A DNA stretch of 64,000 nucleotides from Faecalibacterium prausnitzii. GTDB lineage: Bacteria > Bacillota > Clostridia > Oscillospirales > Ruminococcaceae. The position numbers and the translations under genes were made by a program. Numbering within the stretch: position 1 is the stretch's first letter; every line of letters starts with the position of its first letter. The DNA lies in assembly GCF_003287495.1 (NCBI RefSeq), contig NZ_PRLE01000002.1, positions 62,001 through 126,000 on the forward strand. The letters are read 5' to 3'. The notes beneath the pieces are model-generated. The model searched no databases and had not been told where the DNA came from. It saw only the letters and a program-made list of their open reading frames with translations. Positions 1 through 64,000 of this stretch are shown here, in pieces.

Positions 1-618
1 GGCGCGGTCGGAGCAAACGCTCTGCACCCAGTCCACCAGCCGGAACCGGACGATGTACTCCCCGCAGATAAGGTCATTCTCCTGCGGGAGGGCATAGCTG
101 CCGCAGGCCGCGCGGCAGAGGCCCGGGTAGAGCACGCACCACCAGTTTTTTCCGCTGCGGTCATTCTCCCCCAGCGTGAGGCGCAGGGCGTCGTACCGCC
201 CGGCGGGAAGGGCGGCGTTTTGATACCGGGTGGCGGCAAAGTACATGTTCACCAGTTCCACCCGGGCCGCCGGGGCAAGGCCAAGCCGGGCCAGCGTCTG
301 GCGGGCGGTCAGCTCCAGCGCGGGCAGGTTCTGTGCCGCCCAGTGCAGGGCTTCCGGCTGGGTGGACGCCCTGCACTGGGCATCCGTATAGGCCAGCAGG
401 GCGTCCCGCACGGCCAGCTTGGCGGTCTGGTCCTGCAGGCTGTCACTGTCGGCTTTGATGTGGAGCCGCAGGGTGTCGGCACAGAGGGCGGCCCCGGTGT
501 CCAGCTGGGCCCGGCCCCAGTCCAGCGCAAACCCGCTCAAACCGGCCAGCACGCACCCCAGCGCCAGCGCGGCACACCATACCGCCATTTCCCGGCGGGA
601 TAATTTTTTAGCAAACAT
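1..618 (-). CDS. spoIIR: Stage II sporulation protein R (SpoIIR), C-terminus cut by window edge
   Basis: SpoIIR is the secreted forespore signal that triggers processing of pro-sigma-E by SpoIIGA in spore formers. The frame stays open from ATG 618 to the left edge, giving 206 codons. A basic start (MFAKKLSRRE) and a hydrophobic segment form a signal or anchor. Next come LRLHIKADSDSLQDQ, matching the family pattern LR.HV.ANSDS..DQ, then KLAVRDALL, and near the end GKNWWCVLYPGLC, the most diagnostic SpoIIR block. The gene lies 70 bases downstream of the UPF0210 gene on the same strand, and its ATG directly follows the U-tract of the terminator between them. An ATG at codon 11 is possible but would remove the charged N-terminus. 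Family assignment is confident. Whether this lineage sporulates cannot be told from here. Confidence 0.9.
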   Translation of the reverse strand, partial: MFAKKLSRREMAVWCAALALGCVLAGLSGFALDWGRAQLDTGAALCADTLRLHIKADSDSLQDQTAKLAVRDALLAYTDAQCRASTQPEALHWAAQNLPALELTARQTLARLGLAPAARVELVNMYFAATRYQNAALPAGRYDALRLTLGENDRSGKNWWCVLYPGLCRAACGSYALPQENDLICGEYIVRFRLVDWVQSVCSDRA

Positions 619-668
619 AAAAACAGGCCCCTCTCTGGAAAAGTTATCCAGAGTATGGGCCTGTTTCT
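619..668 (-). terminator. Intrinsic terminator after the UPF0210 gene, overlapping the spoIIR ribosome-binding site
   Basis: Read on the minus strand, AAACAGGCCC pairs with GGGCCTGTTT, and an inner CTCTGG/CCAGAG extends the stem. A TTTTT run follows and the spoIIR ATG comes immediately after it. The only SD-like sequence (GAGAGGGG) lies inside the 3' arm, so the hairpin should hide the spoIIR start when it forms. Confidence 0.75.
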
Positions 669-688
669 CAACGTTGATACAAAAACGA

Positions 689-2056
689 TCAGTTCTTCAG
701 CGACTGCATGGGAGCCGGCAGACGGCCGCCGCGGTTGATGAAGACCGAGGGGTCGTGCTGGTTGACGGGCATGATGGGGCCGTAACCCAGCAGGCCGCCG
801 AAGTCCAGGATCTCGCCCGCCTTGCGGCCAATGGCCGGGATGACGCGGACGGCGGTGGTCTTGCTGTTCACCATGCCGATGGCGGCTTCGTCCGCAATGA
901 GGGCGCTGATGACGGCCGGGGTGGTATCGCCCGGGATGATGACCATGTCGATGCCCACCGAGCAGACCGCCGTCATGGCTTCCAGCTTCTCAATGGTCAG
1001 GCAGCCGGTCTCCGCCGCGTGGATCATGCCGTCGTCCTCACTGACCGGAATGAAAGCACCGGACAGGCCGCCGACATGGTTGGAGGCCATGACGCCGCCC
1101 TTTTTCACGGCGTCGTTCAGCAGGGCCAGGCAGGCCGTGGTGCCACAGCAGCCGCAGGTCTCCAGACCCATCTCTTCGAGAATGTTGGCCACGCTGTCGC
1201 CCACCGCCGGGGTAGGAGCCAGCGAGAGATCAATGATGCCTGCGGGCACGCCCAGTGCCTGGGAGGCAAGGTTTGCCACCAGCTGGCCCACGCGGGTGAT
1301 CTTGAACGCGGTCCGTTTGACCAGCTCTGCCACCTGGTCGATGGGCGCGTCCTTGGGCAGGCGGGCCAGTGCGGCGCGGACGGCACCGGGGCCGGAAACG
1401 CCAACGTGGATCTCACAGTCGGGTTCGCCGGGGCCGTGGAACGCGCCGGCCATAAAGGGGTTGTCCTCCGGTGCGTTGCAGAAGACGACCAGCTTTGCCG
1501 CGCCGATGCACTGACGGTCTGCCGTCAGCTCGGAGGCTTTCTTGACGGCCTCGCCCATCAGCTTAATGGCGTCCATGTTCAGGCCTGCCTTGGTGGCACC
1601 GATGTTGACCGAGCTGCAGACGATGTCCGTCTCGGCCAAAGCGCGGGGGATGGACTCGATGAGGCGTTTGTCGCCCGCCGAAAAGCCTTTGTGCACCAGG
1701 GCCGTGTAGCCGCCCACAAAGTTGACGCCCACCTTTTTGCCGGCAGCATCCAGTGCCCTGGCAAAATCCACGGGGTCCGCGTCCGGGCAGGCACCCAGCA
1801 GCATGGCAATGGGGGTCACGCTGATCCGCTTGTTGATGATGGGGATGCCATACTCGGCGCTGATGTGCTCCACCGCAGGCACCAGATTGGCCGCCTTGGT
1901 GGTGATCTTATTGTAAACTTTCTCGCAGGCCTTTTTGGAATCCGGGTCGATGCAGTCCAGCAGGCTGATGCCCATGGTAACGGTGCGCACGTCCAGATTA
2001 TCCTGCGTAAACATCTCGATGGTTTCGAGGATGTCGCCGGTGTTGATCATACTCAT
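689..2056 (-). CDS. UPF0210 (PFL-like, DUF711) family protein
   Basis: The 455-residue protein belongs to UPF0210/DUF711, a conserved bacterial and archaeal family of unknown biochemical function that is often paired with a small ACT-domain protein. The N-terminus ([13 protein letters not shown]) and the blocks [13 protein letters not shown] and [13 protein letters not shown] are typical. Start ATG 2056 has GAGGTT eight bases upstream. ATG 2050 (MINTGD), two codons later, matches other family members equally well. The ACT-domain gene lies upstream on the same strand, separated by one palindromic repeat element, which suggests co-transcription. A terminator follows. Length is normal for the family and nothing appears broken. 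I do not assign a reaction. Confidence 0.88.
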
Positions 2057-2101
2057 TGATATGGAACCTCGCAATTCTATACTCGATGTATCTCTTCGTA
2101 C

Positions 2102-2283
2102 AACCTCTCAGTCGAGCTTCGCTCGCCAGCCGCTCCCCTTTCGGCACTTTCGTGCCACCTCCCCCGGCCGGGGGAGTCTTTCCTAGCAGGGGAGCCTTTG
2201 GCAAATAGGAAAAGCTTCCATCGACTGCCAAGGCCTCCCCTGTTAGGGGAGGTGGCACGCCGTCAGGCGTGACGGAGAGGTTT
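2102..2283. repeat. Palindromic intergenic repeat, copy 1 (full length)
   Basis: About 182 bases bounded by an imperfect inverted repeat (AACCTCTCAGTC at the left, GACGGAGAGGTT at the right). In order it holds a mini-hairpin GAGC/GCTC, a GGCAC/GTGCC hairpin, the perfect palindrome CTCCCCCGGCCGGGGGAG (2159-2176), a long inner inverted repeat (GGGGAGCCTTTGGCA against TGCCAAGGCCTCCCC) and a right-hand mini-hairpin ACGCC/GGCGT. The right end overlaps the stop codon of the ACT-domain gene. No open frame or transposase is present. Confidence 0.85.
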
Positions 2284-2551
2284 AAATCGTGTGCATGGCG
2301 TCGAAGACTTCCTGGCGGGTGAGGTTGATCTGCATCCCCATCTCTTTGGCCAGGGCGTCCATGCGCTGGTGCAGCTCCTCATGGCTGACACTGCACTTGG
2401 AGATATCCACCAGCATGATCATGGCGAACATGCCATGCAGAATGCTCTGGGTCACGTCCTCAATGTTGATATTCAGTTCGCTGCAAAGGGTCGAGACTTT
2501 GGCGACCACGCCAACGGTATCATGACCCATGACCGTGATAAATGCTTTCAT
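2282..2551 (-). CDS. ACT domain-containing protein (UPF0237 type)
   Basis: This 89-residue protein is a single ACT domain: MKAFITVMGHDTVGVVAKVSTLCSELNINIEDV is the canonical first strand, helix and second strand, with the glycine-rich ligand turn. ACT domains bind small molecules, usually amino acids, and mostly act as regulatory modules. Stand-alone members of this type are commonly encoded beside UPF0210 proteins, as here. ATG 2551 was chosen because the domain starts there; 19 further upstream in-frame residues are not conserved-looking. The SD is weak (GGGG, about seven bases upstream). Its stop codon lies inside the end of repeat copy 1, and repeat copy 2 lies 27 bases upstream of its start, so the gene is bracketed by two copies. 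Confidence 0.88.
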   Translation of the reverse strand: MKAFITVMGHDTVGVVAKVSTLCSELNINIEDVTQSILHGMFAMIMLVDISKCSVSHEELHQRMDALAKEMGMQINLTRQEVFDAMHTI

Positions 2552-2577
2552 AATTTCTACCCCATAATTTAAGTTTG

Positions 2578-2740
2578 ACCTCTCAGTCGAGCTTCGCTCG
2601 CCAGCCACTCCTCTTTCGGCACTTTCGTGCCACCTCCCCCAGCCGGGGGAGTCTTTGGCAAATAGAGAAAGCTTCCATCGACTGCCAAGGCCTCCCCTAT
2701 TAGGGAAGGTGGCATCGCGCTAGCGAGGACGGAGAGGTTT
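2578..2740. repeat. Palindromic intergenic repeat, copy 2 (full length)
   Basis: Same architecture as copy 1: left end ACCTCTCAGTC, left mini-hairpin GAGC/GCTC, GGCAC/GTGCC hairpin, C-rich/G-rich palindrome (one change), inner inverted repeat around TTGGCA/TGCCAAGG, right mini-hairpin TCGC/GCGA and right end GACGGAGAGGTTT. It fills much of the gap 2552-2911; the rest of that gap is AT-rich and holds the promoter of the next operon. Confidence 0.85.
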
Positions 2741-2839
2741 CGTTCCCCTCAAGTATAGCAGATTTGCTGAAATTTGAACACTGTTTTTAGAAAAAAGAAC
2801 CGAGAACACTCCCAAAAGACATTCTATGCAAAAAACCAG

Positions 2840-2868
2840 ATGAAAACAGCCGCCGCTTGTGTTATACT
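2840..2868 (+). promoter_or_regulatory. Sigma-A type promoter of the Lrp-aminotransferase-ispE operon
   Basis: The -10 box TATACT (2863-2868) is strong. A weak -35 (ATGAAA, 2840-2845) sits 17 bases upstream. The position, about 44 bases before the first ATG of the operon, fits. Confidence 0.5.
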
Positions 2869-2911
2869 TATTTACAAATCTCGCACAACAAGCTGAAAAG
2901 GAGAACGCACC

Positions 2912-3391
2912 ATGGAACAGCTTTTGAAAATTCTGGAAGATAACGCGCGGCTTTCCGTTGAGGACATTGCCACGATGCTGAATAAATCCCCCGCCGAGGT
3001 GGCGGCCATGATCGACCTGGCCCGGGCGCAGGGCATCATCAAGGGCTACAAGACCCTTGTGGACTGGGAAAAGGCCGGGGTGAACCGGGTGGAGGCGGTC
3101 ATTGAGCTGAACGTCAGCCCCAAGAAGAGCCGCGGCTTTGATGAGATCGCGGCCACCATTGCCGCTTTTGACGAGGTGGAGAGCGTGCTGCTGATGAGCG
3201 GCGGTTACGACCTGCAGCTGGTCATCAAGGGCCAGACGTTCCAGGAGATCGCCCTGTTTGTGGCAAAGCGGCTGAGCCCGCTGGACGATGTGCTGTCCAC
3301 GGCCACTCACTTTGTCCTCCGCACCTACAAAAAAGAGGGCCGCCTGTACCAGGACGACGAGATCGATGAAAGAGAGTGCACGGTGCTGTGA
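2912..3391 (+). CDS. Lrp/AsnC family transcriptional regulator
   Basis: The 159-residue protein has an N-terminal winged helix-turn-helix of the Lrp/AsnC type (residues 1-60: LLKILEDNARLSVEDIATMLNKSPAEVAAMI, then GIIKGYKTLVDW) and a C-terminal RAM/ligand-sensing domain (about 65-145, with VLLMSGGYDLQLVIKG). Proteins of this family form octamer-like assemblies and respond to amino acids. A good SD (AAAGGAGAA) precedes the ATG. Its stop overlaps the aminotransferase start (TGATG), so the two are translationally coupled. By family logic it probably controls its own operon in response to an amino acid made or used by the aminotransferase; this is inference. Confidence 0.92.
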   Translation: MEQLLKILEDNARLSVEDIATMLNKSPAEVAAMIDLARAQGIIKGYKTLVDWEKAGVNRVEAVIELNVSPKKSRGFDEIAATIAAFDEVESVLLMSGGYDLQLVIKGQTFQEIALFVAKRLSPLDDVLSTATHFVLRTYKKEGRLYQDDEIDERECTVL

Positions 3392-4575
3392 TGGATTACG
3401 AACGACTGATCGCGCCTGCCGCCAAGGCCATGCGGCCCTCCGGCATCCGCAAATTCTTTGATCTGGCCGCTGAGATGCCCGAGTGCATCAGCCTGGGCGT
3501 GGGCGAGCCGGATTTCAAAACGCCCTGGGCCGTGCGGGAAGCCGGCATCGAGAGCCTGGAACACGGCCGCACCCGCTACACCTCCAACGCGGGCCTCAAG
3601 GAGCTGCGGGCGGAGATCACCCGCTATCTCGCCCGCCGGATGAATCTCCACTATGAGCCCAGCCAGGTGCTGGTGACGGTAGGCGGCAGCGAGGCCATTG
3701 ACATGTGCATCCGCACGCTGGTCCAGCCCGGGGATGAGGTCGTCATCCCGGAGCCCTGCTTTGTCTGCTACGAGCCCATCACCACCCTTTCCGGCGGTGT
3801 GCCGGTCCATGTGGCCTGTCGACAGGAGGATGAGTTCCGCCTCAAAGCAGACGCTCTCAAAGCGGCCATTACCCCCAAGACCAAGCTGGTCATCATGCCG
3901 TTCCCCAACAACCCCACGGGTGCCGTGATGGAGCGGGAAGACCTGGAGGCCGTTGCGGAGGTGCTGCGGGGCACCAACATCATGGTGCTTTCCGATGAAA
4001 TTTACGCGGAGCTCAACTATGGCCTGCGGCCCCACGTCTCCATTGCGTCCCTGCCGGATATGGCGGAGCGGACCATCGTGGTCAATGGCTTCTCCAAGAG
4101 TTATGCCATGACGGGCTGGCGGCTGGGCTATGCCTGCGGCCCGGAGCCCATCATCAAAATCATGACCAAGATCCACCAGAGCGCCATCATGAGCGCCCCC
4201 ACCACCAGCCAGTACGCGGCCATCACCGCCCTGAAAGAGTGCGATGGCGAGATCGACCGGATGCGGGACGAGTACAACATGCGCCGCCGCCTGGTGGTGA
4301 AGAGCTTCAACCAGATGGGGCTGACCTGCTTTGAGCCCCGGGGCGCGTTCTATGCGTTCCCCTGCATCAAGTCCACCGGGATGAGCAGCCAGGAATTCTG
4401 CACAAAGCTGCTGGAACAGAAGCATGTGGCCATCATCCCCGGCGACGCCTTTGGTGCCTCCGGCGAGGGATATGCCCGGGTGTCCTACGCGTATTCCGTA
4501 GAGCACCTGAAAGAGGCCCTGAAGCGGATCAAGGAGTTCCTGCAGGAAAACGGCATTTATCACGGGGAAGCATAA
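3391..4575 (+). CDS. Pyridoxal phosphate-dependent class I/II aminotransferase
   Basis: This is a 394-residue fold-type I aminotransferase. Visible motifs are SLGVGEPDF near the N-terminus, TVGGSEAIDM, the PLP-contacting FPNNPTGAVM, DEIYAEL with the pyridine-nitrogen aspartate, and NGFSKSYAMTGWRLGY, where the lysine of SKS is the Schiff-base residue. It resembles the aspartate/aromatic/alanine-type group (PatA/AspC-like); the exact substrate cannot be read from sequence. ATG 3391 overlaps the stop of the Lrp-type gene; an in-frame GTG 15 bases upstream lies inside that gene and lacks an SD. The Lrp regulator is its natural partner, and ispE follows after 15 bases. Confidence 0.92.
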   Translation: MDYERLIAPAAKAMRPSGIRKFFDLAAEMPECISLGVGEPDFKTPWAVREAGIESLEHGRTRYTSNAGLKELRAEITRYLARRMNLHYEPSQVLVTVGGSEAIDMCIRTLVQPGDEVVIPEPCFVCYEPITTLSGGVPVHVACRQEDEFRLKADALKAAITPKTKLVIMPFPNNPTGAVMEREDLEAVAEVLRGTNIMVLSDEIYAELNYGLRPHVSIASLPDMAERTIVVNGFSKSYAMTGWRLGYACGPEPIIKIMTKIHQSAIMSAPTTSQYAAITALKECDGEIDRMRDEYNMRRRLVVKSFNQMGLTCFEPRGAFYAFPCIKSTGMSSQEFCTKLLEQKHVAIIPGDAFGASGEGYARVSYAYSVEHLKEALKRIKEFLQENGIYHGEA

Positions 4576-4590
4576 CGGGAGGAAACAACC

Positions 4591-5481
4591 ATGGCAACTT
4601 TGAAAAGCGTGACCGTTCTGGCCCCTGCCAAGCTCAACCTGGCACTGGATGTGGTGGGTCTGCTGCCCAACGGCTATCATAATCTGGATATGACCATGCA
4701 GGCCATCACCCTGTACGAGCGGGTGGTGCTCCGCCGGAGCAATACCCTGAGCCTGAGCCTGCCCGGCAGTCCGGTGGCCGCCAACGACAGCAATACCGCC
4801 ATCAAGGCGGCCATTGCCTTTTTCCAGTACACGGGCCTTTTGGCGGGTGTGGACATCACCATTTATAAAAACGTGCCCGTCCGGGCCGGTATGGCGGGCG
4901 GCAGTGCCGACGCCGCCGGTGTGCTGGTGGGCCTGAACGCCCTGTACGGGGCCAAACTCTCCATGAGTGAGCTCTGCGCTCTGGGTGCCAAAATTGGTGC
5001 CGACGTGCCTTTTGCTCTCATGGGCGGCACCTGCCGGGTGCAGGGTGTGGGCGATATCCTAAAAGCCCTGCCGCCCTGCCCGGACTGCTGGTTCACCGTG
5101 GTGATGCCGGATTACGGCGTCTCTACCCCGGAGGCCTTTGCGGCTTATGACAAAGTGGGCAGCAGCACCCACCCGGACTGTGAGGCCCAGGAAAAGGCCG
5201 TCCGGGCCGAAGATCTGGCCGGGGTCTGCGCGGCGGCCGGCAACGCGCTGGAAGAGTGCAGCGGTGCCAGGGACAACGAGGCCATCAAAGCGGCTCTCCG
5301 CCAGCACGGTGCCGTCACGGCCCTGATGACGGGCAGCGGCGCGGCGGTGTTCGGCGTGTTTCCCACCGAAGAGGCCGCCCGTGGAGCTGCCGAGGCCCTC
5401 AAGGCCCAGTGGCCGCAGGTGTATGTGGCCCAGCCCGATAAAGGCGGTGCCCGGGTCGTCAGCCCCAAATGGCTGCTGTAA
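4591..5481 (+). CDS. ispE: 4-diphosphocytidyl-2-C-methyl-D-erythritol kinase
   Basis: IspE phosphorylates CDP-methylerythritol in the non-mevalonate isoprenoid pathway. The 296-residue protein shows the GHMP kinase signature: APAKLNLALDV near the start, PNGYHNLDM, the ATP loop PVRAGMAGGSADAAGVL (about residues 93-109) and the C-terminal TGSGAAVFGVF. Length is normal. GGGAGG precedes the ATG. It is third in an operon behind an Lrp-type regulator and an aminotransferase, an unusual pairing, since ispE in Firmicutes often sits near purR or veg. A terminator hairpin follows at once. Confidence 0.95.
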   Translation: MATLKSVTVLAPAKLNLALDVVGLLPNGYHNLDMTMQAITLYERVVLRRSNTLSLSLPGSPVAANDSNTAIKAAIAFFQYTGLLAGVDITIYKNVPVRAGMAGGSADAAGVLVGLNALYGAKLSMSELCALGAKIGADVPFALMGGTCRVQGVGDILKALPPCPDCWFTVVMPDYGVSTPEAFAAYDKVGSSTHPDCEAQEKAVRAEDLAGVCAAAGNALEECSGARDNEAIKAALRQHGAVTALMTGSGAAVFGVFPTEEAARGAAEALKAQWPQVYVAQPDKGGARVVSPKWLL

Positions 5482-5499
5482 GCGTTTCAGAATGCATAA

Positions 5500-5547
5500 A
5501 CCCTCCTTTCTCCGGAAATGCTATTCCAAGAGAAGGGAGGGTCTTTT
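5500..5547 (+). terminator. Terminator after ispE that contains the SD of the DUF378 gene
   Basis: ACCCTCCTTTCT (5500-5511) pairs with AGAAGGGAGGGT (5531-5542) with one G-U pair, followed by CTTTTT. The 3' arm GGGAGG is also the SD of the next gene, whose GTG starts right after the T-run. Confidence 0.75.
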
Positions 5548-5548
5548 T

Positions 5549-5749
5549 GTGCAGACCTTTTATAAAATCTGTCTGATTCTCATGATCATCGGCGGCATCA
5601 ACTGGGGGCTGGTGGGCCTGTTCCAATTCGATTTTGTGGGCTGGCTGCTGGGCGGCAGCAGCTCCATCTGGTCCCGGATCGTGTTCACTGTGGTGGGCGC
5701 GGCCGCGCTCTGCGGCATCCCGGGTCTGTTTTCCGACGAAGCAGAGTAA
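5549..5749 (+). CDS. DUF378 family small membrane protein
   Basis: A 66-residue protein starting at GTG (VQTFYKICLILMIIGGINWGLVGLFQFD) matches the DUF378 (YuzA-like) pattern: a first membrane helix with the hallmark IIGGINWGLVG, a loop and a second helix (SRIVFTVVGAAALCGI). Function is unknown for the family. The start is fixed by the SD GGGAGG at 5535-5540; there is no ATG candidate before residue 14. The start codon follows a terminator T-tract directly, so translation depends on read-through transcription and an open hairpin, or on a promoter I cannot see. A bidirectional terminator follows. Confidence 0.82.
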   Translation: MQTFYKICLILMIIGGINWGLVGLFQFDFVGWLLGGSSSIWSRIVFTVVGAAALCGIPGLFSDEAE

Positions 5750-5752
5750 CGC

Positions 5753-5800
5753 AAAAACGGCTCCTTGCAAAAAACGGCCCCCTGCAAGGGAGCCGTTTTT
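5753..5800. terminator. Bidirectional terminator between DUF378 and redoxin genes
   Basis: AAAAACGGCTCC and GGAGCCGTTTTT pair, extended inward by CTTGCA/TGCAAG. A and T tracts flank both sides, so it can serve both convergent genes. Confidence 0.85.
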
Positions 5801-5811
5801 CTTGTGCCGTT

Positions 5812-6444
5812 TTATTCTTCTTCCCAGCCGACAAGATCGGGCAGGGTAAGGGTCTCATCAGAGCAGTGGGGATTGGTGGTACCATGGGCCGCCATAGACG
5901 CCCGCTCGATCTCCCGCACGATGTCGTTGATGGCCCGGCAGTCTTCGGGCAGGTCGGTCTGGTTGCGGCCGGAGTGGGTGAACAGAATCTTGCCCAGGTG
6001 GCCCACCACCAGTGTCAGGGGTAAAATCTGGGGGGCGGATTTATCGTAGTGGTAGCCCGCGTCTTTGGCGGCCTTGAAAATTTTCTGGGCCGCAAAGCTC
6101 CAGCTCAAAAGGCCGCGGGTCTGCTCCACACCCAGATACCCGTACAAAACGCCCGGTGCGTCGCAGATGACGGGGAACGGGAAATCAGAGCCCCGGGTGG
6201 CCGCCGCCACGCTCTGGGCCGAGGAGCGCACCACGCAGGCCAGCCGCACCCCTTTCAGGGCGGGCAGGGTCTTGAGATAGCGGGTGACATACTCCCGGGT
6301 GACCGGGTGGTCGAACCCGGGCAGAAAGATCATGCACAGCGGCCGGGTGCCCTCACACAGGGCGTAAAAATCGTTGCCCGGCACCGTGGGGGTGTCGTAG
6401 GTAAACCGGGGGATGCTGGTCCCCACCAGATGCTCACTTTTCAT
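5812..6444 (-). CDS. AhpC/TSA-like redoxin domain protein without the peroxidatic cysteine
   Basis: The 210-residue protein has a thioredoxin/peroxiredoxin-like layout: GNDFYALCEGTRPLCMIFLPGFDHPVTREYV (about residues 24-53), LPALKGVRLACVVRSSAQSV, FPFPVICDAPGVLYGYLGV and a late strand ILPLTLVVGHLGKILFTHSG. In active peroxiredoxins the loop after the FLP strand carries the peroxidatic cysteine (P...C...E); here it reads HPVTREY with valine at that place. Cys30 and Cys37 lie just before it and could have another redox role. ATG 6444 starts at a typical N-terminus; the SD (AAAGGA) is about 12 bases away. It may be a degenerate peroxiredoxin or a binding domain. No partner gene is adjacent. Confidence 0.65.
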   Translation of the reverse strand: MKSEHLVGTSIPRFTYDTPTVPGNDFYALCEGTRPLCMIFLPGFDHPVTREYVTRYLKTLPALKGVRLACVVRSSAQSVAAATRGSDFPFPVICDAPGVLYGYLGVEQTRGLLSWSFAAQKIFKAAKDAGYHYDKSAPQILPLTLVVGHLGKILFTHSGRNQTDLPEDCRAINDIVREIERASMAAHGTTNPHCSDETLTLPDLVGWEEE

Positions 6445-6492
6445 GCCGCAATGCACATCCTTTCCATCTTCACCAACAAAGCAAGAGTTGTA

Positions 6493-6523
6493 GGGTATTT
6501 CCCGCCTGCGGCGGGAAATACCC
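6493..6523. other. Perfect 14-bp inverted repeat upstream of the redoxin gene
   Basis: GGGTATTTCCCGCC, a three-base loop TGC, then GGCGGGAAATACCC. It sits about 50 bases before the redoxin ATG. There is no T-run on the redoxin strand, so it is not an obvious terminator. It could be an operator or an mRNA-stabilising hairpin. Confidence 0.6.
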
Positions 6524-6544
6524 CTGCTGCACCCCAGATGCCTA

Positions 6545-6592
6545 TAAAAAAATCCACACACTGGCTTTTCGCAAAAGGCCAGCGGTGGATGC
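6545..6592 (-). terminator. Intrinsic terminator downstream of the structured RNA candidate
   Basis: Read on the minus strand, ATCCAC...CTGGC, a short A/T loop, GCCAG...GTGGAT, then a run of seven T. It ends transcription arriving from the DUF1292/RNA side before the redoxin gene. Confidence 0.8.
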
Positions 6593-6600
6593 ATTTCGAT

Positions 6601-6803
6601 AAAAAGATCCCGCCCGGTCGTCTGCGGTCAATCAAACCTACCCTTACGGACAGGTGGGTGCCCTGTCGCCGGATTCACGCTTCCTCATCGAGCCTCCATG
6701 GTCGACCCATGGCGGGGAGGTCTGCAATCCACCGGAGAACTCCAAGCTCCCGTTGAATGATTAGTAGGATCATATAAACCGCAACAAATCGCGCCGGGCA
6801 GGA
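6601..6803 (-). ncRNA. Candidate structured RNA of about 200 nt (unassigned)
   Basis: On the minus strand TCCTGCCCGG (6803-6794) pairs with CCGGGCGGGA (6617-6608), followed by TTTTT, closing a 200-nt domain. Inside, TGCGGT (+6623-6628) pairs with 6778-6783, and CCTAC (6637-6641) with 6764-6768 across an internal loop. An arm GGATT/AATCC (6671-6675 with 6726-6730) contains CCTC/GAGG and a CCATGG hairpin. A separate hairpin GACAGG/CCTGTC lies at 6649-6667. No reading frame fits. A 6S RNA would match in size but should be an unbranched rod; SRP, RNase P and tmRNA signatures are absent. The 5' closing arm can instead pair with CCAGGCA just upstream (about 6807-6813). It lies downstream of DUF1292, from which it may be processed; a TATATG at 6776-6771 could be a -10. 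Confidence 0.6.
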
Positions 6804-6839
6804 AGTCTTGCCTGGTAATTTGTCTGGAAAATAAGGGAC

Positions 6840-7154
6840 TTACTCGATCTCGAACTGGTCGGACAGCCGCTTCTCAAACAGCTTGCTCACTTCCAGCAGA
6901 GTCTCGTCATCTTCCACAACGTCCAGATACTCGCCCTCGTCGTCTTCGCCCACGCTCAGGATGACCAGCTGTGCATCATCATTCACATCATCCTCGTTCT
7001 CGGCGTATTCCACAACGGCCAGGTAATGCACGCCCTTATGGTCCAGCGCGTCGATCACTTCAAACGTGACTTCGTTGCCGTCCTCGTCCTCAAGGGTCAT
7101 CAGGTCGGGCTGATATTCCTCTTCGGCACCCGGGGTCTTGATTTCATCTGCCAT
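6840..7154 (-). CDS. DUF1292 domain-containing protein (YrzB-like)
   Basis: The very acidic 104-residue protein has the DUF1292 core: TLEDEDGNEVTFEVIDALDHKGVHYLAVVE, a middle acidic stretch and ILSVGEDDEGEYLDVVEDDETLLEVSKLFEKRL. Function is unknown. In many Firmicutes it lies beside ruvX; here ruvX is about 1 kb away with a cyclophilin gene inserted between. A clear SD (AGGAG) and a consensus-like promoter (7245-7273) precede it. The transcript runs on into the structured RNA region. Confidence 0.9.
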   Translation of the reverse strand: MADEIKTPGAEEEYQPDLMTLEDEDGNEVTFEVIDALDHKGVHYLAVVEYAENEDDVNDDAQLVILSVGEDDEGEYLDVVEDDETLLEVSKLFEKRLSDQFEIE

Positions 7155-7244
7155 AAGTTCGTTCTCCTGTAATATCGTAAATTTTGCATAAAATCGTCAT
7201 AGCTCTGCCCTTTGCGGGGAGTGCCCGCTGCTGGGTACGCCTAT

Positions 7245-7273
7245 AGTGTAGCGTTTTTTTGCCCGCTCGTCAA
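7245..7273 (-). promoter_or_regulatory. Promoter of the DUF1292 gene
   Basis: Minus strand TTGACG, 17 bases, TACACT, about 90 bases before the ATG. Five of six -35 bases match consensus. Confidence 0.65.
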
Positions 7274-7342
7274 GATGTTTTTCGCACAGAAAACGCGCCG
7301 CAAATTTTCACGCATTTTCCTCTCGCCTATCGGGCAGGAATA

Positions 7343-7351
7343 TGCTATACT
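7343..7351 (+). promoter_or_regulatory. Extended -10 promoter of the cyclophilin gene
   Basis: TGCTATACT is an extended -10 (TG, one base, TATACT), 72 bases before the start. No good -35 is visible, as is common with extended -10 promoters. Confidence 0.5.
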
Positions 7352-7423
7352 AAACGTTGTGTATCAACGCAGAGAATTTTGGGAAGAAACCATAATACAG
7401 GATATGCAAAAGGGGTGTGGAGT

Positions 7424-8173
7424 ATGAATCTCAGGCCAAAAAAATATTGCGCGGCACTGGCGCTGGGTCTGGCACTGGTACTGGTACTGGCGGGGTGCAG
7501 CGGGCTGCCCACCCTGCCGGGTCTTGGCGGCGACAGCAAGCCCCAGAGCATCAGCCGCCCGGCGGTAGAGTCCGGGGAGCTGCAGTTCACCCACCCGGCG
7601 GCAGGGGACACCATTGCCGTGTTCGATACTTCAGCGGGCGTGTTCAAGGCCGTGCTGTTCCCCAGCGAAGCCCCGCAGGCCTATGATAATTTTGCAGGCC
7701 TGGTGCAGAGCGGTTATTACAACGGCCTGACCGTTTCCCGGGTGGAAAAAAATTTCCTTGTGGAGGCCGGGCAGGGGGCCGACGGCAAAGGCACCACCAT
7801 CTGGAACGGCAGCCGCTGCCCCGTTGAGGTGAGCGACAAGCTCCACCATTACTCCGGGGCCCTCTGCATGGCCACGGACACCTCCGGCCAGTGCGCCAGC
7901 GTCTTCTATGTCATGGACACCCTGCCGGGCAGCGATTCCGTCACGCAGGAGCTGGTGGACCAGATGAACGCGGCCAGCTACCGCGCCGAGGTCGTTTCCG
8001 CTTACCAGACCGCCGGCGGGGCACCCTACCTCGATTATACCGATACCGTCCTCGGGCAGGTGTACGAGGGAATGGATGTGGTGGATGCCATCGGGCAGGC
8101 GGCGGTGGATGAGAACCAGAAGCCGACGGAGGCCATCACCATCAACCGTGTGAGCATTGAGACGTATCAATAA
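7424..8173 (+). CDS. Cyclophilin-type peptidyl-prolyl cis-trans isomerase, predicted lipoprotein
   Basis: Cyclophilins catalyse proline cis-trans isomerisation; a secreted form would assist extracytoplasmic folding. The 249-residue protein starts with a lipoprotein signal (positive MNLRPKKY, hydrophobic stretch, lipobox LAGC, Cys25). The domain (about 65-245) has EAPQAYDNFAGLVQSGYYNGLTVSRVEKNFLVEAGQ, matching the family (AP.T..NF..L...GYY....F.R...F..Q.G), then GALCMATDTSGQCASVFYV and LGQVYEGMDVVDAIGQ. The active-site arginine is at VSRVEKNF, but the usual FMIQGGDP reads FLVEAGQGAD, so catalysis may be reduced. ATG 7424 was chosen for the signal peptide; longer in-frame N-termini are not signal-like. 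Confidence 0.88.
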   Translation: MNLRPKKYCAALALGLALVLVLAGCSGLPTLPGLGGDSKPQSISRPAVESGELQFTHPAAGDTIAVFDTSAGVFKAVLFPSEAPQAYDNFAGLVQSGYYNGLTVSRVEKNFLVEAGQGADGKGTTIWNGSRCPVEVSDKLHHYSGALCMATDTSGQCASVFYVMDTLPGSDSVTQELVDQMNAASYRAEVVSAYQTAGGAPYLDYTDTVLGQVYEGMDVVDAIGQAAVDENQKPTEAITINRVSIETYQ

Positions 8174-8184
8174 CGCAAAAACAC

Positions 8185-8213
8185 AAAAGGGACGCTTTGC
8201 GGCGTCCCTTTTT
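8185..8213. terminator. Bidirectional terminator between cyclophilin gene and ruvX
   Basis: AAAAGGGACGC and GCGTCCCTTTTT form a stem with a short loop and flanking A and T tracts, between convergent genes. Confidence 0.85.
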
Positions 8214-8215
8214 GC

Positions 8216-8647
8216 TTAAATTTCCCCGGGGTGATCTTTCCGCCAGGCCAGGTAGTCGTCCAGGATGACGGTGGCGCTGACGGAGTCCAGAATTTCTTTC
8301 CGTTTGCTGCCGTAGGTGCCGCTCTCGTCCAGCAGGTCGGCGGCGGCGCAGGTGGTCTGCCGCTCGTCCCACATCCGCACGGGCAGGCCGCTCCACAGCT
8401 TGACGGTGGTAGCCAGCTTCCGGCTCTTGGCGGCGCGCTCGCCCTCGGTGCCGTCCATGTTCAGCGGCAGGCCGATGACGATGAGCTCGGCCCCGATCTC
8501 TTTGGCCACCTCACACACCCGGGCGGCCACCTTGTTGCGGGCCTTGAGGGTGATCTGCGGCGTGATGGGGCTGGTAAGAAACTCGGTGCGGTCGCAGGTG
8601 GCAAGGCCGGTGCGGCTGTCCCCGTAATCCACGGCTAAAATTTTCAT
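8216..8647 (-). CDS. ruvX: Putative pre-16S rRNA nuclease / Holliday junction resolvase-like protein (YqgF/RuvX)
   Basis: The 143-residue YqgF-family RNase H-fold nuclease is implicated in 16S rRNA 5'-end maturation, and in some species in junction resolution. Motifs: ILAVDYGDSRTGLA at the N-terminus, VIGLPLNMDGTEGERA, VRMWDERQTT and C-terminal LDSVSATVILDDYL supplying the last acidic residue. ATG 8647 matches the usual family start; AAAGGA lies upstream. It is transcribed convergently with the cyclophilin gene and divergently from addB. Confidence 0.93.
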   Translation of the reverse strand: MKILAVDYGDSRTGLATCDRTEFLTSPITPQITLKARNKVAARVCEVAKEIGAELIVIGLPLNMDGTEGERAAKSRKLATTVKLWSGLPVRMWDERQTTCAAADLLDESGTYGSKRKEILDSVSATVILDDYLAWRKDHPGEI

Positions 8648-8752
8648 AGGATGTCCTTTCTGCTTGCTGGTTTTCTCCAGTGTATCACAGAATAGATGTT
8701 CTTGCAATTTTGTGGTAAAATAAAAATATTACATGGCGAGCAAGGAGAAACT

Positions 8753-11700
8753 ATGCTGAAATTCGTGTTAGGCGGCTCCGGCAGCGGCAAGACAACCCTG
8801 CTGTACCAGCGCGTCAAGGCTCGGGCCGAGGCAGGGCAGCGCAGCATCCTGCTGGTGCCGGAACAGTTTACTTCCTCTACAGAGGGCCGCATTTACCGGG
8901 AACTGGGGGACAGCCTCTCCGGGCTGGTGGAGAGCTTTTCGTTCACCAGCCTGGCCGAGAAGATCCTCTCCACCGAGGGCGGCGCGGCGGTGCAGACCCT
9001 CTCGGATGCCGGGCGGACAGTGCTGGTCCGCCGCGCGCTGGAAGAGCTGCAGGACAATGTGCACTATTACTACCGCCACCGCCGCTCGGCGGCGTTCTGC
9101 CAGATGGCGGCGGAGACCATTGACGAACTCAAGAGCGCGGGCCTTTCCGGACAGCAGCTCTATGCGCTGGCCCGGAACTGCGGCACAGAGAGCGGCAAAC
9201 TCAGCGAGCTGGCCCTCATCTTCCAGGGGTATGAAACGCTGCTGGCCCACACCGGCATGGACCCGGCGGACCGGCTGGAGCTGGCTGCGGACCGGCTGGA
9301 AGCGGCACTGGCGGCGGGAAAGCTGCCGGAGTTTTTGCGGGACCGGGCGGTCTTTGTAGATGAATTTGATACGTTCAACGCCCCCAAAAAGAGGCTGATG
9401 GGGGCCATGCTGGCGGCATTGCCCATGGTAACGGTGGCCTTGTGCGATGACGGGACCCCGTTGCAGCCGGAAGATCTGAGTTTGTTCTCCGGGGCCAAGC
9501 AGGTGGCGGCACAGCTGCGCCAGCTGGCCCGGAAAAACGGGGCGGAAGTAGCCGTGCCGGAGCTGCTGCGGAAAGATCTCCGCCATCAGGATGCCCCGGC
9601 GCTGGCGGCTGTGACCCGCCTGCTGGAAACAGGCCGCTGTGAACCTCTGCCCCCGGAAACGGCCGACGGGTTGTACCTGTTTGCCGCCCCCAGCCGGGAG
9701 GAAGAAGCCAGGGCAGCGGCGGGAGCCATCCGCCGCCTGATGCGGCAGGGGGTCCGTTGCGGGAAGATCGCCGTGGTCTGCCGCGACATTGCAAAGTACA
9801 GGGCCGCCGTGCGGTATGAGTTCCGGATGGCGGACATTCCCCTCTACTGCGATGAGCCTACCACGCCGGAGTTCAGCGCCCCGGCCACCGCCGTGCGAGC
9901 CCTGCTGGCTCTGACCCGGGGCGCGGAGCTCACCGAGCAGCTGACCACCCTGGCCAAGACCGGCCTGTGCAGCCTGACCGAGGAAGAGGTCTGCGCGTTG
10001 GAAAACTACGCCTATACCTGGGCCCCCAATGCGGCGGCCTGGCGGGAGGAGTTTACCAAAAATCCCAGGGGCTTTGGCGATATGGAACCCACCGAGGAGG
10101 ATACTGCCAACCTGGCCCGGGCCGAGAAAGCCCGTGCCCTGCTGGTGGGGGCCGTGGACACCCTGCGGGGCAAGCTGCGCTCCGCCAATGCCGAGCAGAT
10201 GAGCCGGGCCCTCTATTTCTGCCTCAAAGAATTGGGGGCCGAAGATCAGCAAACCAGCCTCATCGAGGCCATCCGGGCCGAGCGGGGCATCCCGGCAGCG
10301 GAGGAAGCTGCCCGGGAGTGGAACGTCGTCATGGGCCTGCTCAACGAGATGGCCCGCCTGCTGGGGGAACAGACCGTCACGGTGGCGGAGTACGAGGACC
10401 TGTTCGGCCTGCTGCTCCGCGCCTCGGATCTGGGACACATCCCCCAGACGCTGGACGCCGTGGTGCTGGCTGGTGCTGGCAAAATGCGGCTGGACGACCC
10501 GGACTATGTGTTTGTTCTGGGGCTGGCGGAGGGCGAGTTCCCCACGGCTCCCGGCGAAAGCGGTCTGCTGACCCATGCGGACCGCGATGCCCTGATGGCG
10601 AATGAGATCGACCTGCCCGACTGCTTTGAGAACCGGGTGGTGCGCGAGCAGGTCTGTTTTTATAAGGCACTGACCGCCCCGGCCAAGGGGCTCTGGATGA
10701 GCTGGCCCAAGGGGCAGGGCCTGACCCTGTGCGCGGCCTTGGAGCCGATTGTGGACGCGCTGGACCCTGCCCCGCCGGAGCTGGAATTGGCTGACCTGGC
10801 CGCCACCCCGGCGGACGGGCTGGACTGCCTGGGCGGAGGCTGGCCCCTCACGGAGGTGGAGCGTGCCAGCCTGACCGAGGCCCTGAAAACACCGGGCACG
10901 GGACCGGAAGAAACCGAAGAACCGCAAGGCCTCGCCCTGCTCCGCCGGATGGCGGAAAGTGCCCCCCGGCAGGTGCACGACCTCACGGCTCTGGAAGCGC
11001 TGCTGGGGCGGCGGCTCCGCATCTCCCCCAGCCAGCTGGAAAAATATTATACCTGCCGTTACGGCTATTTCCTGCAATACGTTTTAGGCCTGCGCCCCCG
11101 CAAGCGGGCAGAGCTTTCCGCCGACCAGAGCGGCACCCTGATGCACTGGGTGCTGCAGATGGCGCTGGACCCGAACCCCGGCCCGGACAACCCCTGCGCC
11201 AACGCCATGACGCCTTTTTTGGAGCTGGACGACGAGGCCATGGCGGCGCTGGCCTCCCTGCTGGTGGACGAGTACGCCAAGCGCTATCTGCCGGAGGACA
11301 CCGCCCGCTTTGCCTACCTGCTCTCCCGCCTGAAAAAGAGCATGACAAGCCTTTTGTGCTACCTGCGGGATGAACAGCGGCAGTCCAGTTTCCGCCCGGT
11401 GGCCTGTGAATTGAAGATCGGCCGGGGGGAGGATTCTGTCCCCGGGCAGACCTATCATCTCTCGGACGGGCGGACGGTGCAGCTCATCGGTACGGTGGAT
11501 CGGGCGGACGAATGGGTGGAAGAAGACGGTACCCGCTGGGTGCGGGTGGTGGACTACAAGACCGGCAGCAAAAAGCTGGACCTGAAAGAGGTCTACTGCG
11601 GCCTGGACTGTCAGATGCTGCTCTACCTGTTCAGCCTGACGCGGGACAAAAGCGGCCGTTTTACCGGGGCAGAGCCTGCGGGCGTGCTGTACCTGCTGGC

Positions 11701-12124
11701 CGACCCGGCCCCCGAGACGACCACCCGCCAGAACGCCGCCAAGAGCGTGGAGTACAAGCTGGATGGCCTGGTGCGGGACGAGCAGAAAGTGTTCGACGCC
11801 ATGGATGCCGACGAGACGGGGCGGTATCTGCCGTTCTCGTTCCGCAACGGTGCCCCCAGCCCCTACCAGAAAGACAAGCGGGCGGACATCGCCAAGCTGA
11901 ACCGCATCGAGCTGCATCTGGACGACCTGGTCACCCGGATGGGCGAGCAGCTCTACGGCGGGCAGATCGCCGCCGAGCCGCTGGTGACGGGCCGCAGCCC
12001 CTGCCAGTGGTGTGATTACGGCTTTATCTGCTGCCATGAGACGGGCATCGGGGAGCGGGCCCTGAACGCCCCGGAAAAGCCTTTTGAACCCGAAGAAAAA
12101 ACCGAGGAGGAGGAAAAAGCATGA
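8753..12124 (+). CDS. addB: ATP-dependent helicase/deoxyribonuclease subunit B (AddB)
   Basis: AddB partners AddA in the Chi-regulated helicase-nuclease that processes double-strand breaks for RecA. The 1123-residue protein opens with an intact Walker A (LGGSGSGKTTLL, residues 6-17), keeps VFVDEFDTFNAPKK, and ends in a RecB-type nuclease domain (GTVDRADEW ... RVVDYKTGSKKLDL). Cysteines flanking the nuclease (YTCRYGYFLQY, then PCQWCDYGFICC) fit the AddB iron-sulfur cluster. ATG 8753 has AAGGAGAAA upstream. The stop overlaps the addA start by four bases (ATGA), so the subunits are coupled. Order addB-addA is usual in Firmicutes. Confidence 0.95.
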   Translation: MLKFVLGGSGSGKTTLLYQRVKARAEAGQRSILLVPEQFTSSTEGRIYRELGDSLSGLVESFSFTSLAEKILSTEGGAAVQTLSDAGRTVLVRRALEELQDNVHYYYRHRRSAAFCQMAAETIDELKSAGLSGQQLYALARNCGTESGKLSELALIFQGYETLLAHTGMDPADRLELAADRLEAALAAGKLPEFLRDRAVFVDEFDTFNAPKKRLMGAMLAALPMVTVALCDDGTPLQPEDLSLFSGAKQVAAQLRQLARKNGAEVAVPELLRKDLRHQDAPALAAVTRLLETGRCEPLPPETADGLYLFAAPSREEEARAAAGAIRRLMRQGVRCGKIAVVCRDIAKYRAAVRYEFRMADIPLYCDEPTTPEFSAPATAVRALLALTRGAELTEQLTTLAKTGLCSLTEEEVCALENYAYTWAPNAAAWREEFTKNPRGFGDMEPTEEDTANLARAEKARALLVGAVDTLRGKLRSANAEQMSRALYFCLKELGAEDQQTSLIEAIRAERGIPAAEEAAREWNVVMGLLNEMARLLGEQTVTVAEYEDLFGLLLRASDLGHIPQTLDAVVLAGAGKMRLDDPDYVFVLGLAEGEFPTAPGESGLLTHADRDALMANEIDLPDCFENRVVREQVCFYKALTAPAKGLWMSWPKGQGLTLCAALEPIVDALDPAPPELELADLAATPADGLDCLGGGWPLTEVERASLTEALKTPGTGPEETEEPQGLALLRRMAESAPRQVHDLTALEALLGRRLRISPSQLEKYYTCRYGYFLQYVLGLRPRKRAELSADQSGTLMHWVLQMALDPNPGPDNPCANAMTPFLELDDEAMAALASLLVDEYAKRYLPEDTARFAYLLSRLKKSMTSLLCYLRDEQRQSSFRPVACELKIGRGEDSVPGQTYHLSDGRTVQLIGTVDRADEWVEEDGTRWVRVVDYKTGSKKLDLKEVYCGLDCQMLLYLFSLTRDKSGRFTGAEPAGVLYLLADPAPETTTRQNAAKSVEYKLDGLVRDEQKVFDAMDADETGRYLPFSFRNGAPSPYQKDKRADIAKLNRIELHLDDLVTRMGEQLYGGQIAAEPLVTGRSPCQWCDYGFICCHETGIGERALNAPEKPFEPEEKTEEEEKA

Positions 12125-15100
12125 GCGAACCCAAATGGACGCCTGCCCAGTGCGCCGCCATTGCAGACCGGGGCGGTGCGCTGCTGGTGAGCGCGGCGGC
12201 GGGCAGCGGCAAGACCGCTGTCCTGACCGAGCGCGCCGTCCGGCTCATCACGGACCCGGACCACCCCGTGGACGCCGACCGCCTCCTCATCGTTACCTTT
12301 ACCAACGCGGCTGCCGCCGAGCTGCGGGCCCGCATCGGGCAGGCATTGCTCCGGCGCAGCCAGGCAGAGCCGGGCAACAGCGCCCTCCGCCGCCAGCGGA
12401 TGCTGCTGCAGCGGGCCCCCATCTGCACCATTGATGCGTTCTGCCTCGATTTGCTCCACAAGCATTTCCAGGCGCTGGACATCCCGCCGGACTTTTCCCC
12501 CGCCGACCCCGGCAGTGTGGAAACCTTGCGGGCAGCGGCCCTCTCGGAGACGCTGGAGCACGCCTACGCCGACCCGGATTTCTGCGCCTTTGCCGACCTG
12601 TACGGCAAGGGCCGCACGGACCGGGCGGCGGGGGAGACGATCCTACACGTCTATGATTTCCTCCGTGCCCTGCCGGACTATGACAAAAAGCTGGACGAAT
12701 TTTTAGCCCCGTGGGAAGCGGAGAACGGGTTTGCTTCCACCTGCTGGCACGACATCCTGCTGCGGGAGGCTGCCCGTGATGCGCAGTCGGCCCGGGAGCT
12801 GTTCGAGGCGGCGCTGGCGGATGCAAACACGGACTCTGTGCAGGAGCTGGGGGAAGCACAGCTGAAAAAAACGCCTGCAGCCATCCGGAAAGCCGAAGAG
12901 GCGGTGCAGGAAAAATACGAGGAAGTCTGCGGCCGGCTGGAAGAAGCTGCCGCCCGGCTGGGCGAGGTGGAGCGGCTGGCCCGGGCCGGGGAGTGGACGT
13001 CCCTTTACGACAGGCTCACCCCTTATGTTCTGGGCATGGAGGAGACGCCGGGCCTGAAAGGCTCCCGCAGGCGGCTGAAAGGCGACCACAAGACCGCCAT
13101 CAAGACCCGCGCCAGTGAGGCGGCGGACCTGTTTGAGACCATCTGCGGCCTTGTCTCCTGCAGCATGGAAGAGGCCGAGGCGGACCGGAAAGAGGCCCTG
13201 CCTCGGCTCCGGGCCCTGTTTGCGGCGGTGCGGGATTTTGATGCCCGCTTCTCCGCCAAAAAGCAGGAGCGGAAGCTGCTGGAATTCAGTGATTTTGAGC
13301 ATCAGGCTCTCCGCCTGCTGCGGGACGCGGACGGCAAGCCCACCCCGCTGTGCGAGAGCATCCGGCAGAATTACGCCGCCGTGATGGTGGACGAGTATCA
13401 GGACACGAACGCCTTGCAGGACGCCCTTTACACCTGCCTTGCCACCCCCAGCGGGGATGATTTGTTCCTCGTGGGCGATTTGAAGCAGAGCATCTACCGC
13501 TTCCGTCAGGCCGACCCCAGCATCTTCCGGCAAAAGCTGGATCGCTGGCCCCTGCTGCCGGGCGGAGTTGCCCGCCCCCGCCCGGAGGAGGGCACCCCGG
13601 GCCGGAACGCTCTATTGGCGCTGGATGCCAACTTCCGGAGCGCGCCGCAGGTGGTAGCGGGCATCAACTTTTTGTTTGAGCAGCTCATGACTCCCTCGCT
13701 GGGCGATACCGCTTACGGCGACGGCCAGCGGCTGGTCTGCGGGGCACCGGGAACGTACGCGGGCCGTGTGGAAGCGCACTTCCTGCCCGACGACACGGCG
13801 GAGACAGACGCGAATTTCATCGCGGAAAAAATCGAGCAGCTGGTGGCGGCCGGGGAGCCGGTGCGGGAGGGGAGCGCGACCCGCCCGGTCCGGTATGAGG
13901 ACTGCTGCATCCTGCTGGCGGCCCGCGGCGATTTCCCGGCCTATGCCGAGGCGTTGACGGCCCGGGGCATCCCGGTTTATGCCGACGCCCGGGAAAATCT
14001 GCTGGATGCCCCCCACATCCGGCCTCTCATCGCCCTGCTGCGGGTCATCGACAACCCCGCGCAGGACATCTATCTGGCAGCTGCCATGCTGGGGCCGCTG
14101 TTCGGCTTCACGGACGATGATCTTGTCCGTCTCCGGGCCCTGCAGCGCAAGACCAGCCTCTATGGCGCGGTGCTGGCGGCAGTGCAGAGCGAGGAAGACA
14201 ACGAGTTCACCCGGAAAGCGCGGGCTTTTTATGCCCGCCTGACGGAGCTGCGCCGGATGGCCCGGAGCGTGCCGGTGGAGCAGCTGCTGGAGGAGATCTT
14301 TGCCTCCACCGGCTATCTGGCGGCGCTGGGCGTCATGGAAAACGGCACCCGCCGCCGGGAGGACGCCCGGCGGTTTGCGGCGTTCTGCGCCAGCGTGGGC
14401 GGCAGCGGCATCTCGGCGCTGGTGCGCGCCATTGACGCGGCGGCCCTGGCGGGCTCCACCGGGCAGGATACCGTTCCCGGCGGTTCCCGCCCTGGCTGCG
14501 TGACCATTATGACCATCCACCGCTCCAAGGGATTGCAGTTCCCGGTGGTGTTTTTGGCGGACACGGCCCGGCGGTTCAATGCCGCCGACACCCGCCAGCC
14601 GGTGCTGCTCCACCGGGAGGTCGGCGCGGGGCTCCGCCTCCGGCCCGAGGCGGGGGAGGGCGCCTACAAGACCGCCGCCTATGCCGCCCTGGCCAATGTC
14701 CACGAGCAGGAAATGCGCAGTGAGCAGATGCGGCTGCTCTATGTGGCCCTGACCCGGGCGCAGGACGAGCTGATTTTGACCATCCCATTGGGGATGACCA
14801 AGACCACCAACCCCTTTGCCAAAGCGGCGGCGTTTTTGACGGCCGGGGCAGGGGAGACGCTGCACCAACAGGCGGCCTGCTTTGCGGACTGGCTGCGGGC
14901 GGCGCTGCTGGTCCACCCGGGCGGCGGGCCGCTCCGCCGCCTGGCGGAGAATCTGGAGCTGCCGTTTGTGGACACCCGGAGCACCATTGCGGTGACGGTT
15001 CATGACGCCCCGGCGGAGGCGGCGGAGCCGGAAACGGCGGAAGAAATTCTCGAAACGGCCTCCGCCGACCCGGCCCTTGTAGAGACACTGCGGGCGGGCT

Positions 15101-15795
15101 TTGGCTGGCAGTACCCTGCAGCGGACCTGGCCGCGGTGCCTGCCAAGGTCAGCGTGACCAGCATCGTCCACAAGCAGGAGCAGACGACATTGGAGCGGCC
15201 CGCGTTCCTTTCCAAAGACGGCCTCACCGCCGCCGAGATGGGAACGGCCCTCCACGCCTTTCTGGAGCACGCCGATTTCGCAGCCCTTGCCGCCGGGCTT
15301 GCCGGGGGCGGGGATACACTGGCCGAGGCCATCCGCACCGAGCGCCAGCGGCAGGTGGAGGCAAAGCTTACCCCGCCGGAAATTGCCGGGAAGCTGGATG
15401 TGAGCAAGATCCGCCGCTTTGTGGAAAGCGAGGCTTTTGCCCGCATCCGGGCGGCAAAGCAGGTGCTGCGGGAGCTGGACTTCATCACGGCCCTGCCTGC
15501 CAGCGCGGTGCTGGCGGCGCAGGGGAGTGCCCGGCTGCAGGCAGACTCCGCGGCCGCCCAGGCGCGGGTGTTGGTGCAGGGCATTGCGGACATCGTGCTG
15601 GTGTTTGACGACCACATCGAGCTGCTGGACTATAAGACCGACCGCAAAAAGACGGAACAGGAGTTTCTGGACGCCTACCGTGCCCAGCTCAATCTGTACG
15701 CCCTGGCCATTGAAAAGCGCTTCGCGCCAAAGCCCGTGACGTATAAAGGGATCTACTCGTTCAGCCTGAACCGGCTGCTCGAAGTGGAAACATAA
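12121..15795 (+). CDS. addA: ATP-dependent helicase/nuclease subunit A (AddA)
   Basis: The 1224-residue protein is a UvrD-type helicase with a C-terminal RecB-like nuclease. Visible: Walker A SAAAGSGKTAVLTERAVRLI (about 22-41), motif Ia TFTNAAAAEL, Walker B AVMVDEYQDTNALQD, motif III LVGDLKQSIYRFRQADPSIF, motif V-like VTIMTIHRSKGLQFPVVFL, LLYVALTRAQDELIL, and nuclease motif LLDYKTDRKKTEQEFL near the C-terminus. Translation is coupled to addB. No terminator is obvious after it; the infC promoter follows within 30 bases. Length is typical. Confidence 0.96.
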   Translation: MSEPKWTPAQCAAIADRGGALLVSAAAGSGKTAVLTERAVRLITDPDHPVDADRLLIVTFTNAAAAELRARIGQALLRRSQAEPGNSALRRQRMLLQRAPICTIDAFCLDLLHKHFQALDIPPDFSPADPGSVETLRAAALSETLEHAYADPDFCAFADLYGKGRTDRAAGETILHVYDFLRALPDYDKKLDEFLAPWEAENGFASTCWHDILLREAARDAQSARELFEAALADANTDSVQELGEAQLKKTPAAIRKAEEAVQEKYEEVCGRLEEAAARLGEVERLARAGEWTSLYDRLTPYVLGMEETPGLKGSRRRLKGDHKTAIKTRASEAADLFETICGLVSCSMEEAEADRKEALPRLRALFAAVRDFDARFSAKKQERKLLEFSDFEHQALRLLRDADGKPTPLCESIRQNYAAVMVDEYQDTNALQDALYTCLATPSGDDLFLVGDLKQSIYRFRQADPSIFRQKLDRWPLLPGGVARPRPEEGTPGRNALLALDANFRSAPQVVAGINFLFEQLMTPSLGDTAYGDGQRLVCGAPGTYAGRVEAHFLPDDTAETDANFIAEKIEQLVAAGEPVREGSATRPVRYEDCCILLAARGDFPAYAEALTARGIPVYADARENLLDAPHIRPLIALLRVIDNPAQDIYLAAAMLGPLFGFTDDDLVRLRALQRKTSLYGAVLAAVQSEEDNEFTRKARAFYARLTELRRMARSVPVEQLLEEIFASTGYLAALGVMENGTRRREDARRFAAFCASVGGSGISALVRAIDAAALAGSTGQDTVPGGSRPGCVTIMTIHRSKGLQFPVVFLADTARRFNAADTRQPVLLHREVGAGLRLRPEAGEGAYKTAAYAALANVHEQEMRSEQMRLLYVALTRAQDELILTIPLGMTKTTNPFAKAAAFLTAGAGETLHQQAACFADWLRAALLVHPGGGPLRRLAENLELPFVDTRSTIAVTVHDAPAEAAEPETAEEILETASADPALVETLRAGFGWQYPAADLAAVPAKVSVTSIVHKQEQTTLERPAFLSKDGLTAAEMGTALHAFLEHADFAALAAGLAGGGDTLAEAIRTERQRQVEAKLTPPEIAGKLDVSKIRRFVESEAFARIRAAKQVLRELDFITALPASAVLAAQGSARLQADSAAAQARVLVQGIADIVLVFDDHIELLDYKTDRKKTEQEFLDAYRAQLNLYALAIEKRFAPKPVTYKGIYSFSLNRLLEVET

Positions 15796-15821
15796 TTTTT
15801 CAAAAATCCGCATAAAAATGC

Positions 15822-15850
15822 TTGACAGGGGATACGGGCTGTGGTAAACT
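15822..15850 (+). promoter_or_regulatory. Promoter of the infC-rpmI-rplT operon
   Basis: TTGACA, 17 bases, TAAACT: a perfect -35 and a near-consensus -10. It lies about 200 bases before infC, leaving a long leader. Confidence 0.85.
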
Positions 15851-15856
15851 ACTCGG

Positions 15857-16036
15857 GTAAAGAAAGCAGCTACGGCCTGTGCCGCGCTCGCCTTGTGGGG
15901 TTCAAATCCCCGGGCTATACCCTGAAACGTATCTCCTGAGAGCAGGAGTGCGGCTTTGAGTGAATTGTGCGCGGCTGTCCGGAAACGGGCGGCCGCGTTT
16001 TCTACGCTAAATTTTGCAACACTATGGATTATTGTT
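15857..16036 (+). promoter_or_regulatory. Structured leader of infC (L20-leader-like) with attenuator
   Basis: The 180-nt untranslated leader contains GGGTA pairing with TACCC (about 15855-15921), enclosing a hairpin TGGGG-TTCAAAT-CCCCG (15896-15912) that copies a tRNA T-arm. Farther on, CGCGGCTGTCC (15970-15980) pairs with GGGCGGCCGCG (15987-15997) before a TTTT run, a terminator-like attenuator. In Firmicutes this operon is controlled by L20 binding its leader; the assignment to that class is inference from position and structure. Confidence 0.6.
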
Positions 16037-16052
16037 TGGAGGTGCATTCATC

Positions 16053-16583
16053 ATCGCTACCGCTGGAAAGTCGAAGGAACTGGAGATCAACGGTCAGATC
16101 CGTGACCGTGAGGTTCGCCTGATCGGAGCAGACGGCGAGCAGAAAGGTGTGGTCAGCATTCAGGTGGCCATGCGTGCTGCTGAGGACGCAGGGCTCGATC
16201 TGGTAAAGATCGCACCGCAGGCTGTCCCGCCTGTGTGCAAGGTGCTGGATTACGGCAAGTACCGTTTTGAACAGCAGAAGAAGGAGAAGGAAGCCAAGAA
16301 GAACCAGAAGGTGGTCGAAGTCAAAGAGACCCGCCTCTCGCTCAACATTGACACCAACGACTTCAACACCAAGCTGAACCAGACCGCCAAGTTTTTGGCA
16401 GCTGGCCACAAGGTGAAAGTTTCGATCCGCTTCCGTGGCCGCGAGATGGCGCACAGCGCACTGGGTGCCGACGTGCTGAAACGCTTTGCCGAGGGCCTGC
16501 CCCAGGCAAGCATGGACAAAGCACCGGTGCTTGAGGGCCGCACGATGTCCATTCTGCTGATCCCGAAACCCAATAAGGACTAA
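16053..16583 (+). CDS. infC: Translation initiation factor IF-3
   Basis: IF-3 (176 residues) binds the 30S subunit and enforces start-codon fidelity. Sequence blocks ELEINGQIRDREVRLIGADGEQ, DLVKIAP and VCKVLDYGKYRFEQQKKEKE (N-domain and linker), then ETRLSLNIDTNDFNTKL and VKVSIRFRGREMAHS (C-domain) are standard. The start appears to be AUC at 16053. GGAGGTG (16038-16044) is eight bases upstream, no ATG, GTG or TTG lies at a suitable distance in frame, and the context copies rplK (GGAGGTGCATTTATC then ATG) with ATC replacing ATG. AUC at 16050 is the alternative. Non-AUG starts allow IF-3 to repress its own synthesis. Confidence 0.93.
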   Translation: MATAGKSKELEINGQIRDREVRLIGADGEQKGVVSIQVAMRAAEDAGLDLVKIAPQAVPPVCKVLDYGKYRFEQQKKEKEAKKNQKVVEVKETRLSLNIDTNDFNTKLNQTAKFLAAGHKVKVSIRFRGREMAHSALGADVLKRFAEGLPQASMDKAPVLEGRTMSILLIPKPNKD

Positions 16584-16601
16584 TTTTAGGAGGATACTAA
16601 A

Positions 16602-16805
16602 ATGGCTAAGATGAAACTGAAGACGCACTCCGGCGCTAAGAAGCGCTTTAAGCTGACCAAGAACGGCAAGATCAAGCGCGGCCATGCATTCCGCAGCCAC
16701 ATCCTGACCAAGAAGACCACCAAGCTGACCCGTGGTTACCGTCAGCCCAGCTACGTTGATAAGACCAACGCTGCTACCATCAAGAGCATGCTGCCCTACG
16801 CCTAA
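16602..16805 (+). CDS. rpmI: 50S ribosomal protein L35
   Basis: The 67-residue basic protein has the L35 signature [32 protein letters not shown]. It lies 18 bases after infC, with SD AGGAGG. It belongs to the infC-rpmI-rplT operon and is therefore expected to follow the L20/leader control. Length is normal. Confidence 0.97.
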
Positions 16806-16857
16806 GAAGCGAGCCGCAAGCACACAGACATTTACGAGACTAAAGGAGATATAAAAA

Positions 16858-17208
16858 ATGGCACGTATCAAAGGCGCAACCATGACCCACAAACGTCGCA
16901 AGAAGATGCTGAAGCTGGCTAAGGGCTTCTACGGCTGCAAGAGCAAGCACTTTAAGATGGCCAAGCAGCAGGTCATGAAGAGCGGCAACTACGCTCTGGC
17001 TGGCCGCCGCATGAAGAAGCGTCAGTTCCGCAACCTGTGGATCTGCCGCATCAACAATGCTGTCCGTCCTCTGGGCATGAACTACTCCACCTTTATGGCT
17101 GGCCTGAAGAAGGCAGGCATCGAGCTGAACCGCAAGATGCTGAGCGAAATGGCCATCAACGATCCCAAGAGCTTTGCAGCTCTGGTCGAGACCGTGAAGA
17201 ACGCCTAA
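16858..17208 (+). CDS. rplT: 50S ribosomal protein L20
   Basis: L20 (116 residues) is an early 23S assembly protein and the expected autogenous repressor of this operon. [26 protein letters not shown] and [36 protein letters not shown] are diagnostic. It has SD AAAGGAGAT. The last gene of the operon, followed by a strong terminator. Confidence 0.97.
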
Positions 17209-17222
17209 TCAAGACCTTTTGT

Positions 17223-17258
17223 GACGCCCGCGCGTATTATTACGCGGGCGTCCTTTTT
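17223..17258 (+). terminator. Terminator of infC-rpmI-rplT
   Basis: GACGCCCGCG...CGTA, loop, TACGCGGGCGTC, then CTTTTTG. The stem is GC-rich with a two-base bulge. Confidence 0.9.
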
Positions 17259-17277
17259 GTATGTTCTGGAGGGCAGC

Positions 17278-18060
17278 ATGACTGAAAAAATCACCAGCCG
17301 GGAAAACGCAAAGATCAAATACGCCTGCCGCCTTGCGCAGAGTGCGGCGTTCCGCCGCGGCGAGGGCCGCTTTCTGGCCGAGGGCCGCAAGCTCTGCCCG
17401 GAGCTGGCCCGTGGCGCGGAGCTGGAAACCCTGTTTTACACCGAAACGGCGGCTGAAAAATGCCCCGAGCTGGAAACTCTGCCTGGGGAGCACTATCTGG
17501 TGGAGGACCATGTGGCCGATAAACTGGCCGACGTGGGCACCCATCAGGGCGTGTTCGGCGTGTTCCGCACGCCGGAGCATACGCTGGAAGAAGCCAGAAC
17601 GGGCGGGCGGTATCTGGCGCTGGAGCGGGTGCAGGACCCCGGCAATGTGGGCACCCTGCTGCGCTCGGCGGCGGCGTTTGGCTTTGACGGCGTGCTGCTG
17701 AGTGACGGCTGCGCCAGCGTCTGGGCCCCCAAGACCCTCCGGGCCTCCATGGGCGCGGCTGTCCGCATCCCGGTCATCGAGGCTGGGAAGATGCCGGAGG
17801 CCATTGCCGCCCTGCGGGCAAAGGGGATCACCTGCCTGGCGGCGGCACTTTATAAGTCGCAGCCCCTGAGCGCGGCCGAGCCCCGCTACCCGGGCGGCGT
17901 CTGCGTCGTCATCGGCAGCGAGGGCCAGGGCTTGACGGAGGAGACCATCCGCGCCTGCAATGGCACGGTGCGCATCCCCATGACCGACCGGGTGGAGAGC
18001 CTGAACGCGGGCATTGCGGGCAGCATTCTGCTGTGGCATTTCCGGGAGGAAAGCCTGTGA
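17278..18060 (+). CDS. TrmH-family (SpoU) RNA 2'-O-ribose methyltransferase
   Basis: The 260-residue SPOUT enzyme has an N-terminal substrate-binding domain (ITSRENAKIKYACRL ... FLAEGRKL) and the C-terminal knotted methyltransferase domain (about 105-258) with motif 1 LERVQDPGNVGTLLRSAAAFG, motif 2 VVIGSEGQGLTEE and motif 3 IPMTDRVESLNAGIAGSILLWH. It is of the YsgA/RlmB-like type that often lies near rplT or pheS; target rRNA site unknown. ATG 17278 is preceded by GGAGGGC. The end overlaps dprA, giving likely coupling. Confidence 0.92.
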   Translation: MTEKITSRENAKIKYACRLAQSAAFRRGEGRFLAEGRKLCPELARGAELETLFYTETAAEKCPELETLPGEHYLVEDHVADKLADVGTHQGVFGVFRTPEHTLEEARTGGRYLALERVQDPGNVGTLLRSAAAFGFDGVLLSDGCASVWAPKTLRASMGAAVRIPVIEAGKMPEAIAALRAKGITCLAAALYKSQPLSAAEPRYPGGVCVVIGSEGQGLTEETIRACNGTVRIPMTDRVESLNAGIAGSILLWHFREESL

Positions 18061-19202
18061 ACGGCCCGGGCCTCGGGCAGATGAGTCTCTTCCCGCCCGA
18101 GCCCGCGCCGGAGCCGCTGCTCTGCTGGCTCTGGCTGGCCCACACCCTGGGTGCGGGCAGCGGCCACGCGGGGCAGGTGCTGGACGCTTTTGGCGGGGCC
18201 CAGGAAGCCTGGGAAGCCCGGGAAAGTGACGCGTTCCGGGCAGCGGCGGGCATCCCCGCCGCCCAGCGGGCCAGCCTGCCCGGGAACACCCCGGAGCACT
18301 ACCGTGCCTTTGCGCGGCGGTGCGCGGCCCGGGGCATCCGCATCCTACCCTATGATGACCCGGACTATCCACTGGCGTTTTCCCGTATCCCGGACATGCC
18401 GCTGGTTCTCTACTGTACTGGCGACCCGCGCTGGCTCAACGAGCCTGCCACCATCGGGATGGTGGGAAGCCGCAAGCCCACCGAGTACGGCCAGCAGGCG
18501 GCAGCGGACCTGGGCGGAGCCCTGGCAAAAGCCGGGGCCGTCATCGTCAGCGGGCTGGCGGACGGGCTGGACAGCGCGGGCCACCGCGCCGCTGTCCGGG
18601 AGCACTGCCCCACCATCGGGGTGCTGGGCGTCCCCATCGACCGCACCTACCCGGCCTCCAACCGGGAACTGCGGCGGCAGATCGAGCGGAAAGGCTGTGT
18701 CATCAGTGAGTACCCGCCCGAGAGCGAGCCCGTGGGGCGGAACGGCTTTTTGCAGCGCAACCGCCTCATCGCGGCGCTGTCCTCCGCGCTGGTGGTGGTG
18801 GAGGCGCAGGAAAAAAGCGGCACCATGTCCACGGTGAACCATGCCGAGCGGTATGGAAAACCGGTGTATGCGGTGCCGGGCAGCATCTTCTCGCCCAACT
18901 CGCAGGGGACAAATGCCCTGCTGCGGGAGGGCCGCGCCAAGGCGGTCTGCAAGGCGGAAGACTTATTTGACGTGCTGGGCCTCCGCCCGGCCGCGGCGCG
19001 GGCAGAGGAGCGCACTGCAGCCGCCCCGCTGAGTGAAAATGAGCGCCGGGTGCTGGCCTGCATCGGCCCGCAGGCCCGGGGCGTGGAGGAACTGGGGAGC
19101 CAGAGCGGCCTGCCCACGGCTCTGCTGCTGGGCACCCTGATGAAGCTGGAACTCTCCGGCCGGGTGCTCTGCCTGCCGGGAAAACGGTATATTCTGCGCT
19201 GA
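18057..19202 (+). CDS. dprA: DNA-processing protein DprA (Smf)
   Basis: DprA loads RecA on incoming single-stranded DNA during transformation. The 381-residue protein has a helical N-terminal region, then the Rossmann-like core (about 120-305): IGMVGSRKPTEYG, VSGLADGLDSAGHRAA, TIGVLGVPIDRTYPASNRELR, EYPPESEPVGRNGFLQRNRLIAALS and GKPVYAVPGSIFSPNSQGTNALLREGA-like text; a C-terminal winged helix follows. GTG 18057 overlaps the upstream stop, with GGGAGGA six bases before; ATG 18081 is an alternative. Presence of dprA does not by itself show competence. Confidence 0.94.
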   Translation: MNGPGLGQMSLFPPEPAPEPLLCWLWLAHTLGAGSGHAGQVLDAFGGAQEAWEARESDAFRAAAGIPAAQRASLPGNTPEHYRAFARRCAARGIRILPYDDPDYPLAFSRIPDMPLVLYCTGDPRWLNEPATIGMVGSRKPTEYGQQAAADLGGALAKAGAVIVSGLADGLDSAGHRAAVREHCPTIGVLGVPIDRTYPASNRELRRQIERKGCVISEYPPESEPVGRNGFLQRNRLIAALSSALVVVEAQEKSGTMSTVNHAERYGKPVYAVPGSIFSPNSQGTNALLREGRAKAVCKAEDLFDVLGLRPAAARAEERTAAAPLSENERRVLACIGPQARGVEELGSQSGLPTALLLGTLMKLELSGRVLCLPGKRYILR

Positions 19203-19235
19203 AAAGCGCATTTCTATATAAAAGGGAGAAAACGT

Positions 19236-21320
19236 ATGTCGAAACTGGTGATCGTGGAGTCGCCCGCAAAGGCGAAGACCATTGGCAAATATCTGGGCAA
19301 GGATTACGAAGTAACGGCCAGCATGGGCCATATCCGGGATCTGCCCGCCTCGCAGCTTGGCATTGATGTGGAGCACGATTACGCGCCCCAGTACATCAGC
19401 ATCAAGGGCAAGGAAAAGCTCATCAAGGAGCTCAAGAGCAAGGCCAAGCACTCGGACGGCGTCATCCTTGCGACCGACCCGGACCGTGAGGGCGAAGCCA
19501 TCAGCTGGCACCTGGCCAATATCCTGGGCCTGGACCCCCACGGCAACAACCGCGTGACCTTTGACGAGATCACGAAGAAAGGCGTGCAGGAGGGCATGGC
19601 CCACCCCCGCGCCATTGACGAAGACCTCTTCAACGCCCAGCAGGCCCGCCGCGTGCTGGACCGTCTGGTGGGCTATAAGCTCAGCCCGTTCCTCTGGCGG
19701 AAAGTCCGCCGGGGCCTGTCGGCAGGCCGTGTGCAGAGCGTGGCCGTCCGGATCATCGACGACCGGGAAAAAGAGATCGAGAATTTCAAGCCGGAGGAGT
19801 ACTGGAACATTGACGCCAGCTTCGGCGTGGGCCGCAAGACCTTTACGGCCCGCCTCTCCTCGGACGCCAAGGGCAAAAAGCTCCTGCCCCACAATGAGGA
19901 AGAGGCCCGCGCCATTGAGCAGGGCCTGCAGGGGGCCGAGTACACCGTGGGCGAACTGAAAAAGGGTAAGCGCTCCAAGCAGCCCACCCCGGCGTTCATC
20001 ACCAGTACCCTGCAGCAGGAGGCTTCCCGCCGCCTGGGCTTTACGGCCACCCGCACCATGCGGGCCGCCCAGACCCTGTACGAGGGCGTGGACATTGCCG
20101 GGCATGGCACCATGGGTCTGATCACCTATATGCGTACCGACAGCCTCCGCATCTCCGATGAAGCCGTTGCCGCCGCAAAGGAGTATATCGCAGGGGCCTA
20201 CGGCGAAAATTATATCTGTCCCTACAAGCGCGCCTGGAAGACCAAGAGCGCGACCGCGGCGCAGGACGCCCATGAGGCCATCCGTCCCTCGGTGCCGTCC
20301 CTGACGCCGGACGAGGTGGATCAGAGCATCAGCGGCGATACCGCCAAGCTCTACCGGATGATCTGGAGCCGCTTTATGGCCAGCCAGATGGCCGACTGCC
20401 AGCAGGATACCGTGTCCGTGACCGTCTATGCGGGGGACTACCGCTTCAAGGCCAGCGGCTACACGGTCACGTTTGATGGCTTTACCGCCCTGTACGAGGA
20501 AGCCACCGACGAGAAAGAAAAGAAAGAGACCAGCCTGCCCCCGCTGGAGCAGGGCCAGGTGCTCAAGCTCAAGGAGCTGAAGAGCGAACAGAAGTTCACC
20601 CAGCCCCCTGCCCGTTACACCGAGGCCACCCTCATTAAGGCGCTGGAAGAGAACGGCATCGGCCGCCCCTCCACCTACGCGCCCATCATCACCACCATCA
20701 TTGACCGCGGCTATGTGGAGCGGGACCAGAAAAAGCTCAAGCCCACCCTGCTGGGCCGGGCCGTGGACGGCCTGATGCTGGAGCAGTTCCCTCACATCGT
20801 GGATGTGGACTTCTCGGCTGAGATGGAGAAGAACCTGGATAAGGTGGAAAGCGGCAAGGCCGACTGGCACAAGACCGTGGACGACTTCTATCAGGGGTTT
20901 GCAGCCAGCCTGGAGCAGGCGGAGAAGAACATGGAGGGCAAAAAGGTCAAGGTGCCGGACGAGCCCTCCAGCGAGGTGTGCGACCTGTGCGGCCGCCCCA
21001 TGGTCATCAAGGTGGGCAAGTATGGCAAGTTCCTGGCCTGCTCGGGCTTCCCGGAGTGCCGGGGCACCAAGCGGCTGGTCAAGGATACCGGCGGCATCTG
21101 CCCCAAGTGCGGCAAGGGCCGTATGCTGGAGCGTAAGAGCGCCAAGGGCCGCATTTACTACGGCTGTGAGCGCTACCCCGACTGCGATTTTATGACCTGG
21201 GACATGCCCGTGGCCACCAAGTGCGAGAAATGCGGCTCCACCCTCTTCCGCAAGGGCTCCAAGCTCTACTGTGCAAAAGAGGGCTGTGGCTTTGAGATGC
21301 CGGTGCCGAAGAAAGATTAA
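19236..21320 (+). CDS. topA: DNA topoisomerase I (type IA)
   Basis: The 694-residue enzyme relaxes negative supercoils through a 5'-phosphotyrosine. The TOPRIM domain is at the N-terminus (KLVIVESPAKAKTIGKYLG ... DPDREGEAISWHL); the catalytic tyrosine is in GLITYMRTDSLRIS (about residue 298). A C-terminal tail has three zinc-ribbon repeats: CDLCG...C, CPKCG...GCERYPDC and CEKCGS...C. The dprA-topA-trmFO order is typical of Firmicutes. SD AAGGGAGAA. The stop codon is immediately continued by repeat copy 3. Confidence 0.97.
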   Translation: MSKLVIVESPAKAKTIGKYLGKDYEVTASMGHIRDLPASQLGIDVEHDYAPQYISIKGKEKLIKELKSKAKHSDGVILATDPDREGEAISWHLANILGLDPHGNNRVTFDEITKKGVQEGMAHPRAIDEDLFNAQQARRVLDRLVGYKLSPFLWRKVRRGLSAGRVQSVAVRIIDDREKEIENFKPEEYWNIDASFGVGRKTFTARLSSDAKGKKLLPHNEEEARAIEQGLQGAEYTVGELKKGKRSKQPTPAFITSTLQQEASRRLGFTATRTMRAAQTLYEGVDIAGHGTMGLITYMRTDSLRISDEAVAAAKEYIAGAYGENYICPYKRAWKTKSATAAQDAHEAIRPSVPSLTPDEVDQSISGDTAKLYRMIWSRFMASQMADCQQDTVSVTVYAGDYRFKASGYTVTFDGFTALYEEATDEKEKKETSLPPLEQGQVLKLKELKSEQKFTQPPARYTEATLIKALEENGIGRPSTYAPIITTIIDRGYVERDQKKLKPTLLGRAVDGLMLEQFPHIVDVDFSAEMEKNLDKVESGKADWHKTVDDFYQGFAASLEQAEKNMEGKKVKVPDEPSSEVCDLCGRPMVIKVGKYGKFLACSGFPECRGTKRLVKDTGGICPKCGKGRMLERKSAKGRIYYGCERYPDCDFMTWDMPVATKCEKCGSTLFRKGSKLYCAKEGCGFEMPVPKKD

Positions 21321-21450
21321 ACCTCTCAGTCTGCTTCGCAGACAGCCGCTCCCCTTTCGGCACTTTCGCGCCACCTCCCCCGGCCGGGGGAGTCTTTCCT
21401 GGCAGGGGAGCCCTTGGCAGTGCGGGAATGTTTCTACTGACTGCCTGGGG
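21319..21450. repeat. Palindromic intergenic repeat, copy 3 (left half plus centre)
   Basis: Starts inside the topA stop codon (AACCTCTCAGTC). The left mini-hairpin reads TCTGC/GCAGA instead of GAGC/GCTC in copy 1. The CTCCCCCGGCCGGGGGAG palindrome and GGGGAGCCCTTGGCA arm are present; the right half stops after GACTGCCTGGGG. Confidence 0.8.
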
Positions 21451-21478
21451 TTTTGAAGTAAGATGAAAGGGATATGAA

Positions 21479-22855
21479 ATGCAAAATTACAAAGTTACTG
21501 TATTGGGTGCCGGCCTTGCGGGCTGCGAGGCGGCGCTCTGGCTGGCGGGCAAGGGCGTGCAGGTGGAGCTCTATGAGCAGAAACCCACCCATTTTTCCCC
21601 GGCCCACAAGAGCGAGGGATTTGCCGAGCTCATCTGCTCCAACAGCCTCAAGGCCGAGCGGCTGGATTCCGCTTCCGGCCTGCTCAAGGAGGAGATGCGC
21701 CGGATGGGCAGCCAGCTCCTCAATGCCGCCGAGACGGCCCGTGTGGCCGCCGGCGGCGCGCTGGCTGTGGACCGTGACGCGTTCAGCGCCGAGGTGACGA
21801 GGCTGGTGGAAGCCTGCCCCAACATCAACGTCCACCGGGAGCGGGTGGAGCGGATCGACGAGAGTGCGCCCATCCTGGTGGCTACCGGCCCCCTGACGGA
21901 CGGTGCCCTGGCTGACGAGATCGGCAAGCTGACGGGCGACGAGCGGCTGCATTTTTACGACGCCGTGGCTCCCATCGTGACGGCGGAAAGTCTCGATCAC
22001 GAAAAAGTGTTTGCCGCTTCCCGCTATGACCGGGGCGAGGCCGATTACCTCAACTGCCCGTTCAACAAGGCGGAGTATGAGGCGTTCCATGCAGCCCTTG
22101 CCTCGGCCGAGAGGGCACCGCTCCACGATTTTGATACCGGGGCGGAGCAGTCCGCCCAGCCGGACCCGGATGCCCACGGCAAAAAGGCCGATGCGGTCAC
22201 GGTCTACGAGGGCTGTATGCCCATTGAGATCATGGCCGCCCGGGGAGCCGATACCATGCGGTTCGGCCCCCTGCGCCCGGTGGGCCTCGTTGACCCGCGC
22301 ACCGGCCACCGCCCCTGGGCCAATGTCCAGCTCCGGGCCGAGAACAAGGATCGGACGCTCTACAATATCGTGGGCTTCCAGACCAACCTCAAGTGGGGCG
22401 AGCAGAAGCGGGTGTTCCGCATGATCCCGGGCCTGGAACACGCGGAATTCGTGCGGTACGGTGTCATGCACCGCAACACGTTCCTGGACGCGCCCCGGGT
22501 GCTGGAAGGGAGTCTCTGCCTGAAAGAGCACCCCAACGTCTTCTTTGCCGGGCAGATCACCGGCTTTGAGGGCTATATGGAGAGCGCGGCCAGCGGCCTG
22601 CTGGCGGCCCGCAATCTCTACGCCCGGCTGGAGGGCAAAGTGCTGCCCCCGCCCCCGGTGGATACCATGTGCGGGGCGCTGATCCAGTACCTGACCACCG
22701 AGAACAAGCACTTCCAGCCTATGGGAGCCAATATGGGCATCCTGCCCCCGCTGCCGGAGGAGAGCCGCCCGCGGGACAAGCGCCTGCGGTACATGGCCGC
22801 CGCCCAGCGGGCTGTGGCCAGCTTCCAGCAGTGGCTGGACGAGAATGCATTGTAA
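21479..22855 (+). CDS. trmFO: Methylenetetrahydrofolate--tRNA-(uracil-5-)-methyltransferase
   Basis: TrmFO makes ribothymidine at tRNA position 54 using methylenetetrahydrofolate and FAD. The 458-residue protein begins with the FAD-binding KVTVLGAGLAGCEAALWLAGKGVQVELYE, followed by HKSEGFAELICSNSLKAERL, YEGCMPIEIMAARGADTMRFGPLRPVGL and FAGQITGFEGYMESAASGLLAARN, all family hallmarks. ATG 21479 has AAAGGG about eight bases upstream. Repeat copies lie on both sides. Confidence 0.96.
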   Translation: MQNYKVTVLGAGLAGCEAALWLAGKGVQVELYEQKPTHFSPAHKSEGFAELICSNSLKAERLDSASGLLKEEMRRMGSQLLNAAETARVAAGGALAVDRDAFSAEVTRLVEACPNINVHRERVERIDESAPILVATGPLTDGALADEIGKLTGDERLHFYDAVAPIVTAESLDHEKVFAASRYDRGEADYLNCPFNKAEYEAFHAALASAERAPLHDFDTGAEQSAQPDPDAHGKKADAVTVYEGCMPIEIMAARGADTMRFGPLRPVGLVDPRTGHRPWANVQLRAENKDRTLYNIVGFQTNLKWGEQKRVFRMIPGLEHAEFVRYGVMHRNTFLDAPRVLEGSLCLKEHPNVFFAGQITGFEGYMESAASGLLAARNLYARLEGKVLPPPPVDTMCGALIQYLTTENKHFQPMGANMGILPPLPEESRPRDKRLRYMAAAQRAVASFQQWLDENAL

Positions 22856-22870
22856 AAGGGAAACAAGCTA

Positions 22871-23095
22871 GCCCTCTCAGGCCGCCTATTGGCGTCCAGC
22901 TGTTCCCCTTTTTGGCTTTGCCATTTTCCCCCGACCGGGGGAAATCTTTCCCAAAGGGGGAGCCCTTGGCAAAACCGGAAACATTGCGGGGACTGCCAAG
23001 GCCTCTCACTTTGAAAGACTCCCCCGGCCGGGGGAGGTGGCACGAAAGTGCCAGAAGGGGGCAAGGTGGCATTGCGAAGCAATGACGGAGAGGGC
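22871..23095. repeat. Palindromic intergenic repeat, copy 4 (second subfamily, extended)
   Basis: Outer ends GCCCTCTCAGGC and GACGGAGAGGGC define a variant of the family. It holds CCCCCGACCGGGGG-type and CTCCCCCGGCCGGGGGAG palindromes, inner arms GGGGGAGCCCTTGGCA / TGCCAAGGCCTCTC, a GGCAC/GTGCC hairpin and the right mini-hairpin ATTGC/GCAAT. At about 225 bases it is the longest copy and fills the trmFO-plsX gap. Confidence 0.8.
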
Positions 23096-23125
23096 AAGGA
23101 TACGAACAATCAGAAAGGAGTACCT

Positions 23126-24136
23126 ATGAAGATCATTGTGGATATGATGGGCGGCGACAACGCCCCGCTGGCGGTGCTGGAGGGCACGGCCGCCGCGGTC
23201 AAGGAGTACGGCGTGGAGGTCATCGGCGTGGGCGATGAGGCACTGGTCCGCAAGACCGCTGCCGAGCACAACATTCCGCTGGACGGCATCACCCTGCACA
23301 ACTGCACCGAGACCATTGAGATGTGTGATGAACCTGCCAGGGCCATCCGCTCCAAGAAAGATTCCTCCATTGTGGTGGGTCTCAACATGCTGAAAAACGG
23401 CGAGGGCGACGCGTTCGTCTCCGCCGGCAGCACGGGTGCCCTGCATGTGGGCGCCAGCCTCATCGTGCGCACCCTGCGGGGCGTCAAGCGCCCGGCACTG
23501 GCTACCATGGTGCCCGCCAAAAAGCAGGCCTATCTGCTGCTGGACTGCGGTGCCAATGTGGAGTGCCGCCCCGAGATGCTGGCCGCCTTTGCCGTGATGG
23601 GCAGCTGCTATGTCAACAAGGTGGAGGGCCGCCAGAACCCCACGGTGGCGCTGGCCAACAACGGTGCCGAGGAGAGCAAGGGAACCCCGATGCTGAGAGA
23701 AGCACATCAGCTGCTGAAAGTGACCCCGGGCGTGAATTTTGTGGGCAATATCGAGCCCCGGGACGTGCCCAACGGGGAAGTGGACGTGGTGGTCTGTGAT
23801 GGCTTTACGGGCAATGTCATCCTCAAGCTGACCGAGGGCGTGGCCAAGATGCTGCTGGGAATGCTCAAGCAGATGTTCCTGGCAAACCTGGGCGGCAAGC
23901 TGGCTTACCTGCTGCTCAAGGGCGGCGTGAGCGACCTCAAGCACCAGATGGACAGCGAGGAGTACGGCGGTGCCCCGTTCCTGGGGGCCAAGCAGCCCGT
24001 CATCAAGGCCCACGGTTCCTCCAAGGCCAAGGGCATCAAGAACGCCATCCGTCAGGCAAAGATCTGTGTGGAGAACGACCTGTGCGGCACCATGCAGGCA
24101 GCACTCGATGAGTTGAAACCCTCTCAGTCTGCCTGA
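23126..24136 (+). CDS. plsX: Phosphate acyltransferase PlsX
   Basis: PlsX converts acyl-ACP to acyl-phosphate for phospholipid synthesis. The 336-residue protein has KIIVDMMGGDNAPLAVLEG at the N-terminus, ISAGSTGAL-like FVSAGSTGALHVGA, LLDCGANVECRPEML and DVVVCDGFTGNVILKLTEGVAKML. SD AAAGGAG precedes ATG 23126. The last six residues (PSQSA and the preceding Lys codon boundary) and the stop codon are encoded by repeat copy 5, so the natural C-terminus has been replaced or extended. acpP and fab genes, often next to plsX, are absent; rnc follows. Confidence 0.95.
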   Translation: MKIIVDMMGGDNAPLAVLEGTAAAVKEYGVEVIGVGDEALVRKTAAEHNIPLDGITLHNCTETIEMCDEPARAIRSKKDSSIVVGLNMLKNGEGDAFVSAGSTGALHVGASLIVRTLRGVKRPALATMVPAKKQAYLLLDCGANVECRPEMLAAFAVMGSCYVNKVEGRQNPTVALANNGAEESKGTPMLREAHQLLKVTPGVNFVGNIEPRDVPNGEVDVVVCDGFTGNVILKLTEGVAKMLLGMLKQMFLANLGGKLAYLLLKGGVSDLKHQMDSEEYGGAPFLGAKQPVIKAHGSSKAKGIKNAIRQAKICVENDLCGTMQAALDELKPSQSA

Positions 24137-24176
24137 CGGCGGCCAGCTCCCCGGATCGGGGAGCCCTTGGCAAAGA
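24117..24176. repeat. Palindromic intergenic repeat, copy 5 (left fragment inside plsX 3' end)
   Basis: AAACCCTCTCAGTCTGCCTG, then CTCCCCGGATCGGGGAG and CCCTTGGCA. It keeps the left end, a shortened palindrome and the first inner arm only. Its first 20 bases are translated as the end of PlsX. Confidence 0.7.
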
Positions 24177-24244
24177 GATTTTGTTTTATGTGATCGCCAT
24201 GTGTTTGCCGAAAAACGGAACGACATAAGGGAGTAATAAAATCT

Positions 24245-24919
24245 ATGAGTCATCAATTGGAAACCATCATCGGCTATCAATTCAAGAATCCGGAGCTGCT
24301 GGAAACAGCCCTTACCCACACCAGCTATGCCAACGAGAGCCGGGTGCCTGTCAAGCACAACGAGCGGCTGGAGTTTCTGGGCGACAGCGTGCTGCAGATC
24401 GTCTCGGCGGATTATCTGTTCCATGCCTACGCCGACCGCCCCGAGGGCGATCTGACCCGCATCCGGTCCAGCCTCGTCAGCGAGGGGGCGCTGTTCCAGT
24501 TCGCGCAGGAGATCAACCTGGGCGAGTACCTGCGCCTGGGCCGCGGCGAGGAGCGCTGCGGCGGCCGCACCCGCCCCAGCGTGGTGTCCGATGCCTTTGA
24601 GGCCGTCATTGCCGCTTTGTATCTGGATGGCGGCATGGAGGTAGCCCGCAATTTCATCCTGCCCTTTATCACCGAGGGCAAGCACGCCGAGGCGGATTAC
24701 AAGACCCGCCTGCAGGAGATCGTGCAGCAGAACCCCGAGGAACGGTTGAGCTATGTGGTGGAGCAGGAATCCGGCCCCGACCACGACAAGCACTTTGTGG
24801 TGGCCGTCCGCTTCAACTCGGACAAAGTCGCCCGCGGCGAGGGACGCAGCAAGAAAGTCGCGGAGCAGCACGCCGCCCGCGAGGCGCTCAAGCTGCTGGG
24901 TGTGATAAAGGAAAAGTAA
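24245..24919 (+). CDS. rnc: Ribonuclease III
   Basis: RNase III (224 residues) cleaves double-stranded RNA in rRNA and mRNA maturation. The catalytic signature NERLEFLGDSVLQIV (about 39-53), the second acidic site DAFEAVIAALYLDGG and a C-terminal double-stranded RNA-binding domain (DYKTRLQEIVQQ ... GRSKKVAEQHAAREALKLL) are intact. Its stop abuts the smc start, and rnc-smc-ftsY is a classical Firmicutes cluster. The palindromic repeats between these genes would make RNase III-like hairpins in the same transcripts. Confidence 0.97.
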   Translation: MSHQLETIIGYQFKNPELLETALTHTSYANESRVPVKHNERLEFLGDSVLQIVSADYLFHAYADRPEGDLTRIRSSLVSEGALFQFAQEINLGEYLRLGRGEERCGGRTRPSVVSDAFEAVIAALYLDGGMEVARNFILPFITEGKHAEADYKTRLQEIVQQNPEERLSYVVEQESGPDHDKHFVVAVRFNSDKVARGEGRSKKVAEQHAAREALKLLGVIKEK

Positions 24920-27900
24920 ATGGTATTCAAAGAGCTGGAGATCCAGGGCTTTAAAAGCTTCCCCGATAAGGTCAAGATCCGGTTTGACGAGGGCGTTACC
25001 GGCGTGGTAGGCCCCAATGGCTCGGGCAAATCCAACCTTTCGGACGCGGTGCGCTGGGTGCTGGGCGAGACCAGCACCCGCCAGCTGCGGGCGGCAGGCA
25101 AGATGGAGGATGTCATCTTCGGCGGCACCCGCCGCCGGGGGGCCATGGGGTTTGCTCAGGTGCGCCTGACGCTGGACAACAGCGCCCACACATTGGATCT
25201 GGATGCGGACGAAGTGACCATCGGCCGCAAGTATTATCGCTCTGGCGAAAGTGAATACAGCATCAACGGGCAGGTCTGCCGCCTGCGGGATGTCTACGAG
25301 CTGCTGCTGGACACCGGCATCGGCCGGGACGGCTATTCTGTCATCGGGCAGGGCCGCGTTGCAGAGATCGTGGCCGCGAAGAGCGGTGAGCGCCGGGAAA
25401 TTTTTGAGGAAGCCTGCGGCATTGCCAAATACCGCTACCGCAAAAATGAGGCGGAGCGGCGGCTGGCGGCGGCAGCGGACAATCTGGAACGCCTGCGGGA
25501 CATCCTGGGCGAGCTGGAAAGCCGAGTGGGCCCGCTGGAAAAAGAAAGCGAGAAAGCCCGGAAATTTCTGGAACTGAGTGCCCGGCGCAAGACGCTGGAA
25601 GTCACCCTCTGGACGGACGGCGTCCACCGGGCCCGGGAAGCTGTGCGCCAGCAGGTGCGGGACTATGAGACTGCACAGGCGGATTACGAGCGGTTTGACC
25701 GGGAGACCAAGGCTGCGGAAGCCGAGGCTGAGGAGATCCGGATGCAGGCACAGCAACTGACCATCACGGTCGAGCGCCTGAATGGGGATATCCGCAGCAT
25801 CACGGAGCAGATCAGCGGCAGCGAGAGCCGGATCGCCGTGCTGGAAAACGACATTGCCCGCAACGAGGAGAGCGCCGCCGACCTGCAGCGGGAGATCGCG
25901 GCAGGGGAGCAGGACCGCTCCGAAGCCGCCGCGGCGCTGGAACGACACCGCGCCGTGGCAAAATCCATGGAGGCAGCCGGGCAGAAGCTGGCCGCGGAGC
26001 TGGCCGCCCTGAACGAGGAGCTGGCCAGCCTGACCAGCGAAAACAACGCCAGCGGGGCCCGGCGGGACACGCTGCGCGCCGAGGTGGCGGAGCTGACCGC
26101 CAAGCGCACCGAGGCGCAGGTGGCAAAGGCCGCCGCTGAAGCCGCCTCCGAGACGGCCCGGCAGCGCCTGCCCGACCTGGAACAGGCGGCGGAGACGCTG
26201 GCGGTCCAGCGGGACGACGCAAAGCAGGATCTGGCCGATACCATCCAGTACCAGACCGTGCTGGAACAGAACGAAAAGCAGCTGGCAAACATCCGGGCGG
26301 GGCTGGAGCTCAAGCTCAAGAACCGCCGGGCCGCTCTGGACGAGGCTGACACCGCCGAACAGCGGCTGGGCCGGGAGCTGGACGCGGCCCGCCAGCGGCT
26401 CTCCGTGCTGCGGGAGCTGGAAAAGAACATGGACGGCTACCAGAACTCCGTCAAGACTGTGATGCGGGCGGCCTCTGCCCGCCGGCTGCGGGGCGTCATC
26501 GGGCCGGTGTCCGCCATTCTGGAAGTGGAGCCCGGGCGGGAGGTGGCCATTGAGACGGCCCTCGGCGGGGCGCTGCAGAACATCGTGGTGGAGAACGAAG
26601 CCGCCGCCAAGGCGGGCATTGCTCTGCTGCGGAGCGAGAACGCGGGCCGCGCCACGTTCCTGCCGCTGGATACCGTCCAGCCCGGCGTGTTCCGGGGGCG
26701 GCTGTCCGGCTCGGCAAAGCTGGCGTCGGCTCTTGTCAAAGCAGAGAAACGATACGCCAATATCGTCTCCAACCTGCTGGGCCGCATCATCGTGGTGGAC
26801 GACATCCATGAGGCCTCCCGGGTGGCCCGGGACAACGGCTACCACAACAAAGTGGTCACGCTGGACGGGCAGGTCATCAACGCGGGCGGCAGTTTTACAG
26901 GCGGCAGCGTCCAGCGGTCAGCGGGGCTGTTCACCCGCAAGCAGGAGATGGAGGAGCTGCGGCTCAAGGCTGCAAAGCTCCAGAAAGACTGTCTGGCCGC
27001 GCAGGAGAAGACGGACCAGCTCAAAAGCCAGACGGACGCGATTTCCGCAGAGCTGACCGCTACGGCCAGTGAGCAGATCACCGCCGCCAACGACCGCGTC
27101 CGGGCCGAAGCGGAACGCAAACGGCTGGAAGCAGCCGTGGAGCAGGCCGAAACGGCCCGGACGGCCCGACAGGCAGAGATCGACCAACTGAATGCCCAGC
27201 TGGATGCCAGCGGGGAAAAAGCCGCTCAGGCCCAGGCGGACGAGGAAGCGCTGACGGAAAGAATCGAAGCACGTTCCGAGGAGCTGAACCGGCTGGCCGA
27301 GGGGGACGACGCCTTCCTGACCCGGCAGCGGGTGCTGGCCGAGCAGCGGAGTGCCAAGCGGCTGGAACAGGTCAGCCGCCAGAAAGATGCCGAGCTGGCG
27401 CAGGCGCAGATCGCCGCGCTGGAACAGCGGGCGGCGGATACCGCCAGCCGCCGTGCCCTGCTGGAAGAAAACAGAAACGCGCTGGCCCGGCGCAGCGATG
27501 CCTGCCGGGCCGAGATCGAGGCCATCCGCAAAGCCAAGACCGACAGCACGGGAAAGATCGCGGAGAAAGAGGCGGCCATCCGCCAGGCGACCGAGCAGCG
27601 GCTGGGCCGCCAGCAGGCCGAGACCGAGGCACTGGCAAGGGGCCGCGCTGCGGCCGACAGCCGCGAAGAGATGAGCCGGGAGATGGCCCGCCTGGCCGAG
27701 CGGAAAGCTGCCGCTGAGGCAGAATACGACCAGACCGCCGCCAAGCTCTGGGATGAATACCAGCTGACCGTGAGCCAGGCCGAAGAGCTCTGTGTGGAGT
27801 TTGAAAGCGTCACGGCGCTGCGGGCCCAGGTATCCGACCTGCGCGGCAAAATACGCGCGCTGGGCAATGTCAACGTCAGCGCCATTGAAGAGTATCAGGA

Positions 27901-28477
27901 AGTGAAGACCCGGTACGACGCCCTGAGCGCCCAGGTGGCCGATGTGGAGGACAGCAAAAACGAGCTGACCCGGATGATATCGAACCTCTGCGGGCAGATG
28001 CGGGAAATCTTCTCGGACAGCTTCCGTGCCATCAACGAAAACTTTGGCCGTGTCTTTACCGAGCTGTTCGGCGGCGGTGAGGCCAGCCTGATCCTGGAAG
28101 ACGAGAGCGATGTCCTCTCCAGCGGCATTGGCATCCGGGTGGCACCGCCGGGCAAGGTCATCAAGAACCTGGAAGCTCTCTCAGGCGGCGAGCAGGCGCT
28201 GGTGGCCATCAGCATCTACTTTGCGATTCTGGCCGTCAACCCGGCTCCGTTCTGCATTCTGGACGAGATCGAGGCCGCGCTGGATGACGCCAACGTGGGC
28301 CGGTTTGCCCAGTACCTGCGCCGGGTGAGCGATAAGACGCAGTTCATCGTCATCACGCACCGCCGGGGCACCATGGAGGCCGCCAACGTGCTGTATGGTG
28401 TCACCATGCAGGAGGACGGTGTCTCCAAACTGCTCAAACTGGACCTGGAGCATGTTGACGCGACACTCGTTTCTTAG
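24920..28477 (+). CDS. smc: Chromosome segregation protein SMC
   Basis: The 1185-residue condensin ATPase has Walker A VGPNGSGKSNLSDAVRWVLGE (about 32-52), long coiled coils, a hinge (about 520-660, starting RLRGVIGPVSAILEVEPG and ending NAGGSFTGGS), signature LSGGEQALVAISIYFAIL and Walker B PAPFCILDEIEAALDDANV. It works with ScpA and ScpB, not encoded here. The start follows the rnc stop directly. Length and domain order are normal. Confidence 0.97.
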   Translation: MVFKELEIQGFKSFPDKVKIRFDEGVTGVVGPNGSGKSNLSDAVRWVLGETSTRQLRAAGKMEDVIFGGTRRRGAMGFAQVRLTLDNSAHTLDLDADEVTIGRKYYRSGESEYSINGQVCRLRDVYELLLDTGIGRDGYSVIGQGRVAEIVAAKSGERREIFEEACGIAKYRYRKNEAERRLAAAADNLERLRDILGELESRVGPLEKESEKARKFLELSARRKTLEVTLWTDGVHRAREAVRQQVRDYETAQADYERFDRETKAAEAEAEEIRMQAQQLTITVERLNGDIRSITEQISGSESRIAVLENDIARNEESAADLQREIAAGEQDRSEAAAALERHRAVAKSMEAAGQKLAAELAALNEELASLTSENNASGARRDTLRAEVAELTAKRTEAQVAKAAAEAASETARQRLPDLEQAAETLAVQRDDAKQDLADTIQYQTVLEQNEKQLANIRAGLELKLKNRRAALDEADTAEQRLGRELDAARQRLSVLRELEKNMDGYQNSVKTVMRAASARRLRGVIGPVSAILEVEPGREVAIETALGGALQNIVVENEAAAKAGIALLRSENAGRATFLPLDTVQPGVFRGRLSGSAKLASALVKAEKRYANIVSNLLGRIIVVDDIHEASRVARDNGYHNKVVTLDGQVINAGGSFTGGSVQRSAGLFTRKQEMEELRLKAAKLQKDCLAAQEKTDQLKSQTDAISAELTATASEQITAANDRVRAEAERKRLEAAVEQAETARTARQAEIDQLNAQLDASGEKAAQAQADEEALTERIEARSEELNRLAEGDDAFLTRQRVLAEQRSAKRLEQVSRQKDAELAQAQIAALEQRAADTASRRALLEENRNALARRSDACRAEIEAIRKAKTDSTGKIAEKEAAIRQATEQRLGRQQAETEALARGRAAADSREEMSREMARLAERKAAAEAEYDQTAAKLWDEYQLTVSQAEELCVEFESVTALRAQVSDLRGKIRALGNVNVSAIEEYQEVKTRYDALSAQVADVEDSKNELTRMISNLCGQMREIFSDSFRAINENFGRVFTELFGGGEASLILEDESDVLSSGIGIRVAPPGKVIKNLEALSGGEQALVAISIYFAILAVNPAPFCILDEIEAALDDANVGRFAQYLRRVSDKTQFIVITHRRGTMEAANVLYGVTMQEDGVSKLLKLDLEHVDATLVS

Positions 28478-28511
28478 TTATAATAGGAGAAACCTCTTCT
28501 GCAACGGGCTA

Positions 28512-28698
28512 GCCCTCTCAGGCCGCCTATCGGCGTCCAGCTCTCCCAAAGGGAGAGCCCTTGGCAAAGAAATACACTTTGCGTGGACTGCCAAGGCCTC
28601 CCACTTTGGGAAAGATTCTCCCCGGTGCGGGGAGAAATGTCACCGTAGGTGACAAAGTGGGGAACCGGTGGCATCGCGTGAGCGATGACGGAGAGGGC
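28512..28698. repeat. Palindromic intergenic repeat, copy 6 (second subfamily, full length)
   Basis: Outer ends GCCCTCTCAGGC and GACGGAGAGGGC; inner CTCTCCC/GGGAGAG hairpin, CCCTTGGCA / TGCCAAGGCC arms around a short centre, CTCCCC/GGGGAG hairpin, GTCACC/GGTGAC hairpin and right mini-hairpin ATCGC/GCGAT. It lies between smc and ftsY. Confidence 0.82.
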
Positions 28699-28741
28699 AA
28701 GGACGCTAAAAATAAAACGCATACGATAAGGGAGGCCGACC

Positions 28742-29683
28742 ATGGGACTCTTTGGATTTGGCAAAAAAGAAAAAGATAAAATGAAAGATGGCCTGGAGAA
28801 GACCCGCACGGGCTTCTGGGGCAACATCCTCAATACACTGACCGGCAGCAAGATCGACGATGACCTCTACGACAGCCTGGAAGAACAGCTCATCCTGGCC
28901 GACGTGGGCGGCGAAGTGGCCATCAAACTGGTGGACAAGCTGCGCGACCGGGTGAACGAGAAAGGCCTGAAGACCGGTGAGCAGGCCGCCGACGAGCTGC
29001 GGGACCTCATTGCCGAGGAGATGCAGCCGGAGGCCGAGATGGCGCTGGACGGGCACCCGGCGGTGATCCTGGTCATCGGCGTCAATGGCGTGGGCAAGAC
29101 CACCAGCATTGCCAAGCTGGCCGATTACTACACCCGTCAGGGCCGCAAGGTGATGCTGGCGGCCGGTGATACATTCCGTGCCGCCGCCAGCGAGCAGCTG
29201 GAGATCTGGGCGGACCGGGCCGGCGTGCCCCTCGTCAAGGCAGGCGAGGGCGCGGACCCGGCGGCAGTCATCTTTGACACCGTTAAATCGGCCACGGCCA
29301 AGGGCTATGACATGGTCATTGCCGACACGGCCGGACGCCTGCACAACAAGGCAAACCTGATGGCAGAACTGTCCAAGATCAGCCGCAGTGTCAAAAAGGC
29401 TTCTCCGGAGTCCAGCCTGGAAACGCTGCTGGTGCTGGACGCCATCACGGGCCAGAACGCCATCAGCCAGGCCAAGGAATTCTGCAAGGCGGCCAGCGCC
29501 ACCGGCATTATCCTGACCAAGCTGGACGGCACCGCTAAGGGCGGCTGCGTGGTGGCGGTCAAGCAGCGGCTGGGCCTGCCCGTCCGGTTCATCGGCGTGG
29601 GCGAGGGCATCGACGACTTGCTCCCGTTCACCCCGGAGGGCTTTGTGGAAGAGCTGATCCCCCGCACGGGATGGAAGCACTAA
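28742..29683 (+). CDS. ftsY: Signal recognition particle receptor FtsY
   Basis: FtsY is the SRP GTPase receptor for co-translational membrane targeting. The 313-residue protein lacks a long acidic A domain and has a short basic N-terminus, then the N domain (28-100), and the G domain with ILVIGVNGVGKTTSIAKLADYY (G1), AGDTFRAAASEQL, MVIADTAGRLHNKANLMAEL (G3), TKLDGTAKGG (G4) and FIGVGEGIDDLLPF. It is placed after smc, as in many Firmicutes. SD GGGAGG. Confidence 0.97.
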   Translation: MGLFGFGKKEKDKMKDGLEKTRTGFWGNILNTLTGSKIDDDLYDSLEEQLILADVGGEVAIKLVDKLRDRVNEKGLKTGEQAADELRDLIAEEMQPEAEMALDGHPAVILVIGVNGVGKTTSIAKLADYYTRQGRKVMLAAGDTFRAAASEQLEIWADRAGVPLVKAGEGADPAAVIFDTVKSATAKGYDMVIADTAGRLHNKANLMAELSKISRSVKKASPESSLETLLVLDAITGQNAISQAKEFCKAASATGIILTKLDGTAKGGCVVAVKQRLGLPVRFIGVGEGIDDLLPFTPEGFVEELIPRTGWKH

Positions 29684-29686
29684 AAA

Positions 29687-29791
29687 AACCTCTCAGTCAT
29701 CGCTTGCGCGATGCCAGCCGCTCCCCTTTCGGCACTTTCGTGCCACCTCCCCCGGCCGGGGGAGTCTTTCCCAGCAGGGGAGCCCTTGGCA
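29687..29791. repeat. Palindromic intergenic repeat, copy 7 (left half)
   Basis: Starts four bases after the ftsY stop (AACCTCTCAGTC). Left mini-hairpin ATCGC/GCGAT, then GGCAC/GTGCC, the perfect CTCCCCCGGCCGGGGGAG palindrome and GGGGAGCCCTTGGCA. The right half is missing. Confidence 0.8.
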
Positions 29792-29848
29792 ACGAGGGCG
29801 AGTTTTGAGAAGACGCGAACGTTGGAACAAACGGGAGGAAGAAGCAAT

Positions 29849-30484
29849 ATGAAAATTTGTGCAGCAACAGGCAATGCGGGCAAGCTCCGGGAGCTGCGCC
29901 GCATTCTGGAAGCGCAGGGCCACGAGGTGGTGAGCCAGAAAGAGCTGGGCATCACCCTTGAGCCCGAGGAAACGGGCACCACCTTTGCGGCCAATGCCCT
30001 CATCAAGGCCGAGACCATCTGCAAAGCCAGCGGCATGGCCACCATCGCCGATGACTCCGGCCTCTGCGTGGATGCTCTGGATGGGGCCCCGGGTGTTTAC
30101 AGCGCCCGCTACTGCGGCCGCCACGGCGACGATGAAGCCAACAACGATCAACTGCTGGAAAACATGAAAGATGTCCCGGCGGGCAAGCGGGGCGCGAAGT
30201 TCGTCTCGGCGGTCTGCTTCATCCTGCCGGACGGAAAGCACCTCACCTGCATGGGCGAGTGCCCGGGAAAAGTGGCTTTTGAGCGGCTGGCCGGGGATTA
30301 CGGTTTTGGCTACGACCCGCTGTTCATCCCGGACGAGTGCGGCGTGGGCAAAACAGGCAAGCGCCCCAACACAGAGGGCCGCAGCTACGCCCAGCTGACC
30401 CCGGATGAAAAAGACGCCATCAGCCACCGCGGCAACGCGCTGGCAAAACTCGAAGAAGAATTACCGAAGTTTTTAGCAAAATGA
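29849..30484 (+). CDS. rdgB: XTP/dITP diphosphatase (RdgB/HAM1)
   Basis: The 211-residue housecleaning enzyme hydrolyses non-canonical purine triphosphates. Motifs: CAATGNAGKLRELRRIL at the N-terminus, TFAANALIKAE, ADDSGLCVDALDGAPGVYSARY, FGYDPLFIP and AISHRGNAL near the end. ATG 29849 fits, with GGGAGG upstream; earlier in-frame codons lie within repeat copy 7. A hairpin and yhbY follow. Confidence 0.96.
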   Translation: MKICAATGNAGKLRELRRILEAQGHEVVSQKELGITLEPEETGTTFAANALIKAETICKASGMATIADDSGLCVDALDGAPGVYSARYCGRHGDDEANNDQLLENMKDVPAGKRGAKFVSAVCFILPDGKHLTCMGECPGKVAFERLAGDYGFGYDPLFIPDECGVGKTGKRPNTEGRSYAQLTPDEKDAISHRGNALAKLEEELPKFLAK

Positions 30485-30487
30485 GCT

Positions 30488-30527
30488 GGACAGCGGGGAG
30501 CTTCCTCGGAGAAACTTCCCGCTGTCC
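30488..30527 (+). other. Thirteen-base-pair hairpin between rdgB and yhbY
   Basis: GGACAGCGGGGAG pairs with CTTCCCGCTGTCC (one G-U) around a 14-base loop. No T-run follows, so termination is unlikely; it could be an mRNA processing or stability element. Confidence 0.55.
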
Positions 30528-30561
30528 AATGAAAACATACGCATACAAAGGAGAAACAATT

Positions 30562-30858
30562 ATGTTGACGAGCAAACAGCGCGCCATCCTGCGCGGCAAA
30601 GCAAACACCATGGACCCCGTTTTCATCGTGGGAAAGGGCGAGATCGACGAGACCATGATCCAGGGCGTCAAGGACTGCCTGGAAGCCCGGGAGCTCATCA
30701 AGCTCAAGGTGCTGGAGAACAGCATGTACAATGCCCGCGAGGCTTCCATCAAGCTGGCAGAGGCCACCGGCGCCGACTGCGTGCAGGTCATCGGCTCCAA
30801 ATTCGTGCTCTACCTGCAGAAGAAAAAGGACAGCGCTTACGCGGACCTGCTGAAATAA
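30562..30858 (+). CDS. yhbY: YhbY family RNA-binding (CRM domain) protein
   Basis: The 98-residue protein is a lone CRM domain: LTSKQRAILRGKANTMDPVFIVGKGEIDETMIQGVKDCLEARELIKLKVL, with the GxxG-type loop. YhbY proteins associate with pre-50S particles. It is coupled to nadD by a TAATG overlap. In Firmicutes yhbY (yqeI), nadD and yqeK are consecutive, as here. SD AAAGGAG. Confidence 0.94.
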   Translation: MLTSKQRAILRGKANTMDPVFIVGKGEIDETMIQGVKDCLEARELIKLKVLENSMYNAREASIKLAEATGADCVQVIGSKFVLYLQKKKDSAYADLLK

Positions 30859-31493
30859 TGAAAATTCTGCTTTACGGCGGCACGTTCGACCCGCCCCACT
30901 ACGGCCACCTGAACAACCTCCGGGCGGCGGCGTCCCGCGTGCAGCCGGATGAGATCGTGGTCATGCCGGCGGGGGTCTCGCCGTTCAAACAGATGTCGGC
31001 GACACCCGGCGCTCTGCGGGCCGAGATGTGCGGCTGCTTTGCGGAAGCCGTGCAGGGGCCGCGGGCGGCAGCCCGGGCACTGCATGTCAGCACCTGGGAA
31101 ATTGAGCAGGCTGCGGCAGGCCGCCGGAATTACACGGTGCTCACGCTGGAAATGCTGGCGCGGCAGTACCCGGGGGCAGAGCTGTATCTTGCCATTGGCA
31201 GTGATATGCTCCTCTCGTTTGACGGGTGGCACCGCTGGCAGGAGATCCTGCGGCTGGCCCATCTGGTGGTCACGAGCCGGAACACCGGGGACATCCCCGC
31301 GCTTCAGGCCAAGGCGGATCAGCTGGACCCCGGCGGGAGCCGGGTGCTGTTTGCGCCGGTCACGGCGCTGCCCATGGCCAGCAGTGACATCCGTGCCCGC
31401 CTTGCAGGGGGCGAAAGCTGTGAAAACGAACTCCCGGCTCTGGTCCAGCGCGTCATCGCGCGGGAGGGCCTCTACCGGGCAAAGGGAGATTGA
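30858..31493 (+). CDS. nadD: Nicotinate-nucleotide adenylyltransferase
   Basis: NadD makes deamido-NAD from nicotinate mononucleotide and ATP. The 211-residue protein has the nucleotidyl transferase signature LLYGGTFDPPHYGHLNNLRAA at the N-terminus, IGSDMLLSFDGWHRWQEIL and, near the end, LPMASSDIRARLAGGES, matching the ISSTxIR region. Its ATG overlaps the yhbY stop. yqeK follows after nine bases. Confidence 0.95.
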   Translation: MKILLYGGTFDPPHYGHLNNLRAAASRVQPDEIVVMPAGVSPFKQMSATPGALRAEMCGCFAEAVQGPRAAARALHVSTWEIEQAAAGRRNYTVLTLEMLARQYPGAELYLAIGSDMLLSFDGWHRWQEILRLAHLVVTSRNTGDIPALQAKADQLDPGGSRVLFAPVTALPMASSDIRARLAGGESCENELPALVQRVIAREGLYRAKGD

Positions 31494-31502
31494 ACCAATA
31501 CC

Positions 31503-32078
31503 ATGAACTTGAAACAGGCAAAGGAGCTTGTGCGCGGCCGCCTGAGCGATAAGCGGTATGAGCACACCATCAACGTGAAAAAAATGGCGGTCAAGCTGGC
31601 AAAGCGGTATGGGGCGGACAAGGAAAAAGCGGCGCTGGCCGCCATCCTGCACGACTCCGCCAAGGAGATCAGCAAGGACGAGATGCGCGAGATCATGCGC
31701 CAGTACCCCCAGTACGCCGAGGGCGGCGAGAGCCGCCCCACCCCGGTGTGGCACGGCATCTGTGCTTCCATCCTGGCCCGCACCCAGTGGGGCGTGGAGG
31801 ACGAGGCCATCCTCTCGGCCATCGCCTGCCACACGGCAGGCAAGCCGGGCATGAGCAAGCTGGACAAGATCGTTTACCTGGCCGATATGACCAGTGCCGA
31901 GCGGGACTGGCCGGGCGTGAACAAGCTGCGGAAGCTGGAACTGAAAGATCTGGACGCCGCCATGCTGGCTGCCCTCAAGCAGACGAATGATTTTGTTCTC
32001 TCCCAGGGCAAGCCGCTGGATCCCGTGTCCAAGGCCGCTTACGATGACATCAAGGCCCGGGTGGACGCCCGCGGCTGA
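31503..32078 (+). CDS. yqeK: HD-domain protein YqeK (symmetrical Ap4A hydrolase type)
   Basis: The 191-residue HD-domain phosphohydrolase has RYEHTINVKKMAV, the metal motif ILHDSAKEI (HD), WHGICASILA, AIACHTAGKPGM and KIVYLADMTSAERDWPGV. YqeK proteins hydrolyse diadenosine tetraphosphate to ADP and lie between nadD and rsfS in Firmicutes. It is part of the yhbY-nadD-yqeK run; a promoter for the LCP gene follows within 31 bases. Confidence 0.92.
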   Translation: MNLKQAKELVRGRLSDKRYEHTINVKKMAVKLAKRYGADKEKAALAAILHDSAKEISKDEMREIMRQYPQYAEGGESRPTPVWHGICASILARTQWGVEDEAILSAIACHTAGKPGMSKLDKIVYLADMTSAERDWPGVNKLRKLELKDLDAAMLAALKQTNDFVLSQGKPLDPVSKAAYDDIKARVDARG

Positions 32079-32108
32079 GCAAACGCGCCCCTCTGCACAG
32101 AAAACGGA

Positions 32109-32137
32109 TTGCAGATTACGGGGAACGATGTTATACT
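32109..32137 (+). promoter_or_regulatory. Promoter of the LCP-rsfS operon
   Basis: TTGCAG, 17 bases, TATACT, about 70 bases before the LCP start. Confidence 0.7.
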
Positions 32138-32207
32138 AAAAGATATGGCGAGCTTTTTGAGGGAAGTGTCCCACGGGCCCGCACAACAACCGGAAGGAAT
32201 AAAACGA

Positions 32208-33692
32208 ATGAGTGAAGCTCCGCGTCGTATCAATACAGAACGCTCGCTGAACCGCCCGACGGAGAAGCGCCCCGCGGAGGCTCCGGCCTCCAAGACATCC
32301 CTGAACGGCCAGCCGGATTTCTTCCAGCCGGAAGAACCGGCCGCCCCGCAGGAGCTGCCCAAAGCCAAGGCCCGCCCGGAGCCGGATACCCGGCAGGAGC
32401 TGGGCCTGAAGATGCCTGCTGCCAGCAGCGGTGGCACGGGCGGAAACGGCGGCGGGAATCTGCCGCCCAAACACGCTGCCCCGCAGGGCAGCGGCGGACG
32501 CCGCCGCAAAAAGAAAAAGAAGACGCCGCTCTGGCTGCCGCTGGCGGTCACGCTGGCGGTGGTGGCACTGCTGTCCGGCGTGGTGGTCTACGCGGCCAGC
32601 ATGGTGACCAAGGTGGAAGATAACCTGAAGCCGGAAGAGGATGCCCCCTCCATCACCCAGGAGATCCAGACGCTGGAAGAGTACAAGGGCGATGTGGTCA
32701 ACATCCTGGTCTGCGGCATCGACTACGAAGAGGGCCGCAACTACAGCGATTCGTCTTCCAATGACGGTATGACGGACATGATCCTCTACTGCCAGTTTGA
32801 TATCAAGGGCGGTGCCCTGCGGATGCTGCAGATCCCCCGCAACAGTCTGGTGGCCACCAAGAGCCGGAAAGTGACCCTTTCCAACGGCAAGACCTACGCC
32901 GCCTCCAACTACCAGATCAACTCGGTGGCTCTGTCCAACAACGGCAGCATCGCGGCGCTGGCAGAGGTCATCTATGACCAGTACAAGCTCCCCATCGACT
33001 ACTATGTCACCATTGACATGCAGGCGCTGGTGGAAATGGTGGATAACTTTGGCGGCATCGAGGTGTATATCCCCCACGATATGTCCTTTGCGGGCAGCGC
33101 CCTCAAGCAGGGCTACCGCAACCTGGACGGCGCTTCGGCGGAGTTCTTTGTCCGCTGCCGCCACGGCGAGGGTTACTCCAACTCCGACATCGACCGCCTG
33201 AACATGCAGCGCTATTTCTATGCCGGCCTGTTCAAGCGGGTGCGAAACATGGGCATCACCGATGTGCTCAACCAGCTGCCGCTGGTGTTCAACAACTATA
33301 TCCACACCGATATGGACCTGACCACCATTGCCAAGATGCTGGTGTCCTTTACCCGCATTGACAGCGGCAATATCATGCTGGCCCAGACGCCCGTGTTTAT
33401 GGGCGTGCCCAACGTGGGCAAGACCGACAGCTTTGACGGCTACTCCTGCGTGGCGCCGGACAAGGGATCCATTGCAGAGCTGCTCAACACCTATTTCCGC
33501 AACTACACCGGCCCGGTGGACGCCAGCGAGCTGAACCTCGTCACCGACAGCTGGCCCCACGGCACGGCTTCCACCAGCGCCAACGTACAGTTCGTCGGCC
33601 AGCTGGATAAGGAGTCCGACGACGCCATCCTCAGCGGCGACACCGATGTGGCGGGCGCTACCACCACCGACGGTCAGCCTGCAAACAGCTGA
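32208..33692 (+). CDS. LytR-CpsA-Psr (LCP) family cell-wall glycopolymer transferase
   Basis: LCP enzymes attach teichoic-acid-like polymers or capsule to peptidoglycan. The 494-residue protein has a long proline/glycine-rich cytoplasmic N-terminus, a basic stretch RRRKKKKK, one membrane helix (about 112-133), then the extracellular LCP domain: VNILVCGIDYEEG, GMTDMILYCQFD, LRMLQIPRNSLVA, YYVTIDMQALVEMVDNFGGIEVYIP, YRNLDGASAEFFVRCRHGEGYSNSDIDRLNMQRYF. The arginines that bind the lipid pyrophosphate are present. ATG 32208 follows GGAAGGAA. It lies between yqeK and rsfS, the common Firmicutes position. Confidence 0.93.
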   Translation: MSEAPRRINTERSLNRPTEKRPAEAPASKTSLNGQPDFFQPEEPAAPQELPKAKARPEPDTRQELGLKMPAASSGGTGGNGGGNLPPKHAAPQGSGGRRRKKKKKTPLWLPLAVTLAVVALLSGVVVYAASMVTKVEDNLKPEEDAPSITQEIQTLEEYKGDVVNILVCGIDYEEGRNYSDSSSNDGMTDMILYCQFDIKGGALRMLQIPRNSLVATKSRKVTLSNGKTYAASNYQINSVALSNNGSIAALAEVIYDQYKLPIDYYVTIDMQALVEMVDNFGGIEVYIPHDMSFAGSALKQGYRNLDGASAEFFVRCRHGEGYSNSDIDRLNMQRYFYAGLFKRVRNMGITDVLNQLPLVFNNYIHTDMDLTTIAKMLVSFTRIDSGNIMLAQTPVFMGVPNVGKTDSFDGYSCVAPDKGSIAELLNTYFRNYTGPVDASELNLVTDSWPHGTASTSANVQFVGQLDKESDDAILSGDTDVAGATTTDGQPANS

Positions 33693-33713
33693 TCTTACAG
33701 ATAGGAGAAAACT

Positions 33714-34094
33714 ATGGATAACAAGATGGACAGCAAGACCCTCGCCATTGAAATTGCGAAGATCCTGGATAAGAAAAAGGCCCAGGACGTGCGGGTGCTC
33801 AAGGTGGAGAGCCTGACCGTGCTGACCGATTACTTTGTCATTGCGTCCGGCACCTCCACCACCCAGGTGGCGGCACTGGCCGACGAAGTGGATTTTGAGC
33901 TCTCCCAGAAAGGCATCAAGCCCTACAACACCGAGGGCTTTGACTCCAAGAACTGGGTGCTGCTGGATTACTCCAACGTCATCGTGCACGTCTTTGTGCC
34001 CAACACCCGCACCTACTATGACCTGGAGCACCTGTGGGCCGACGGCGAGCCCATTGATATCTCGGAGTACCTGACCCCGGATCACTCTCTGTAA
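33714..34094 (+). CDS. rsfS: Ribosomal silencing factor RsfS
   Basis: RsfS (126 residues) binds L14 and blocks subunit joining in starvation. It shows LAIEIAKILDKKKAQDVRVLKVESLTVLTDYFVIASGTSTTQVAALADEV and the late VLLDYSNVIVHVFVPNTRTYYDLEHLWADGE, all typical. SD AGGAGAAAA, 21 bases after the LCP gene. A repeat remnant (copy 8) follows. Confidence 0.96.
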   Translation: MDNKMDSKTLAIEIAKILDKKKAQDVRVLKVESLTVLTDYFVIASGTSTTQVAALADEVDFELSQKGIKPYNTEGFDSKNWVLLDYSNVIVHVFVPNTRTYYDLEHLWADGEPIDISEYLTPDHSL

Positions 34095-34108
34095 AGGCAA
34101 ACGGGCTT

Positions 34109-34171
34109 GCCCTCTCCGCCTGCTGCACGATGCCACCTTGTCCCTTTTTGGCACAAAGCGCCTGAGAGGGT
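34109..34171. repeat. Palindromic intergenic repeat, copy 8 (short, internally deleted)
   Basis: GCCCTCTCCG at the left and CTGAGAGGGT at the right keep the outer inverted repeat; the centre is reduced to about 40 bases with a TGCCA...TGGCA pairing. It sits between rsfS and leuS. Confidence 0.6.
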
Positions 34172-34226
34172 GGGGCCGCCTGAAATAAATTGCTATTTTG
34201 GATAAAGTCTGGAGCTGATTACAAAC

Positions 34227-36776
34227 ATGAAGTATGATTACAAGGCCGTTGAGGCCAAGTGGCAGAAGACATGGGAAGACGAGAAGACGTTCCATGTTGA
34301 GATCGACCACTCTAAGCCCAAGTTCTATGCCCTGGTAGAGTTCCCGTACCCGTCGGGTGCCGGTCTGCACGTCGGCCACCCGCGCAGCTACACCGCGCTG
34401 GATGTCGTCAGCCGCAAGCGCCGCAAGAACGGCTATAACGTGCTGTACCCCATGGGCTGGGATGCTTTCGGCCTGCCGACCGAAAACTTCGCCATGAAGA
34501 ACCACATCCATCCGGCCATCGTGACCAAGAAGAATGTGGACCGCTTCCGCCAGCAGCTCAAGAGCCTGGGCTTCTCCTTTGACTGGGACCGTGAGATCAA
34601 CACCACCGACCCTGAATATTACAAGTGGACCCAGTGGATCTTCCTGCAGCTGTACAAGCACGGTCTGGCTTACAAGAAAGAGATGAGCGTCAACTGGTGC
34701 ACCGGCTGCAAGTGCGTGCTGGCCAACGAGGAAGTGGTCAACGGTGTGTGCGAGCGCTGCGGCAGCGAGGTCGTCCACAAGGTCAAGAGCCAGTGGATGC
34801 TGAAGATCACTGCCTACGCCGACAAGCTGATCGACGGTCTGGACGGCCTGGATTACATCGAGCGCGTCTCCACCCAGCAGAAGAACTGGATCGGCCGCAG
34901 CCACGGCGCGGAAGTCAATTTCGGCACCACCGCGGGTGATACCCTGACCGTTTACACCACCCGCTGCGATACCCTGTTCGGCGCTACTTACATGGTCGTC
35001 TCCCCGGAGCACGCCATCGTCAAGGAGTGGCTGGAGAAAGGCCTCATCAAGAATGCCGACGCCGTCAAGGCTTATCAGGCAGAGGCTGCCCGCAAGAGCG
35101 ACTTTGAGCGCAGCGAGCTGAACAAGGAGAAGACCGGCGTCCAGCTCGAGGGTGTCATGGGTATCAACCCGGTCAACGACAAGGAGATCCCCATCTTCAT
35201 CTCTGATTACGTTCTGGCCACCTACGGCACCGGTGCCATCATGGCCGTGCCTGCCCACGATACCCGTGACTGGGAGTTCGCCAAGAAATTCGGCCTGCCC
35301 ATCATCGAGGTGGTCAAGGGCAACACCCCGTCCAACCTGGACGAGGCCGCCTTTACCGATGTGGCCACCGGCACGCTGGTCAACTCCGGCTTCCTGGATG
35401 GTCTGTCTGTCACCGACGCCAAGAAAAAGATGATCGAGTGGCTGGAAGCCAACGGCAAGGGCCAGGATAAGGTCAACTACAAGCTGCGCGACTGGGTGTT
35501 CAGCCGTCAGCGCTACTGGGGCGAGCCCATCCCCATGGTCAAGTGCGAGAAGTGCGGCTGGCAGCCCCTGCCCGAGAGCAGCCTGCCTCTGACTCTGCCG
35601 GACATCACCGACTTTGAGCCGGGCCCGGATGGCGAGTCCCCGCTGGCCCGCCACACCGACTGGGTCAAGACCACCTGCCCCTGCTGCGGCGGCCCCGCGA
35701 CCCGTGAGACCGATACCATGCCCCAGTGGGCCGGTTCTTCCTGGTACTTCCTGCGCTACATGGATCCTCACTGCAAGGATGCCATTGCCTCCAAGGAGGC
35801 GCTGGAGTACTGGTCTCCGGTGGACTGGTACAACGGCGGCATGGAGCACACCACCCTGCACCTGCTGTACAGCCGTTTCTGGCATAAGTTCCTGTACGAC
35901 ATCGGTGTGGTGCCCAGTCCGGAACCCTACCAGAAGCGTACCGCCCACGGCATGATCCTGGGCCTGAACCCCCACAGCTTTGTCAACCTGCCCGCGGACG
36001 AGCAGAAGAAGCTGCTGGAGGAGTATGGCAGCCAGAAAGCCGCAGAGAAAGCTCTGGAAGAGAAGTACGGTGAGATGTCCCGCCACCCCATCGTCAAGAT
36101 GTCCAAGAGCCTGGGCAACGTCATCAACCCGGACGAGGTGGTGGACCAGTACGGTGCCGACACCATGCGTCTGTATGAGATGTTCATGGGCGACTTTGAG
36201 CAGGCTGCTCCCTGGCAGACCTCTGCCATCGCCGGCTGCAACCGCTTCCTGGACCGTGTCTGGGGCCTGAGCGACAAGCTGGTGGAGGGCGAGGGCTACC
36301 GCCCTGCCATCGAGACCCTGATGCACCAGACCATCAAAAAGGTCGGCGCTGACATCGAGGGCCTGAAGATGAACACGGCCATTGCCCAGCTCATGACCCT
36401 GGTCAACGCCCTGTATGAGAACGGCGGCGCCACCAAGGCCGAGTTTGAGACGGTGCTCCAGCTGCTGAACCCGTTTGCTCCCCACATGACCGAGGAGCTG
36501 TGGGAGAAGCTGGGCCACAGCCACGACGAGCAGCTGGCCTATTACCCCTGGCCCGAGTACGAAGAGGCCAAGTGCGTGGAAGCCACGGTGGAGATCGCCG
36601 TGCAGGTGAACGGCAAGGTGAAAGCCCGCCTGAAAGTGGCCGCGGACATCACCGCTGAGGATGCCATTGCCACCGCCAAGGCAGACCCCGCCGTGGCCGA
36701 TGCACTGGCCGGCAAGACGGTGGTCAAGGAGATCTACGTCAAGGGCCGCCTGGTCAACCTGGCTGTGAAAGGCTAA
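34227..36776 (+). CDS. leuS: Leucine--tRNA ligase
   Basis: The 849-residue class I synthetase has the HIGH-type motif [17 protein letters not shown] (about 39-55), a zinc-ribbon-like segment [24 protein letters not shown]1 editing domain with [18 protein letters not shown] and [10 protein letters not shown], a second CEKCGWQ...CPCCGG zinc site, [16 protein letters not shown], and the KMSKS loop [13 protein letters not shown]. No T-box leader fits in the 130 bases upstream, most of which is repeat copy 8. Confidence 0.97.
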
Positions 36777-36804
36777 TTTTTGCAAAAAAACTTTTCAAAA
36801 AAGG

Positions 36805-36833
36805 TTGACGAACAAGAGAAAATGCGCTATACT
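36805..36833 (+). promoter_or_regulatory. Promoter of rpsU
   Basis: TTGACG, 17 bases, TATACT, about 60 bases before rpsU. Confidence 0.85.
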
Positions 36834-36896
36834 GTCTACTGTTAGTTACCATGTAACAACGAAATTCCTGCCTCACGGTCCAAGGGAGGGAATAAG

Positions 36897-37073
36897 ATGT
36901 CGGAAATTCGTGTTAAAGAGGGCGAGTCGCTGGAAAGCGCACTGCGTCGCTTCAAGCGGAGCACTGCTCGCAGCGGTGTGCTCGCAGAGGTCCGTAAGCG
37001 CGAGGCTTACGAGAAGCCGTCTGTCAAGCGCAAGAAGAAGTCCGAAGCAGCCCGCAAGCGTAAGTTCAAGTAA
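36897..37073 (+). CDS. rpsU: 30S ribosomal protein S21
   Basis: A 58-residue basic protein: [41 protein letters not shown], then a lysine/arginine tail. This is the S21 family. It is preceded by SD GGGAGGG and its own promoter, and followed by a terminator, so it is monocistronic. Confidence 0.96.
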
Positions 37074-37126
37074 TTATTCTTGAGCCGCTAGTTGCTTTAG
37101 ATTCATTTGCGTTGCTAACGCCGATG

Positions 37127-37160
37127 TAGGAGAGCCTGAGTTTTCAGGCTCTCCTATTTT
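37127..37160 (+). terminator. Terminator of rpsU
   Basis: TAGGAGAGCCTGA, short loop, TCAGGCTCTCCTA, then TTTT. The 13-bp stem is perfect. Confidence 0.9.
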
Positions 37161-37179
37161 CATTTCAGGAGGTTTACGG

Positions 37180-37683
37180 ATGTTTGTTACCCCCGAATAT
37201 GTCTTCAAGGATGTCACCCACATCACCCCGGAATGGCTGGCCGCCAAGGGCATCCGGGCGCTGGTGCTGGATATTGATAACACGCTCACGGCCGACCGCA
37301 GCCAGGATCTGCCCGACGAAGTGGCCGGGTGGCTGGCCCGGATGAAAACAGCCGGTGTGGGGCTTACCATCGTCTCCAACGGCGCGGAAAAGCGGGTGCG
37401 CCCCTTTGCCCGGAAGCTGGGGCTGGCCTACCTCTACCGCTCGGCCAAGCCCCTGCCTTTTGCCCTGATGGTGGCCCGCCGCCGGATGGGCGTCAAGCGC
37501 CGGGAGATGGCCATGGTGGGCGACCAGCTCTATGCGGACCGGATGGCGGCGGCCCTCTACGGCATCCCCGGCCTGATGGTCATTCCCCGGGGGCCGGACC
37601 TGGGCGCGCAGGTCGTCCTCAAGCGCAAGTGGGAGAAAAAGCACTGGCAGGCCTACTATGACCGGGGAGGGAAGACCCTGTGA
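37180..37683 (+). CDS. YqeG family HAD IIIA-type phosphatase
   Basis: The 167-residue HAD-superfamily hydrolase has motif I LVLDIDNTLTADRS (two aspartates), motif II TIVSNGAEKR, a lysine in AKPLPFALMVARRRMG, and motif III MVGDQLYADRMAA. Members are thought to dephosphorylate phosphatidylglycerophosphate-like or other substrates; the substrate here is not known. SD GGAGG. Its stop overlaps the GTG of the downstream endonuclease gene, so they are coupled. Confidence 0.9.
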   Translation: MFVTPEYVFKDVTHITPEWLAAKGIRALVLDIDNTLTADRSQDLPDEVAGWLARMKTAGVGLTIVSNGAEKRVRPFARKLGLAYLYRSAKPLPFALMVARRRMGVKRREMAMVGDQLYADRMAAALYGIPGLMVIPRGPDLGAQVVLKRKWEKKHWQAYYDRGGKTL

Positions 37684-38546
37684 GCGATTGGAAGATCCGG
37701 TTTGGCACGGCAGGCACTAGCGACAGCTTTGCCGCAAAGGGCTATAAAAACAGCCTGGACATCCCGGCTTACACGGCGGAGATGGGGCTGGACGCCTTTG
37801 AGTATCAGTGCGGGCACGGTGTCCGTCTGGGGCTGGAAAAGGCGGCCAGGATGGCCGCGGATGCCGCAGAGCGGGGCATCCTGTTCAGTGTCCACGCGCC
37901 CTATTATATCAGCATGTCCAGCCTGGAAGAGGACAAGCGGCTCAACAGTGTCAACTACCTGCTGCAAAGCGCGGCGGTCTGCAAGGCATTGGGCGGCAGG
38001 CGCGTCATCTTCCACCCGGGCAGCTGCGGCAGGCAGAGCCGGGAGGCGGCCCTGGAAAAGGCGCTGGATACCATGCGCCGGGCCCAGGCGGCACTGGATG
38101 AGGCGGGTTATGCGGAGATGACCCTCTGCCCGGAAACCATGGGGAAGATCGGCCAGCTGGGCACGCTGGAAGAGGTGCTGGCCCTGTGCAGCGTGGACAA
38201 GCGCGTTACCCCCTGCATTGATTTTGGCCACCTGAACGCCCGGACGCTGGGCGGCATCCAGTCCAAAGCCGATTATGCCGCCATCCTCGACCGGCTGGAA
38301 ACTGCGCTGGGGGATGAGCGGGCACGGCGGTTCCATGTCCACTTCTCCCGCATTGAGTTCTCCAAGGGCGGGGAAAAGCGGCACTGGACCTTTGCCGAGA
38401 CCCAGTTCGGCCCCGAGCCGCAGCCGCTGATGGAGCTGCTGGCGGAGCGCGGCCTTGCACCGGTTCTCATCTGCGAGAGCGCGGGCACCCAGGCAGAGGA
38501 CGCGCGGGCGATGCAGGCAATGTACCGCACAGCGTGCAAAACTTAA
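37680..38546 (+). CDS. Endonuclease IV-like TIM-barrel protein (AP endonuclease family 2)
   Basis: The 288-residue protein matches the Nfo/AP endonuclease 2 family: IRFGTAGTSDSF, FEYQCGHGVRLG, GILFSVHAPYYISM, VIFHPGSCG, TLCPETMGKIGQLG, VTPCIDFGHLNA and RRFHVHFSRIEFSKGGEKRHWTF. The histidine, glutamate and aspartate residues at these sites fit a trinuclear zinc centre. GTG 37680 overlaps the yqeG stop; SD GGGAGGG is seven bases before. It would cut at abasic sites in base-excision repair, although sugar-isomerase-like relatives exist. Confidence 0.85.
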   Translation: MSDWKIRFGTAGTSDSFAAKGYKNSLDIPAYTAEMGLDAFEYQCGHGVRLGLEKAARMAADAAERGILFSVHAPYYISMSSLEEDKRLNSVNYLLQSAAVCKALGGRRVIFHPGSCGRQSREAALEKALDTMRRAQAALDEAGYAEMTLCPETMGKIGQLGTLEEVLALCSVDKRVTPCIDFGHLNARTLGGIQSKADYAAILDRLETALGDERARRFHVHFSRIEFSKGGEKRHWTFAETQFGPEPQPLMELLAERGLAPVLICESAGTQAEDARAMQAMYRTACKT

Positions 38547-38585
38547 ACTTTTTTGTGTTTTTATCGTCTTTTTTGCTCAAACCCC

Positions 38586-38614
38586 TTGCCAAACAGCGTT
38601 GGATTGAGTAAAAT
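38586..38614 (+). promoter_or_regulatory. Promoter of efp
   Basis: TTGCCA, 17 bases, TAAAAT, about 55 bases before efp. Confidence 0.65.
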
Positions 38615-38667
38615 AAATAAAGATATGCATTATGCATTTGAGACATTAAACTAATGGAGGAATTCCT

Positions 38668-39225
38668 ATGATTTCTGCAGGCGAGTTTCGCAATGGCGTG
38701 ACCTTTGAGCAGGACGGCCAGGTTCTTCAGGTCGTTGAGTTCCAGCACGTGAAACCCGGCAAGGGCGCAGCCTTTGTTCGCACCAAGACCAAAAACGTGA
38801 TTACCGGTTCTGTGGTTGAGACCAGCTACAACCCGACCGCTAAGTTCCCTCAGGCGTTCATCGAGCGCAAGGACGTCACCTACAGCTATGAGGATGGCGA
38901 TCTGTACCACTTCATGGACAACGAGACTTACGATGACATCCCCGTCAACGCAAGCGATGTGCCCGAGAACTTCAAGTTCTGCAAAGAGAACGAGCTGTGC
39001 AAGCTGCTGAGCTACAAGGGCAAGGTCTTCAGCGTTGAGATCCCCAACTTCATCGAGCTGGAAGTCACCCAGACCGAGCCGGGTGTCAAGGGCAACACTG
39101 CTACCAACACCCTGAAGCCCGCTACCGTCGAGACCGGTGCTGAGATCCGCGTCCCCCTGTTCATCAACGAGGGCGACCACATCCGCATCGATACCCGCAC
39201 CGGCGAGTATATGGAGCGCGTCTGA
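38668..39225 (+). CDS. efp: Elongation factor P
   Basis: EF-P (185 residues) relieves ribosome stalling at polyproline stretches. It shows [39 protein letters not shown]; the loop lysine in KPGKG is the usual modification site. Domain II/III text [47 protein letters not shown] is complete. SD GGAGG. Flanked by its own promoter and terminator. Confidence 0.97.
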
Positions 39226-39242
39226 TTTTTTTGACCGATAAG

Positions 39243-39276
39243 ACCGGGCAGCGGGCAACCGTGTGCCCGGTTTTTT
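39243..39276 (+). terminator. Terminator of efp
   Basis: ACCGGGCA and TGCCCGGT close a stem around a 13-base loop, followed by TTTTT. Confidence 0.88.
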
Positions 39277-39312
39277 GTTAGAGGTTTCTTTTACAATAGG
39301 GAGGGCATTCTG

Positions 39313-39918
39313 ATGAAAGAAAAAGCTGCATACCTGAAAGGCCTGATCGACGGTCTTGGCATCGACGAGACCACCAAAGAGGGCAAGGTCATCAAGGCCA
39401 TGAGCGAGCTGCTGGGCGAGCTGGCAGAGGCTGTGGATGCCATTGATGAGGATGTGACCCACGCCTACGATCAGATCAATGACCTGAGCGAGGAGCTGGA
39501 AGACCTGGAAGCAGACCTCTACGAGGACGATGACACCGACGACGATGACGAGGAGCCCGAAGAGGACGCCGAGGATGCTGAGGACAGCGGCGACGATGAC
39601 GACAACGCCGATGTGGCAGGGGAGCCCTACTATGAGGTCGCCTGCCCGGCCTGCGGCAACACGGTTTATGTGAGCGAGGATGACCTCGACGCGGGCGAAG
39701 CCATCTGCCCCAGCTGCAACGTTGCCTTTGAGGTGGCGCTGGCCGATGAGGACGATGATGAAGCCCCCGAGGAGCCCGACGACGGCCCCGCGCGGTACGA
39801 AGTGACCTGCCCGGCCTGCGGTGCTACCTCCGTGGTGGACGAGGAAGCCCTGCTGGACGGCGAGCCTGTCTGCCCGGCCTGCGGCAAACCGCTGGACTTT
39901 GAGGTCACCGAGGAGTAA
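39313..39918 (+). CDS. Acidic protein with two C-terminal zinc ribbons (CD1247 N-terminal domain type)
   Basis: The 201-residue protein begins with a helical domain (MKEKAAYLKGLIDGLGIDETTKEGKVIKAMSELLGELAEAVDAI...) that runs into a coiled coil, then an extremely acidic linker of Asp and Glu (about 70-105). Two related four-cysteine zinc ribbons follow: CPACGN...CPSCN and CPACGA...CPACGK, separated by another acidic stretch. I recognise the layout from clostridial proteins annotated with a CD1247 N-terminal domain; no function is established. The zinc ribbons look like a tandem duplication. It follows efp and is monocistronic. Confidence 0.8.
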   Translation: MKEKAAYLKGLIDGLGIDETTKEGKVIKAMSELLGELAEAVDAIDEDVTHAYDQINDLSEELEDLEADLYEDDDTDDDDEEPEEDAEDAEDSGDDDDNADVAGEPYYEVACPACGNTVYVSEDDLDAGEAICPSCNVAFEVALADEDDDEAPEEPDDGPARYEVTCPACGATSVVDEEALLDGEPVCPACGKPLDFEVTEE

Positions 39919-39946
39919 ACGCCCCGCTGAAAAATCAAAAACACGG

Positions 39947-39994
39947 AAAGCCCCCGGCACTGCATCCCGTATTGGGAGAGTGCCGGGGGCTTTT
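39947..39994. terminator. Bidirectional terminator between the zinc-ribbon gene and argS
   Basis: AAAGCCCCCGGCAC and GTGCCGGGGGCTTTT pair, with A and T tracts at each side, between convergent genes. Confidence 0.9.
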
Positions 39995-40024
39995 CTGATT
40001 TATGGGAACGCGCGCGGAGCGGGC

Positions 40025-41839
40025 TTACATCTTCTCCGGGACGTTGATCTTGAACATGGTGAGCACGTTGAAGATGACGTTCTTGACACCGATGCAGAGG
40101 GCCAAGCGGGCCTGCTGGACAGCGGGGTCAGCGCCCTGAATGCGGCAGTTGCCGTAGAAGCGGTGGAACGCGCTGGCCAGGTCGATGACAAAGCGGTTGA
40201 TGCGGCTGGGATCGTACTTCTCGGCAGCCATGACGATCTCTTGAGGGAACGCGGCCAGCATCCGGATCAGATCCATCTCGCTGGGTTCGGTCAGCAGGGT
40301 GGCGTCGATCTTGTCAGCACCGGCAAAGGCCACGCCCTCGCTCTCCATCTTCTTGAGGATGGAGCAGATGCGGGCGTGAGCGTACTGGACGTAGTAGACC
40401 GGGTTGTCGTTATCGGTCTTGACGGCCTGATCCAGGTCAAAGTCGATGCCGCTGCCGGCGTCATGCATATTGAACAGGAAGCGCGCGCTGTCGATGGGCA
40501 CTTCCTCCAGCAGGTCGGTCAGGGTGATGGCATTGCCCGTGCGCTTGGACATACGAACCGGCTGACCGTCCCGCATCAGGTTGACCATCTGCATCAGGAC
40601 CACGTCCAGATCATTGCCGTTCAGGCCGATGGCGTCCATAGCGCCTTTCATGCGGGCCACATGGCCGTGGTGGTCAGCGCCCCAGACGTCGATGGCCTTG
40701 GCAAAGCCGCGGGTGGCCAGCTTGTTGTAGTGGTAGGCGATATCGGCGGCAAAGTAGGTGGGGATGCCATTGGCGCGGACGAGGACCTCGTCCTTGGCCT
40801 CCTCTTCGGTGCCGTCGTCGGTCTTCTTCTTGTTGACGGTACCGTACTTGGCAGCGTACTGAGCGCTGCGGTACATGATGGCACCATCTTCCGCCTTGTA
40901 GCAGGCACCCAGCTCCAGCAGCTTGTCCACCACGGCCATGACCGCACCGGACTCGTGCAGGGTGCTCTCGTGGAACCAGACGTCGTAGTCAATGCGGTAC
41001 TTGCCCAGGTCGCGTTTGAGGGCGGCAATGTTCTTGGGCAGGGCATAGGCCACCAGAGCGTCTTTCAGGGCTGCAAAGGCCTCACTCTCAAACAGAGCTT
41101 CCTCGTCCATGCCCTGGCAGGCGGCAACGTACTTGTCGCCGTTGATCTCAGCGAACTCACCGGCCAGCACCTTGATGTCGCCGCCCTGATAGCACTCAGC
41201 GGGCAGAGGATAAGCCTCCTCGCCGCAATACTTCTGCAGGTAGCGGACCGCCAGGCTCTTGCCGAACTTCTGGATCTGGTTGCCGGCGTCGTTGATGTAG
41301 AACTCACGGGTCACATCGTAGCCGGACCAGTCCAGCACGGCGGCCAGGCAGTCTCCCAGAGCGCCGCCGCGGGCGTTGCCCATGTGCATGGGGCCGGTGG
41401 GGTTGGCAGAGACGAACTCCACGTTGTACTTGGCACCCTTGCCGTGGTTGGTGCGGCCATACTCCTTGTTGGCGCAGGCACCCGTCACGACACCGGCCCA
41501 GAACGACGGAGCCAGGAACAGGTTGATGAAGCCGGGACCGGCCACTTCCACCTTAGCGAACACGCCGCCCTCCAGAGCAGGCAGGTGGGCCAGCAGGGCG
41601 TCCGCGATCATCTTGGGTGCCTTGCGCCAGGTGCGGGCACCGGCCATGGCCAGGTTGGAGGCGATATCGCCGTTCTTGACATCAGCGGGGATCTCCACGA
41701 TGAATGCGGGCAGCTCTGCCTCGGGCAGGGTGCCATCGGCCATGGCGGCCTTGGCGGCAGCCGTCAGCAGGGCGCGGGCCTCGTCCAGCGCTGCCTGCCG
41801 GGGGTTGTAGTTCTGGTAGGTCTTTTCAAAATCAGTCAT
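40025..41839 (-). CDS. argS: Arginine--tRNA ligase
   Basis: The 604-residue class I synthetase has VEFVSANPTGPMHMGNARGGALGD (HIGH motif as HMGN, about 120-143), a DALR anticodon domain at the C-terminus (YVQYAHARICSILKKM ... HRFYGNCRIQ) and RMSKRTGNAITLTDLLEEV as the KMSKS-like loop. It lies downstream of the DUF1934 gene with a repeat remnant (copy 9) in the 129-base gap. The SD is AAAGGA, seven bases before the ATG. No T-box is visible. Confidence 0.96.
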   Translation of the reverse strand: MTDFEKTYQNYNPRQAALDEARALLTAAAKAAMADGTLPEAELPAFIVEIPADVKNGDIASNLAMAGARTWRKAPKMIADALLAHLPALEGGVFAKVEVAGPGFINLFLAPSFWAGVVTGACANKEYGRTNHGKGAKYNVEFVSANPTGPMHMGNARGGALGDCLAAVLDWSGYDVTREFYINDAGNQIQKFGKSLAVRYLQKYCGEEAYPLPAECYQGGDIKVLAGEFAEINGDKYVAACQGMDEEALFESEAFAALKDALVAYALPKNIAALKRDLGKYRIDYDVWFHESTLHESGAVMAVVDKLLELGACYKAEDGAIMYRSAQYAAKYGTVNKKKTDDGTEEEAKDEVLVRANGIPTYFAADIAYHYNKLATRGFAKAIDVWGADHHGHVARMKGAMDAIGLNGNDLDVVLMQMVNLMRDGQPVRMSKRTGNAITLTDLLEEVPIDSARFLFNMHDAGSGIDFDLDQAVKTDNDNPVYYVQYAHARICSILKKMESEGVAFAGADKIDATLLTEPSEMDLIRMLAAFPQEIVMAAEKYDPSRINRFVIDLASAFHRFYGNCRIQGADPAVQQARLALCIGVKNVIFNVLTMFKINVPEKM

Positions 41840-41919
41840 TTGTCAGATGTCCTTTCCGTTTGAACGCAGGGCCCACATGGTTTGGGAGCCGCAGGCGAAA
41901 CAATAAAACTGGCCCGACA

Positions 41920-41971
41920 TGCCAAGGGCTCTCCTGACAGGAGAGCTGGTGCGTCAGCGCCTGAGAGGTTA
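41920..41971. repeat. Palindromic intergenic repeat, copy 9 (half copy)
   Basis: TGCCAAGGGCTCTCC, a GGAGAG partner, GGTGCGTCAGCGCC mini-hairpin and CTGAGAGGTTA at the end. Read in the direction of the DUF1934 gene, it begins in that gene's stop codon, as copy 3 does for topA. Confidence 0.7.
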
Positions 41972-42436
41972 ATTCACATGTTGTACGGTCATTTCCAGCG
42001 TGTTGCGGCTGACAAGGCGGGCGTCGTCGGCGTCCAGCAGGTAGCTGAACACGGCGCTGCCGCCTTTCTCGGTGAGATTGCAGTCGATGCCGTCCCCGGT
42101 GACGCCCAGCGTCAGGGAGCCGACCTCGGTCTCGTAGTGGCAGAGGTTGCGCCGCTCCCGCTCAATGAGCAGCTGGCTGTTGGTACGGCCAAACCGGAGC
42201 AGAGCCACCCGGCTGCCGTCCTCGGCGATCTTGATGGTGGTGGTGCAGCCCTCAAAGCCAATGGTCTGGGTCTCTTTGTAGGTGATATAAAAGCTCTCGC
42301 CCTTTTTGACCAGGCTGCCCCGGGTCATCAGCTCGATATGGTCCCGGTCTTCCTCTTTGGTGTTGCCCTCGCTGTCAAACTGGTCGATATAGCTTTTGAT
42401 GCGGATGATATAGTTTTCGTTTGTCGCTTTGCTCAC
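41969..42436 (-). CDS. DUF1934 domain-containing protein
   Basis: The 155-residue protein has the DUF1934 (YwiB-like) calycin-type beta-barrel pattern: DHIELMTRGSLVKKGESFYITYKETQTIGFEGCTTTIKI, VALLRFGRTNSQLLIERERRNLCHYETEVGSLTLGVTG. Function is unknown; in Firmicutes the family gene typically precedes argS, as here. It follows murI by 18 bases in the ddl-murI-DUF1934-argS run. The stop codon is shared with repeat copy 9. Confidence 0.9.
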   Translation of the reverse strand: MSKATNENYIIRIKSYIDQFDSEGNTKEEDRDHIELMTRGSLVKKGESFYITYKETQTIGFEGCTTTIKIAEDGSRVALLRFGRTNSQLLIERERRNLCHYETEVGSLTLGVTGDGIDCNLTEKGGSAVFSYLLDADDARLVSRNTLEMTVQHVN

Positions 42437-42454
42437 AGTTTTTGCTGTCCTTTA

Positions 42455-43279
42455 TCAATACTTGTCAATGGCAATCTGGTCAATGGGGCCGCCTTTGTAC
42501 TCGCCCAGGAAGAGGTCTGCCGTCTGGGCAAAGCTGTCCGGCACATCGCTGACGAAGAAATGCGCCTGCCCGGTGGGGTGGTCGCCCCGCAGGCCCCGCT
42601 CGGCCAGCATCTGCTCCAGACGGTGGGCAGCGGTCTTGGCCGGGTCGATCAGCACCACGTCCCTGCCCATGAACTCGCCGATCATGGTCTTGAGCAGGGG
42701 GTAGTGGGTGCAGCCCAGGATCAGGGTGTCCACGCCGGCATCCCGGATCTCGGTCAGGTACTGGGCAATGACCAGTTTGGTGATCTGCTGTTTGTCCGGG
42801 GCGCTGTGGTCCACATAACCGGCCTCCACCAGCGGCACGAACAGCGGGCAGGGCCGGGCTGTGATCTCGGCCCCGGGAACCAGCTGGCGCAGCAGCTTTT
42901 CATAGCTGCGGGAGCGGATGGTGGCGGCGGTGCCGATGATACCGATGCGGCGGTTGCGGGTGGCAAAGGCGGCCTCCCGGGCGGCGGCATCCACCACGCC
43001 CAGATAAGGCACGGGCAGCTGGGCGGCCTCGGCGGCGGGGTAAGTGCTGGACACCGTGCCGCAGGCCGCCATGATGCACTTGACATCTTTGGAGAGCAGG
43101 AACGCAATGTCCTGCCGGGTATACTGGAGGATGATCTCCGGGCTACGGCTGCCGTAGGGGACACGACCGGTATCACCAAAATAGATGATGTCCTCATGGG
43201 GGAGGTGCTTGCGCAGCTCCCGCACGCCGGTCAGGCCGCCCAGGCCGCTGTCGAACACGCCGATGGGGCGATTATCCAT
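42455..43279 (-). CDS. murI: Glutamate racemase
   Basis: MurI supplies D-glutamate for peptidoglycan. The 274-residue protein has PIGVFDSGLGGLTGVRELRKHLP, YFGDTGRVPYGSRS, GIIGTAATIRS and the second catalytic cysteine in LILGCTHYPLL. The first catalytic cysteine lies in MAACGTVSST, where the usual ACNT/S has glycine instead of asparagine. It overlaps ddl by eight bases; the pair make D-amino acid building blocks. Racemase function is likely but the substitution deserves a check. Confidence 0.92.
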   Translation of the reverse strand: MDNRPIGVFDSGLGGLTGVRELRKHLPHEDIIYFGDTGRVPYGSRSPEIILQYTRQDIAFLLSKDVKCIMAACGTVSSTYPAAEAAQLPVPYLGVVDAAAREAAFATRNRRIGIIGTAATIRSRSYEKLLRQLVPGAEITARPCPLFVPLVEAGYVDHSAPDKQQITKLVIAQYLTEIRDAGVDTLILGCTHYPLLKTMIGEFMGRDVVLIDPAKTAAHRLEQMLAERGLRGDHPTGQAHFFVSDVPDSFAQTADLFLGEYKGGPIDQIAIDKY

Positions 43280-44366
43280 GCTGCTTTTCCGTCCTTTCCA
43301 GCGCCAGCGCGATGAGATGATCGATGAGGGCGGGGATGGGGGTGCCCTCGTGTTCCATCAGCTTGGGATACATGCTGATGGGGGTGAAGCCGGGCAGGGT
43401 GTTGATCTCGTTGATGAGGACGCGGCCCGTGCCGTGCTCCACAAAGAAATCGCAGCGGGCCAGGCCCTCGCAGCCCAGGGCCGTGTAGGCCATGGCGGCG
43501 TAGGTCTTTACCTCGTCCAGTTTCTCTTCGGGGAGGTTGGCCGGGATGACCACCTGACTGACGCCGTTCTTGTACTTGTCATCGTAGGTGTAGAACTCAG
43601 CACCGGCCAGGATCTCGCCCGGGCGGGTGGCCACGGCGGGGTCGGAGCCGATGACGGCACACTCCACCTCATGGCCGTCCACAAAGGCCTCGAACACGAC
43701 CTTGCGGTCATTGGCGAGGGCCAGCTGGATGGCTTCTTTCAGCTGCTCGCGGTTGGTGGCTTTGGTAATGCCCACGCTGGAACCCGCGTTGGCGGGCTTG
43801 ACGAAGACGGGCCAGCCCAGCTTTGCAATGACGCCGTCGCAGACGCCCTCGGGGTCAGACTCGATCTCCCAGCGGGTGGCGGAGAGCCACTTGGTGTGGG
43901 GGATGCTGTTGGCGTCGAACAGGGCGTTGGCCACTGCCTTATCCATGCAGACCGCACTGGCCAGCACGCCGCAGCCCACATAGGGGATGCCGGCCAGCTC
44001 CAGCAGGCCCTGCACGGTGCCGTCCTCGCCCCACAGGCCGTGGAGCACCGGGATGACGACATCGACGTGGATCTTTTCCACCTGGCCTGCCGGGGTGAAC
44101 AGGATCATCCCGTGGTCGGCGCGGTCCGGGCTGAGCACACAGGGCATGTTGGAGCCAAGCTCCTCCCAGCTGCCGTCGGCCATCTGGGCCGAGCTGGCCT
44201 CGGTGTAGAGCCAGTGGCCCTCTTTGGTGATGCCGATGGTCATGAGCTCATAACGGGTGCGGTCGATGTGATCCACGAACGTACCGGCGGAGACGCGGCT
44301 GACCTCGTGCTCACTGGACATACCGCCAAACAGGACGACAACGCACAGTTTATCTTCAGATTGCAT
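43272..44366 (-). CDS. ddl: D-alanine--D-alanine ligase
   Basis: The 364-residue ATP-grasp ligase makes D-Ala-D-Ala. It shows VVVLFGGMSSEHEVSRVSA at the N-terminus, VIPVLHGLWGEDGTVQGLLELAGIPYVGCGVLASAVCMDK, FVKPANAGSSVGITKA, EAFVDGHEVECAVIG and the metal-binding end INEINTLPGFTPISMYP. It is first in the ddl-murI-DUF1934-argS operon; AGGAGAGA precedes the ATG and a consensus-like promoter lies about 80 bases upstream. Confidence 0.96.
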   Translation of the reverse strand: MQSEDKLCVVVLFGGMSSEHEVSRVSAGTFVDHIDRTRYELMTIGITKEGHWLYTEASSAQMADGSWEELGSNMPCVLSPDRADHGMILFTPAGQVEKIHVDVVIPVLHGLWGEDGTVQGLLELAGIPYVGCGVLASAVCMDKAVANALFDANSIPHTKWLSATRWEIESDPEGVCDGVIAKLGWPVFVKPANAGSSVGITKATNREQLKEAIQLALANDRKVVFEAFVDGHEVECAVIGSDPAVATRPGEILAGAEFYTYDDKYKNGVSQVVIPANLPEEKLDEVKTYAAMAYTALGCEGLARCDFFVEHGTGRVLINEINTLPGFTPISMYPKLMEHEGTPIPALIDHLIALALERTEKQHG

Positions 44367-44444
44367 AATGAATCTCTCCTAAATCAGGCAGGCAGAAGCT
44401 GCACTGCCTCAGTTTCGTGCTATATTAGAGGTATAGACGTGTTT

Positions 44445-44473
44445 ATTATACAATATATACGCGCGGGATGCAA
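44445..44473 (-). promoter_or_regulatory. Promoter of ddl-murI-DUF1934-argS
   Basis: Minus strand TTGCAT, 17 bases, TATAAT. The 318-base gap 44367-44684 holds this and the divergent promoter at 44554-44582; I see no other gene in it. Confidence 0.75.
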
Positions 44474-44553
44474 GCGGAAGACCCGCGCCGGGCAGTGCGG
44501 AAAACAGCACGGAGCCAAAAACCAAAAAACTTGAAAAAACGCAAAAATTCTTC

Positions 44554-44582
44554 TTGACGAATGGAAAATTGCGTGATACAAT
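44554..44582 (+). promoter_or_regulatory. Promoter of rpmG-secE-nusG-rplK-rplA
   Basis: TTGACG, 17 bases, TACAAT. It is about 100 bases before rpmG. A TATAAT at 44665-44670 without a clear -35 could be a second start. Confidence 0.75.
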
Positions 44583-44684
44583 GATATCACCTCTTTTGCG
44601 GGGTTATTAAGTGCGCCTGTTTTGCAGACGCTCCCGCAAGCCGAGGGAGGTTCAGAACAACCGTTATAATGGAGGTGTCAACAA

Positions 44685-44834
44685 ATGACCGTTAAAATCA
44701 CTCTGGCCTGCACCGAGTGCAAGCAGCGCAACTACAACACCACGAAGAACAAGAAGAACAACCCCGATCGTCTCGAGATGAAGAAGTACTGCCGCTTCTG
44801 CAAGAAGCACACCGTTCATCGCGAAACCAAGTAA
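44685..44834 (+). CDS. rpmG: 50S ribosomal protein L33
   Basis: A 49-residue protein with two CxxC pairs (CTEC and CRFC), a zinc-binding C+ form of L33: [20 protein letters not shown] ... [23 protein letters not shown] is eight bases upstream. First gene of the rpmG-secE-nusG group, the usual Firmicutes order. Confidence 0.96.
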
Positions 44835-44851
44835 GAAAGGCGGACAACATC

Positions 44852-45103
44852 ATGGCAGACAAAACCGAGAAAAAGCCGGGCTTTGTGGCCAGAATGAAGG
44901 CCGCCGTGAAGAATTTCTGCAACGGTGTTGTGAAATTCTTCCGCGACACGAAGAGCGAGCTGAAAAAGGTCGTGTGGCCGTCTAAGGCGGACGTCAAGAC
45001 CAACACCATTGTGGTGCTCGTGACTGTGGCGATCGCCGCCGTAGTGATGATCGCGCTGGATGCCATCTTTGGCGGCGTCCTGGGCCTGATCATCGGCGCC
45101 TGA
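44852..45103 (+). CDS. secE: Preprotein translocase subunit SecE
   Basis: The 83-residue single-span SecE has the conserved amphipathic segment VVKFFRDTKSELKKVVWPSKADVKTNTIVVLVTVAI, followed by the membrane helix to the C-terminus. It stabilises SecY. ATG 44852 has AAAGGCGG upstream. It sits between rpmG and nusG as expected. Confidence 0.95.
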   Translation: MADKTEKKPGFVARMKAAVKNFCNGVVKFFRDTKSELKKVVWPSKADVKTNTIVVLVTVAIAAVVMIALDAIFGGVLGLIIGA

Positions 45104-45131
45104 ATCATCTTGAAACGGAGGGTCAACCAAA

Positions 45132-45662
45132 ATGGAAGAACAGTCCAATGAGGCTCTTTGGTATGTTGTGCATACCTATTCCGGCTATGAGAACAAGGTA
45201 GCCACGGACTTACAGACCATGGTGGAAAACCGCCGCCTGCAGGATCTGATCTGCGACATCAAGGTTCCGACCGAGATGGTCCCGGAGATCAAGGACGGCA
45301 AGGAGCGTATGGTGGAGCACAAGCTGTTCCCCGGCTACGTTCTGGTCAAGATGGTCATGAACGACGATACCTGGTATGTGGTGCGCAACACGCGCGGCTG
45401 CACCGGCTTCGTCGGCCCTGCATCCAAGCCTGTTCCCCTGACCGCTGAGGAAGTGGAGAAGATGGGCGTGGAGAAGGCAGCACCGCTCACCGTCGATTTC
45501 AAAGTTGGCGACACGGTGCAGATCACCGCTGGCCCCCTGGAAGGCTTTATGGGCCTTGTGGAGGGCATCGATACCGAGAGCTTCAAAGTCAAGCTCAAGG
45601 TCAACATGTTTGGCCGCGAGACGCCCGCGGAAGTGGACATCGCGCAGGTCGAGCTGCCGTAA
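45132..45662 (+). CDS. nusG: Transcription termination/antitermination protein NusG
   Basis: NusG (176 residues) binds RNA polymerase and links it to Rho or ribosomes. The NGN domain shows WYVVHTYSGYENKVATDLQTMVENRRLQDLI and PGYVLVKMVMNDDTWYVVRNTRGCTGFVG; the KOW domain shows FKVGDTVQITAGPLEGFMGLVEGID. SD GGAGGG. Followed by the rplK leader. Confidence 0.97.
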   Translation: MEEQSNEALWYVVHTYSGYENKVATDLQTMVENRRLQDLICDIKVPTEMVPEIKDGKERMVEHKLFPGYVLVKMVMNDDTWYVVRNTRGCTGFVGPASKPVPLTAEEVEKMGVEKAAPLTVDFKVGDTVQITAGPLEGFMGLVEGIDTESFKVKLKVNMFGRETPAEVDIAQVELP

Positions 45663-45736
45663 CCAACCGGCAGACCGTTTACCAAGGTAAGACCGCAGTG
45701 CGGTTCTTATAGAGCATACACATGGGGTGCGTGCTC

Positions 45737-45773
45737 GTGGGAGGCGCGGAAACACCGCGCCGCAACTCACCAC
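45737..45773 (+). promoter_or_regulatory. L1-type regulatory hairpin before rplK
   Basis: GTGGGAGG at the left and CACCAC at the right enclose GGCGCGG-loop-CCGCGCC. The same GTGGGAGG-stem-CCAC plan recurs before rplA. The helix plus asymmetric internal loop suggests a site for L1 autoregulation of the L11-L1 unit; this is inference. Confidence 0.55.
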
Positions 45774-45796
45774 AGATTTTTGGAGGTGCATTTATC

Positions 45797-46222
45797 ATGG
45801 CACAGAAAGTTACTGGCTACATTAAGCTGCAGATCGAGGCCGGCAAGGCGACTCCGGCTCCCCCGGTTGGCCCTGCTCTGGGTCAGAAGGGCGTCAACAT
45901 CATGGCGTTCACCAAGGAGTTCAACGAGCGTACCAAGAACCAGATGGGTTATGTGATCCCCGTCGTCATCACTGTCTACGCTGACCGCTCCTTCAGCTTC
46001 ATCACCAAGACTCCTCCGGCAGCCGTTCTGATCAAGAAGGCCGCTGGCATCAACACCGCTTCCGGCAAGCCCAACAAGGAAAAGGTTGCTACTCTGACCG
46101 CCGCTCAGGTGGAAGAGATCGCAAAGACCAAGATGCCTGACCTGAATGCTGCTTCTCTGGAAGCTGCATGCAGCATGGTCCGTGGCACCTGCCGCAGCAT
46201 GGGCGTCGTCGTCGAGGGCTGA
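45797..46222 (+). CDS. rplK: 50S ribosomal protein L11
   Basis: L11 (141 residues) forms the GTPase-associated centre with 23S r[49 protein letters not shown] and [14 protein letters not shown] are diagnostic. ATG 45797 has the strong GGAGGTG at 45782-45788. The ribosome-binding region is nearly identical to that of infC. Confidence 0.97.
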
Positions 46223-46241
46223 TTGACCTGAGACTCAAACA

Positions 46242-46274
46242 GTGGGAGGGCATAAAAACTGCCCGCATGACCAC
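46242..46274 (+). promoter_or_regulatory. L1-type regulatory hairpin before rplA
   Basis: GTGGGAGGGC, a seven- to eight-base loop, GCCC, then GCATGACCAC. It repeats the plan of the rplK hairpin with a different stem sequence and lies just before the rplA SD. Confidence 0.55.
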
Positions 46275-46289
46275 ATAGGAGGATATACA

Positions 46290-46982
<693 letters not shown>

Positions 46983-47026
46983 TTTGAAATCATTGCAGGT
47001 TTCTGCAAGAAATTTCAAAAAAGTAC

Positions 47027-47055
47027 TTGACAACACCGCGCGTTTGCGGTAGAAT
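47027..47055 (+). promoter_or_regulatory. Promoter of rplJ-rplL
   Basis: TTGACA, 17 bases, TAGAAT; about 180 bases before rplJ. Confidence 0.85.
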
Positions 47056-47061
47056 AATCAT

Positions 47062-47142
47062 GCTGTTTTTGAGACAGCAGGTGCTGGAGCGCCAGCGTAA
47101 GGCTATGCCGCCTGCCGAGAAACGCGCGTAACGTTGTTTTAT
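47062..47142 (+). promoter_or_regulatory. Ribosomal protein L10 leader
   Basis: The leader contains GCTGGAGCGCCAGCGTAAGG and CTATGCCGCCTGCCGAGAAA, which correspond to the conserved L10(L12)4-binding core in Firmicutes rplJ leaders. It is followed at once by a terminator hairpin, so L10 excess is expected to cause attenuation. Confidence 0.75.
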
Positions 47143-47182
47143 GCCTCTTTCTCGGACCAGTGTGCGGGAAAGAGGCTTTTTT
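47143..47182 (+). terminator. Leader terminator (attenuator) of rplJ-rplL
   Basis: GCCTCTTTC (47143-47151) pairs with GAAAGAGGC (47168-47176), then TTTTTT. It lies 53 bases before the rplJ start. Confidence 0.88.
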
Positions 47183-47235
47183 CGTTGCAAATGCTCCGGC
47201 TTTCGATACAAGTTTTTGAAACGAGGTGAAACCGA

Positions 47236-47751
47236 ATGCCCAGTGCAAAGATTCTTTCTGAGAAGCAGGCTTATGTCGCTGATCTGAAGGCAAAGTTTGA
47301 GAGTGCGGTTTCCGGCTGCGTCGTCGCTTACGGCGGCATTAACGTCGAGAACGACACCAAGCTCCGTAAGGAGCTGCGTGAGGCAGGCGTCGATTACATG
47401 GTCGTGAAGAACACCATGCTGCGTCTGGCTGTCAAGGGTACCTCCCTGGAGGGCCTGGCTGAGCAGTTTAAGGGCGATACCGCTATCGCTTTTGCTCACG
47501 AGGAAGATCCCATGTCCGCTGCCCGCATCCTGTGCAAGTATCAGGATGGTGATAAGTCCAAGAAGTTCGTCGTTAAGGCAGGCTTCATGGATGGCAAGGT
47601 CATGGACGCTGCCGAGACCAACGCTATCGCAAAGCTGCCCAACCGCGAAGGCATGCTGTCCATGTTTGCAGGCGCCCTCACCAGCACTCTGTCTGGTCTG
47701 GCTGTTGCAATGCAGGCTTATGCCGACAAGCAGGAGGAGCCCGCTGCCTAA
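47236..47751 (+). CDS. rplJ: 50S ribosomal protein L10
   Basis: L10 (171 residues) anchors the L7/L12 stalk. SEKQAYVADLKAKFESAVSGCVVAYGGINVENDTKLRKELREAGVDYMVVKNTMLRLA and LPNREGMLSMFAGALTSTLSGLAVAMQAYADKQ are typical. SD GAGGTG, seven bases before ATG 47236. Controlled by the L10 leader. Confidence 0.97.
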   Translation: MPSAKILSEKQAYVADLKAKFESAVSGCVVAYGGINVENDTKLRKELREAGVDYMVVKNTMLRLAVKGTSLEGLAEQFKGDTAIAFAHEEDPMSAARILCKYQDGDKSKKFVVKAGFMDGKVMDAAETNAIAKLPNREGMLSMFAGALTSTLSGLAVAMQAYADKQEEPAA

Positions 47752-47824
47752 TGTTGGCTGCGTGACCGCTGCTTAAAACAAAGAAATCAACAAACAAAAC
47801 CATTTATATTGGAGGGTTATTACC

Positions 47825-48199
47825 ATGGCTTCTGAGAAGATTACTGCCATCATCGACTCCGTCAAGGAGCTGTCCGTTCTGGAGCTGAAAGAGCTGATCG
47901 ACACCTACTGCGAGGAGTTCGGTGTTTCTGCTGTTGCTGCTGCTGCTCCCGCTGCTGCTGGTGCTGCTGCTGCCGCTGAGGAAGAGAAGACCGAGTTCGA
48001 CGTCATCCTGGCTGAGGCTGGCGCTACCAAGATGCAGGTCATCAAGCTGGTCAAGGAGATCACCGGCCTGGGCCTGAAGGAAGCTAAGGCTATCGTTGAT
48101 GGCGCTCCCAAGGCTGTCAAGGAGAAGGCTTCCAAGGCTGAGGCTGAGGACATCAAGAAGAAGCTGGAAGAGGCTGGCGCTAAGGTTGAGATCAAGTAA
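47825..48199 (+). CDS. rplL: 50S ribosomal protein L7/L12
   Basis: L7/L12 (124 residues) recruits translational GTPases. N-terminal dimerisation part [23 protein letters not shown], an alanine-rich hinge, and the C-domain [80 protein letters not shown] terminator follows. Confidence 0.98.
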
Positions 48200-48244
48200 T
48201 TTGATCCCCCTGAACGTTTTTTCTTGAATCTCGATTCTTGAAAC

Positions 48245-48282
48245 AAAAGGCACTCTCGCTGTAAGGCGGGGGTGCCTTTTTT
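48245..48282 (+). terminator. Terminator of rplJ-rplL
   Basis: AAAAGGCAC...CGC, loop, GGCG..GTGCC, then TTTTTT. Confidence 0.88.
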
Positions 48283-48296
48283 GCTGCGGTTCAGGC

Positions 48297-48325
48297 TTGA
48301 CAAACCGCACGCGGATGTGTTATCT
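48297..48325 (+). promoter_or_regulatory. Promoter of fhs
   Basis: TTGACA, 17 bases, TTATCT, about 150 bases before fhs and directly before the riboswitch. Confidence 0.75.
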
Positions 48326-48339
48326 TGAATACAGAAAAA

Positions 48340-48424
48340 CGGTTTTTCCTGCTGACGGAACGTTGTGGAGCACCACAGTGCAGGAAATGCCGGGAACTTT
48401 ATGCCGACCGTCTGGGCAGCCTTG
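48340..48424 (+). promoter_or_regulatory. ZTP riboswitch (pfl motif) upstream of fhs
   Basis: GCTGACGGAACGTTGTGGAG, a CCAC partner (GTGG/CCAC hairpin) and, 30 bases later, GCCGACCGTCTGGGCA match the pfl-motif aptamer with its signature CCGxCTGGGC at the 3' pseudoknot. ZTP, a sign of 10-formyl-tetrahydrofolate shortage, would switch on fhs. The 3' end GGGCA doubles as the first arm of the terminator that follows, a standard transcription-control design. Confidence 0.88.
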
Positions 48425-48453
48425 CGCAATTGCTGCGCAAAGCTGCCCTTTTT
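48414..48453 (+). terminator. Riboswitch expression-platform terminator of fhs
   Basis: GGGCAGC.TTGCGCA, loop, TGCGCAA.GCTGCCC, then TTTTT. The 5' arm overlaps the ZTP aptamer, so ligand binding and termination are mutually exclusive. Confidence 0.88.
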
Positions 48454-48472
48454 GTTTAAGGAGGAAACGCTG

Positions 48473-50134
48473 ATGAAGTCTGATATCGAGATCGCACAGG
48501 AAGCCAAAATGAAGCCCATTGCCGAAGTTGCCGCCTCGCTGGGGCTGGCGGACGAAGATGTCATCCCGTATGGCCGCTATAAGGCCAAGATCAACCACCG
48601 CCTCATCCATAAGGCCACCAAGCAGGGCAAGATGATCCTGGTGACGGCCATCAGCCCCACGCCGGCTGGTGAAGGCAAGACCACCACCAGCGTGGGCCTG
48701 GCCGACGCCATGAACGCCTTGGGTAAAAAGACCATGCTCTGCCTCCGTGAACCCTCGCTGGGGCCTGTGTTTGGCATCAAGGGCGGCGCGGCCGGCGGCG
48801 GTTATGCCCAGGTGGTGCCCATGGAGGACATCAACCTCCACTTTACTGGGGACCTGCACGCCATTGGGACCGCCAACAACCTGCTGGCAGCCATGATCGA
48901 CAACAGCATCCAGCAGGGCAACCCCTTGAACATTGACCCCCGCCGCATCACCTGGAAGCGCTGCATGGACATGAACGACCGGCAGCTCCGCTTCATCGTG
49001 GACGGTCTGGGCGGCAAGGTCAATGGTACCCCCCGCGAGGACGGTTTTGACATCACGGTAGCCAGCGAGGTCATGGCGATCTTCTGCCTGGCTACCAGCA
49101 TCACGGACCTGAAAGAGCGGCTCTCCAAGATCGTCTGCGCCTATACCTACGATGGCAAGCCTGTCACGGCCGGGGAGATCGGTGCGGCCGGTGCCATGAC
49201 GGCGTTGCTGAAAGACGCGCTGGACCCGAACCTGGTCCAGACGCTGGAGAACAACCCGGCCATCATCCACGGCGGCCCCTTTGCCAATATCGCCCACGGC
49301 TGCAACAGCGTGATGGCCACCAAGCTGAGCCTCTCGCTGGCCGATTACGTCATCACCGAGGCGGGCTTCGGCGCCGATCTGGGCGCTGAGAAGTTCCTGG
49401 ACATCAAGTGCCGCTATGCTGGTATCGCTCCCAGCGCCTGCGTGCTGGTGGCGACCGTCCGCGCCCTCAAGAGCCATGGCGGCGTGGCAAAGGCCGACCT
49501 CAACCAGCCTGACCTTGAAGCAGTCAAGGCCGGTGCCGCCAACCTGGTGCGCCACATTGACAACCTGAAAAACGGTTTTGGCCTGCCCGTGGTCGTTGCC
49601 ATCAATGCATTCCCGACGGACACCCCGGAAGAGCAGGCCTATGTGGAACAGGTCTGTGCAGAGCAGGGCGTGCCCTGCGTCCTGAGCGAGGTCTTCGCCA
49701 AAGGCGGCGAGGGCGGCAAAGCGCTGGCAGAGGCGGTGCTGAACGTGATGGAGGACCGCCCCATCCAGTACACCTACCCGCTGGAGATGCCTCTGAAAGA
49801 TAAGGTCAAGGCCATTGCCACCAAGATCTACCGGGCCGATGGGGTCAACTTCAGTGCGGCTGCCAGCAAGACGCTGGCCGAGCTGACCGAGATGGGCTAC
49901 GGCAACCTGCCCGTCTGCATCGCCAAGACGCAGTACAGCTTCAGCGACAACGCCAAGCTGCTGGCGGCTCCTACGGGCTTTACCATGGAGGTGCGTGAGG
50001 TCCGCCTGGCTGCCGGCGCGGGCTTTGTGGTGGTCATCTGCGGCAATATCATGACCATGCCCGGCCTGCCCAAGAAGCCTGCTGCCGTCAACATTGATGT
50101 GGACGCGGACGGCAAGATCAGCGGCCTGTTCTAA
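48473..50134 (+). CDS. fhs: Formate--tetrahydrofolate ligase
   Basis: Fhs makes 10-formyl-tetrahydrofolate from formate with ATP. The 553-residue protein has the P-loop [20 protein letters not shown] (about 58-77), [65 protein letters not shown] and [12 protein letters not shown] near the end. ATG 48473 is preceded by AGGAGG; in-frame upstream codons belong to the riboswitch and are not coding. It is monocistronic with a terminator on each side. Confidence 0.97.
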
Positions 50135-50168
50135 GCGCAAAACGACAAAAACTGAAAAAACTTTTCAA

Positions 50169-50211
50169 TCAACTCCGGCCTGTTTGCAAAAACCGACCGG
50201 AGTTGATTTTT
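50169..50211 (+). terminator. Terminator of fhs
   Basis: TCAACTCCGG and CCGGAGTTGA pair around an 18-base loop, then TTTTT. Confidence 0.88.
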
Positions 50212-50372
50212 GCTGTACAAAAATTTCGACTCGTTTTGTGCAACTTGCTCTTAAAATATGCATAAACCATGGAATAAATGAGAAAAATCCCTTGCAAGTG
50301 TTTACAAAAGCGTAACAAGCTGATATACTTTATGACAGTGATTTTTTCAAAAGCAGGGAGGATGAACGAGAC

Positions 50373-51410
50373 GTGGAAACCGCACCGCACGGTCTGAAAA
50401 AGAGGCTGGCAGCCCTTGTGCTGTCGCTGTTGTTACTGGTGACCTGTCTGCCGGGGGCGCTGGCCGTTGACCTGAACGTTGACGCCGGGTTCTACTTCAA
50501 GCAGAGCAGGGGCGGCACCTGCACACTGGCTTCGGCCGCGATGATGCTCCGCCGCCGTGCCTATCTGGACGGCCTGACCGACTGGATCGATGTGACCGAA
50601 AACAGCGTGAAGAGCTCTGCCTGGGCAGGCGGACTCTCCCACAGCTTCAACTATAAGGCCATGCAGGTTGGCTACGCCACCCTCCCCTCCAGCAACGCCG
50701 GGAAGACACAGGTGCTCATCGAGCTGCTGGCCCAGCACCCCGAGGGAATCGTCCTCTATGATCGCCGCCAGCCCCACGCGGTCCTCCTGACCGACTACAC
50801 CGACGGTGTGTTCTACTGCTCCGACCCGGCCGGCAGCGTCTCCTCCGGCCGTGTGCCCATCTCCAGCGCGAGCATTTCCATTGCAGGAGCTTCCTGCTAT
50901 TGGTACATAACCTCCGACCAGAACAGCATCAATACCCAGCCGGACAGCCTCCGGCTGGAGGGCGTCCGGTATCCGGTCAATCTCCGCACGGGCAGCGGCA
51001 TGAGCGTCAGCGGCACCGTGGCAAGTGCTTCGAACAGCGTGCTGACCGAGGTGGAAGTTGCCATCCTGGATGCCGCGGATCAGACCGTACAGAGCGCGGA
51101 GGCCGCTCCCAACGTCTCCAGCTGGTCGCTGAAGAATCTGGACAGCCAGATCAAATTTGGTGAGCTGCCAGAGGGTGCATACACATACATGGTGTTCCTG
51201 ACCGACTCCAACGGCCAGACCATCTGCTTTATGAGCGATTTCACCGTGTCCAGCGCTGCCACCAGCACCGCTACCTATTGGACGGTGCAGGATCCCTCGG
51301 GCTCCAAACTGGGGGAGAATGTGCAGAAAGCGGTCGAGTCGGTCAGTGAGACTGCCTCGGCAGTGGAACAGTCGGCCTGGAGCTGGCTGGGTAACCTGTT
51401 TGGCGAATAA
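50373..51410 (+). CDS. Secreted papain-like (C39-like) cysteine peptidase with C-terminal beta domain
   Basis: The 345-residue protein has a signal peptide (LKKRLAALVLSLLLLVTCLPGALA). The mature N-terminus shows YFKQSRGGTCTLASAAMMLRRRA: glutamine before the loop (oxyanion hole) and Cys50 as nucleophile. HAVLLTDYTDGVFYCSDPAG supplies the histidine and aspartate, as in C39-like enzymes. Residues about 195-295 form an Ig-like beta domain (YPVNLRTGSGMSVSGTVASASNSVLTEVEVAILD ... FGELPEGAYTYMVF), and a helical tail ends in WLGNLFGE. The GTG start is 11 bases from GGGAGG; an ATG at 50362 is out of frame and encodes only 11 residues. It might cleave a peptide or surface substrate. No immunity or export partner is adjacent. 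Confidence 0.72.
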   Translation: METAPHGLKKRLAALVLSLLLLVTCLPGALAVDLNVDAGFYFKQSRGGTCTLASAAMMLRRRAYLDGLTDWIDVTENSVKSSAWAGGLSHSFNYKAMQVGYATLPSSNAGKTQVLIELLAQHPEGIVLYDRRQPHAVLLTDYTDGVFYCSDPAGSVSSGRVPISSASISIAGASCYWYITSDQNSINTQPDSLRLEGVRYPVNLRTGSGMSVSGTVASASNSVLTEVEVAILDAADQTVQSAEAAPNVSSWSLKNLDSQIKFGELPEGAYTYMVFLTDSNGQTICFMSDFTVSSAATSTATYWTVQDPSGSKLGENVQKAVESVSETASAVEQSAWSWLGNLFGE

Positions 51411-51419
51411 GAGAATGGA

Positions 51420-51454
51420 CAAAGCCGCTGATGAAAACCAGCGGCTTTGTTTTT
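51420..51454 (+). terminator. Terminator after the secreted peptidase gene
   Basis: CAAAGCCGCTG, short loop, CAGCGGCTTTG, then TTTTT. It overlaps the stop codon of the convergent spoIID-like gene. Confidence 0.88.
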
Positions 51455-52490
51455 ACCCACAGAGTGTAGTGCCCGGGAAATAGTGGGCCAGGATGGCGTC
51501 ATAGGAGAGGCCCTGCTCCGCAAGTGCTTTGGCACCCCACTGGCTGAGGCCGACTCCGTGGCCGTAGCCGTGGGTCGTTATGTAGAATTGACCGTTTTCA
51601 TAACGGATGGTAAAATCAGCGCTTCGCAGGCCCAGCGCTCTGCGGAGGAATGTCCCGGACCGTTCCACACCGCAGACAGACAGCCGCGCGACATAGCCGG
51701 AGGCCGTGCGGGTGGGGGAGCTGAACCACTGTTCCGGCGCGGCAGCATCCGGGGTGAGCCCCTGGGCTGCCAGTGCGGCCTGTACTTGCGCGGAGGAGAG
51801 GGTCAGGGTGACCTCATAATGATCCGCCTGGAAATCTGTGCTGCTGTCCACGGCGACCAGATAGGGGAGGGAGGCACCCCAGACATTCTCGCTGGCCTCG
51901 GTGCGACCGTTGGAGATGGCAAAGTAGCTCGTCCCAGCCGGGGCACCCTCATAGCAGAGCACCTGGGTCAGGACGCTGTCCACAAGGGCGGAGAGACGGA
52001 CGTAGTTGGCATCGTAACGGGTGCCCCAGTAGCTGTGGAGGACGGCGTCTGTCAGGTAGCCCTGCCGCCGTGCGGGGTCGGCGGAGAGCCAGGCTCCGTT
52101 GGCGGCTGTGGCGTGGTCGCGGCAGTAGAGAACATAGCTGTGGGCCGCAACGGCCTGCGCCTTAAGGGCATCGTCCGGCCAGCTGAGAGGCATTTCCGCT
52201 GCCACCGCGCCGATGAGATAATCCCGCCGCGGCACCTGCTGGACCTCCCCGGTGCTCTGGTCCTCGATGAGGAAGATCTCGGCGTCTCCGGTGAACGCGG
52301 CGGTCTCTGGAGAGCCTGTGTCCGTGCCGGGCAGGCTCCCGCCCGGTGCGGACAGCGCAGAGGAGGCCGGGACTTCCGATGAGGCAGCAGCCTCTCCCAA
52401 TACCGCCTTTGCCAGCCGGTAGCCGGCCAGCGGCAGAAGACTGCCCAGCACCAACAGCAGGGTGCAGAGCAGCAAAAACGCTTTTTTCAT
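51453..52490 (-). CDS. spoIID: SpoIID/LytB domain protein (stage II sporulation protein D type)
   Basis: SpoIID is a lytic transglycosylase that helps engulf the forespore; LytB-domain relatives act outside sporulation. The 345-residue protein has an N-terminal membrane anchor, a low-complexity linker and the SpoIID domain: DYLIGAVAAEMPLSWPDDALKAQAVAAHSYVLYC, with the catalytic glutamate in AAEMP, DAVLHSYWG, AISNGRTEASENVWG, and the C-terminal GYGHGVGLSQWGAKALAEQGLSYDAILAHYFPGT. All hallmark residues are present. GGGGAGG precedes the ATG. With spoIIR it suggests sporulation genes, but no spoIIIA or spoIIQ is next to it. Confidence 0.88.
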   Translation of the reverse strand: MKKAFLLLCTLLLVLGSLLPLAGYRLAKAVLGEAAASSEVPASSALSAPGGSLPGTDTGSPETAAFTGDAEIFLIEDQSTGEVQQVPRRDYLIGAVAAEMPLSWPDDALKAQAVAAHSYVLYCRDHATAANGAWLSADPARRQGYLTDAVLHSYWGTRYDANYVRLSALVDSVLTQVLCYEGAPAGTSYFAISNGRTEASENVWGASLPYLVAVDSSTDFQADHYEVTLTLSSAQVQAALAAQGLTPDAAAPEQWFSSPTRTASGYVARLSVCGVERSGTFLRRALGLRSADFTIRYENGQFYITTHGYGHGVGLSQWGAKALAEQGLSYDAILAHYFPGTTLCG

Positions 52491-52676
52491 CCCGGAACCT
52501 CCCCCTGATACCTTTTATAAAGAGAGTGTACCTGCTCCGGGCAGCAAAAAAGCGCAGAAGCAGGCGGCGCAAGCTTGCTTTTCCGCTGCAAATGCGATAT
52601 GATGAATACATTGCAAAAACTTCCGTTTCCGGGGATGAATGCCGGAAAACGGTCCGAAATCAAAGGAAGAAACCCG

Positions 52677-53480
52677 ATGAATCTGTTGATTTTGACTTCA
52701 ATAATCCTGAGCGTAATTCTTGGCGTGGGCCGCATGGTCGATCTGGCCCTGCTTACAGACGCTGAAACCGGGCTGTGTGTGGTGGGCTCCGTCTGGCTGC
52801 GGTATGCCGCGCTGGCGGTGGCCATCCTGCTGGCGGTTGCGGCGGGCCGCGCCACAAAGCCGGAGGCCAGAAAGTTGTGCAGCCCCTGTAAGCCCTCCGG
52901 TGTGATGGCCATTTTGGGGGCTGTCTGGATCGTGTTGGCAGGCGTTGCAAAGATTTTTTTAGGCAGCGCACCGCTGGCAAAAGGCATCTGGGGTGCGCTG
53001 GCGATCTGCTGCGGTGGGTGGCTGTGCACACTGGGGCGCGGCTGGCTGCAGAAAAACTGGAAGCGGCCTGCTGACAGCTTAACAGAGGTCGTTTTGGGCA
53101 GTGCCCTCTTTTACTGGTGTGTGCTGGCACGCTTTATGGAAAACAGCTCCAGCTGGCACCGGGTGGCCCCCACGGTGGTGGTCTGGCAGATGCTGGCCGC
53201 GCTGGTCTTCCTCTCGGTGCTGGGGCGGGCGCTTTCCCTGCCGGACACGGCGGACAGCCGGACGCTTTGCGCCAGCGGCCTGACGGTCTGGGCGCTCTGC
53301 CTGTGCTGGGAGTTTCCCCAGCTGCTGGATACTTTGCTGCGGGGCGGTGTACTGGCCCGGCTGCCGGACTTTTTCTTTGGACTGGGGCTGTGCTGCATCG
53401 GTGTGCTGGGGGGGATCTGCGCGGTGCGCGCTACCCGGACCGAGTCCGGACGGAAGAGTGCTCGGCACTCCGTTGGGTGA
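52677..53480 (+). CDS. Polytopic membrane protein of unknown function
   Basis: The 267-residue protein has about seven or eight hydrophobic segments (for example LLILTSIILSVILGVG, LRYAALAVAILLAVAAG, VMAILGAVWIVLAGVAKIFL, VVWQMLAALVFLSVLGRAL, FFFGLGLCCIGVLGGICAV). I do not recognise a family, and no catalytic motif stands out. ATG 52677 has AAAGGAAGAAA upstream; an earlier in-frame start would add 34 residues with weaker context. It is transcribed divergently from spoIID and precedes the gap gene; a link to either is not supported. Confidence 0.75.
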   Translation: MNLLILTSIILSVILGVGRMVDLALLTDAETGLCVVGSVWLRYAALAVAILLAVAAGRATKPEARKLCSPCKPSGVMAILGAVWIVLAGVAKIFLGSAPLAKGIWGALAICCGGWLCTLGRGWLQKNWKRPADSLTEVVLGSALFYWCVLARFMENSSSWHRVAPTVVVWQMLAALVFLSVLGRALSLPDTADSRTLCASGLTVWALCLCWEFPQLLDTLLRGGVLARLPDFFFGLGLCCIGVLGGICAVRATRTESGRKSARHSVG

Positions 53481-53567
53481 AGTGCTGAAAAGATGCCCAC
53501 ACAAACTAGAAAAATCGTACAAAAGTAAAAAAGTGAAAAATCAAGTTGTTAATTTTTTGGCAGGCAC

Positions 53568-53596
53568 TTGAAAGTTGGGCCGTTTTGGTCTAAAAT
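53568..53596 (+). promoter_or_regulatory. Promoter of gap
   Basis: TTGAAA, 17 bases, TAAAAT, about 58 bases before the gap ATG. Confidence 0.75.
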
Positions 53597-53653
53597 AAAG
53601 ATACCGTGAATTATCCGATCAAAGGGTAAGAACAATTAGGAGGTACGATTAAC

Positions 53654-54688
53654 ATGGCTAATGTTAGAGTTGCTATCAATGGTTTTGGTCGTATTGGCCG
53701 TCTGGCTTTCCGTCAGATGTTCGATGCTGAGGGCTATGAGGTTGTTGCAATCAACGATCTGACCAGCCCCAAGATGCTGGCTCACCTGCTGAAGTACGAT
53801 ACTGCTCAGGGTTCTTTCTGCGGCAAGATCGGCGAGGGCAAGCACACCGTCGAGGCTACCGAGGACTCCATCATCGTTGACGGCAAGGAGATCAAGATCT
53901 ACGCCGTTAAGGACGCAAAGGATGCTCCCTGGGGCGAGCTGGACGTCGATGTCGTTCTGGAGTGCACCGGCTTCTACACCAGCAAGGAGAAGAGCATGGC
54001 TCACATCCAGGCTGGCGCTAAGAAGGTCGTTATCTCTGCTCCCGCAGGCAACGATCTGAAGACCATCGTCTACTCCGTCAACGAGAAGACCCTGACCAAG
54101 GACGACCAGGTCATTTCCGCTGCTTCCTGCACCACCAACTGCCTGGCTCCCATGGCTGACACCCTGAACAAGACCTATCCCATCGTTTCCGGTATCATGA
54201 CCACTGTTCATGCTTACACCGGCGACCAGATGATCCTGGATGGTCCTCAGCGCAAGGGCGATCTGCGCCGTGCTCGTGCTGGCGCACAGAACATCGTCCC
54301 CAACAGCACCGGTGCTGCTAAGGCGATCGGCCTGGTCATCCCCGAGCTGAACGGCAAGCTGATCGGCTCTGCTCAGCGTGTGCCTGTCCCCACCGGTTCT
54401 ACCACCATCCTGGTTGCCGTTGTCAAGGGCAAGGACGTCACCAAGGAGTCCATCAACGCTGCCATGAAGGCTGCTACCTCTGAGTCCTTTGGCTACAACG
54501 AGGATCAGATCGTTTCTTCCGACGTCATCGGTATGCGTTACGGCTCTCTGTTCGACGCTACCCAGACCATGGTCGCTAAGATCGACGACGACACCTATCA
54601 GGTTCAGGTCGTGTCTTGGTACGACAACGAGAACTCCTACACCTCTCAGATGGTCCGTACCATTAAGTACTTCGCTGAGAACTGCTAA
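53654..54688 (+). CDS. gap: Glyceraldehyde-3-phosphate dehydrogenase (type I)
   Basis: The 344-residue glycolytic enzyme has the NAD fold [15 protein letters not shown], the catalytic [12 protein letters not shown] (cysteine near residue 156), [42 protein letters not shown] and the end [15 protein letters not shown]. Codon choice is strongly biased, as expected for a highly expressed gene. It heads a gap-pgk-tpiA-gpmI series in which each gene has its own terminator. Confidence 0.97.
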
Positions 54689-54760
54689 TCGCGTTCTTGC
54701 GCTCAAAAGTGCTTGAACTGTAACGCTGATAAAAGCGTTGCAGGGAGATCAGTGAACATT

Positions 54761-54806
54761 GGCACCCCGTCTTCTGCATTTTATGCGGGAGACGGGGTGC
54801 TTTTTA
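54761..54806 (+). terminator. Terminator of gap
   Basis: GCACCCCGTCT (54762-54772) pairs with AGACGGGGTGC (54790-54800), then TTTTT. The 309-base gap 54689-54997 holds only this and the pgk promoter. Confidence 0.9.
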
Positions 54807-54884
54807 TCGTTCTCCCTGTCAAAATCACCACATTTCAAAGAATGTACCAGAAAAGTTTGTTAATAAATTATCCATCTCCTGTCC

Positions 54885-54913
54885 TTGCAATGCACATGGT
54901 TTTTGTTTATAAT
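54885..54913 (+). promoter_or_regulatory. Promoter of pgk
   Basis: TTGCAA, 17 bases, TATAAT, about 85 bases before pgk. Confidence 0.8.
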
Positions 54914-54997
54914 AGTAGCGTAGGGTCAATGACCCTGAGAGCGAGCAAAAGAAAATTCGATTCCGAAATGAAAAGAATTTGAGAGGAGTTTGTTACC

Positions 54998-56206
<1,209 letters not shown>

Positions 56207-56234
56207 TCGCAGAGAACGTAACAGCATCATGAGA

Positions 56235-56266
56235 GGTGCGGCGGCCGTGCGCCGCCGCGCCTTTTT
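56235..56266 (+). terminator. Terminator of pgk
   Basis: GGTGCGGCGG and CCGCCGCGCC pair (one U-G), then TTTTT. Confidence 0.87.
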
Positions 56267-56308
56267 ATTTGGGTAAAGAAGAAAAAGTAAATATAAGGAG
56301 ATAGAACC

Positions 56309-57079
56309 ATGGATAAGGCAAAGCGTAAGGCAATCATTGCAGGCAACTGGAAGATGAACAAGACCGCCACCGAGGCTGCCAAGCTGGTGGATGAGCTGAT
56401 CCCCGCCGTCAAGGACGCTAGCTGCGAGGTCGTCATCTGCACTCCGTACACCGATCTGGTCACGGCTGTGGAGAAGACCAAGGGCACCAACATCCATGTG
56501 GGCGCGGAGAACGTTCACTTTGAGAAGTCCGGCGCGTTCACCGGCGAGATCAGCGCGGACATGCTGCTGGATCTGGGCGTGGAGTACGTCATCGTGGGCC
56601 ACTCTGAGCGCCGCCAGTACTTTGCAGAGACGGACCAGACCGTCAACAAGCGCGCGCTGGCTGCTCTGAACGCCGGCCTCAAGGTCATCCTCTGCGTGGG
56701 CGAGAGCCTGGAGCAGCGGGAAGAGGGCGTTACCGAGGAGCTGGTTCGGATGCAGACCAAGATCGCTCTGCTGGGTGTCACCGCCGAGCAGATGGCAAAT
56801 GTCGTCATCGCTTACGAGCCTGTCTGGGCTATCGGCACCGGCAAGACCGCTACCGCGGACCAGGCGGAGGAAGTCTGCGCTCAGATCCGCAAGGTGGTGG
56901 GCGAGCTGTATGGCGAGGCGGTCGCCGAGGCTACTACCGTCCAGTACGGCGGCAGCATGAACGCCAAGAACTGCGAGGAGCTGCTGAGCAAGAAAGATGT
57001 TGACGGCGGCCTGATTGGCGGCGCGTCCCTCAAGGCTCCGGACTTTGCCGTGATCGTCAACGCAGCCACCAAGGGCTAA
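56309..57079 (+). CDS. tpiA: Triosephosphate isomerase
   Basis: TpiA (256 residues) interconverts the triose phosphates. It shows [11 protein letters not shown] at the N-terminus, [12 protein letters not shown] (catalytic histidine), [17 protein letters not shown] (catalytic glutamate and loop 6) and [22 protein letters not shown] lies upstream. Part of the glycolytic series. Confidence 0.97.
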
Positions 57080-57108
57080 GTGCTGACTTTCGCAACCAAA
57101 GTTTTTCC

Positions 57109-57154
57109 AGCGCCCGGCCGCGCCGCGTTTCCAGCGCTGTGCCGGGCGCTTTTT
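57109..57154 (+). terminator. Terminator of tpiA
   Basis: AGCGCCCGGC and GCCGGGCGCT pair, with an inner C/G-rich loop, then TTTT. Confidence 0.87.
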
Positions 57155-57182
57155 CAGTAAACACAACAAGGAGATAAAACAT

Positions 57183-58709
57183 ATGTCCAAGAAACCTGTC
57201 CTGCTTTGCATTATGGATGGCTTTGGCTGGACCCCCAACGAGACCTATGGCAACGCCGTGGTCGCAGCCAAAAAGCCCTACCTCGATGCACTGATGGCAA
57301 AGTACCCCATGACCACCATTGAAGCTTCCGGCATGGCTGTTGGCCTGCCCGATGGTCAGATGGGCAACTCGGAAGTCGGCCACACCAACATGGGTGCAGG
57401 CCGCATCGTGTACCAGCAGCTCACCCTCATCACCAAATCCATCCGGGAGGGCGAGATGCTCAAGAACCCGGTCCTGGTCAAGAACATGAAAGCTGCCATT
57501 GACGCAGGCAAGGCCATCCACCTGATGGGCCTGGTGGGCACCGGTGGCGTCCACAGCCACGCAGACCACTGGTTCGGCGTGCTGGAAATGGCCAAGCACA
57601 TGGGTGCCAAGGAGGTCTACCTCCACTGCATCACCGATGGCCGTGACACGGACCCCCACTCTGGCAAGGGCTTCCTGGCCGACCTGCAGGCTAAGCTGGA
57701 TGAGCTGGGCATCGGCAAGATCGCCAGCGTTTCCGGCCGTTACTACGCCATGGATCGTGACAACAACTGGGACCGCGAAGAAAAGGCTTATGCCGCGTTC
57801 GTTTATGGCGAGGGCAACCACGCTGCCAACGCACAGGAGGCCATTGAGGCATCCTATGCCGCGGACAAGACGGATGAGTTCGTTCTGCCCTGCGTCACCT
57901 GCGAGGGCGGCCGTGTGCAGGATGGCGACACTGTCATTTTCATGAACTTCCGTCCCGACCGTGCCCGCCAGATGACCCGCATCTTCTGCGACGACGCGTT
58001 CACGGGCTTTGAGCGCCGCGGCGGCCGCAAGCAGGTCCACTATGTCTGCATGGCCGAGTATGACGCCACCATGCCCAACTGCGAAGTGGCATATCCTCCC
58101 GTGGAGCTCAAGAACGTTCTGGGCGAGTACCTCTCTGCTCATGGCAAGACCCAGCTCCGCATCGCTGAGACGGAGAAGTACGCCCACGTCACCTTCTTCT
58201 TCAACGGCGGCGTCGAGGCTCCCTACGAGGGCGAGGACCGCTGTGTCATCCCCAGCCCGAAAGTGGCTACCTACGACCTGAAGCCCGAGATGAGCGCTCC
58301 GGAAGTGGCTGCTGAGTGCAAGAAGCGGATCGAGAGCGGCAAGTACGATGTCATCATCCTCAACTTCGCCAACTGCGATATGGTCGGTCACACCGGCGTG
58401 TTTGACGCGGCAGTCAAGGCTGTGGAAGCCGTCGATGCTGCTGTCAAGGAAGTTGTTGAAGCTGTCCTGGCTGCCGGCGGCTGCGCGTTCCTGACCGCGG
58501 ACCATGGCAATGCCGAGAAGATGATGAACCCGGACGGCACTCCGTTCACCGCCCACACCACCAATGTCGTGCCCTTTGTGGCCATCGGCTGCGGCGATGT
58601 GAAGCTGCGTGAGGGCGGCTGCCTGGCCGACATCGCACCCACCATGCTGCCCTATATCGGCCTGCCGGTCCCTGCTGAGATGACGGGCAAGAGCATCATC
58701 GTGGAGTAA
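57183..58709 (+). CDS. gpmI: 2,3-bisphosphoglycerate-independent phosphoglycerate mutase
   Basis: GpmI (508 residues) is the alkaline-phosphatase-fold mutase. PVLLCIMDGFGWTPNETYGNAV carries the first metal aspartate; LPDGQMGNSEVGHTNMGAGRIV the catalytic serine; SHADHWFGVLEMAKHMG, ITDGRDTDPHSGKGFL, NFRPDRARQMTR, FFNGGVEAPYEGEDR, NFANCDMVGHTGVFDAAVKAVEAVD and LTADHGNAEKM follow in order. SD AAGGAG. Last gene of the glycolytic series. Confidence 0.97.
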   Translation: MSKKPVLLCIMDGFGWTPNETYGNAVVAAKKPYLDALMAKYPMTTIEASGMAVGLPDGQMGNSEVGHTNMGAGRIVYQQLTLITKSIREGEMLKNPVLVKNMKAAIDAGKAIHLMGLVGTGGVHSHADHWFGVLEMAKHMGAKEVYLHCITDGRDTDPHSGKGFLADLQAKLDELGIGKIASVSGRYYAMDRDNNWDREEKAYAAFVYGEGNHAANAQEAIEASYAADKTDEFVLPCVTCEGGRVQDGDTVIFMNFRPDRARQMTRIFCDDAFTGFERRGGRKQVHYVCMAEYDATMPNCEVAYPPVELKNVLGEYLSAHGKTQLRIAETEKYAHVTFFFNGGVEAPYEGEDRCVIPSPKVATYDLKPEMSAPEVAAECKKRIESGKYDVIILNFANCDMVGHTGVFDAAVKAVEAVDAAVKEVVEAVLAAGGCAFLTADHGNAEKMMNPDGTPFTAHTTNVVPFVAIGCGDVKLREGGCLADIAPTMLPYIGLPVPAEMTGKSIIVE

Positions 58710-58737
58710 GCTTCCTCTGCAAAACCATAAAAACGCA

Positions 58738-58787
58738 AACGCCCCGCAGGGCGGTGAGAAGTTTCACCAGCCCTGCGGGGCGTTTTG
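58738..58787. terminator. Bidirectional terminator between gpmI and the secreted-protein gene
   Basis: ACGCCCCGCAGGG and CCCTGCGGGGCGT pair, with an inner GTGA/TCAC, then TTTT; A-rich sequence lies on the other side. Confidence 0.88.
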
Positions 58788-58804
58788 TTGTAGGAAACTG
58801 TGTT

Positions 58805-59284
58805 TTACTTTTCGGCCCAGATGCAGAGCCGCGCGGGAGTGGTGATCTCCCCCAGGAGCTTGACATCCATGTCCAGATTGCAGGTTACGGCCAGCGCTTT
58901 TCCGGCGTCACTTCCGGTCAGGACGGAAGCGGGCAGGTTTTTGATGGTGAGCAGTGCAGTGTCATCGTCAAAGCTGCCGCTCAGGGTGCCGTCATAGGTC
59001 ACATCGCCGATGGTCAGCCCGGACAGCCGTCCGGTGATGTTGATGCGGGAAAGCTTTTTCAGAGGGAGCTCCAGCGTATAGGTGCCATTGGCCTGCCGGG
59101 TAAGAGTGGCGGCACGGTCCGTGTCGATGCCATCGTTGGCCAGCGAGGTCTGTTCGCCTTTGCTGTCTTTCCAGAACGCCACGCCGACCTCCACAGGGCC
59201 CACGGCACTGGCGCTCAGGGCCAGCAGGCAGAGCAGCAGCCACGAGACCAGCACCGCCCCGGTGCGTTTCCAAGCTGTTTTCAT
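58805..59284 (-). CDS. Secreted protein of unknown function
   Basis: The 159-residue protein has a signal peptide (MKTAWKRTGAVLVSWLLLCLLALSASA) and a mature beta-rich part: VEVGVAFWKDSKGEQTSLANDGIDTD, ANGTYTLELPLKKLSRINITGRLSGLTIGDVTYDG, LLTIKNLPASVLTG and LAVTCNLDMDVKLLGEITTPARL. The strand pattern is compatible with a small Ig-like or NEAT-like domain, but I cannot place it in a family. ATG 59284 gives the signal peptide; a longer frame adds 16 residues without one. It has its own promoter (59379-59407) and stands alone between gpmI and the hydrogenase gene. Confidence 0.7.
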   Translation of the reverse strand: MKTAWKRTGAVLVSWLLLCLLALSASAVGPVEVGVAFWKDSKGEQTSLANDGIDTDRAATLTRQANGTYTLELPLKKLSRINITGRLSGLTIGDVTYDGTLSGSFDDDTALLTIKNLPASVLTGSDAGKALAVTCNLDMDVKLLGEITTPARLCIWAEK

Positions 59285-59378
59285 GTTATCAACCTTTCTT
59301 CCTGCCGCAGCGCGGCACGGGCTGTCACACACGCGGGAAATGGTGCAGAAATGGGTCAGACAGCCCTTTTATACCGCA

Positions 59379-59407
59379 AAAATAGCATAATCAAGCAAAA
59401 AAGTCAA
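59379..59407 (-). promoter_or_regulatory. Promoter of the secreted-protein gene
   Basis: Minus strand TTGACT, 17 bases, TATTTT, about 95 bases before ATG 59284. Confidence 0.55.
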
Positions 59408-59481
59408 TCTGCTTTGGCAGTGTTTCACAAAACTGTTGCACTTTCGACATAGAAAATAAGAAATGTGGAAAACGTGGCAGC

Positions 59482-59515
59482 AAAAAAAGCCGCCTCCCGG
59501 CAAACGGGAGGCGGC
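59482..59515 (-). terminator. Terminator of the hydrogenase gene
   Basis: Minus strand GCCGCCTCCCG, loop, CGGGAGGCGGC, then TTTTTTT. Confidence 0.92.
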
Positions 59516-59529
59516 AGAAAGGCAGGTGC

Positions 59530-61083
59530 TTAGACCTCGAAGTTGGGATCGTCTTTCAGCATGTGGATGTTGCTCATGAACGGGCTCTCCTCGGGGTCCG
59601 CAAACGGAGCTTCCTTGACATATTTGTTCAGCAGGATGGCAGTCTTGGCAGGGTCCGCAATGGTGCCGGCACCGCCGATGCAGCCGCCGGGGCAGCCCAT
59701 GCCTTCCAGAAGATAGCCGTTGTACTTGCCGGCCTTGGCCAGCATCAGCAGCTTCTTGCACTCGGCCAGGCCCTGAGCCGACGCGATCTTGACTTCCATG
59801 TCGGGGTGCCATTCCTTGATCTTGTCGGCAACGGCCTTGGCAACGCCGCCGGACTGAGCAAAGCCGCGGCCGGCACCGGAAGCGTGGACCAGATCGATCT
59901 CGCTGGGATCAACTTCCAGTGCAGCCGGGTCGATATCCTTGGCCTCAATGATGCCGGCCAGCTCCTCAAAGGTCAGCACGAAGTCCACGTCGGAGCGGAT
60001 GGTGCGGCGGGAAGCTTCCAGCTTCTTGGCGGCGCAGGGTCCGATGAAGCACATACGGGCTTCGGGGTCGGCCTGCTTCATCATGCGGGCGGTGAAGACC
60101 ATGGGGGTCATGGTCATGGAGATGTTTTTGGCCAGGTCGGGGAATGCGGTCTTTGCCATCATGCTCCAGGCCGGGCAGCAGGAGGTTGCCATAAAGTTCA
60201 GCTTGCCGGGCACTTCTTCCAGGAAGTCGTGGGCCTCGTCCACCGTGCACAGGTCAGCACCAATGGCGACCTCGACCACGTCGTGGAAGCCGACGGCTTT
60301 CAGGGCAGCTTTCAGCTTGCCGGTGGAAGCCAGGCCGGGGAACTGGTTGACGAACGCGGGGGCAACCAGCGCATAGATGCGGTCACCGCGGTTGAAGCCC
60401 TGGATCAGCTGGTAGATCTGGCCCTTATCGGCAATGGCGCCAAACGGGCAGTTGACCAGGCACTGGCCGCAGGAAACACACTTGCTGTAATCAATTTCCG
60501 CGCGGCCCAGCTCGTCGGAGTGGATGGCACCCATGCCGCAGGCAGCGGCACAGGGGCGCTCGGTCTTGACGATGGCGTTGTAGGGGCAGACGCCAACGCA
60601 GCGGCCGCACTTGATGCACTTCTCCTGATCAATGATAGAACGGCCGCTCTCCCAGGTGATGGCTTTCTTGGGGCAGACCTCCATGCAAGGGTGAGCCAGG
60701 CAGCCCTGGCACAGGTCGGAGACCTTGACCAGCTTCTCGGGGCAGCGGTTGCAGGCAAACTTGATCACGTTTACCAGCGGGGGATCATAATACTTATCGG
60801 CAATGGAAGCGTCCTCCAGACCGGAAACGACGCTGTTGTGCTCGTCCATGCGGCGGGTGGGCAGGCCCATGGCCAGGCGGACGCGCTCCTCAACGATGGC
60901 GCGCTCCAGGAAGATGTCCTTGCGCAGCTTGCCTTCCTCACCGGGGATGATGGTGTAAGGGATCTTACGCATCAGGTGGTTGGCGGCTTCGCCCTTGACG
61001 TTGGCGTAGGCCATCCGTGCAACCTCGGTAAACACCTGGCGGCGAATCTGGATGACCGTCGTGTTGATTCCTCTAAAACTCAT
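59530..61083 (-). CDS. Monomeric [FeFe]-hydrogenase, group B-like
   Basis: [FeFe]-hydrogenases reduce protons or oxidise H2. The 517-residue protein has an N-terminal 110-residue extension, then ferredoxin-like clusters (CQGCLAHPCMEVCP, CIKCGRCVGVCP, CVSCGQCLVNCP; about 124-250) and the H-cluster domain: L1 ATSCCPAWSMM, L2 FIGPCAAKKLEA, L3 EGMGCPGGCIGGAG with the cysteine ligand. TSCCPAW in place of TSCCPGW points to group B. ATG 61083 has AAGGAGAG seven bases upstream. No hydE/F/G maturases are in the window. It is monocistronic with a 200-nt leader holding a terminator-like hairpin. Confidence 0.92.
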   Translation of the reverse strand: MSFRGINTTVIQIRRQVFTEVARMAYANVKGEAANHLMRKIPYTIIPGEEGKLRKDIFLERAIVEERVRLAMGLPTRRMDEHNSVVSGLEDASIADKYYDPPLVNVIKFACNRCPEKLVKVSDLCQGCLAHPCMEVCPKKAITWESGRSIIDQEKCIKCGRCVGVCPYNAIVKTERPCAAACGMGAIHSDELGRAEIDYSKCVSCGQCLVNCPFGAIADKGQIYQLIQGFNRGDRIYALVAPAFVNQFPGLASTGKLKAALKAVGFHDVVEVAIGADLCTVDEAHDFLEEVPGKLNFMATSCCPAWSMMAKTAFPDLAKNISMTMTPMVFTARMMKQADPEARMCFIGPCAAKKLEASRRTIRSDVDFVLTFEELAGIIEAKDIDPAALEVDPSEIDLVHASGAGRGFAQSGGVAKAVADKIKEWHPDMEVKIASAQGLAECKKLLMLAKAGKYNGYLLEGMGCPGGCIGGAGTIADPAKTAILLNKYVKEAPFADPEESPFMSNIHMLKDDPNFEV

Positions 61084-61204
61084 TCCAATCTCTCCTTGTT
61101 TTACATACAGCAGATCACAGACCCTTTTCGCGGATGGAGAAGTGACGCGCCGCGGCTCTCTGGTACAGAGGCTGGGCACAAAAACGACCGCCATTCTGGT
61201 ACGG

Positions 61205-61261
61205 AAAAAACAGCCTGTCTCCGGGTGCATTGGCACGCCCGCCGCTGCAATCGGCAGGCTG
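61205..61261 (-). promoter_or_regulatory. Three-way-junction hairpin with U-tract in the hydrogenase leader
   Basis: Minus strand: CAGCCTG (61261-61255) pairs with CAGGCTG (61217-61211), followed by TTTTTT. Two small hairpins lie inside: GCCG/CGGC and GTGC/GCAC with flanking GG/CC. It sits between promoter and start, so it is a candidate attenuator or riboswitch; class unknown. Confidence 0.5.
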
Positions 61262-61280
61262 CCCCGGAATATCCACTTTT

Positions 61281-61309
61281 ATTGTAGCATAAACGAATTT
61301 GGATGAAAA
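61281..61309 (-). promoter_or_regulatory. Promoter of the hydrogenase gene
   Basis: Minus strand TTTTCA, 17 bases, TACAAT. The 336-base gap 61084-61419 contains this leader; nothing else coding is visible. Confidence 0.6.
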
Positions 61310-61419
61310 GACCAAAACTCAAAATTCGTTATGATTTTCACGACTGGTAAGGTTTGCACAAAGAACCGGTAAAATTTCTTTGCAATCTGCCAAACTTCAG
61401 CCGGAGCGGAAACCGCCGC

Positions 61420-62715
61420 TTAGACCAGCGCGGCCCGCACCCGTTCTCCGTCGTAAGCGCCCAGTCTGACCCGGACGATCTCGCCGCTGGCATGGCCCGG
61501 AGCGGAGACTACCACCGGCACATACAGCCGGGTATAGCCGGTAAAGAGCGTTTCGGAGAGAGGGGTCTCCAGCAGCACGTCATCCTCCATGCCCTCATAG
61601 CCCGCCAGCACCTCTTTGCGGATGGCCTCGGCGGCGGCGTTCATGGTGCGGCTGCGCTCCTGTTTGTCCCGCTCATGGATCTGGCCCGGGAAATCGTAGG
61701 CCGGGGTGCCGCTGCGGCGGGAGTAGGGGAAGACATGTACTTTCAAAAATCCGATCTTTTTCAGGAACGCGCGGCTCTCCTCAAAGTCGGCCTCGGTCTC
61801 CCCGGGGAAGCCGCAGATGCAGTCGGTGGTAAAGCTGACGGGACGGTCGCCGTAGGCAGAGCGGATATTTTCCACCACTTCCGCGTACTGCTCCGCGGTG
61901 TACACCCGGCGCATCCGGCGCAGGGTGGCGGTGCAGCCGCTCTGGAGGCTCAGGTGGAACTGCGGGCAGAGCTTGTCCACCGCGGCCAGCCGGGCGATGT
62001 ACTCCGACGTGAGCATGTCGGGGTCCAGGCTGCCCAGACGGATGCGCTCGATGCCCTCCACCTGGGCGCAGTGCTCCACCAGCTCCACCAGGTTCGTCCC
62101 GGTGTCCAGGCCGTAGCTGGGCAGGGAGATGGCACTGAGCACCACCTCGCGGTATCCGGCTGCGGCCAGCTGGTGCAGCTCGTTCAGGATGCTCTCCTCG
62201 GCACGGCTGCGCACCGGGCCACGGGCACGGGGAATGACGCAGTAGGCGCACTGGCGGTTGCAGCCGTCCTCCACCTTGATAAAGGCGCGGGTGTGGGTCT
62301 CAAACCGCTCCACGGGCAGCTCCTCGAACCGCTCGCCCCGGGCGTGGGGCGCAATGGCCACGATCCGCTCATGGCCATCCAGCAGCTTCATGACATTTTC
62401 AAGGATGGCTTTCCGGTCGCCGTTGCCGCAGACCAGATCGGCCTCCAGAAACCGGGCGGCCTCCTCGGGGAACGCCTGGGGGTAGCAGCCGGTCAGCACG
62501 GTGACGGCACCGGGGTTCTCCCGCTTGGCCCGGCGGAGCCACTTGCGGCTCTTCTGGTCGCCAAAGTTGGTCACGGTGCAGCTGTTGACCACAAACACAT
62601 CGGCCTCTTCCCCCTCCGGGACGATGGTGAACCCGGCGGAGCGGAACATCTGTTCCAGCGCCCCGGTCTCGTTCAGATTGACTTTGCAGCCAAGGGTATA
62701 AAAACAAACTCTCAT
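61420..62715 (-). CDS. mtaB: tRNA (N6-L-threonylcarbamoyladenosine(37)-C2)-methylthiotransferase MtaB
   Basis: MtaB adds a methylthio group to t6A37 of ANN-decoding tRNAs. The 431-residue radical-SAM protein has the UPF0004 N-domain (VCFYTLGCKVNLNETGALEQMF, VVNSCTVTNFGDQKSRKWLRR, VLTGCYPQAFPEE), whose three cysteines hold one cluster, the radical SAM motif KVEDGCNRQCAYCVIPRARGPVRSR, FHLSLQSGCTATLRRMRR, TDCICGFPGETEADF, and a C-terminal TRAM domain (about 370-431). SD AAAGGA. It is transcribed divergently from the downstream carboxypeptidase gene. Confidence 0.95.
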   Translation of the reverse strand: MRVCFYTLGCKVNLNETGALEQMFRSAGFTIVPEGEEADVFVVNSCTVTNFGDQKSRKWLRRAKRENPGAVTVLTGCYPQAFPEEAARFLEADLVCGNGDRKAILENVMKLLDGHERIVAIAPHARGERFEELPVERFETHTRAFIKVEDGCNRQCAYCVIPRARGPVRSRAEESILNELHQLAAAGYREVVLSAISLPSYGLDTGTNLVELVEHCAQVEGIERIRLGSLDPDMLTSEYIARLAAVDKLCPQFHLSLQSGCTATLRRMRRVYTAEQYAEVVENIRSAYGDRPVSFTTDCICGFPGETEADFEESRAFLKKIGFLKVHVFPYSRRSGTPAYDFPGQIHERDKQERSRTMNAAAEAIRKEVLAGYEGMEDDVLLETPLSETLFTGYTRLYVPVVVSAPGHASGEIVRVRLGAYDGERVRAALV

Positions 62716-62858
62716 GCGAGGTATCCTTTCAACAGAAAAACAAAATAAACCATCCTATTATAGCAGATTTTTCCCGGCGGGGAAAGAGCATTTGCTGCTC
62801 TTTTTTTGCATAGAATGCAATCAGAGCAATGGAAACAGACCGCGGGGGAGGTACGAGA

Positions 62859-64000
62859 ATGGAACGGAGAAATTTTGCGGCGCTGTGCGCGGCGGTGCTC
62901 TGCTTCTGGCTGTTTGCGCTGGCCTTTGGCACGGCACAGGGGATGGGGCTGCATCTTGTGGCCCGGCGGGAGGCAAAAACGGCCTCCGCGCAGGCCGTGT
63001 GGGTGGAACCTGCCCTCCCGGCGGCAGCGGCTCCGGCACTCTCCCTCAACTGCCGCGCCGCCATCCTGATCGAGCAGGACAGCGGCCGGGTGCTGTACGA
63101 GAAAAATGCCGAGGAGAAAATGCCCATCGCGTCGATTACAAAGGTAATGACCCTGCTGCTGACCTTTGAGGCCATCCATGACGGCAGGCTGACGCTGGAT
63201 ACCCTTGTGCCGGTGAGCGAACACGCCTACCACATGGGCGGCAGCCAGATCTGGCTGGAGCCGGGGGAGCAGTTTACGCTGGATGAGATGCTCCGGGCCA
63301 TCTGCGTTTCCTCCGCCAATGACGCCGCCGTGGCGGTGGCCGAGCTGGTGGGCGGCAGCGAGCCCGCTTTTGTGGAGCAGATGAACGCCCGGGCGGCCCA
63401 GCTGGGGATGGAGCAGACCACGTTCCGCAACGCCTGCGGGCTGGATACGGAGGGCCACCTCTCCACCGCCCGGGATGTGGCCATCATGAGCCGGGAGATT
63501 TTGACCCACTGCCCGGAGGTGCTGCATTACTCCGGCATCTGGACGGACAGCCTCCGCAACGGGCAGACCCAGCTCGTCAACACCAACAAGCTGCTCAAGC
63601 GGTACAGCGGCATCACCGGGCTCAAGACCGGCACCACCAGCGGGGCAGGGGTCTGCATCTCGGCCAGCGCCACCCGGGATGGGCTCAAGCTCATCGCCGT
63701 TATTTTGGGGGCACCCAGCAGCGCCGACCGCTTCAACGCCGCCACGACGCTTCTGGACTACGGTTTTGGGGCCTATGAGGCCGCGCCGCTGCCCGCACTG
63801 CCCAGCCAGCCGCTGCAGCTGGCGGTCAAAGGCAGCGCCGAGGGGAGCGTCCCGCTGGATTACAGCGCCCTGCCCGAGACGATCTTATTGGAAAAAGGGG
63901 CCGGGGCCGCCCTCCGCGAGGAGCTGACCCTGCCCGAGACCCTGGAAGCCCCGGTGGAACGGGGGCAGGCCGTGGGCAAAGTAAGCGTTTATCAGGGCGA
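62859..64000 (+). CDS. D-alanyl-D-alanine carboxypeptidase (DacF/PBP5 type), C-terminus cut by window edge
   Basis: The enzyme trims peptidoglycan stem peptides. From ATG 62859 (SD GGGGGAGG) the frame is open for 380 codons to the edge. A signal/anchor segment (NFAALCAAVLCFWLFALAFGTAQG) is followed by the serine peptidase S11 domain: AAILIEQDSGRVLYEKNAEEKMPIASITKVMTLLL (SxxK), ICVSSANDAAVAVAELVGG (SxN) and YSGITGLKTGTTSGAG (KTG). The C-terminal beta domain (PBP5_C) begins near the edge. With spoIIR and spoIID present it could be the sporulation form DacF, but general cell-wall function is equally possible. Confidence 0.92.
   Translation, partial: MERRNFAALCAAVLCFWLFALAFGTAQGMGLHLVARREAKTASAQAVWVEPALPAAAAPALSLNCRAAILIEQDSGRVLYEKNAEEKMPIASITKVMTLLLTFEAIHDGRLTLDTLVPVSEHAYHMGGSQIWLEPGEQFTLDEMLRAICVSSANDAAVAVAELVGGSEPAFVEQMNARAAQLGMEQTTFRNACGLDTEGHLSTARDVAIMSREILTHCPEVLHYSGIWTDSLRNGQTQLVNTNKLLKRYSGITGLKTGTTSGAGVCISASATRDGLKLIAVILGAPSSADRFNAATTLLDYGFGAYEAAPLPALPSQPLQLAVKGSAEGSVPLDYSALPETILLEKGAGAALREELTLPETLEAPVERGQAVGKVSVYQG

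Follow-up and report, generated by a model that had tools for sequence, protein, structure and literature searches.

Hairpin elements resembling CGTC REPs in Faecalibacterium prausnitzii and DUF559 genes as their candidate partners

Results

Nine elements or remnants in the window

The window (the whole stretch of 64,000 nucleotides of Faecalibacterium prausnitzii DNA that was analysed) contains dispersed elements built from half-units, each of which has an outer CCTCTC, a tag (CGTC or AGTC/AGGC), a mini-hairpin (hp1), a (G)CCA tail, a C-rich hairpin (hp2) and, innermost after hp2, TTGGCA. Two inverted half-units around a short centre make up one element, and half-units were also found singly and nested inside the hp2 loop. 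A first-pass annotation had claimed nine copies, and an element or a remnant was present at all nine places, with the starts correct to 1–2 nt. The features are as follows:

2102..2282, plus strand: full element, type AACCTCTC..GAGAGGTT
2159..2176, no strand: CTCCCCCGGCCGGGGGAG, which forms hp2 of the nested unit and recurs exactly at 21375, 23019 and 29747
2577..2739, plus strand: full element, 81% identical to the copy at 2102..2282
21320..21445, plus strand: A-half and nested unit, hp1 GTCTGC TTC GCAGAC
22871..23095, plus strand: full element of type GCCCTCTC..GAGAGGGC with nested units at either side
24118..24172, plus strand: A-half, type ACCCTCTC, hp1 imperfect
28512..28698, plus strand: full element of type GCCCTCTC whose B side holds a nested unit
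29687..29792, plus strand: A-half and nested unit, hp1 ATCGC TTGC GCGAT, stop codon just 5'
34109..34171, plus strand: degenerate end pair, GCCCTCTCCGCC .. CCTGAGAGGGT
41920..41970, minus strand: A-half, hp1 imperfect

In the element at 2102..2282, hp1 is GAGC TTC GCTC at the A-end and ACGCC..GGCGT at the B-end, which has the CGTC tag, and the A-side hp2 loop houses a nested unit of hp1 and hp2. The A-half at 21320..21445 has an orthologous half in three genomes, with an identical hp1 in G002 and G013 and with AATGC..GCATT in G003. The mini-hairpins quoted in the first-pass annotation all exist, the imperfect ones being the right-hand hairpin of the second copy (CTCGCTAGCGCGAT) and the hp1 at 24118 and at 41970. 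Two features that it had described as common to the copies were found in part of them: the palindrome CTCCCCCGGCCGGGGGAG is exact in the four places listed, has one mismatch at 2634 and three at 22926, and is variant or absent in the other copies, while the TTGGCA..TGCCAA arms occur in the four full copies. At the Rfam gathering threshold no family matched at the elements; the matches in the window were 6S RNA and a ZTP riboswitch only. By eye, the copies lie between long ORFs, often shortly after stop codons. Attempts to read the ends as attC-like were dropped on sequence inspection, given the variant GCCC..GGGC ends, as was a plain terminator, no T-run being noticed after hp2.

With one copy as query the host genome gave 45 matches at E ≤ 1e-3 and with a second type 80, numbers that place the family beyond chance. 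Among 177 distinct ends, 68 had C at the tag position (B-ends); all of these read CGTC, where the search pattern admitted CGTC or CGGC, and 66 of the 68 continued with CAC. The remaining 109 (A-ends) carried AGTC in 66 cases and AGGC in 43. The tail after hp1 was GCCA, ACCA or TCCA in the ends listed, a match to CCA that is partly by construction because CA belonged to the search patterns.

The mini-hairpin stays paired while its letters change

Pairing of hp1 over at least 5 bp with at most one mismatch was found in 135 of the 177 ends; 24 more paired with an internal tandem mismatch and 18 did neither, with tag and tail bases counted wherever they join the stem. The paired fraction was 0.780 in 173 ends and 0.388 (maximum 0.462) after half-hairpins had been swapped within length classes in 500 randomisations. 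Across several genera, 5 of 6 pairs changed on both sides among 24 distinct hp1 sequences, with 24 cells of double-sided change, none of one-sided change, and 15 of 144 cells unpaired. Hence, hp1 stays paired while its letters change, in agreement with the proposal that the mini-hairpins are selected for pairing. The accompanying proposal of compensatory change holds across genera but finds little support at near-identical copies. Where flank identity was at least 97%, the hairpin was unchanged in three of four comparisons and had one pair broken in the fourth; among 43 pairs of ends whose identity inside hp1 was at least 92%, five were separated by at least two double-sided changes in the stem. 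Compensatory drift in situ is scarcely seen, and the cross-genus comparison carries the covariation claim. The diversity of the hairpins stems mainly from distinct element lineages, with some swapping in addition.

The arms of hp1 are mainly 5–6 bp long, a few reaching 7–9 bp; in the genus many arms are ATCGC or ATTGC, and arms starting with AC, AG or TT occur elsewhere. Loops were of 3 nt in 83 and of 4 nt in 52 of the 135 paired ends, and on the outward-reading strand 121 of the 135 had the form GNA or GNNA. The 24 ends with tandem mismatches had these as GA-type mismatches, again on the outward-reading strand. The loop type thus goes with the strand that exits the element at its 3' end. Only 17 of 43 tetraloops were GNRA, which amounts to no GNRA bias, and together with the outward-strand loops this suggests a hairpin in single-stranded DNA. 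Where the first-pass annotation had left the structure as one in RNA or DNA, the DNA side is therefore favoured, and the selection on pairing seems more like that expected for single-stranded DNA than for RNA.

Elements come and go at fixed gene junctions

Copies have been gained or lost between species at fixed gene junctions, and the elements are mobile. Orthologous gaps in related species are empty or filled by other elements, element insertions separate genomes that are 95–98% identical, and these two observations support the earlier description of a REP- or MITE-like mobile family. A single junction may hold elements in both orientations, and many orthologous junctions have none. In G028 an element of 542–556 nt bears a DUF559 gene where G027 has 2–16 nt, and a DUF559 element is polymorphic between genomes that are 98% identical.

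A scan of 83 elements with 1728 combinations of offset and length showed no constant target duplication, the best-ranked setting giving an identity of 0.31 against 0.24 expected. In the subset of 13 ACCC-type elements the highest z was 5.3, a flank match at unequal offsets. A 9-nt direct repeat, AATAAGGGA, was seen by eye at one insertion, and a possible one of 7–8 nt at another. A profile search for Y1/RAYT proteins (PF01797) gave no match in the host genome and matched 5 of 14 control genomes. The statement that no transposase is present therefore stands as regards PF01797 in this genome, but DUF559, as a candidate for the partner gene, sits beyond the window.

DUF559 genes lie among the repeats

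DUF559 is a family whose Pfam entry gives its function as unknown. The PF04480 profile scored 93.9–100.5 bits in the four proteins scanned (curated cut-off 20.6), and the best fold matches were NGO0050 and the homing endonuclease I-Bth0305I, with Vsr itself matching weakly, which makes DUF559 a putative nuclease, Vsr-like by fold only. We regard the occurrence of these genes among such hairpins as a new association. No link between DUF559 and REPs or palindromic repeats was met in the titles and abstract openings searched; since that search excluded most subscription journals, the link may have been published earlier.

Both within the genus and in other Clostridia, half-units are much commoner beside DUF559 genes than beside other genes. 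Random windows served as a control and the flanks of 286 other mechanical ORFs as a stricter one. Of 73 DUF559 genes, 57 had a tagged REP within 400 nt, as did 33 of the 286 other ORFs; a C-rich hairpin lay within 150 nt of 63 of 73 and 31 of 286 (on both sides, 34 and 1). For the DUF559 loci of the genus and the order, neither the tagged-REP count nor the random windows supplied a fitted control. Tagged REPs stood on both sides of 22 of the 73 genes. The nearest tag faced the gene in 45 of 56 cases upstream and 20 of 23 downstream outside the genus; within it, the figures were 6 of 10 and 2 of 5, and 3 of 14 DUF559 genes had no tagged REP by pattern. When 150 listed of 262 CTCCGTC..GCCACCTC sites were compared with all 93 listed DUF559 matches, 17 sites lay within 500 nt of a match (0.12 expected), 14 of them at 28–45 nt; a narrower set that left out G000, G103, G124 and the weakest DUF559 matches gave 17 of 102. 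The two flanks of a locus matched each other as inverted repeats with a score of at least 16 in 37 of 68 usable DUF559 loci and in 0 of 544 controls.

DUF559 genes in other phyla are also flanked by C-rich hairpins. Among other bacteria these were present at 11 of 13 DUF559 genes and in 6 of 78 random windows, and in 8 of the 13 loci the inverted-repeat match between the flanks was no better than in control windows. The flanks in Novosphingobium have the same CCTCCGTC-hp-GCCACCTCCCC arrangement. By genome, DUF559 occurred in 24 of 45 tagged genomes and in 33 of 152 others (Fisher p = 7e-5, uncorrected for kinship).

In the 10 genes labelled, related DUF559 proteins have repeats of like outer sequence beside them: on the enzyme tree the repeat subtype, labelled by eye, changed twice, the minimum, as in 0 of 200 shuffles, with 2 of 11 inner branches well supported. 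Copies of the AACCTCTC type are numerous in the host genome, yet its single DUF559 gene adjoins GCCCTCTC-type elements. In the genus, 4 of 13 genomes with strong copies had no DUF559 (G012, G014, G027, G029), and 4 of 13 PF04480-bearing genomes had no strong copy (G004, G011, G022, G025). The 13 genomes of the genus with any PF04480 match had 1–2 each, and genomes of the order up to 5; six of the genus genes stand at one conserved place.

Discussion

Taken jointly, these observations are best explained by REP-like mobile elements of the CGTC kind that have DUF559 as a dedicated partner enzyme, a reading that we hold to be probable, though with considerable reserve. On this proposal the repeats and DUF559, as their putative mobiliser, would form a pair resembling a REPtron, with DUF559 taking the place of RAYT. 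DUF559 would recognise the hp1 hairpin in DNA that is single-stranded during replication or repair and would nick next to the tag, after which host repair might seal the element, freed or copied, into a gap, leaving no fixed target duplication. A Vsr-like hydrolase is not expected to join strands alone. Elements that carry no gene could use DUF559 in trans, as RAYT is thought to serve REPs.

Some of the same evidence could be read as a homing-type selfish gene that lands on REP hairpins while the repeats spread otherwise. I-Bth0305I, a Vsr-like homing endonuclease, is among the best fold matches, the DUF559 element is polymorphic between genomes 98% identical, and REPs are known targets of other mobile elements. 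The geometry outside the genus is hard to square with this, the tag facing the gene in most upstream cases and 14 of the 17 near sites falling at 28–45 nt, as are the REPs on both sides and the agreement of enzyme relatives with repeat subtype; tag orientation is mixed within the genus, and we judge the homing explanation unlikely. DUF559 might instead be a domesticated nuclease processing repair intermediates or cruciforms at REPs, with the repeats as substrate or regulator and their spread past or incidental. The low number of matches per genome in the genus and the six genes at one conserved place would fit, as would the link of the DUF559 protein VsrA of Caulobacter crescentus with DNA damage and the SOS response (PMC12907096). 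The recent presence and absence of elements, one of them carrying DUF559, and the up to five matches per genome in the order speak against it, and it appears improbable.

A function in RNA, whereby selection would retain the elements as stabilisers of 3' ends or as terminators, would suit their position between ORFs and after stop codons; Di Nocera et al. argued that many REPs are transcribed and noted G-T pairing in stems (PMC3733652). The absence of a GNRA preference, the lack of one-sided (G-U type) changes in 144 cells, the many empty orthologous junctions and the two orientations at one junction make such a role improbable. An ordinary MITE with an unseen DDE transposase, its association with DUF559 being incidental, would account for the inverted termini, the direct repeats seen by eye at two insertions and the flank match of the ACCC-type elements; against a lack of constant target duplication in the 83 elements and a DUF559 association far above controls, we give it very little credence.

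The partnership of REP-like elements with DUF559 may extend further. More tentatively, and as a possibility that we rate a little short of even, DUF559 proteins could be the mobilising enzymes so far missing for CGTC-type REPs and for related C-rich hairpin repeats in many phyla: an HUH-free route to REP families, in which a putative Vsr-like nickase would read the shape of a single-strand hairpin (GNA/GNNA loop, tandem GA) by a short tag. For the CGTC class, the 2013 survey left the enzyme question open (PMC3733652). A single small nuclease-like family, strongly associated with the repeats in many genomes, is a concrete candidate enzyme and allows a simple bench test. A widespread repeat class without a known mobilising enzyme thereby gains a testable candidate partner, and DUF559 a proposed substrate, while a single-strand DNA hairpin with a GNA-type loop suggests a structural reason for stems that change letters yet stay paired.

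Comparison with known systems

REP hairpin repeats reach thousands of copies in some bacterial genomes, and no associated transposase was reported for the CGTC REPs (Di Nocera, De Gregorio, and Rocco 2013; PMC3733652). The present elements share with that class a CGTC tag at the hairpin foot, heterogeneous stems, few loop types, an intergenic position and frequent dimers; the super-family is defined by CGTC or TGTC/CCTC at one end of the palindrome and a short tail, mostly CCA, and both are found here (PMC3733652). They differ from it in a stem of 5–6 bp instead of 8–9 bp and a loop of 3–4 nt instead of 4–5 nt, both outside the super-family definition, in having the second C-rich hairpin hp2 and an AGTC/AGGC tag at one end, in flanking DUF559 genes, and in their occurrence in Clostridia, a group that the main text of the survey does not name (PMC3733652). 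The super-family further has A-T pairs at stem positions one and two, where the arms of the present elements often begin with AT in the genus (ATCGC, ATTGC) and with AC, AG or TT elsewhere.

In Escherichia coli a C-rich hairpin repeat, which we take to be Box C, adjoins the DUF559 gene ycjD, with matches in 5357 of 5426 genomes at a median of 14 places in those. Unlike the elements described here, it had no CGTC tag or hp1 that we noticed, and the ycjD flanks are not mutual inverted repeats. DUF559 shares its protein fold with I-Bth0305I and, weakly, with Vsr; in contrast to Vsr-like homing endonucleases, its gene is framed by REP half-units, and no intron or intein was noticed. The constant target site duplication of MITEs of DDE transposons was absent from the 83 elements.

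For REPs of the GTAG class the enzyme is known and is RAYT, a Y1 protein (PF01797). REPtrons, in which GTAG REPs frame the RAYT gene, differ in that their enzyme is an HUH tyrosine transposase, of which the host genome gave no PF01797 match, whereas the candidate enzyme here has a predicted Vsr-like fold. In both arrangements the gene framed by REPs occurs in one or a few copies per genome, and repeat subtypes go with enzymes of their own.

Architecture and copy number of the elements

All nine copies claimed for the window in the first-pass annotation were found, whole or partial. Their construction unit is a half-element, made up of an outer CCTCTC, a tag (AGTC or AGGC at the A-end, CGTC at the B-end), the mini-hairpin hp1, a (G)CCA tail, the C-rich hairpin hp2 (CTCCCC..GGGGAG) and CCTTGGCA. 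In a full element, a short variable centre separates an A-half from an inverted B-half. We read the large palindrome CTCCCCCGGCCGGGGGAG as the hp2 of an extra hp1+hp2 unit that lies nested within a different hp2 loop. The outer ends of 83 paired ends formed matched subtypes, namely GCCC/GGGC (33), AACC/GGTT (29) and ACCC/GGGT (13), referred to as GC, AA and AC. The 2.68-Mb host genome (19 contigs) gave 45 and 80 matches, respectively, in searches with two different copies (E ≤ 1e-3). Contig C8 (756,268 bases, 28% of the host genome) carried 1 of the 45 matches to the first copy and most were located on C12–C15, a very uneven spread. At two loci (L124 in genome G013 and L122 in genome G002), another inserted sequence (GGGCAACGACGACGACCGCCGCCAGTGGCGG..) was present within or next to hp2, so hp2 loops may serve other repeats as insertion sites too. 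The window also contains two RNA features:

6603–6807, minus strand: 6S RNA
48338–48424, plus strand: ZMP/ZTP riboswitch

Pairing and covariation of hp1

Using a pattern blind to pairing, we collected 177 distinct ends. Pairing of at least 5 bp with at most one mismatch was seen in 135 of these, a tandem mismatch in 24 more, and neither in 18. For the 173 ends in length classes of adequate size, the paired fraction was 0.780, and 500 rounds of swapping right halves gave a mean of 0.388 and a maximum of 0.462. The 5' arms of hp1 comprised 31 distinct sequences. Across the order, the pattern CTCCGTCN{6,14}GCCACCTC matched in 45 of 197 genomes, at 262 sites by our sum (places given for 150) versus 17 for the reversed pattern. 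From the matches listed, every distinct 28-nt sequence (24 in total) entered the covariation alignment, including two that resemble chance matches and were retained. In this alignment 89.6% of hp1 cells were paired (69.4% in shuffled alignments), and double-sided changes occurred at five of the six hp1 pairs, the sixth being fixed by the search pattern. Cells with double-sided changes numbered 24, compared with 6.2 after shuffling, and one-sided changes numbered zero. The covariation score was 0.455, a value reached in 0 of 500 shuffles, versus 0.110 after shuffling. Hence, the earlier observation that hp1 differs between copies while staying paired holds in a cross-genus alignment, and hp1 is under selection for pairing.

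The accompanying idea of compensatory change stood only in part: pairing is kept across copies, but the differences are mostly between lineages and do not represent gradual drift at a site. For flanks with an identity of 97% or more, three of four comparisons gave an unchanged orthologous hairpin and the fourth gave one with a broken pair. Among 43 same-side end pairs whose 60 nt inside hp1 were ≥92% identical, hp1 was different yet perfectly paired in 12, and five pairs showed at least two double changes. At the 21320 junction, GTCTGC..GCAGAC is common to three species, and the half in genome G003 is similar apart from its AATGC..GCATT. Based on the ortholog and same-side comparisons, hp1 varies mainly from one element lineage to another and is exchanged to some extent.

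The loop type of hp1 is strand-specific. Read inward, 121 of the 135 paired ends had TNC or TNNC loops, and therefore GNA or GNNA loops on the outward-reading strand at both ends; likewise, the inward tandem TC/TC mismatch of the 24 additional ends is GA/GA outward. In DNA, unusual stability is known for GNA and GNNA loops with a C-G closing pair and for tandem GA. GNRA is the favoured loop form in RNA, and it made up just 17 of 43 tetraloops. From the outward GNA/GNNA loops, the tandem GA, the small share of GNRA and the lack of one-sided changes, we infer that hp1 is a single-strand DNA structure at each end.

Mobility of the elements

For seven window sites, the same gene junction was compared in up to 30 genus genomes. 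Many had a bare gap of ~13–90 nt, and others carried an element of different subtype or orientation. Presence or absence differed even between genomes 95–98% identical; at several such sites the element-less gap was also altered, so not all of these cases are clean insertions. The 83 elements compared showed no constant target duplication, and one insertion had a 9-nt direct repeat. These junction comparisons bear out the proposed MITE- or REP-like nature of the copies, which form a mobile REP-like family. In one block of genome G017 (L177–L179), comparison with ~96% identical genomes revealed further insertions without these ends, a 172-nt near-palindrome GGCAACACCGCATAATTC..GCGGTATTGCC and one of 322 nt, which are perhaps other MITE-like families.

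Association with DUF559 genes

Two elements (506 and 523 nt) contained an ORF of DUF559 (PF04480), a Vsr-like nuclease family, with 93.9–100.5 bits against a cut-off of 20.6 (4 proteins scanned). Within the genus, PF04480 gave 15 matches, one of them within a long protein, in 13 of 31 genomes; it was present in 9 of 13 genomes with strong copies versus 4 of 18 others. For the 14 short genes, counted without a control set, a tagged, paired REP lay within 400 nt of 11 and a C-rich hairpin was found at 13; by eye, every one of the 14 had a C-rich hairpin on one or both sides. Six of the genus genes occupy one syntenic place (by eye), and one of these six follows an array of four tandem elements. 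The nearest tag faced the gene in 6 of 10 cases upstream and 2 of 5 downstream. In genome G028 a DUF559 element of 542–556 nt occupies a place that has 2–16 nt in the 98% identical G027, and one locus of genome G015 carries a tandem array:

L255, 826–1423: four tandem elements, period 157–158 nt, directly 5' of DUF559

Subtypes were assigned by eye to the 10 genus genes with clear neighbours (5 GC, 3 AA, 2 AC; 4 unlabelled). On the protein tree, where good support is limited to 2 of 11 inner branches, these 10 genes required two subtype changes, the minimum, and 0 of 200 shuffles were as low. G015 has two enzymes, one with GC-type and the other with AC-type neighbours. Counter to such a match, the host genome has AA-type copies, yet its sole enzyme is GC-type.

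An AlphaFold2 model of the protein (13 sequences) had a mean pLDDT of 84.7 and a pTM of 0.78. Its best Foldseek matches were NGO0050 (N. gonorrhoeae, E 7e-6) and the homing endonuclease I-Bth0305I (catalytic domain, E 1.5e-4); mitoribosome chains came next (E 1e-3 to 3e-2), and AbaSI, TnsA and Vsr matched more weakly. A phmmer search with DUF559 matched 3hrl (E 2.8e-13).

Beyond the genus, a scan of named genomes with 13 DUF559 proteins confirmed 577 loci, and the analysis covered the best 80 of these, mostly Clostridia. Among these best 80, the flank inverted-repeat score was at least 16 at 37 of 68 usable loci versus 0 of 544 control windows. Compared with the remaining mechanical ORFs at these loci, DUF559 genes more often had a C-rich hairpin within 150 nt (63/73 versus 31/286), C-rich hairpins on both sides (34/73 versus 1/286) and a tagged REP within 400 nt (57/73 versus 33/286); the nearest tag faced the gene in 45 of 56 cases upstream and 20 of 23 downstream. 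Loci of the order, for which there is no control set, had a tagged REP at 14 of 23 usable (of 30), facing the gene in 9 of 11 cases upstream and 10 of 12 downstream. Across the order, PF04480 was detected in 57 of the 197 genomes; of the 45 genomes that have the tagged pattern, 24 also have PF04480 (Fisher p = 7e-5, uncorrected for kinship). Of the 150 listed pattern sites, 97 were in genomes with a PF04480 entry and 17, in 13 genomes, lay within 500 nt of a match (expected 0.12), at a distance of 28–45 nt in 14 and exactly 39 nt in 7.

YcjD of E. coli K-12 is a DUF559 protein, and the C-rich hairpin on the fabI side of ycjD is a repeat: 5357 of 5426 E. coli genomes have matches, and the median among those 5357 is 14 places. 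From 43 plasmid-collection records with a relative, 12 were chosen for variety. Several PLSDB "plasmid" records (e.g. NZ_CP119142.1) probably represent chromosomes, being of chromosomal size (N. gonorrhoeae 2.17 Mb, E. coli 4.8 Mb). For ycjD and the 12 chosen records together, a C-rich hairpin was located within 400 nt of 11 of 13 genes (6 of 78 windows); with the distance limited to 150 nt, 9 of the 13 had one, compared with 1 of 17 other ORFs. The flanks scored above control as inverted repeats in A. lipoferum, S. meliloti, Novosphingobium and two Deinococcus, and not at the other 8 of the 13 genes; the Novosphingobium flanks have the identical CCTCCGTC-hp-GCCACCTCCCC layout. REP-like repeats are thus strongly associated with DUF559 in many genomes. 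DUF559 is a candidate partner enzyme that may act on the hairpins and drive their spread.

Comparison with known REPs

The main text of the survey by Di Nocera et al (2013, PMC3733652) does not mention Faecalibacterium, Firmicutes, Clostridi- or DUF559. C. crescentus is a CGTC species in that survey, and its DUF559 protein VsrA is described as tied to the SOS response (PMC12907096). CGTC REPs are described as having a tag, a stem of 8–9 bp, a loop of 4–5 nt and a CCA tail, as not associated with transposase genes, and as seemingly without a dedicated transposase (Di Nocera et al, 2013, PMC3733652). The elements reported here share the tag and tail but differ in stem and loop lengths, and are therefore classed as CGTC-REP-like rather than as members of that class.
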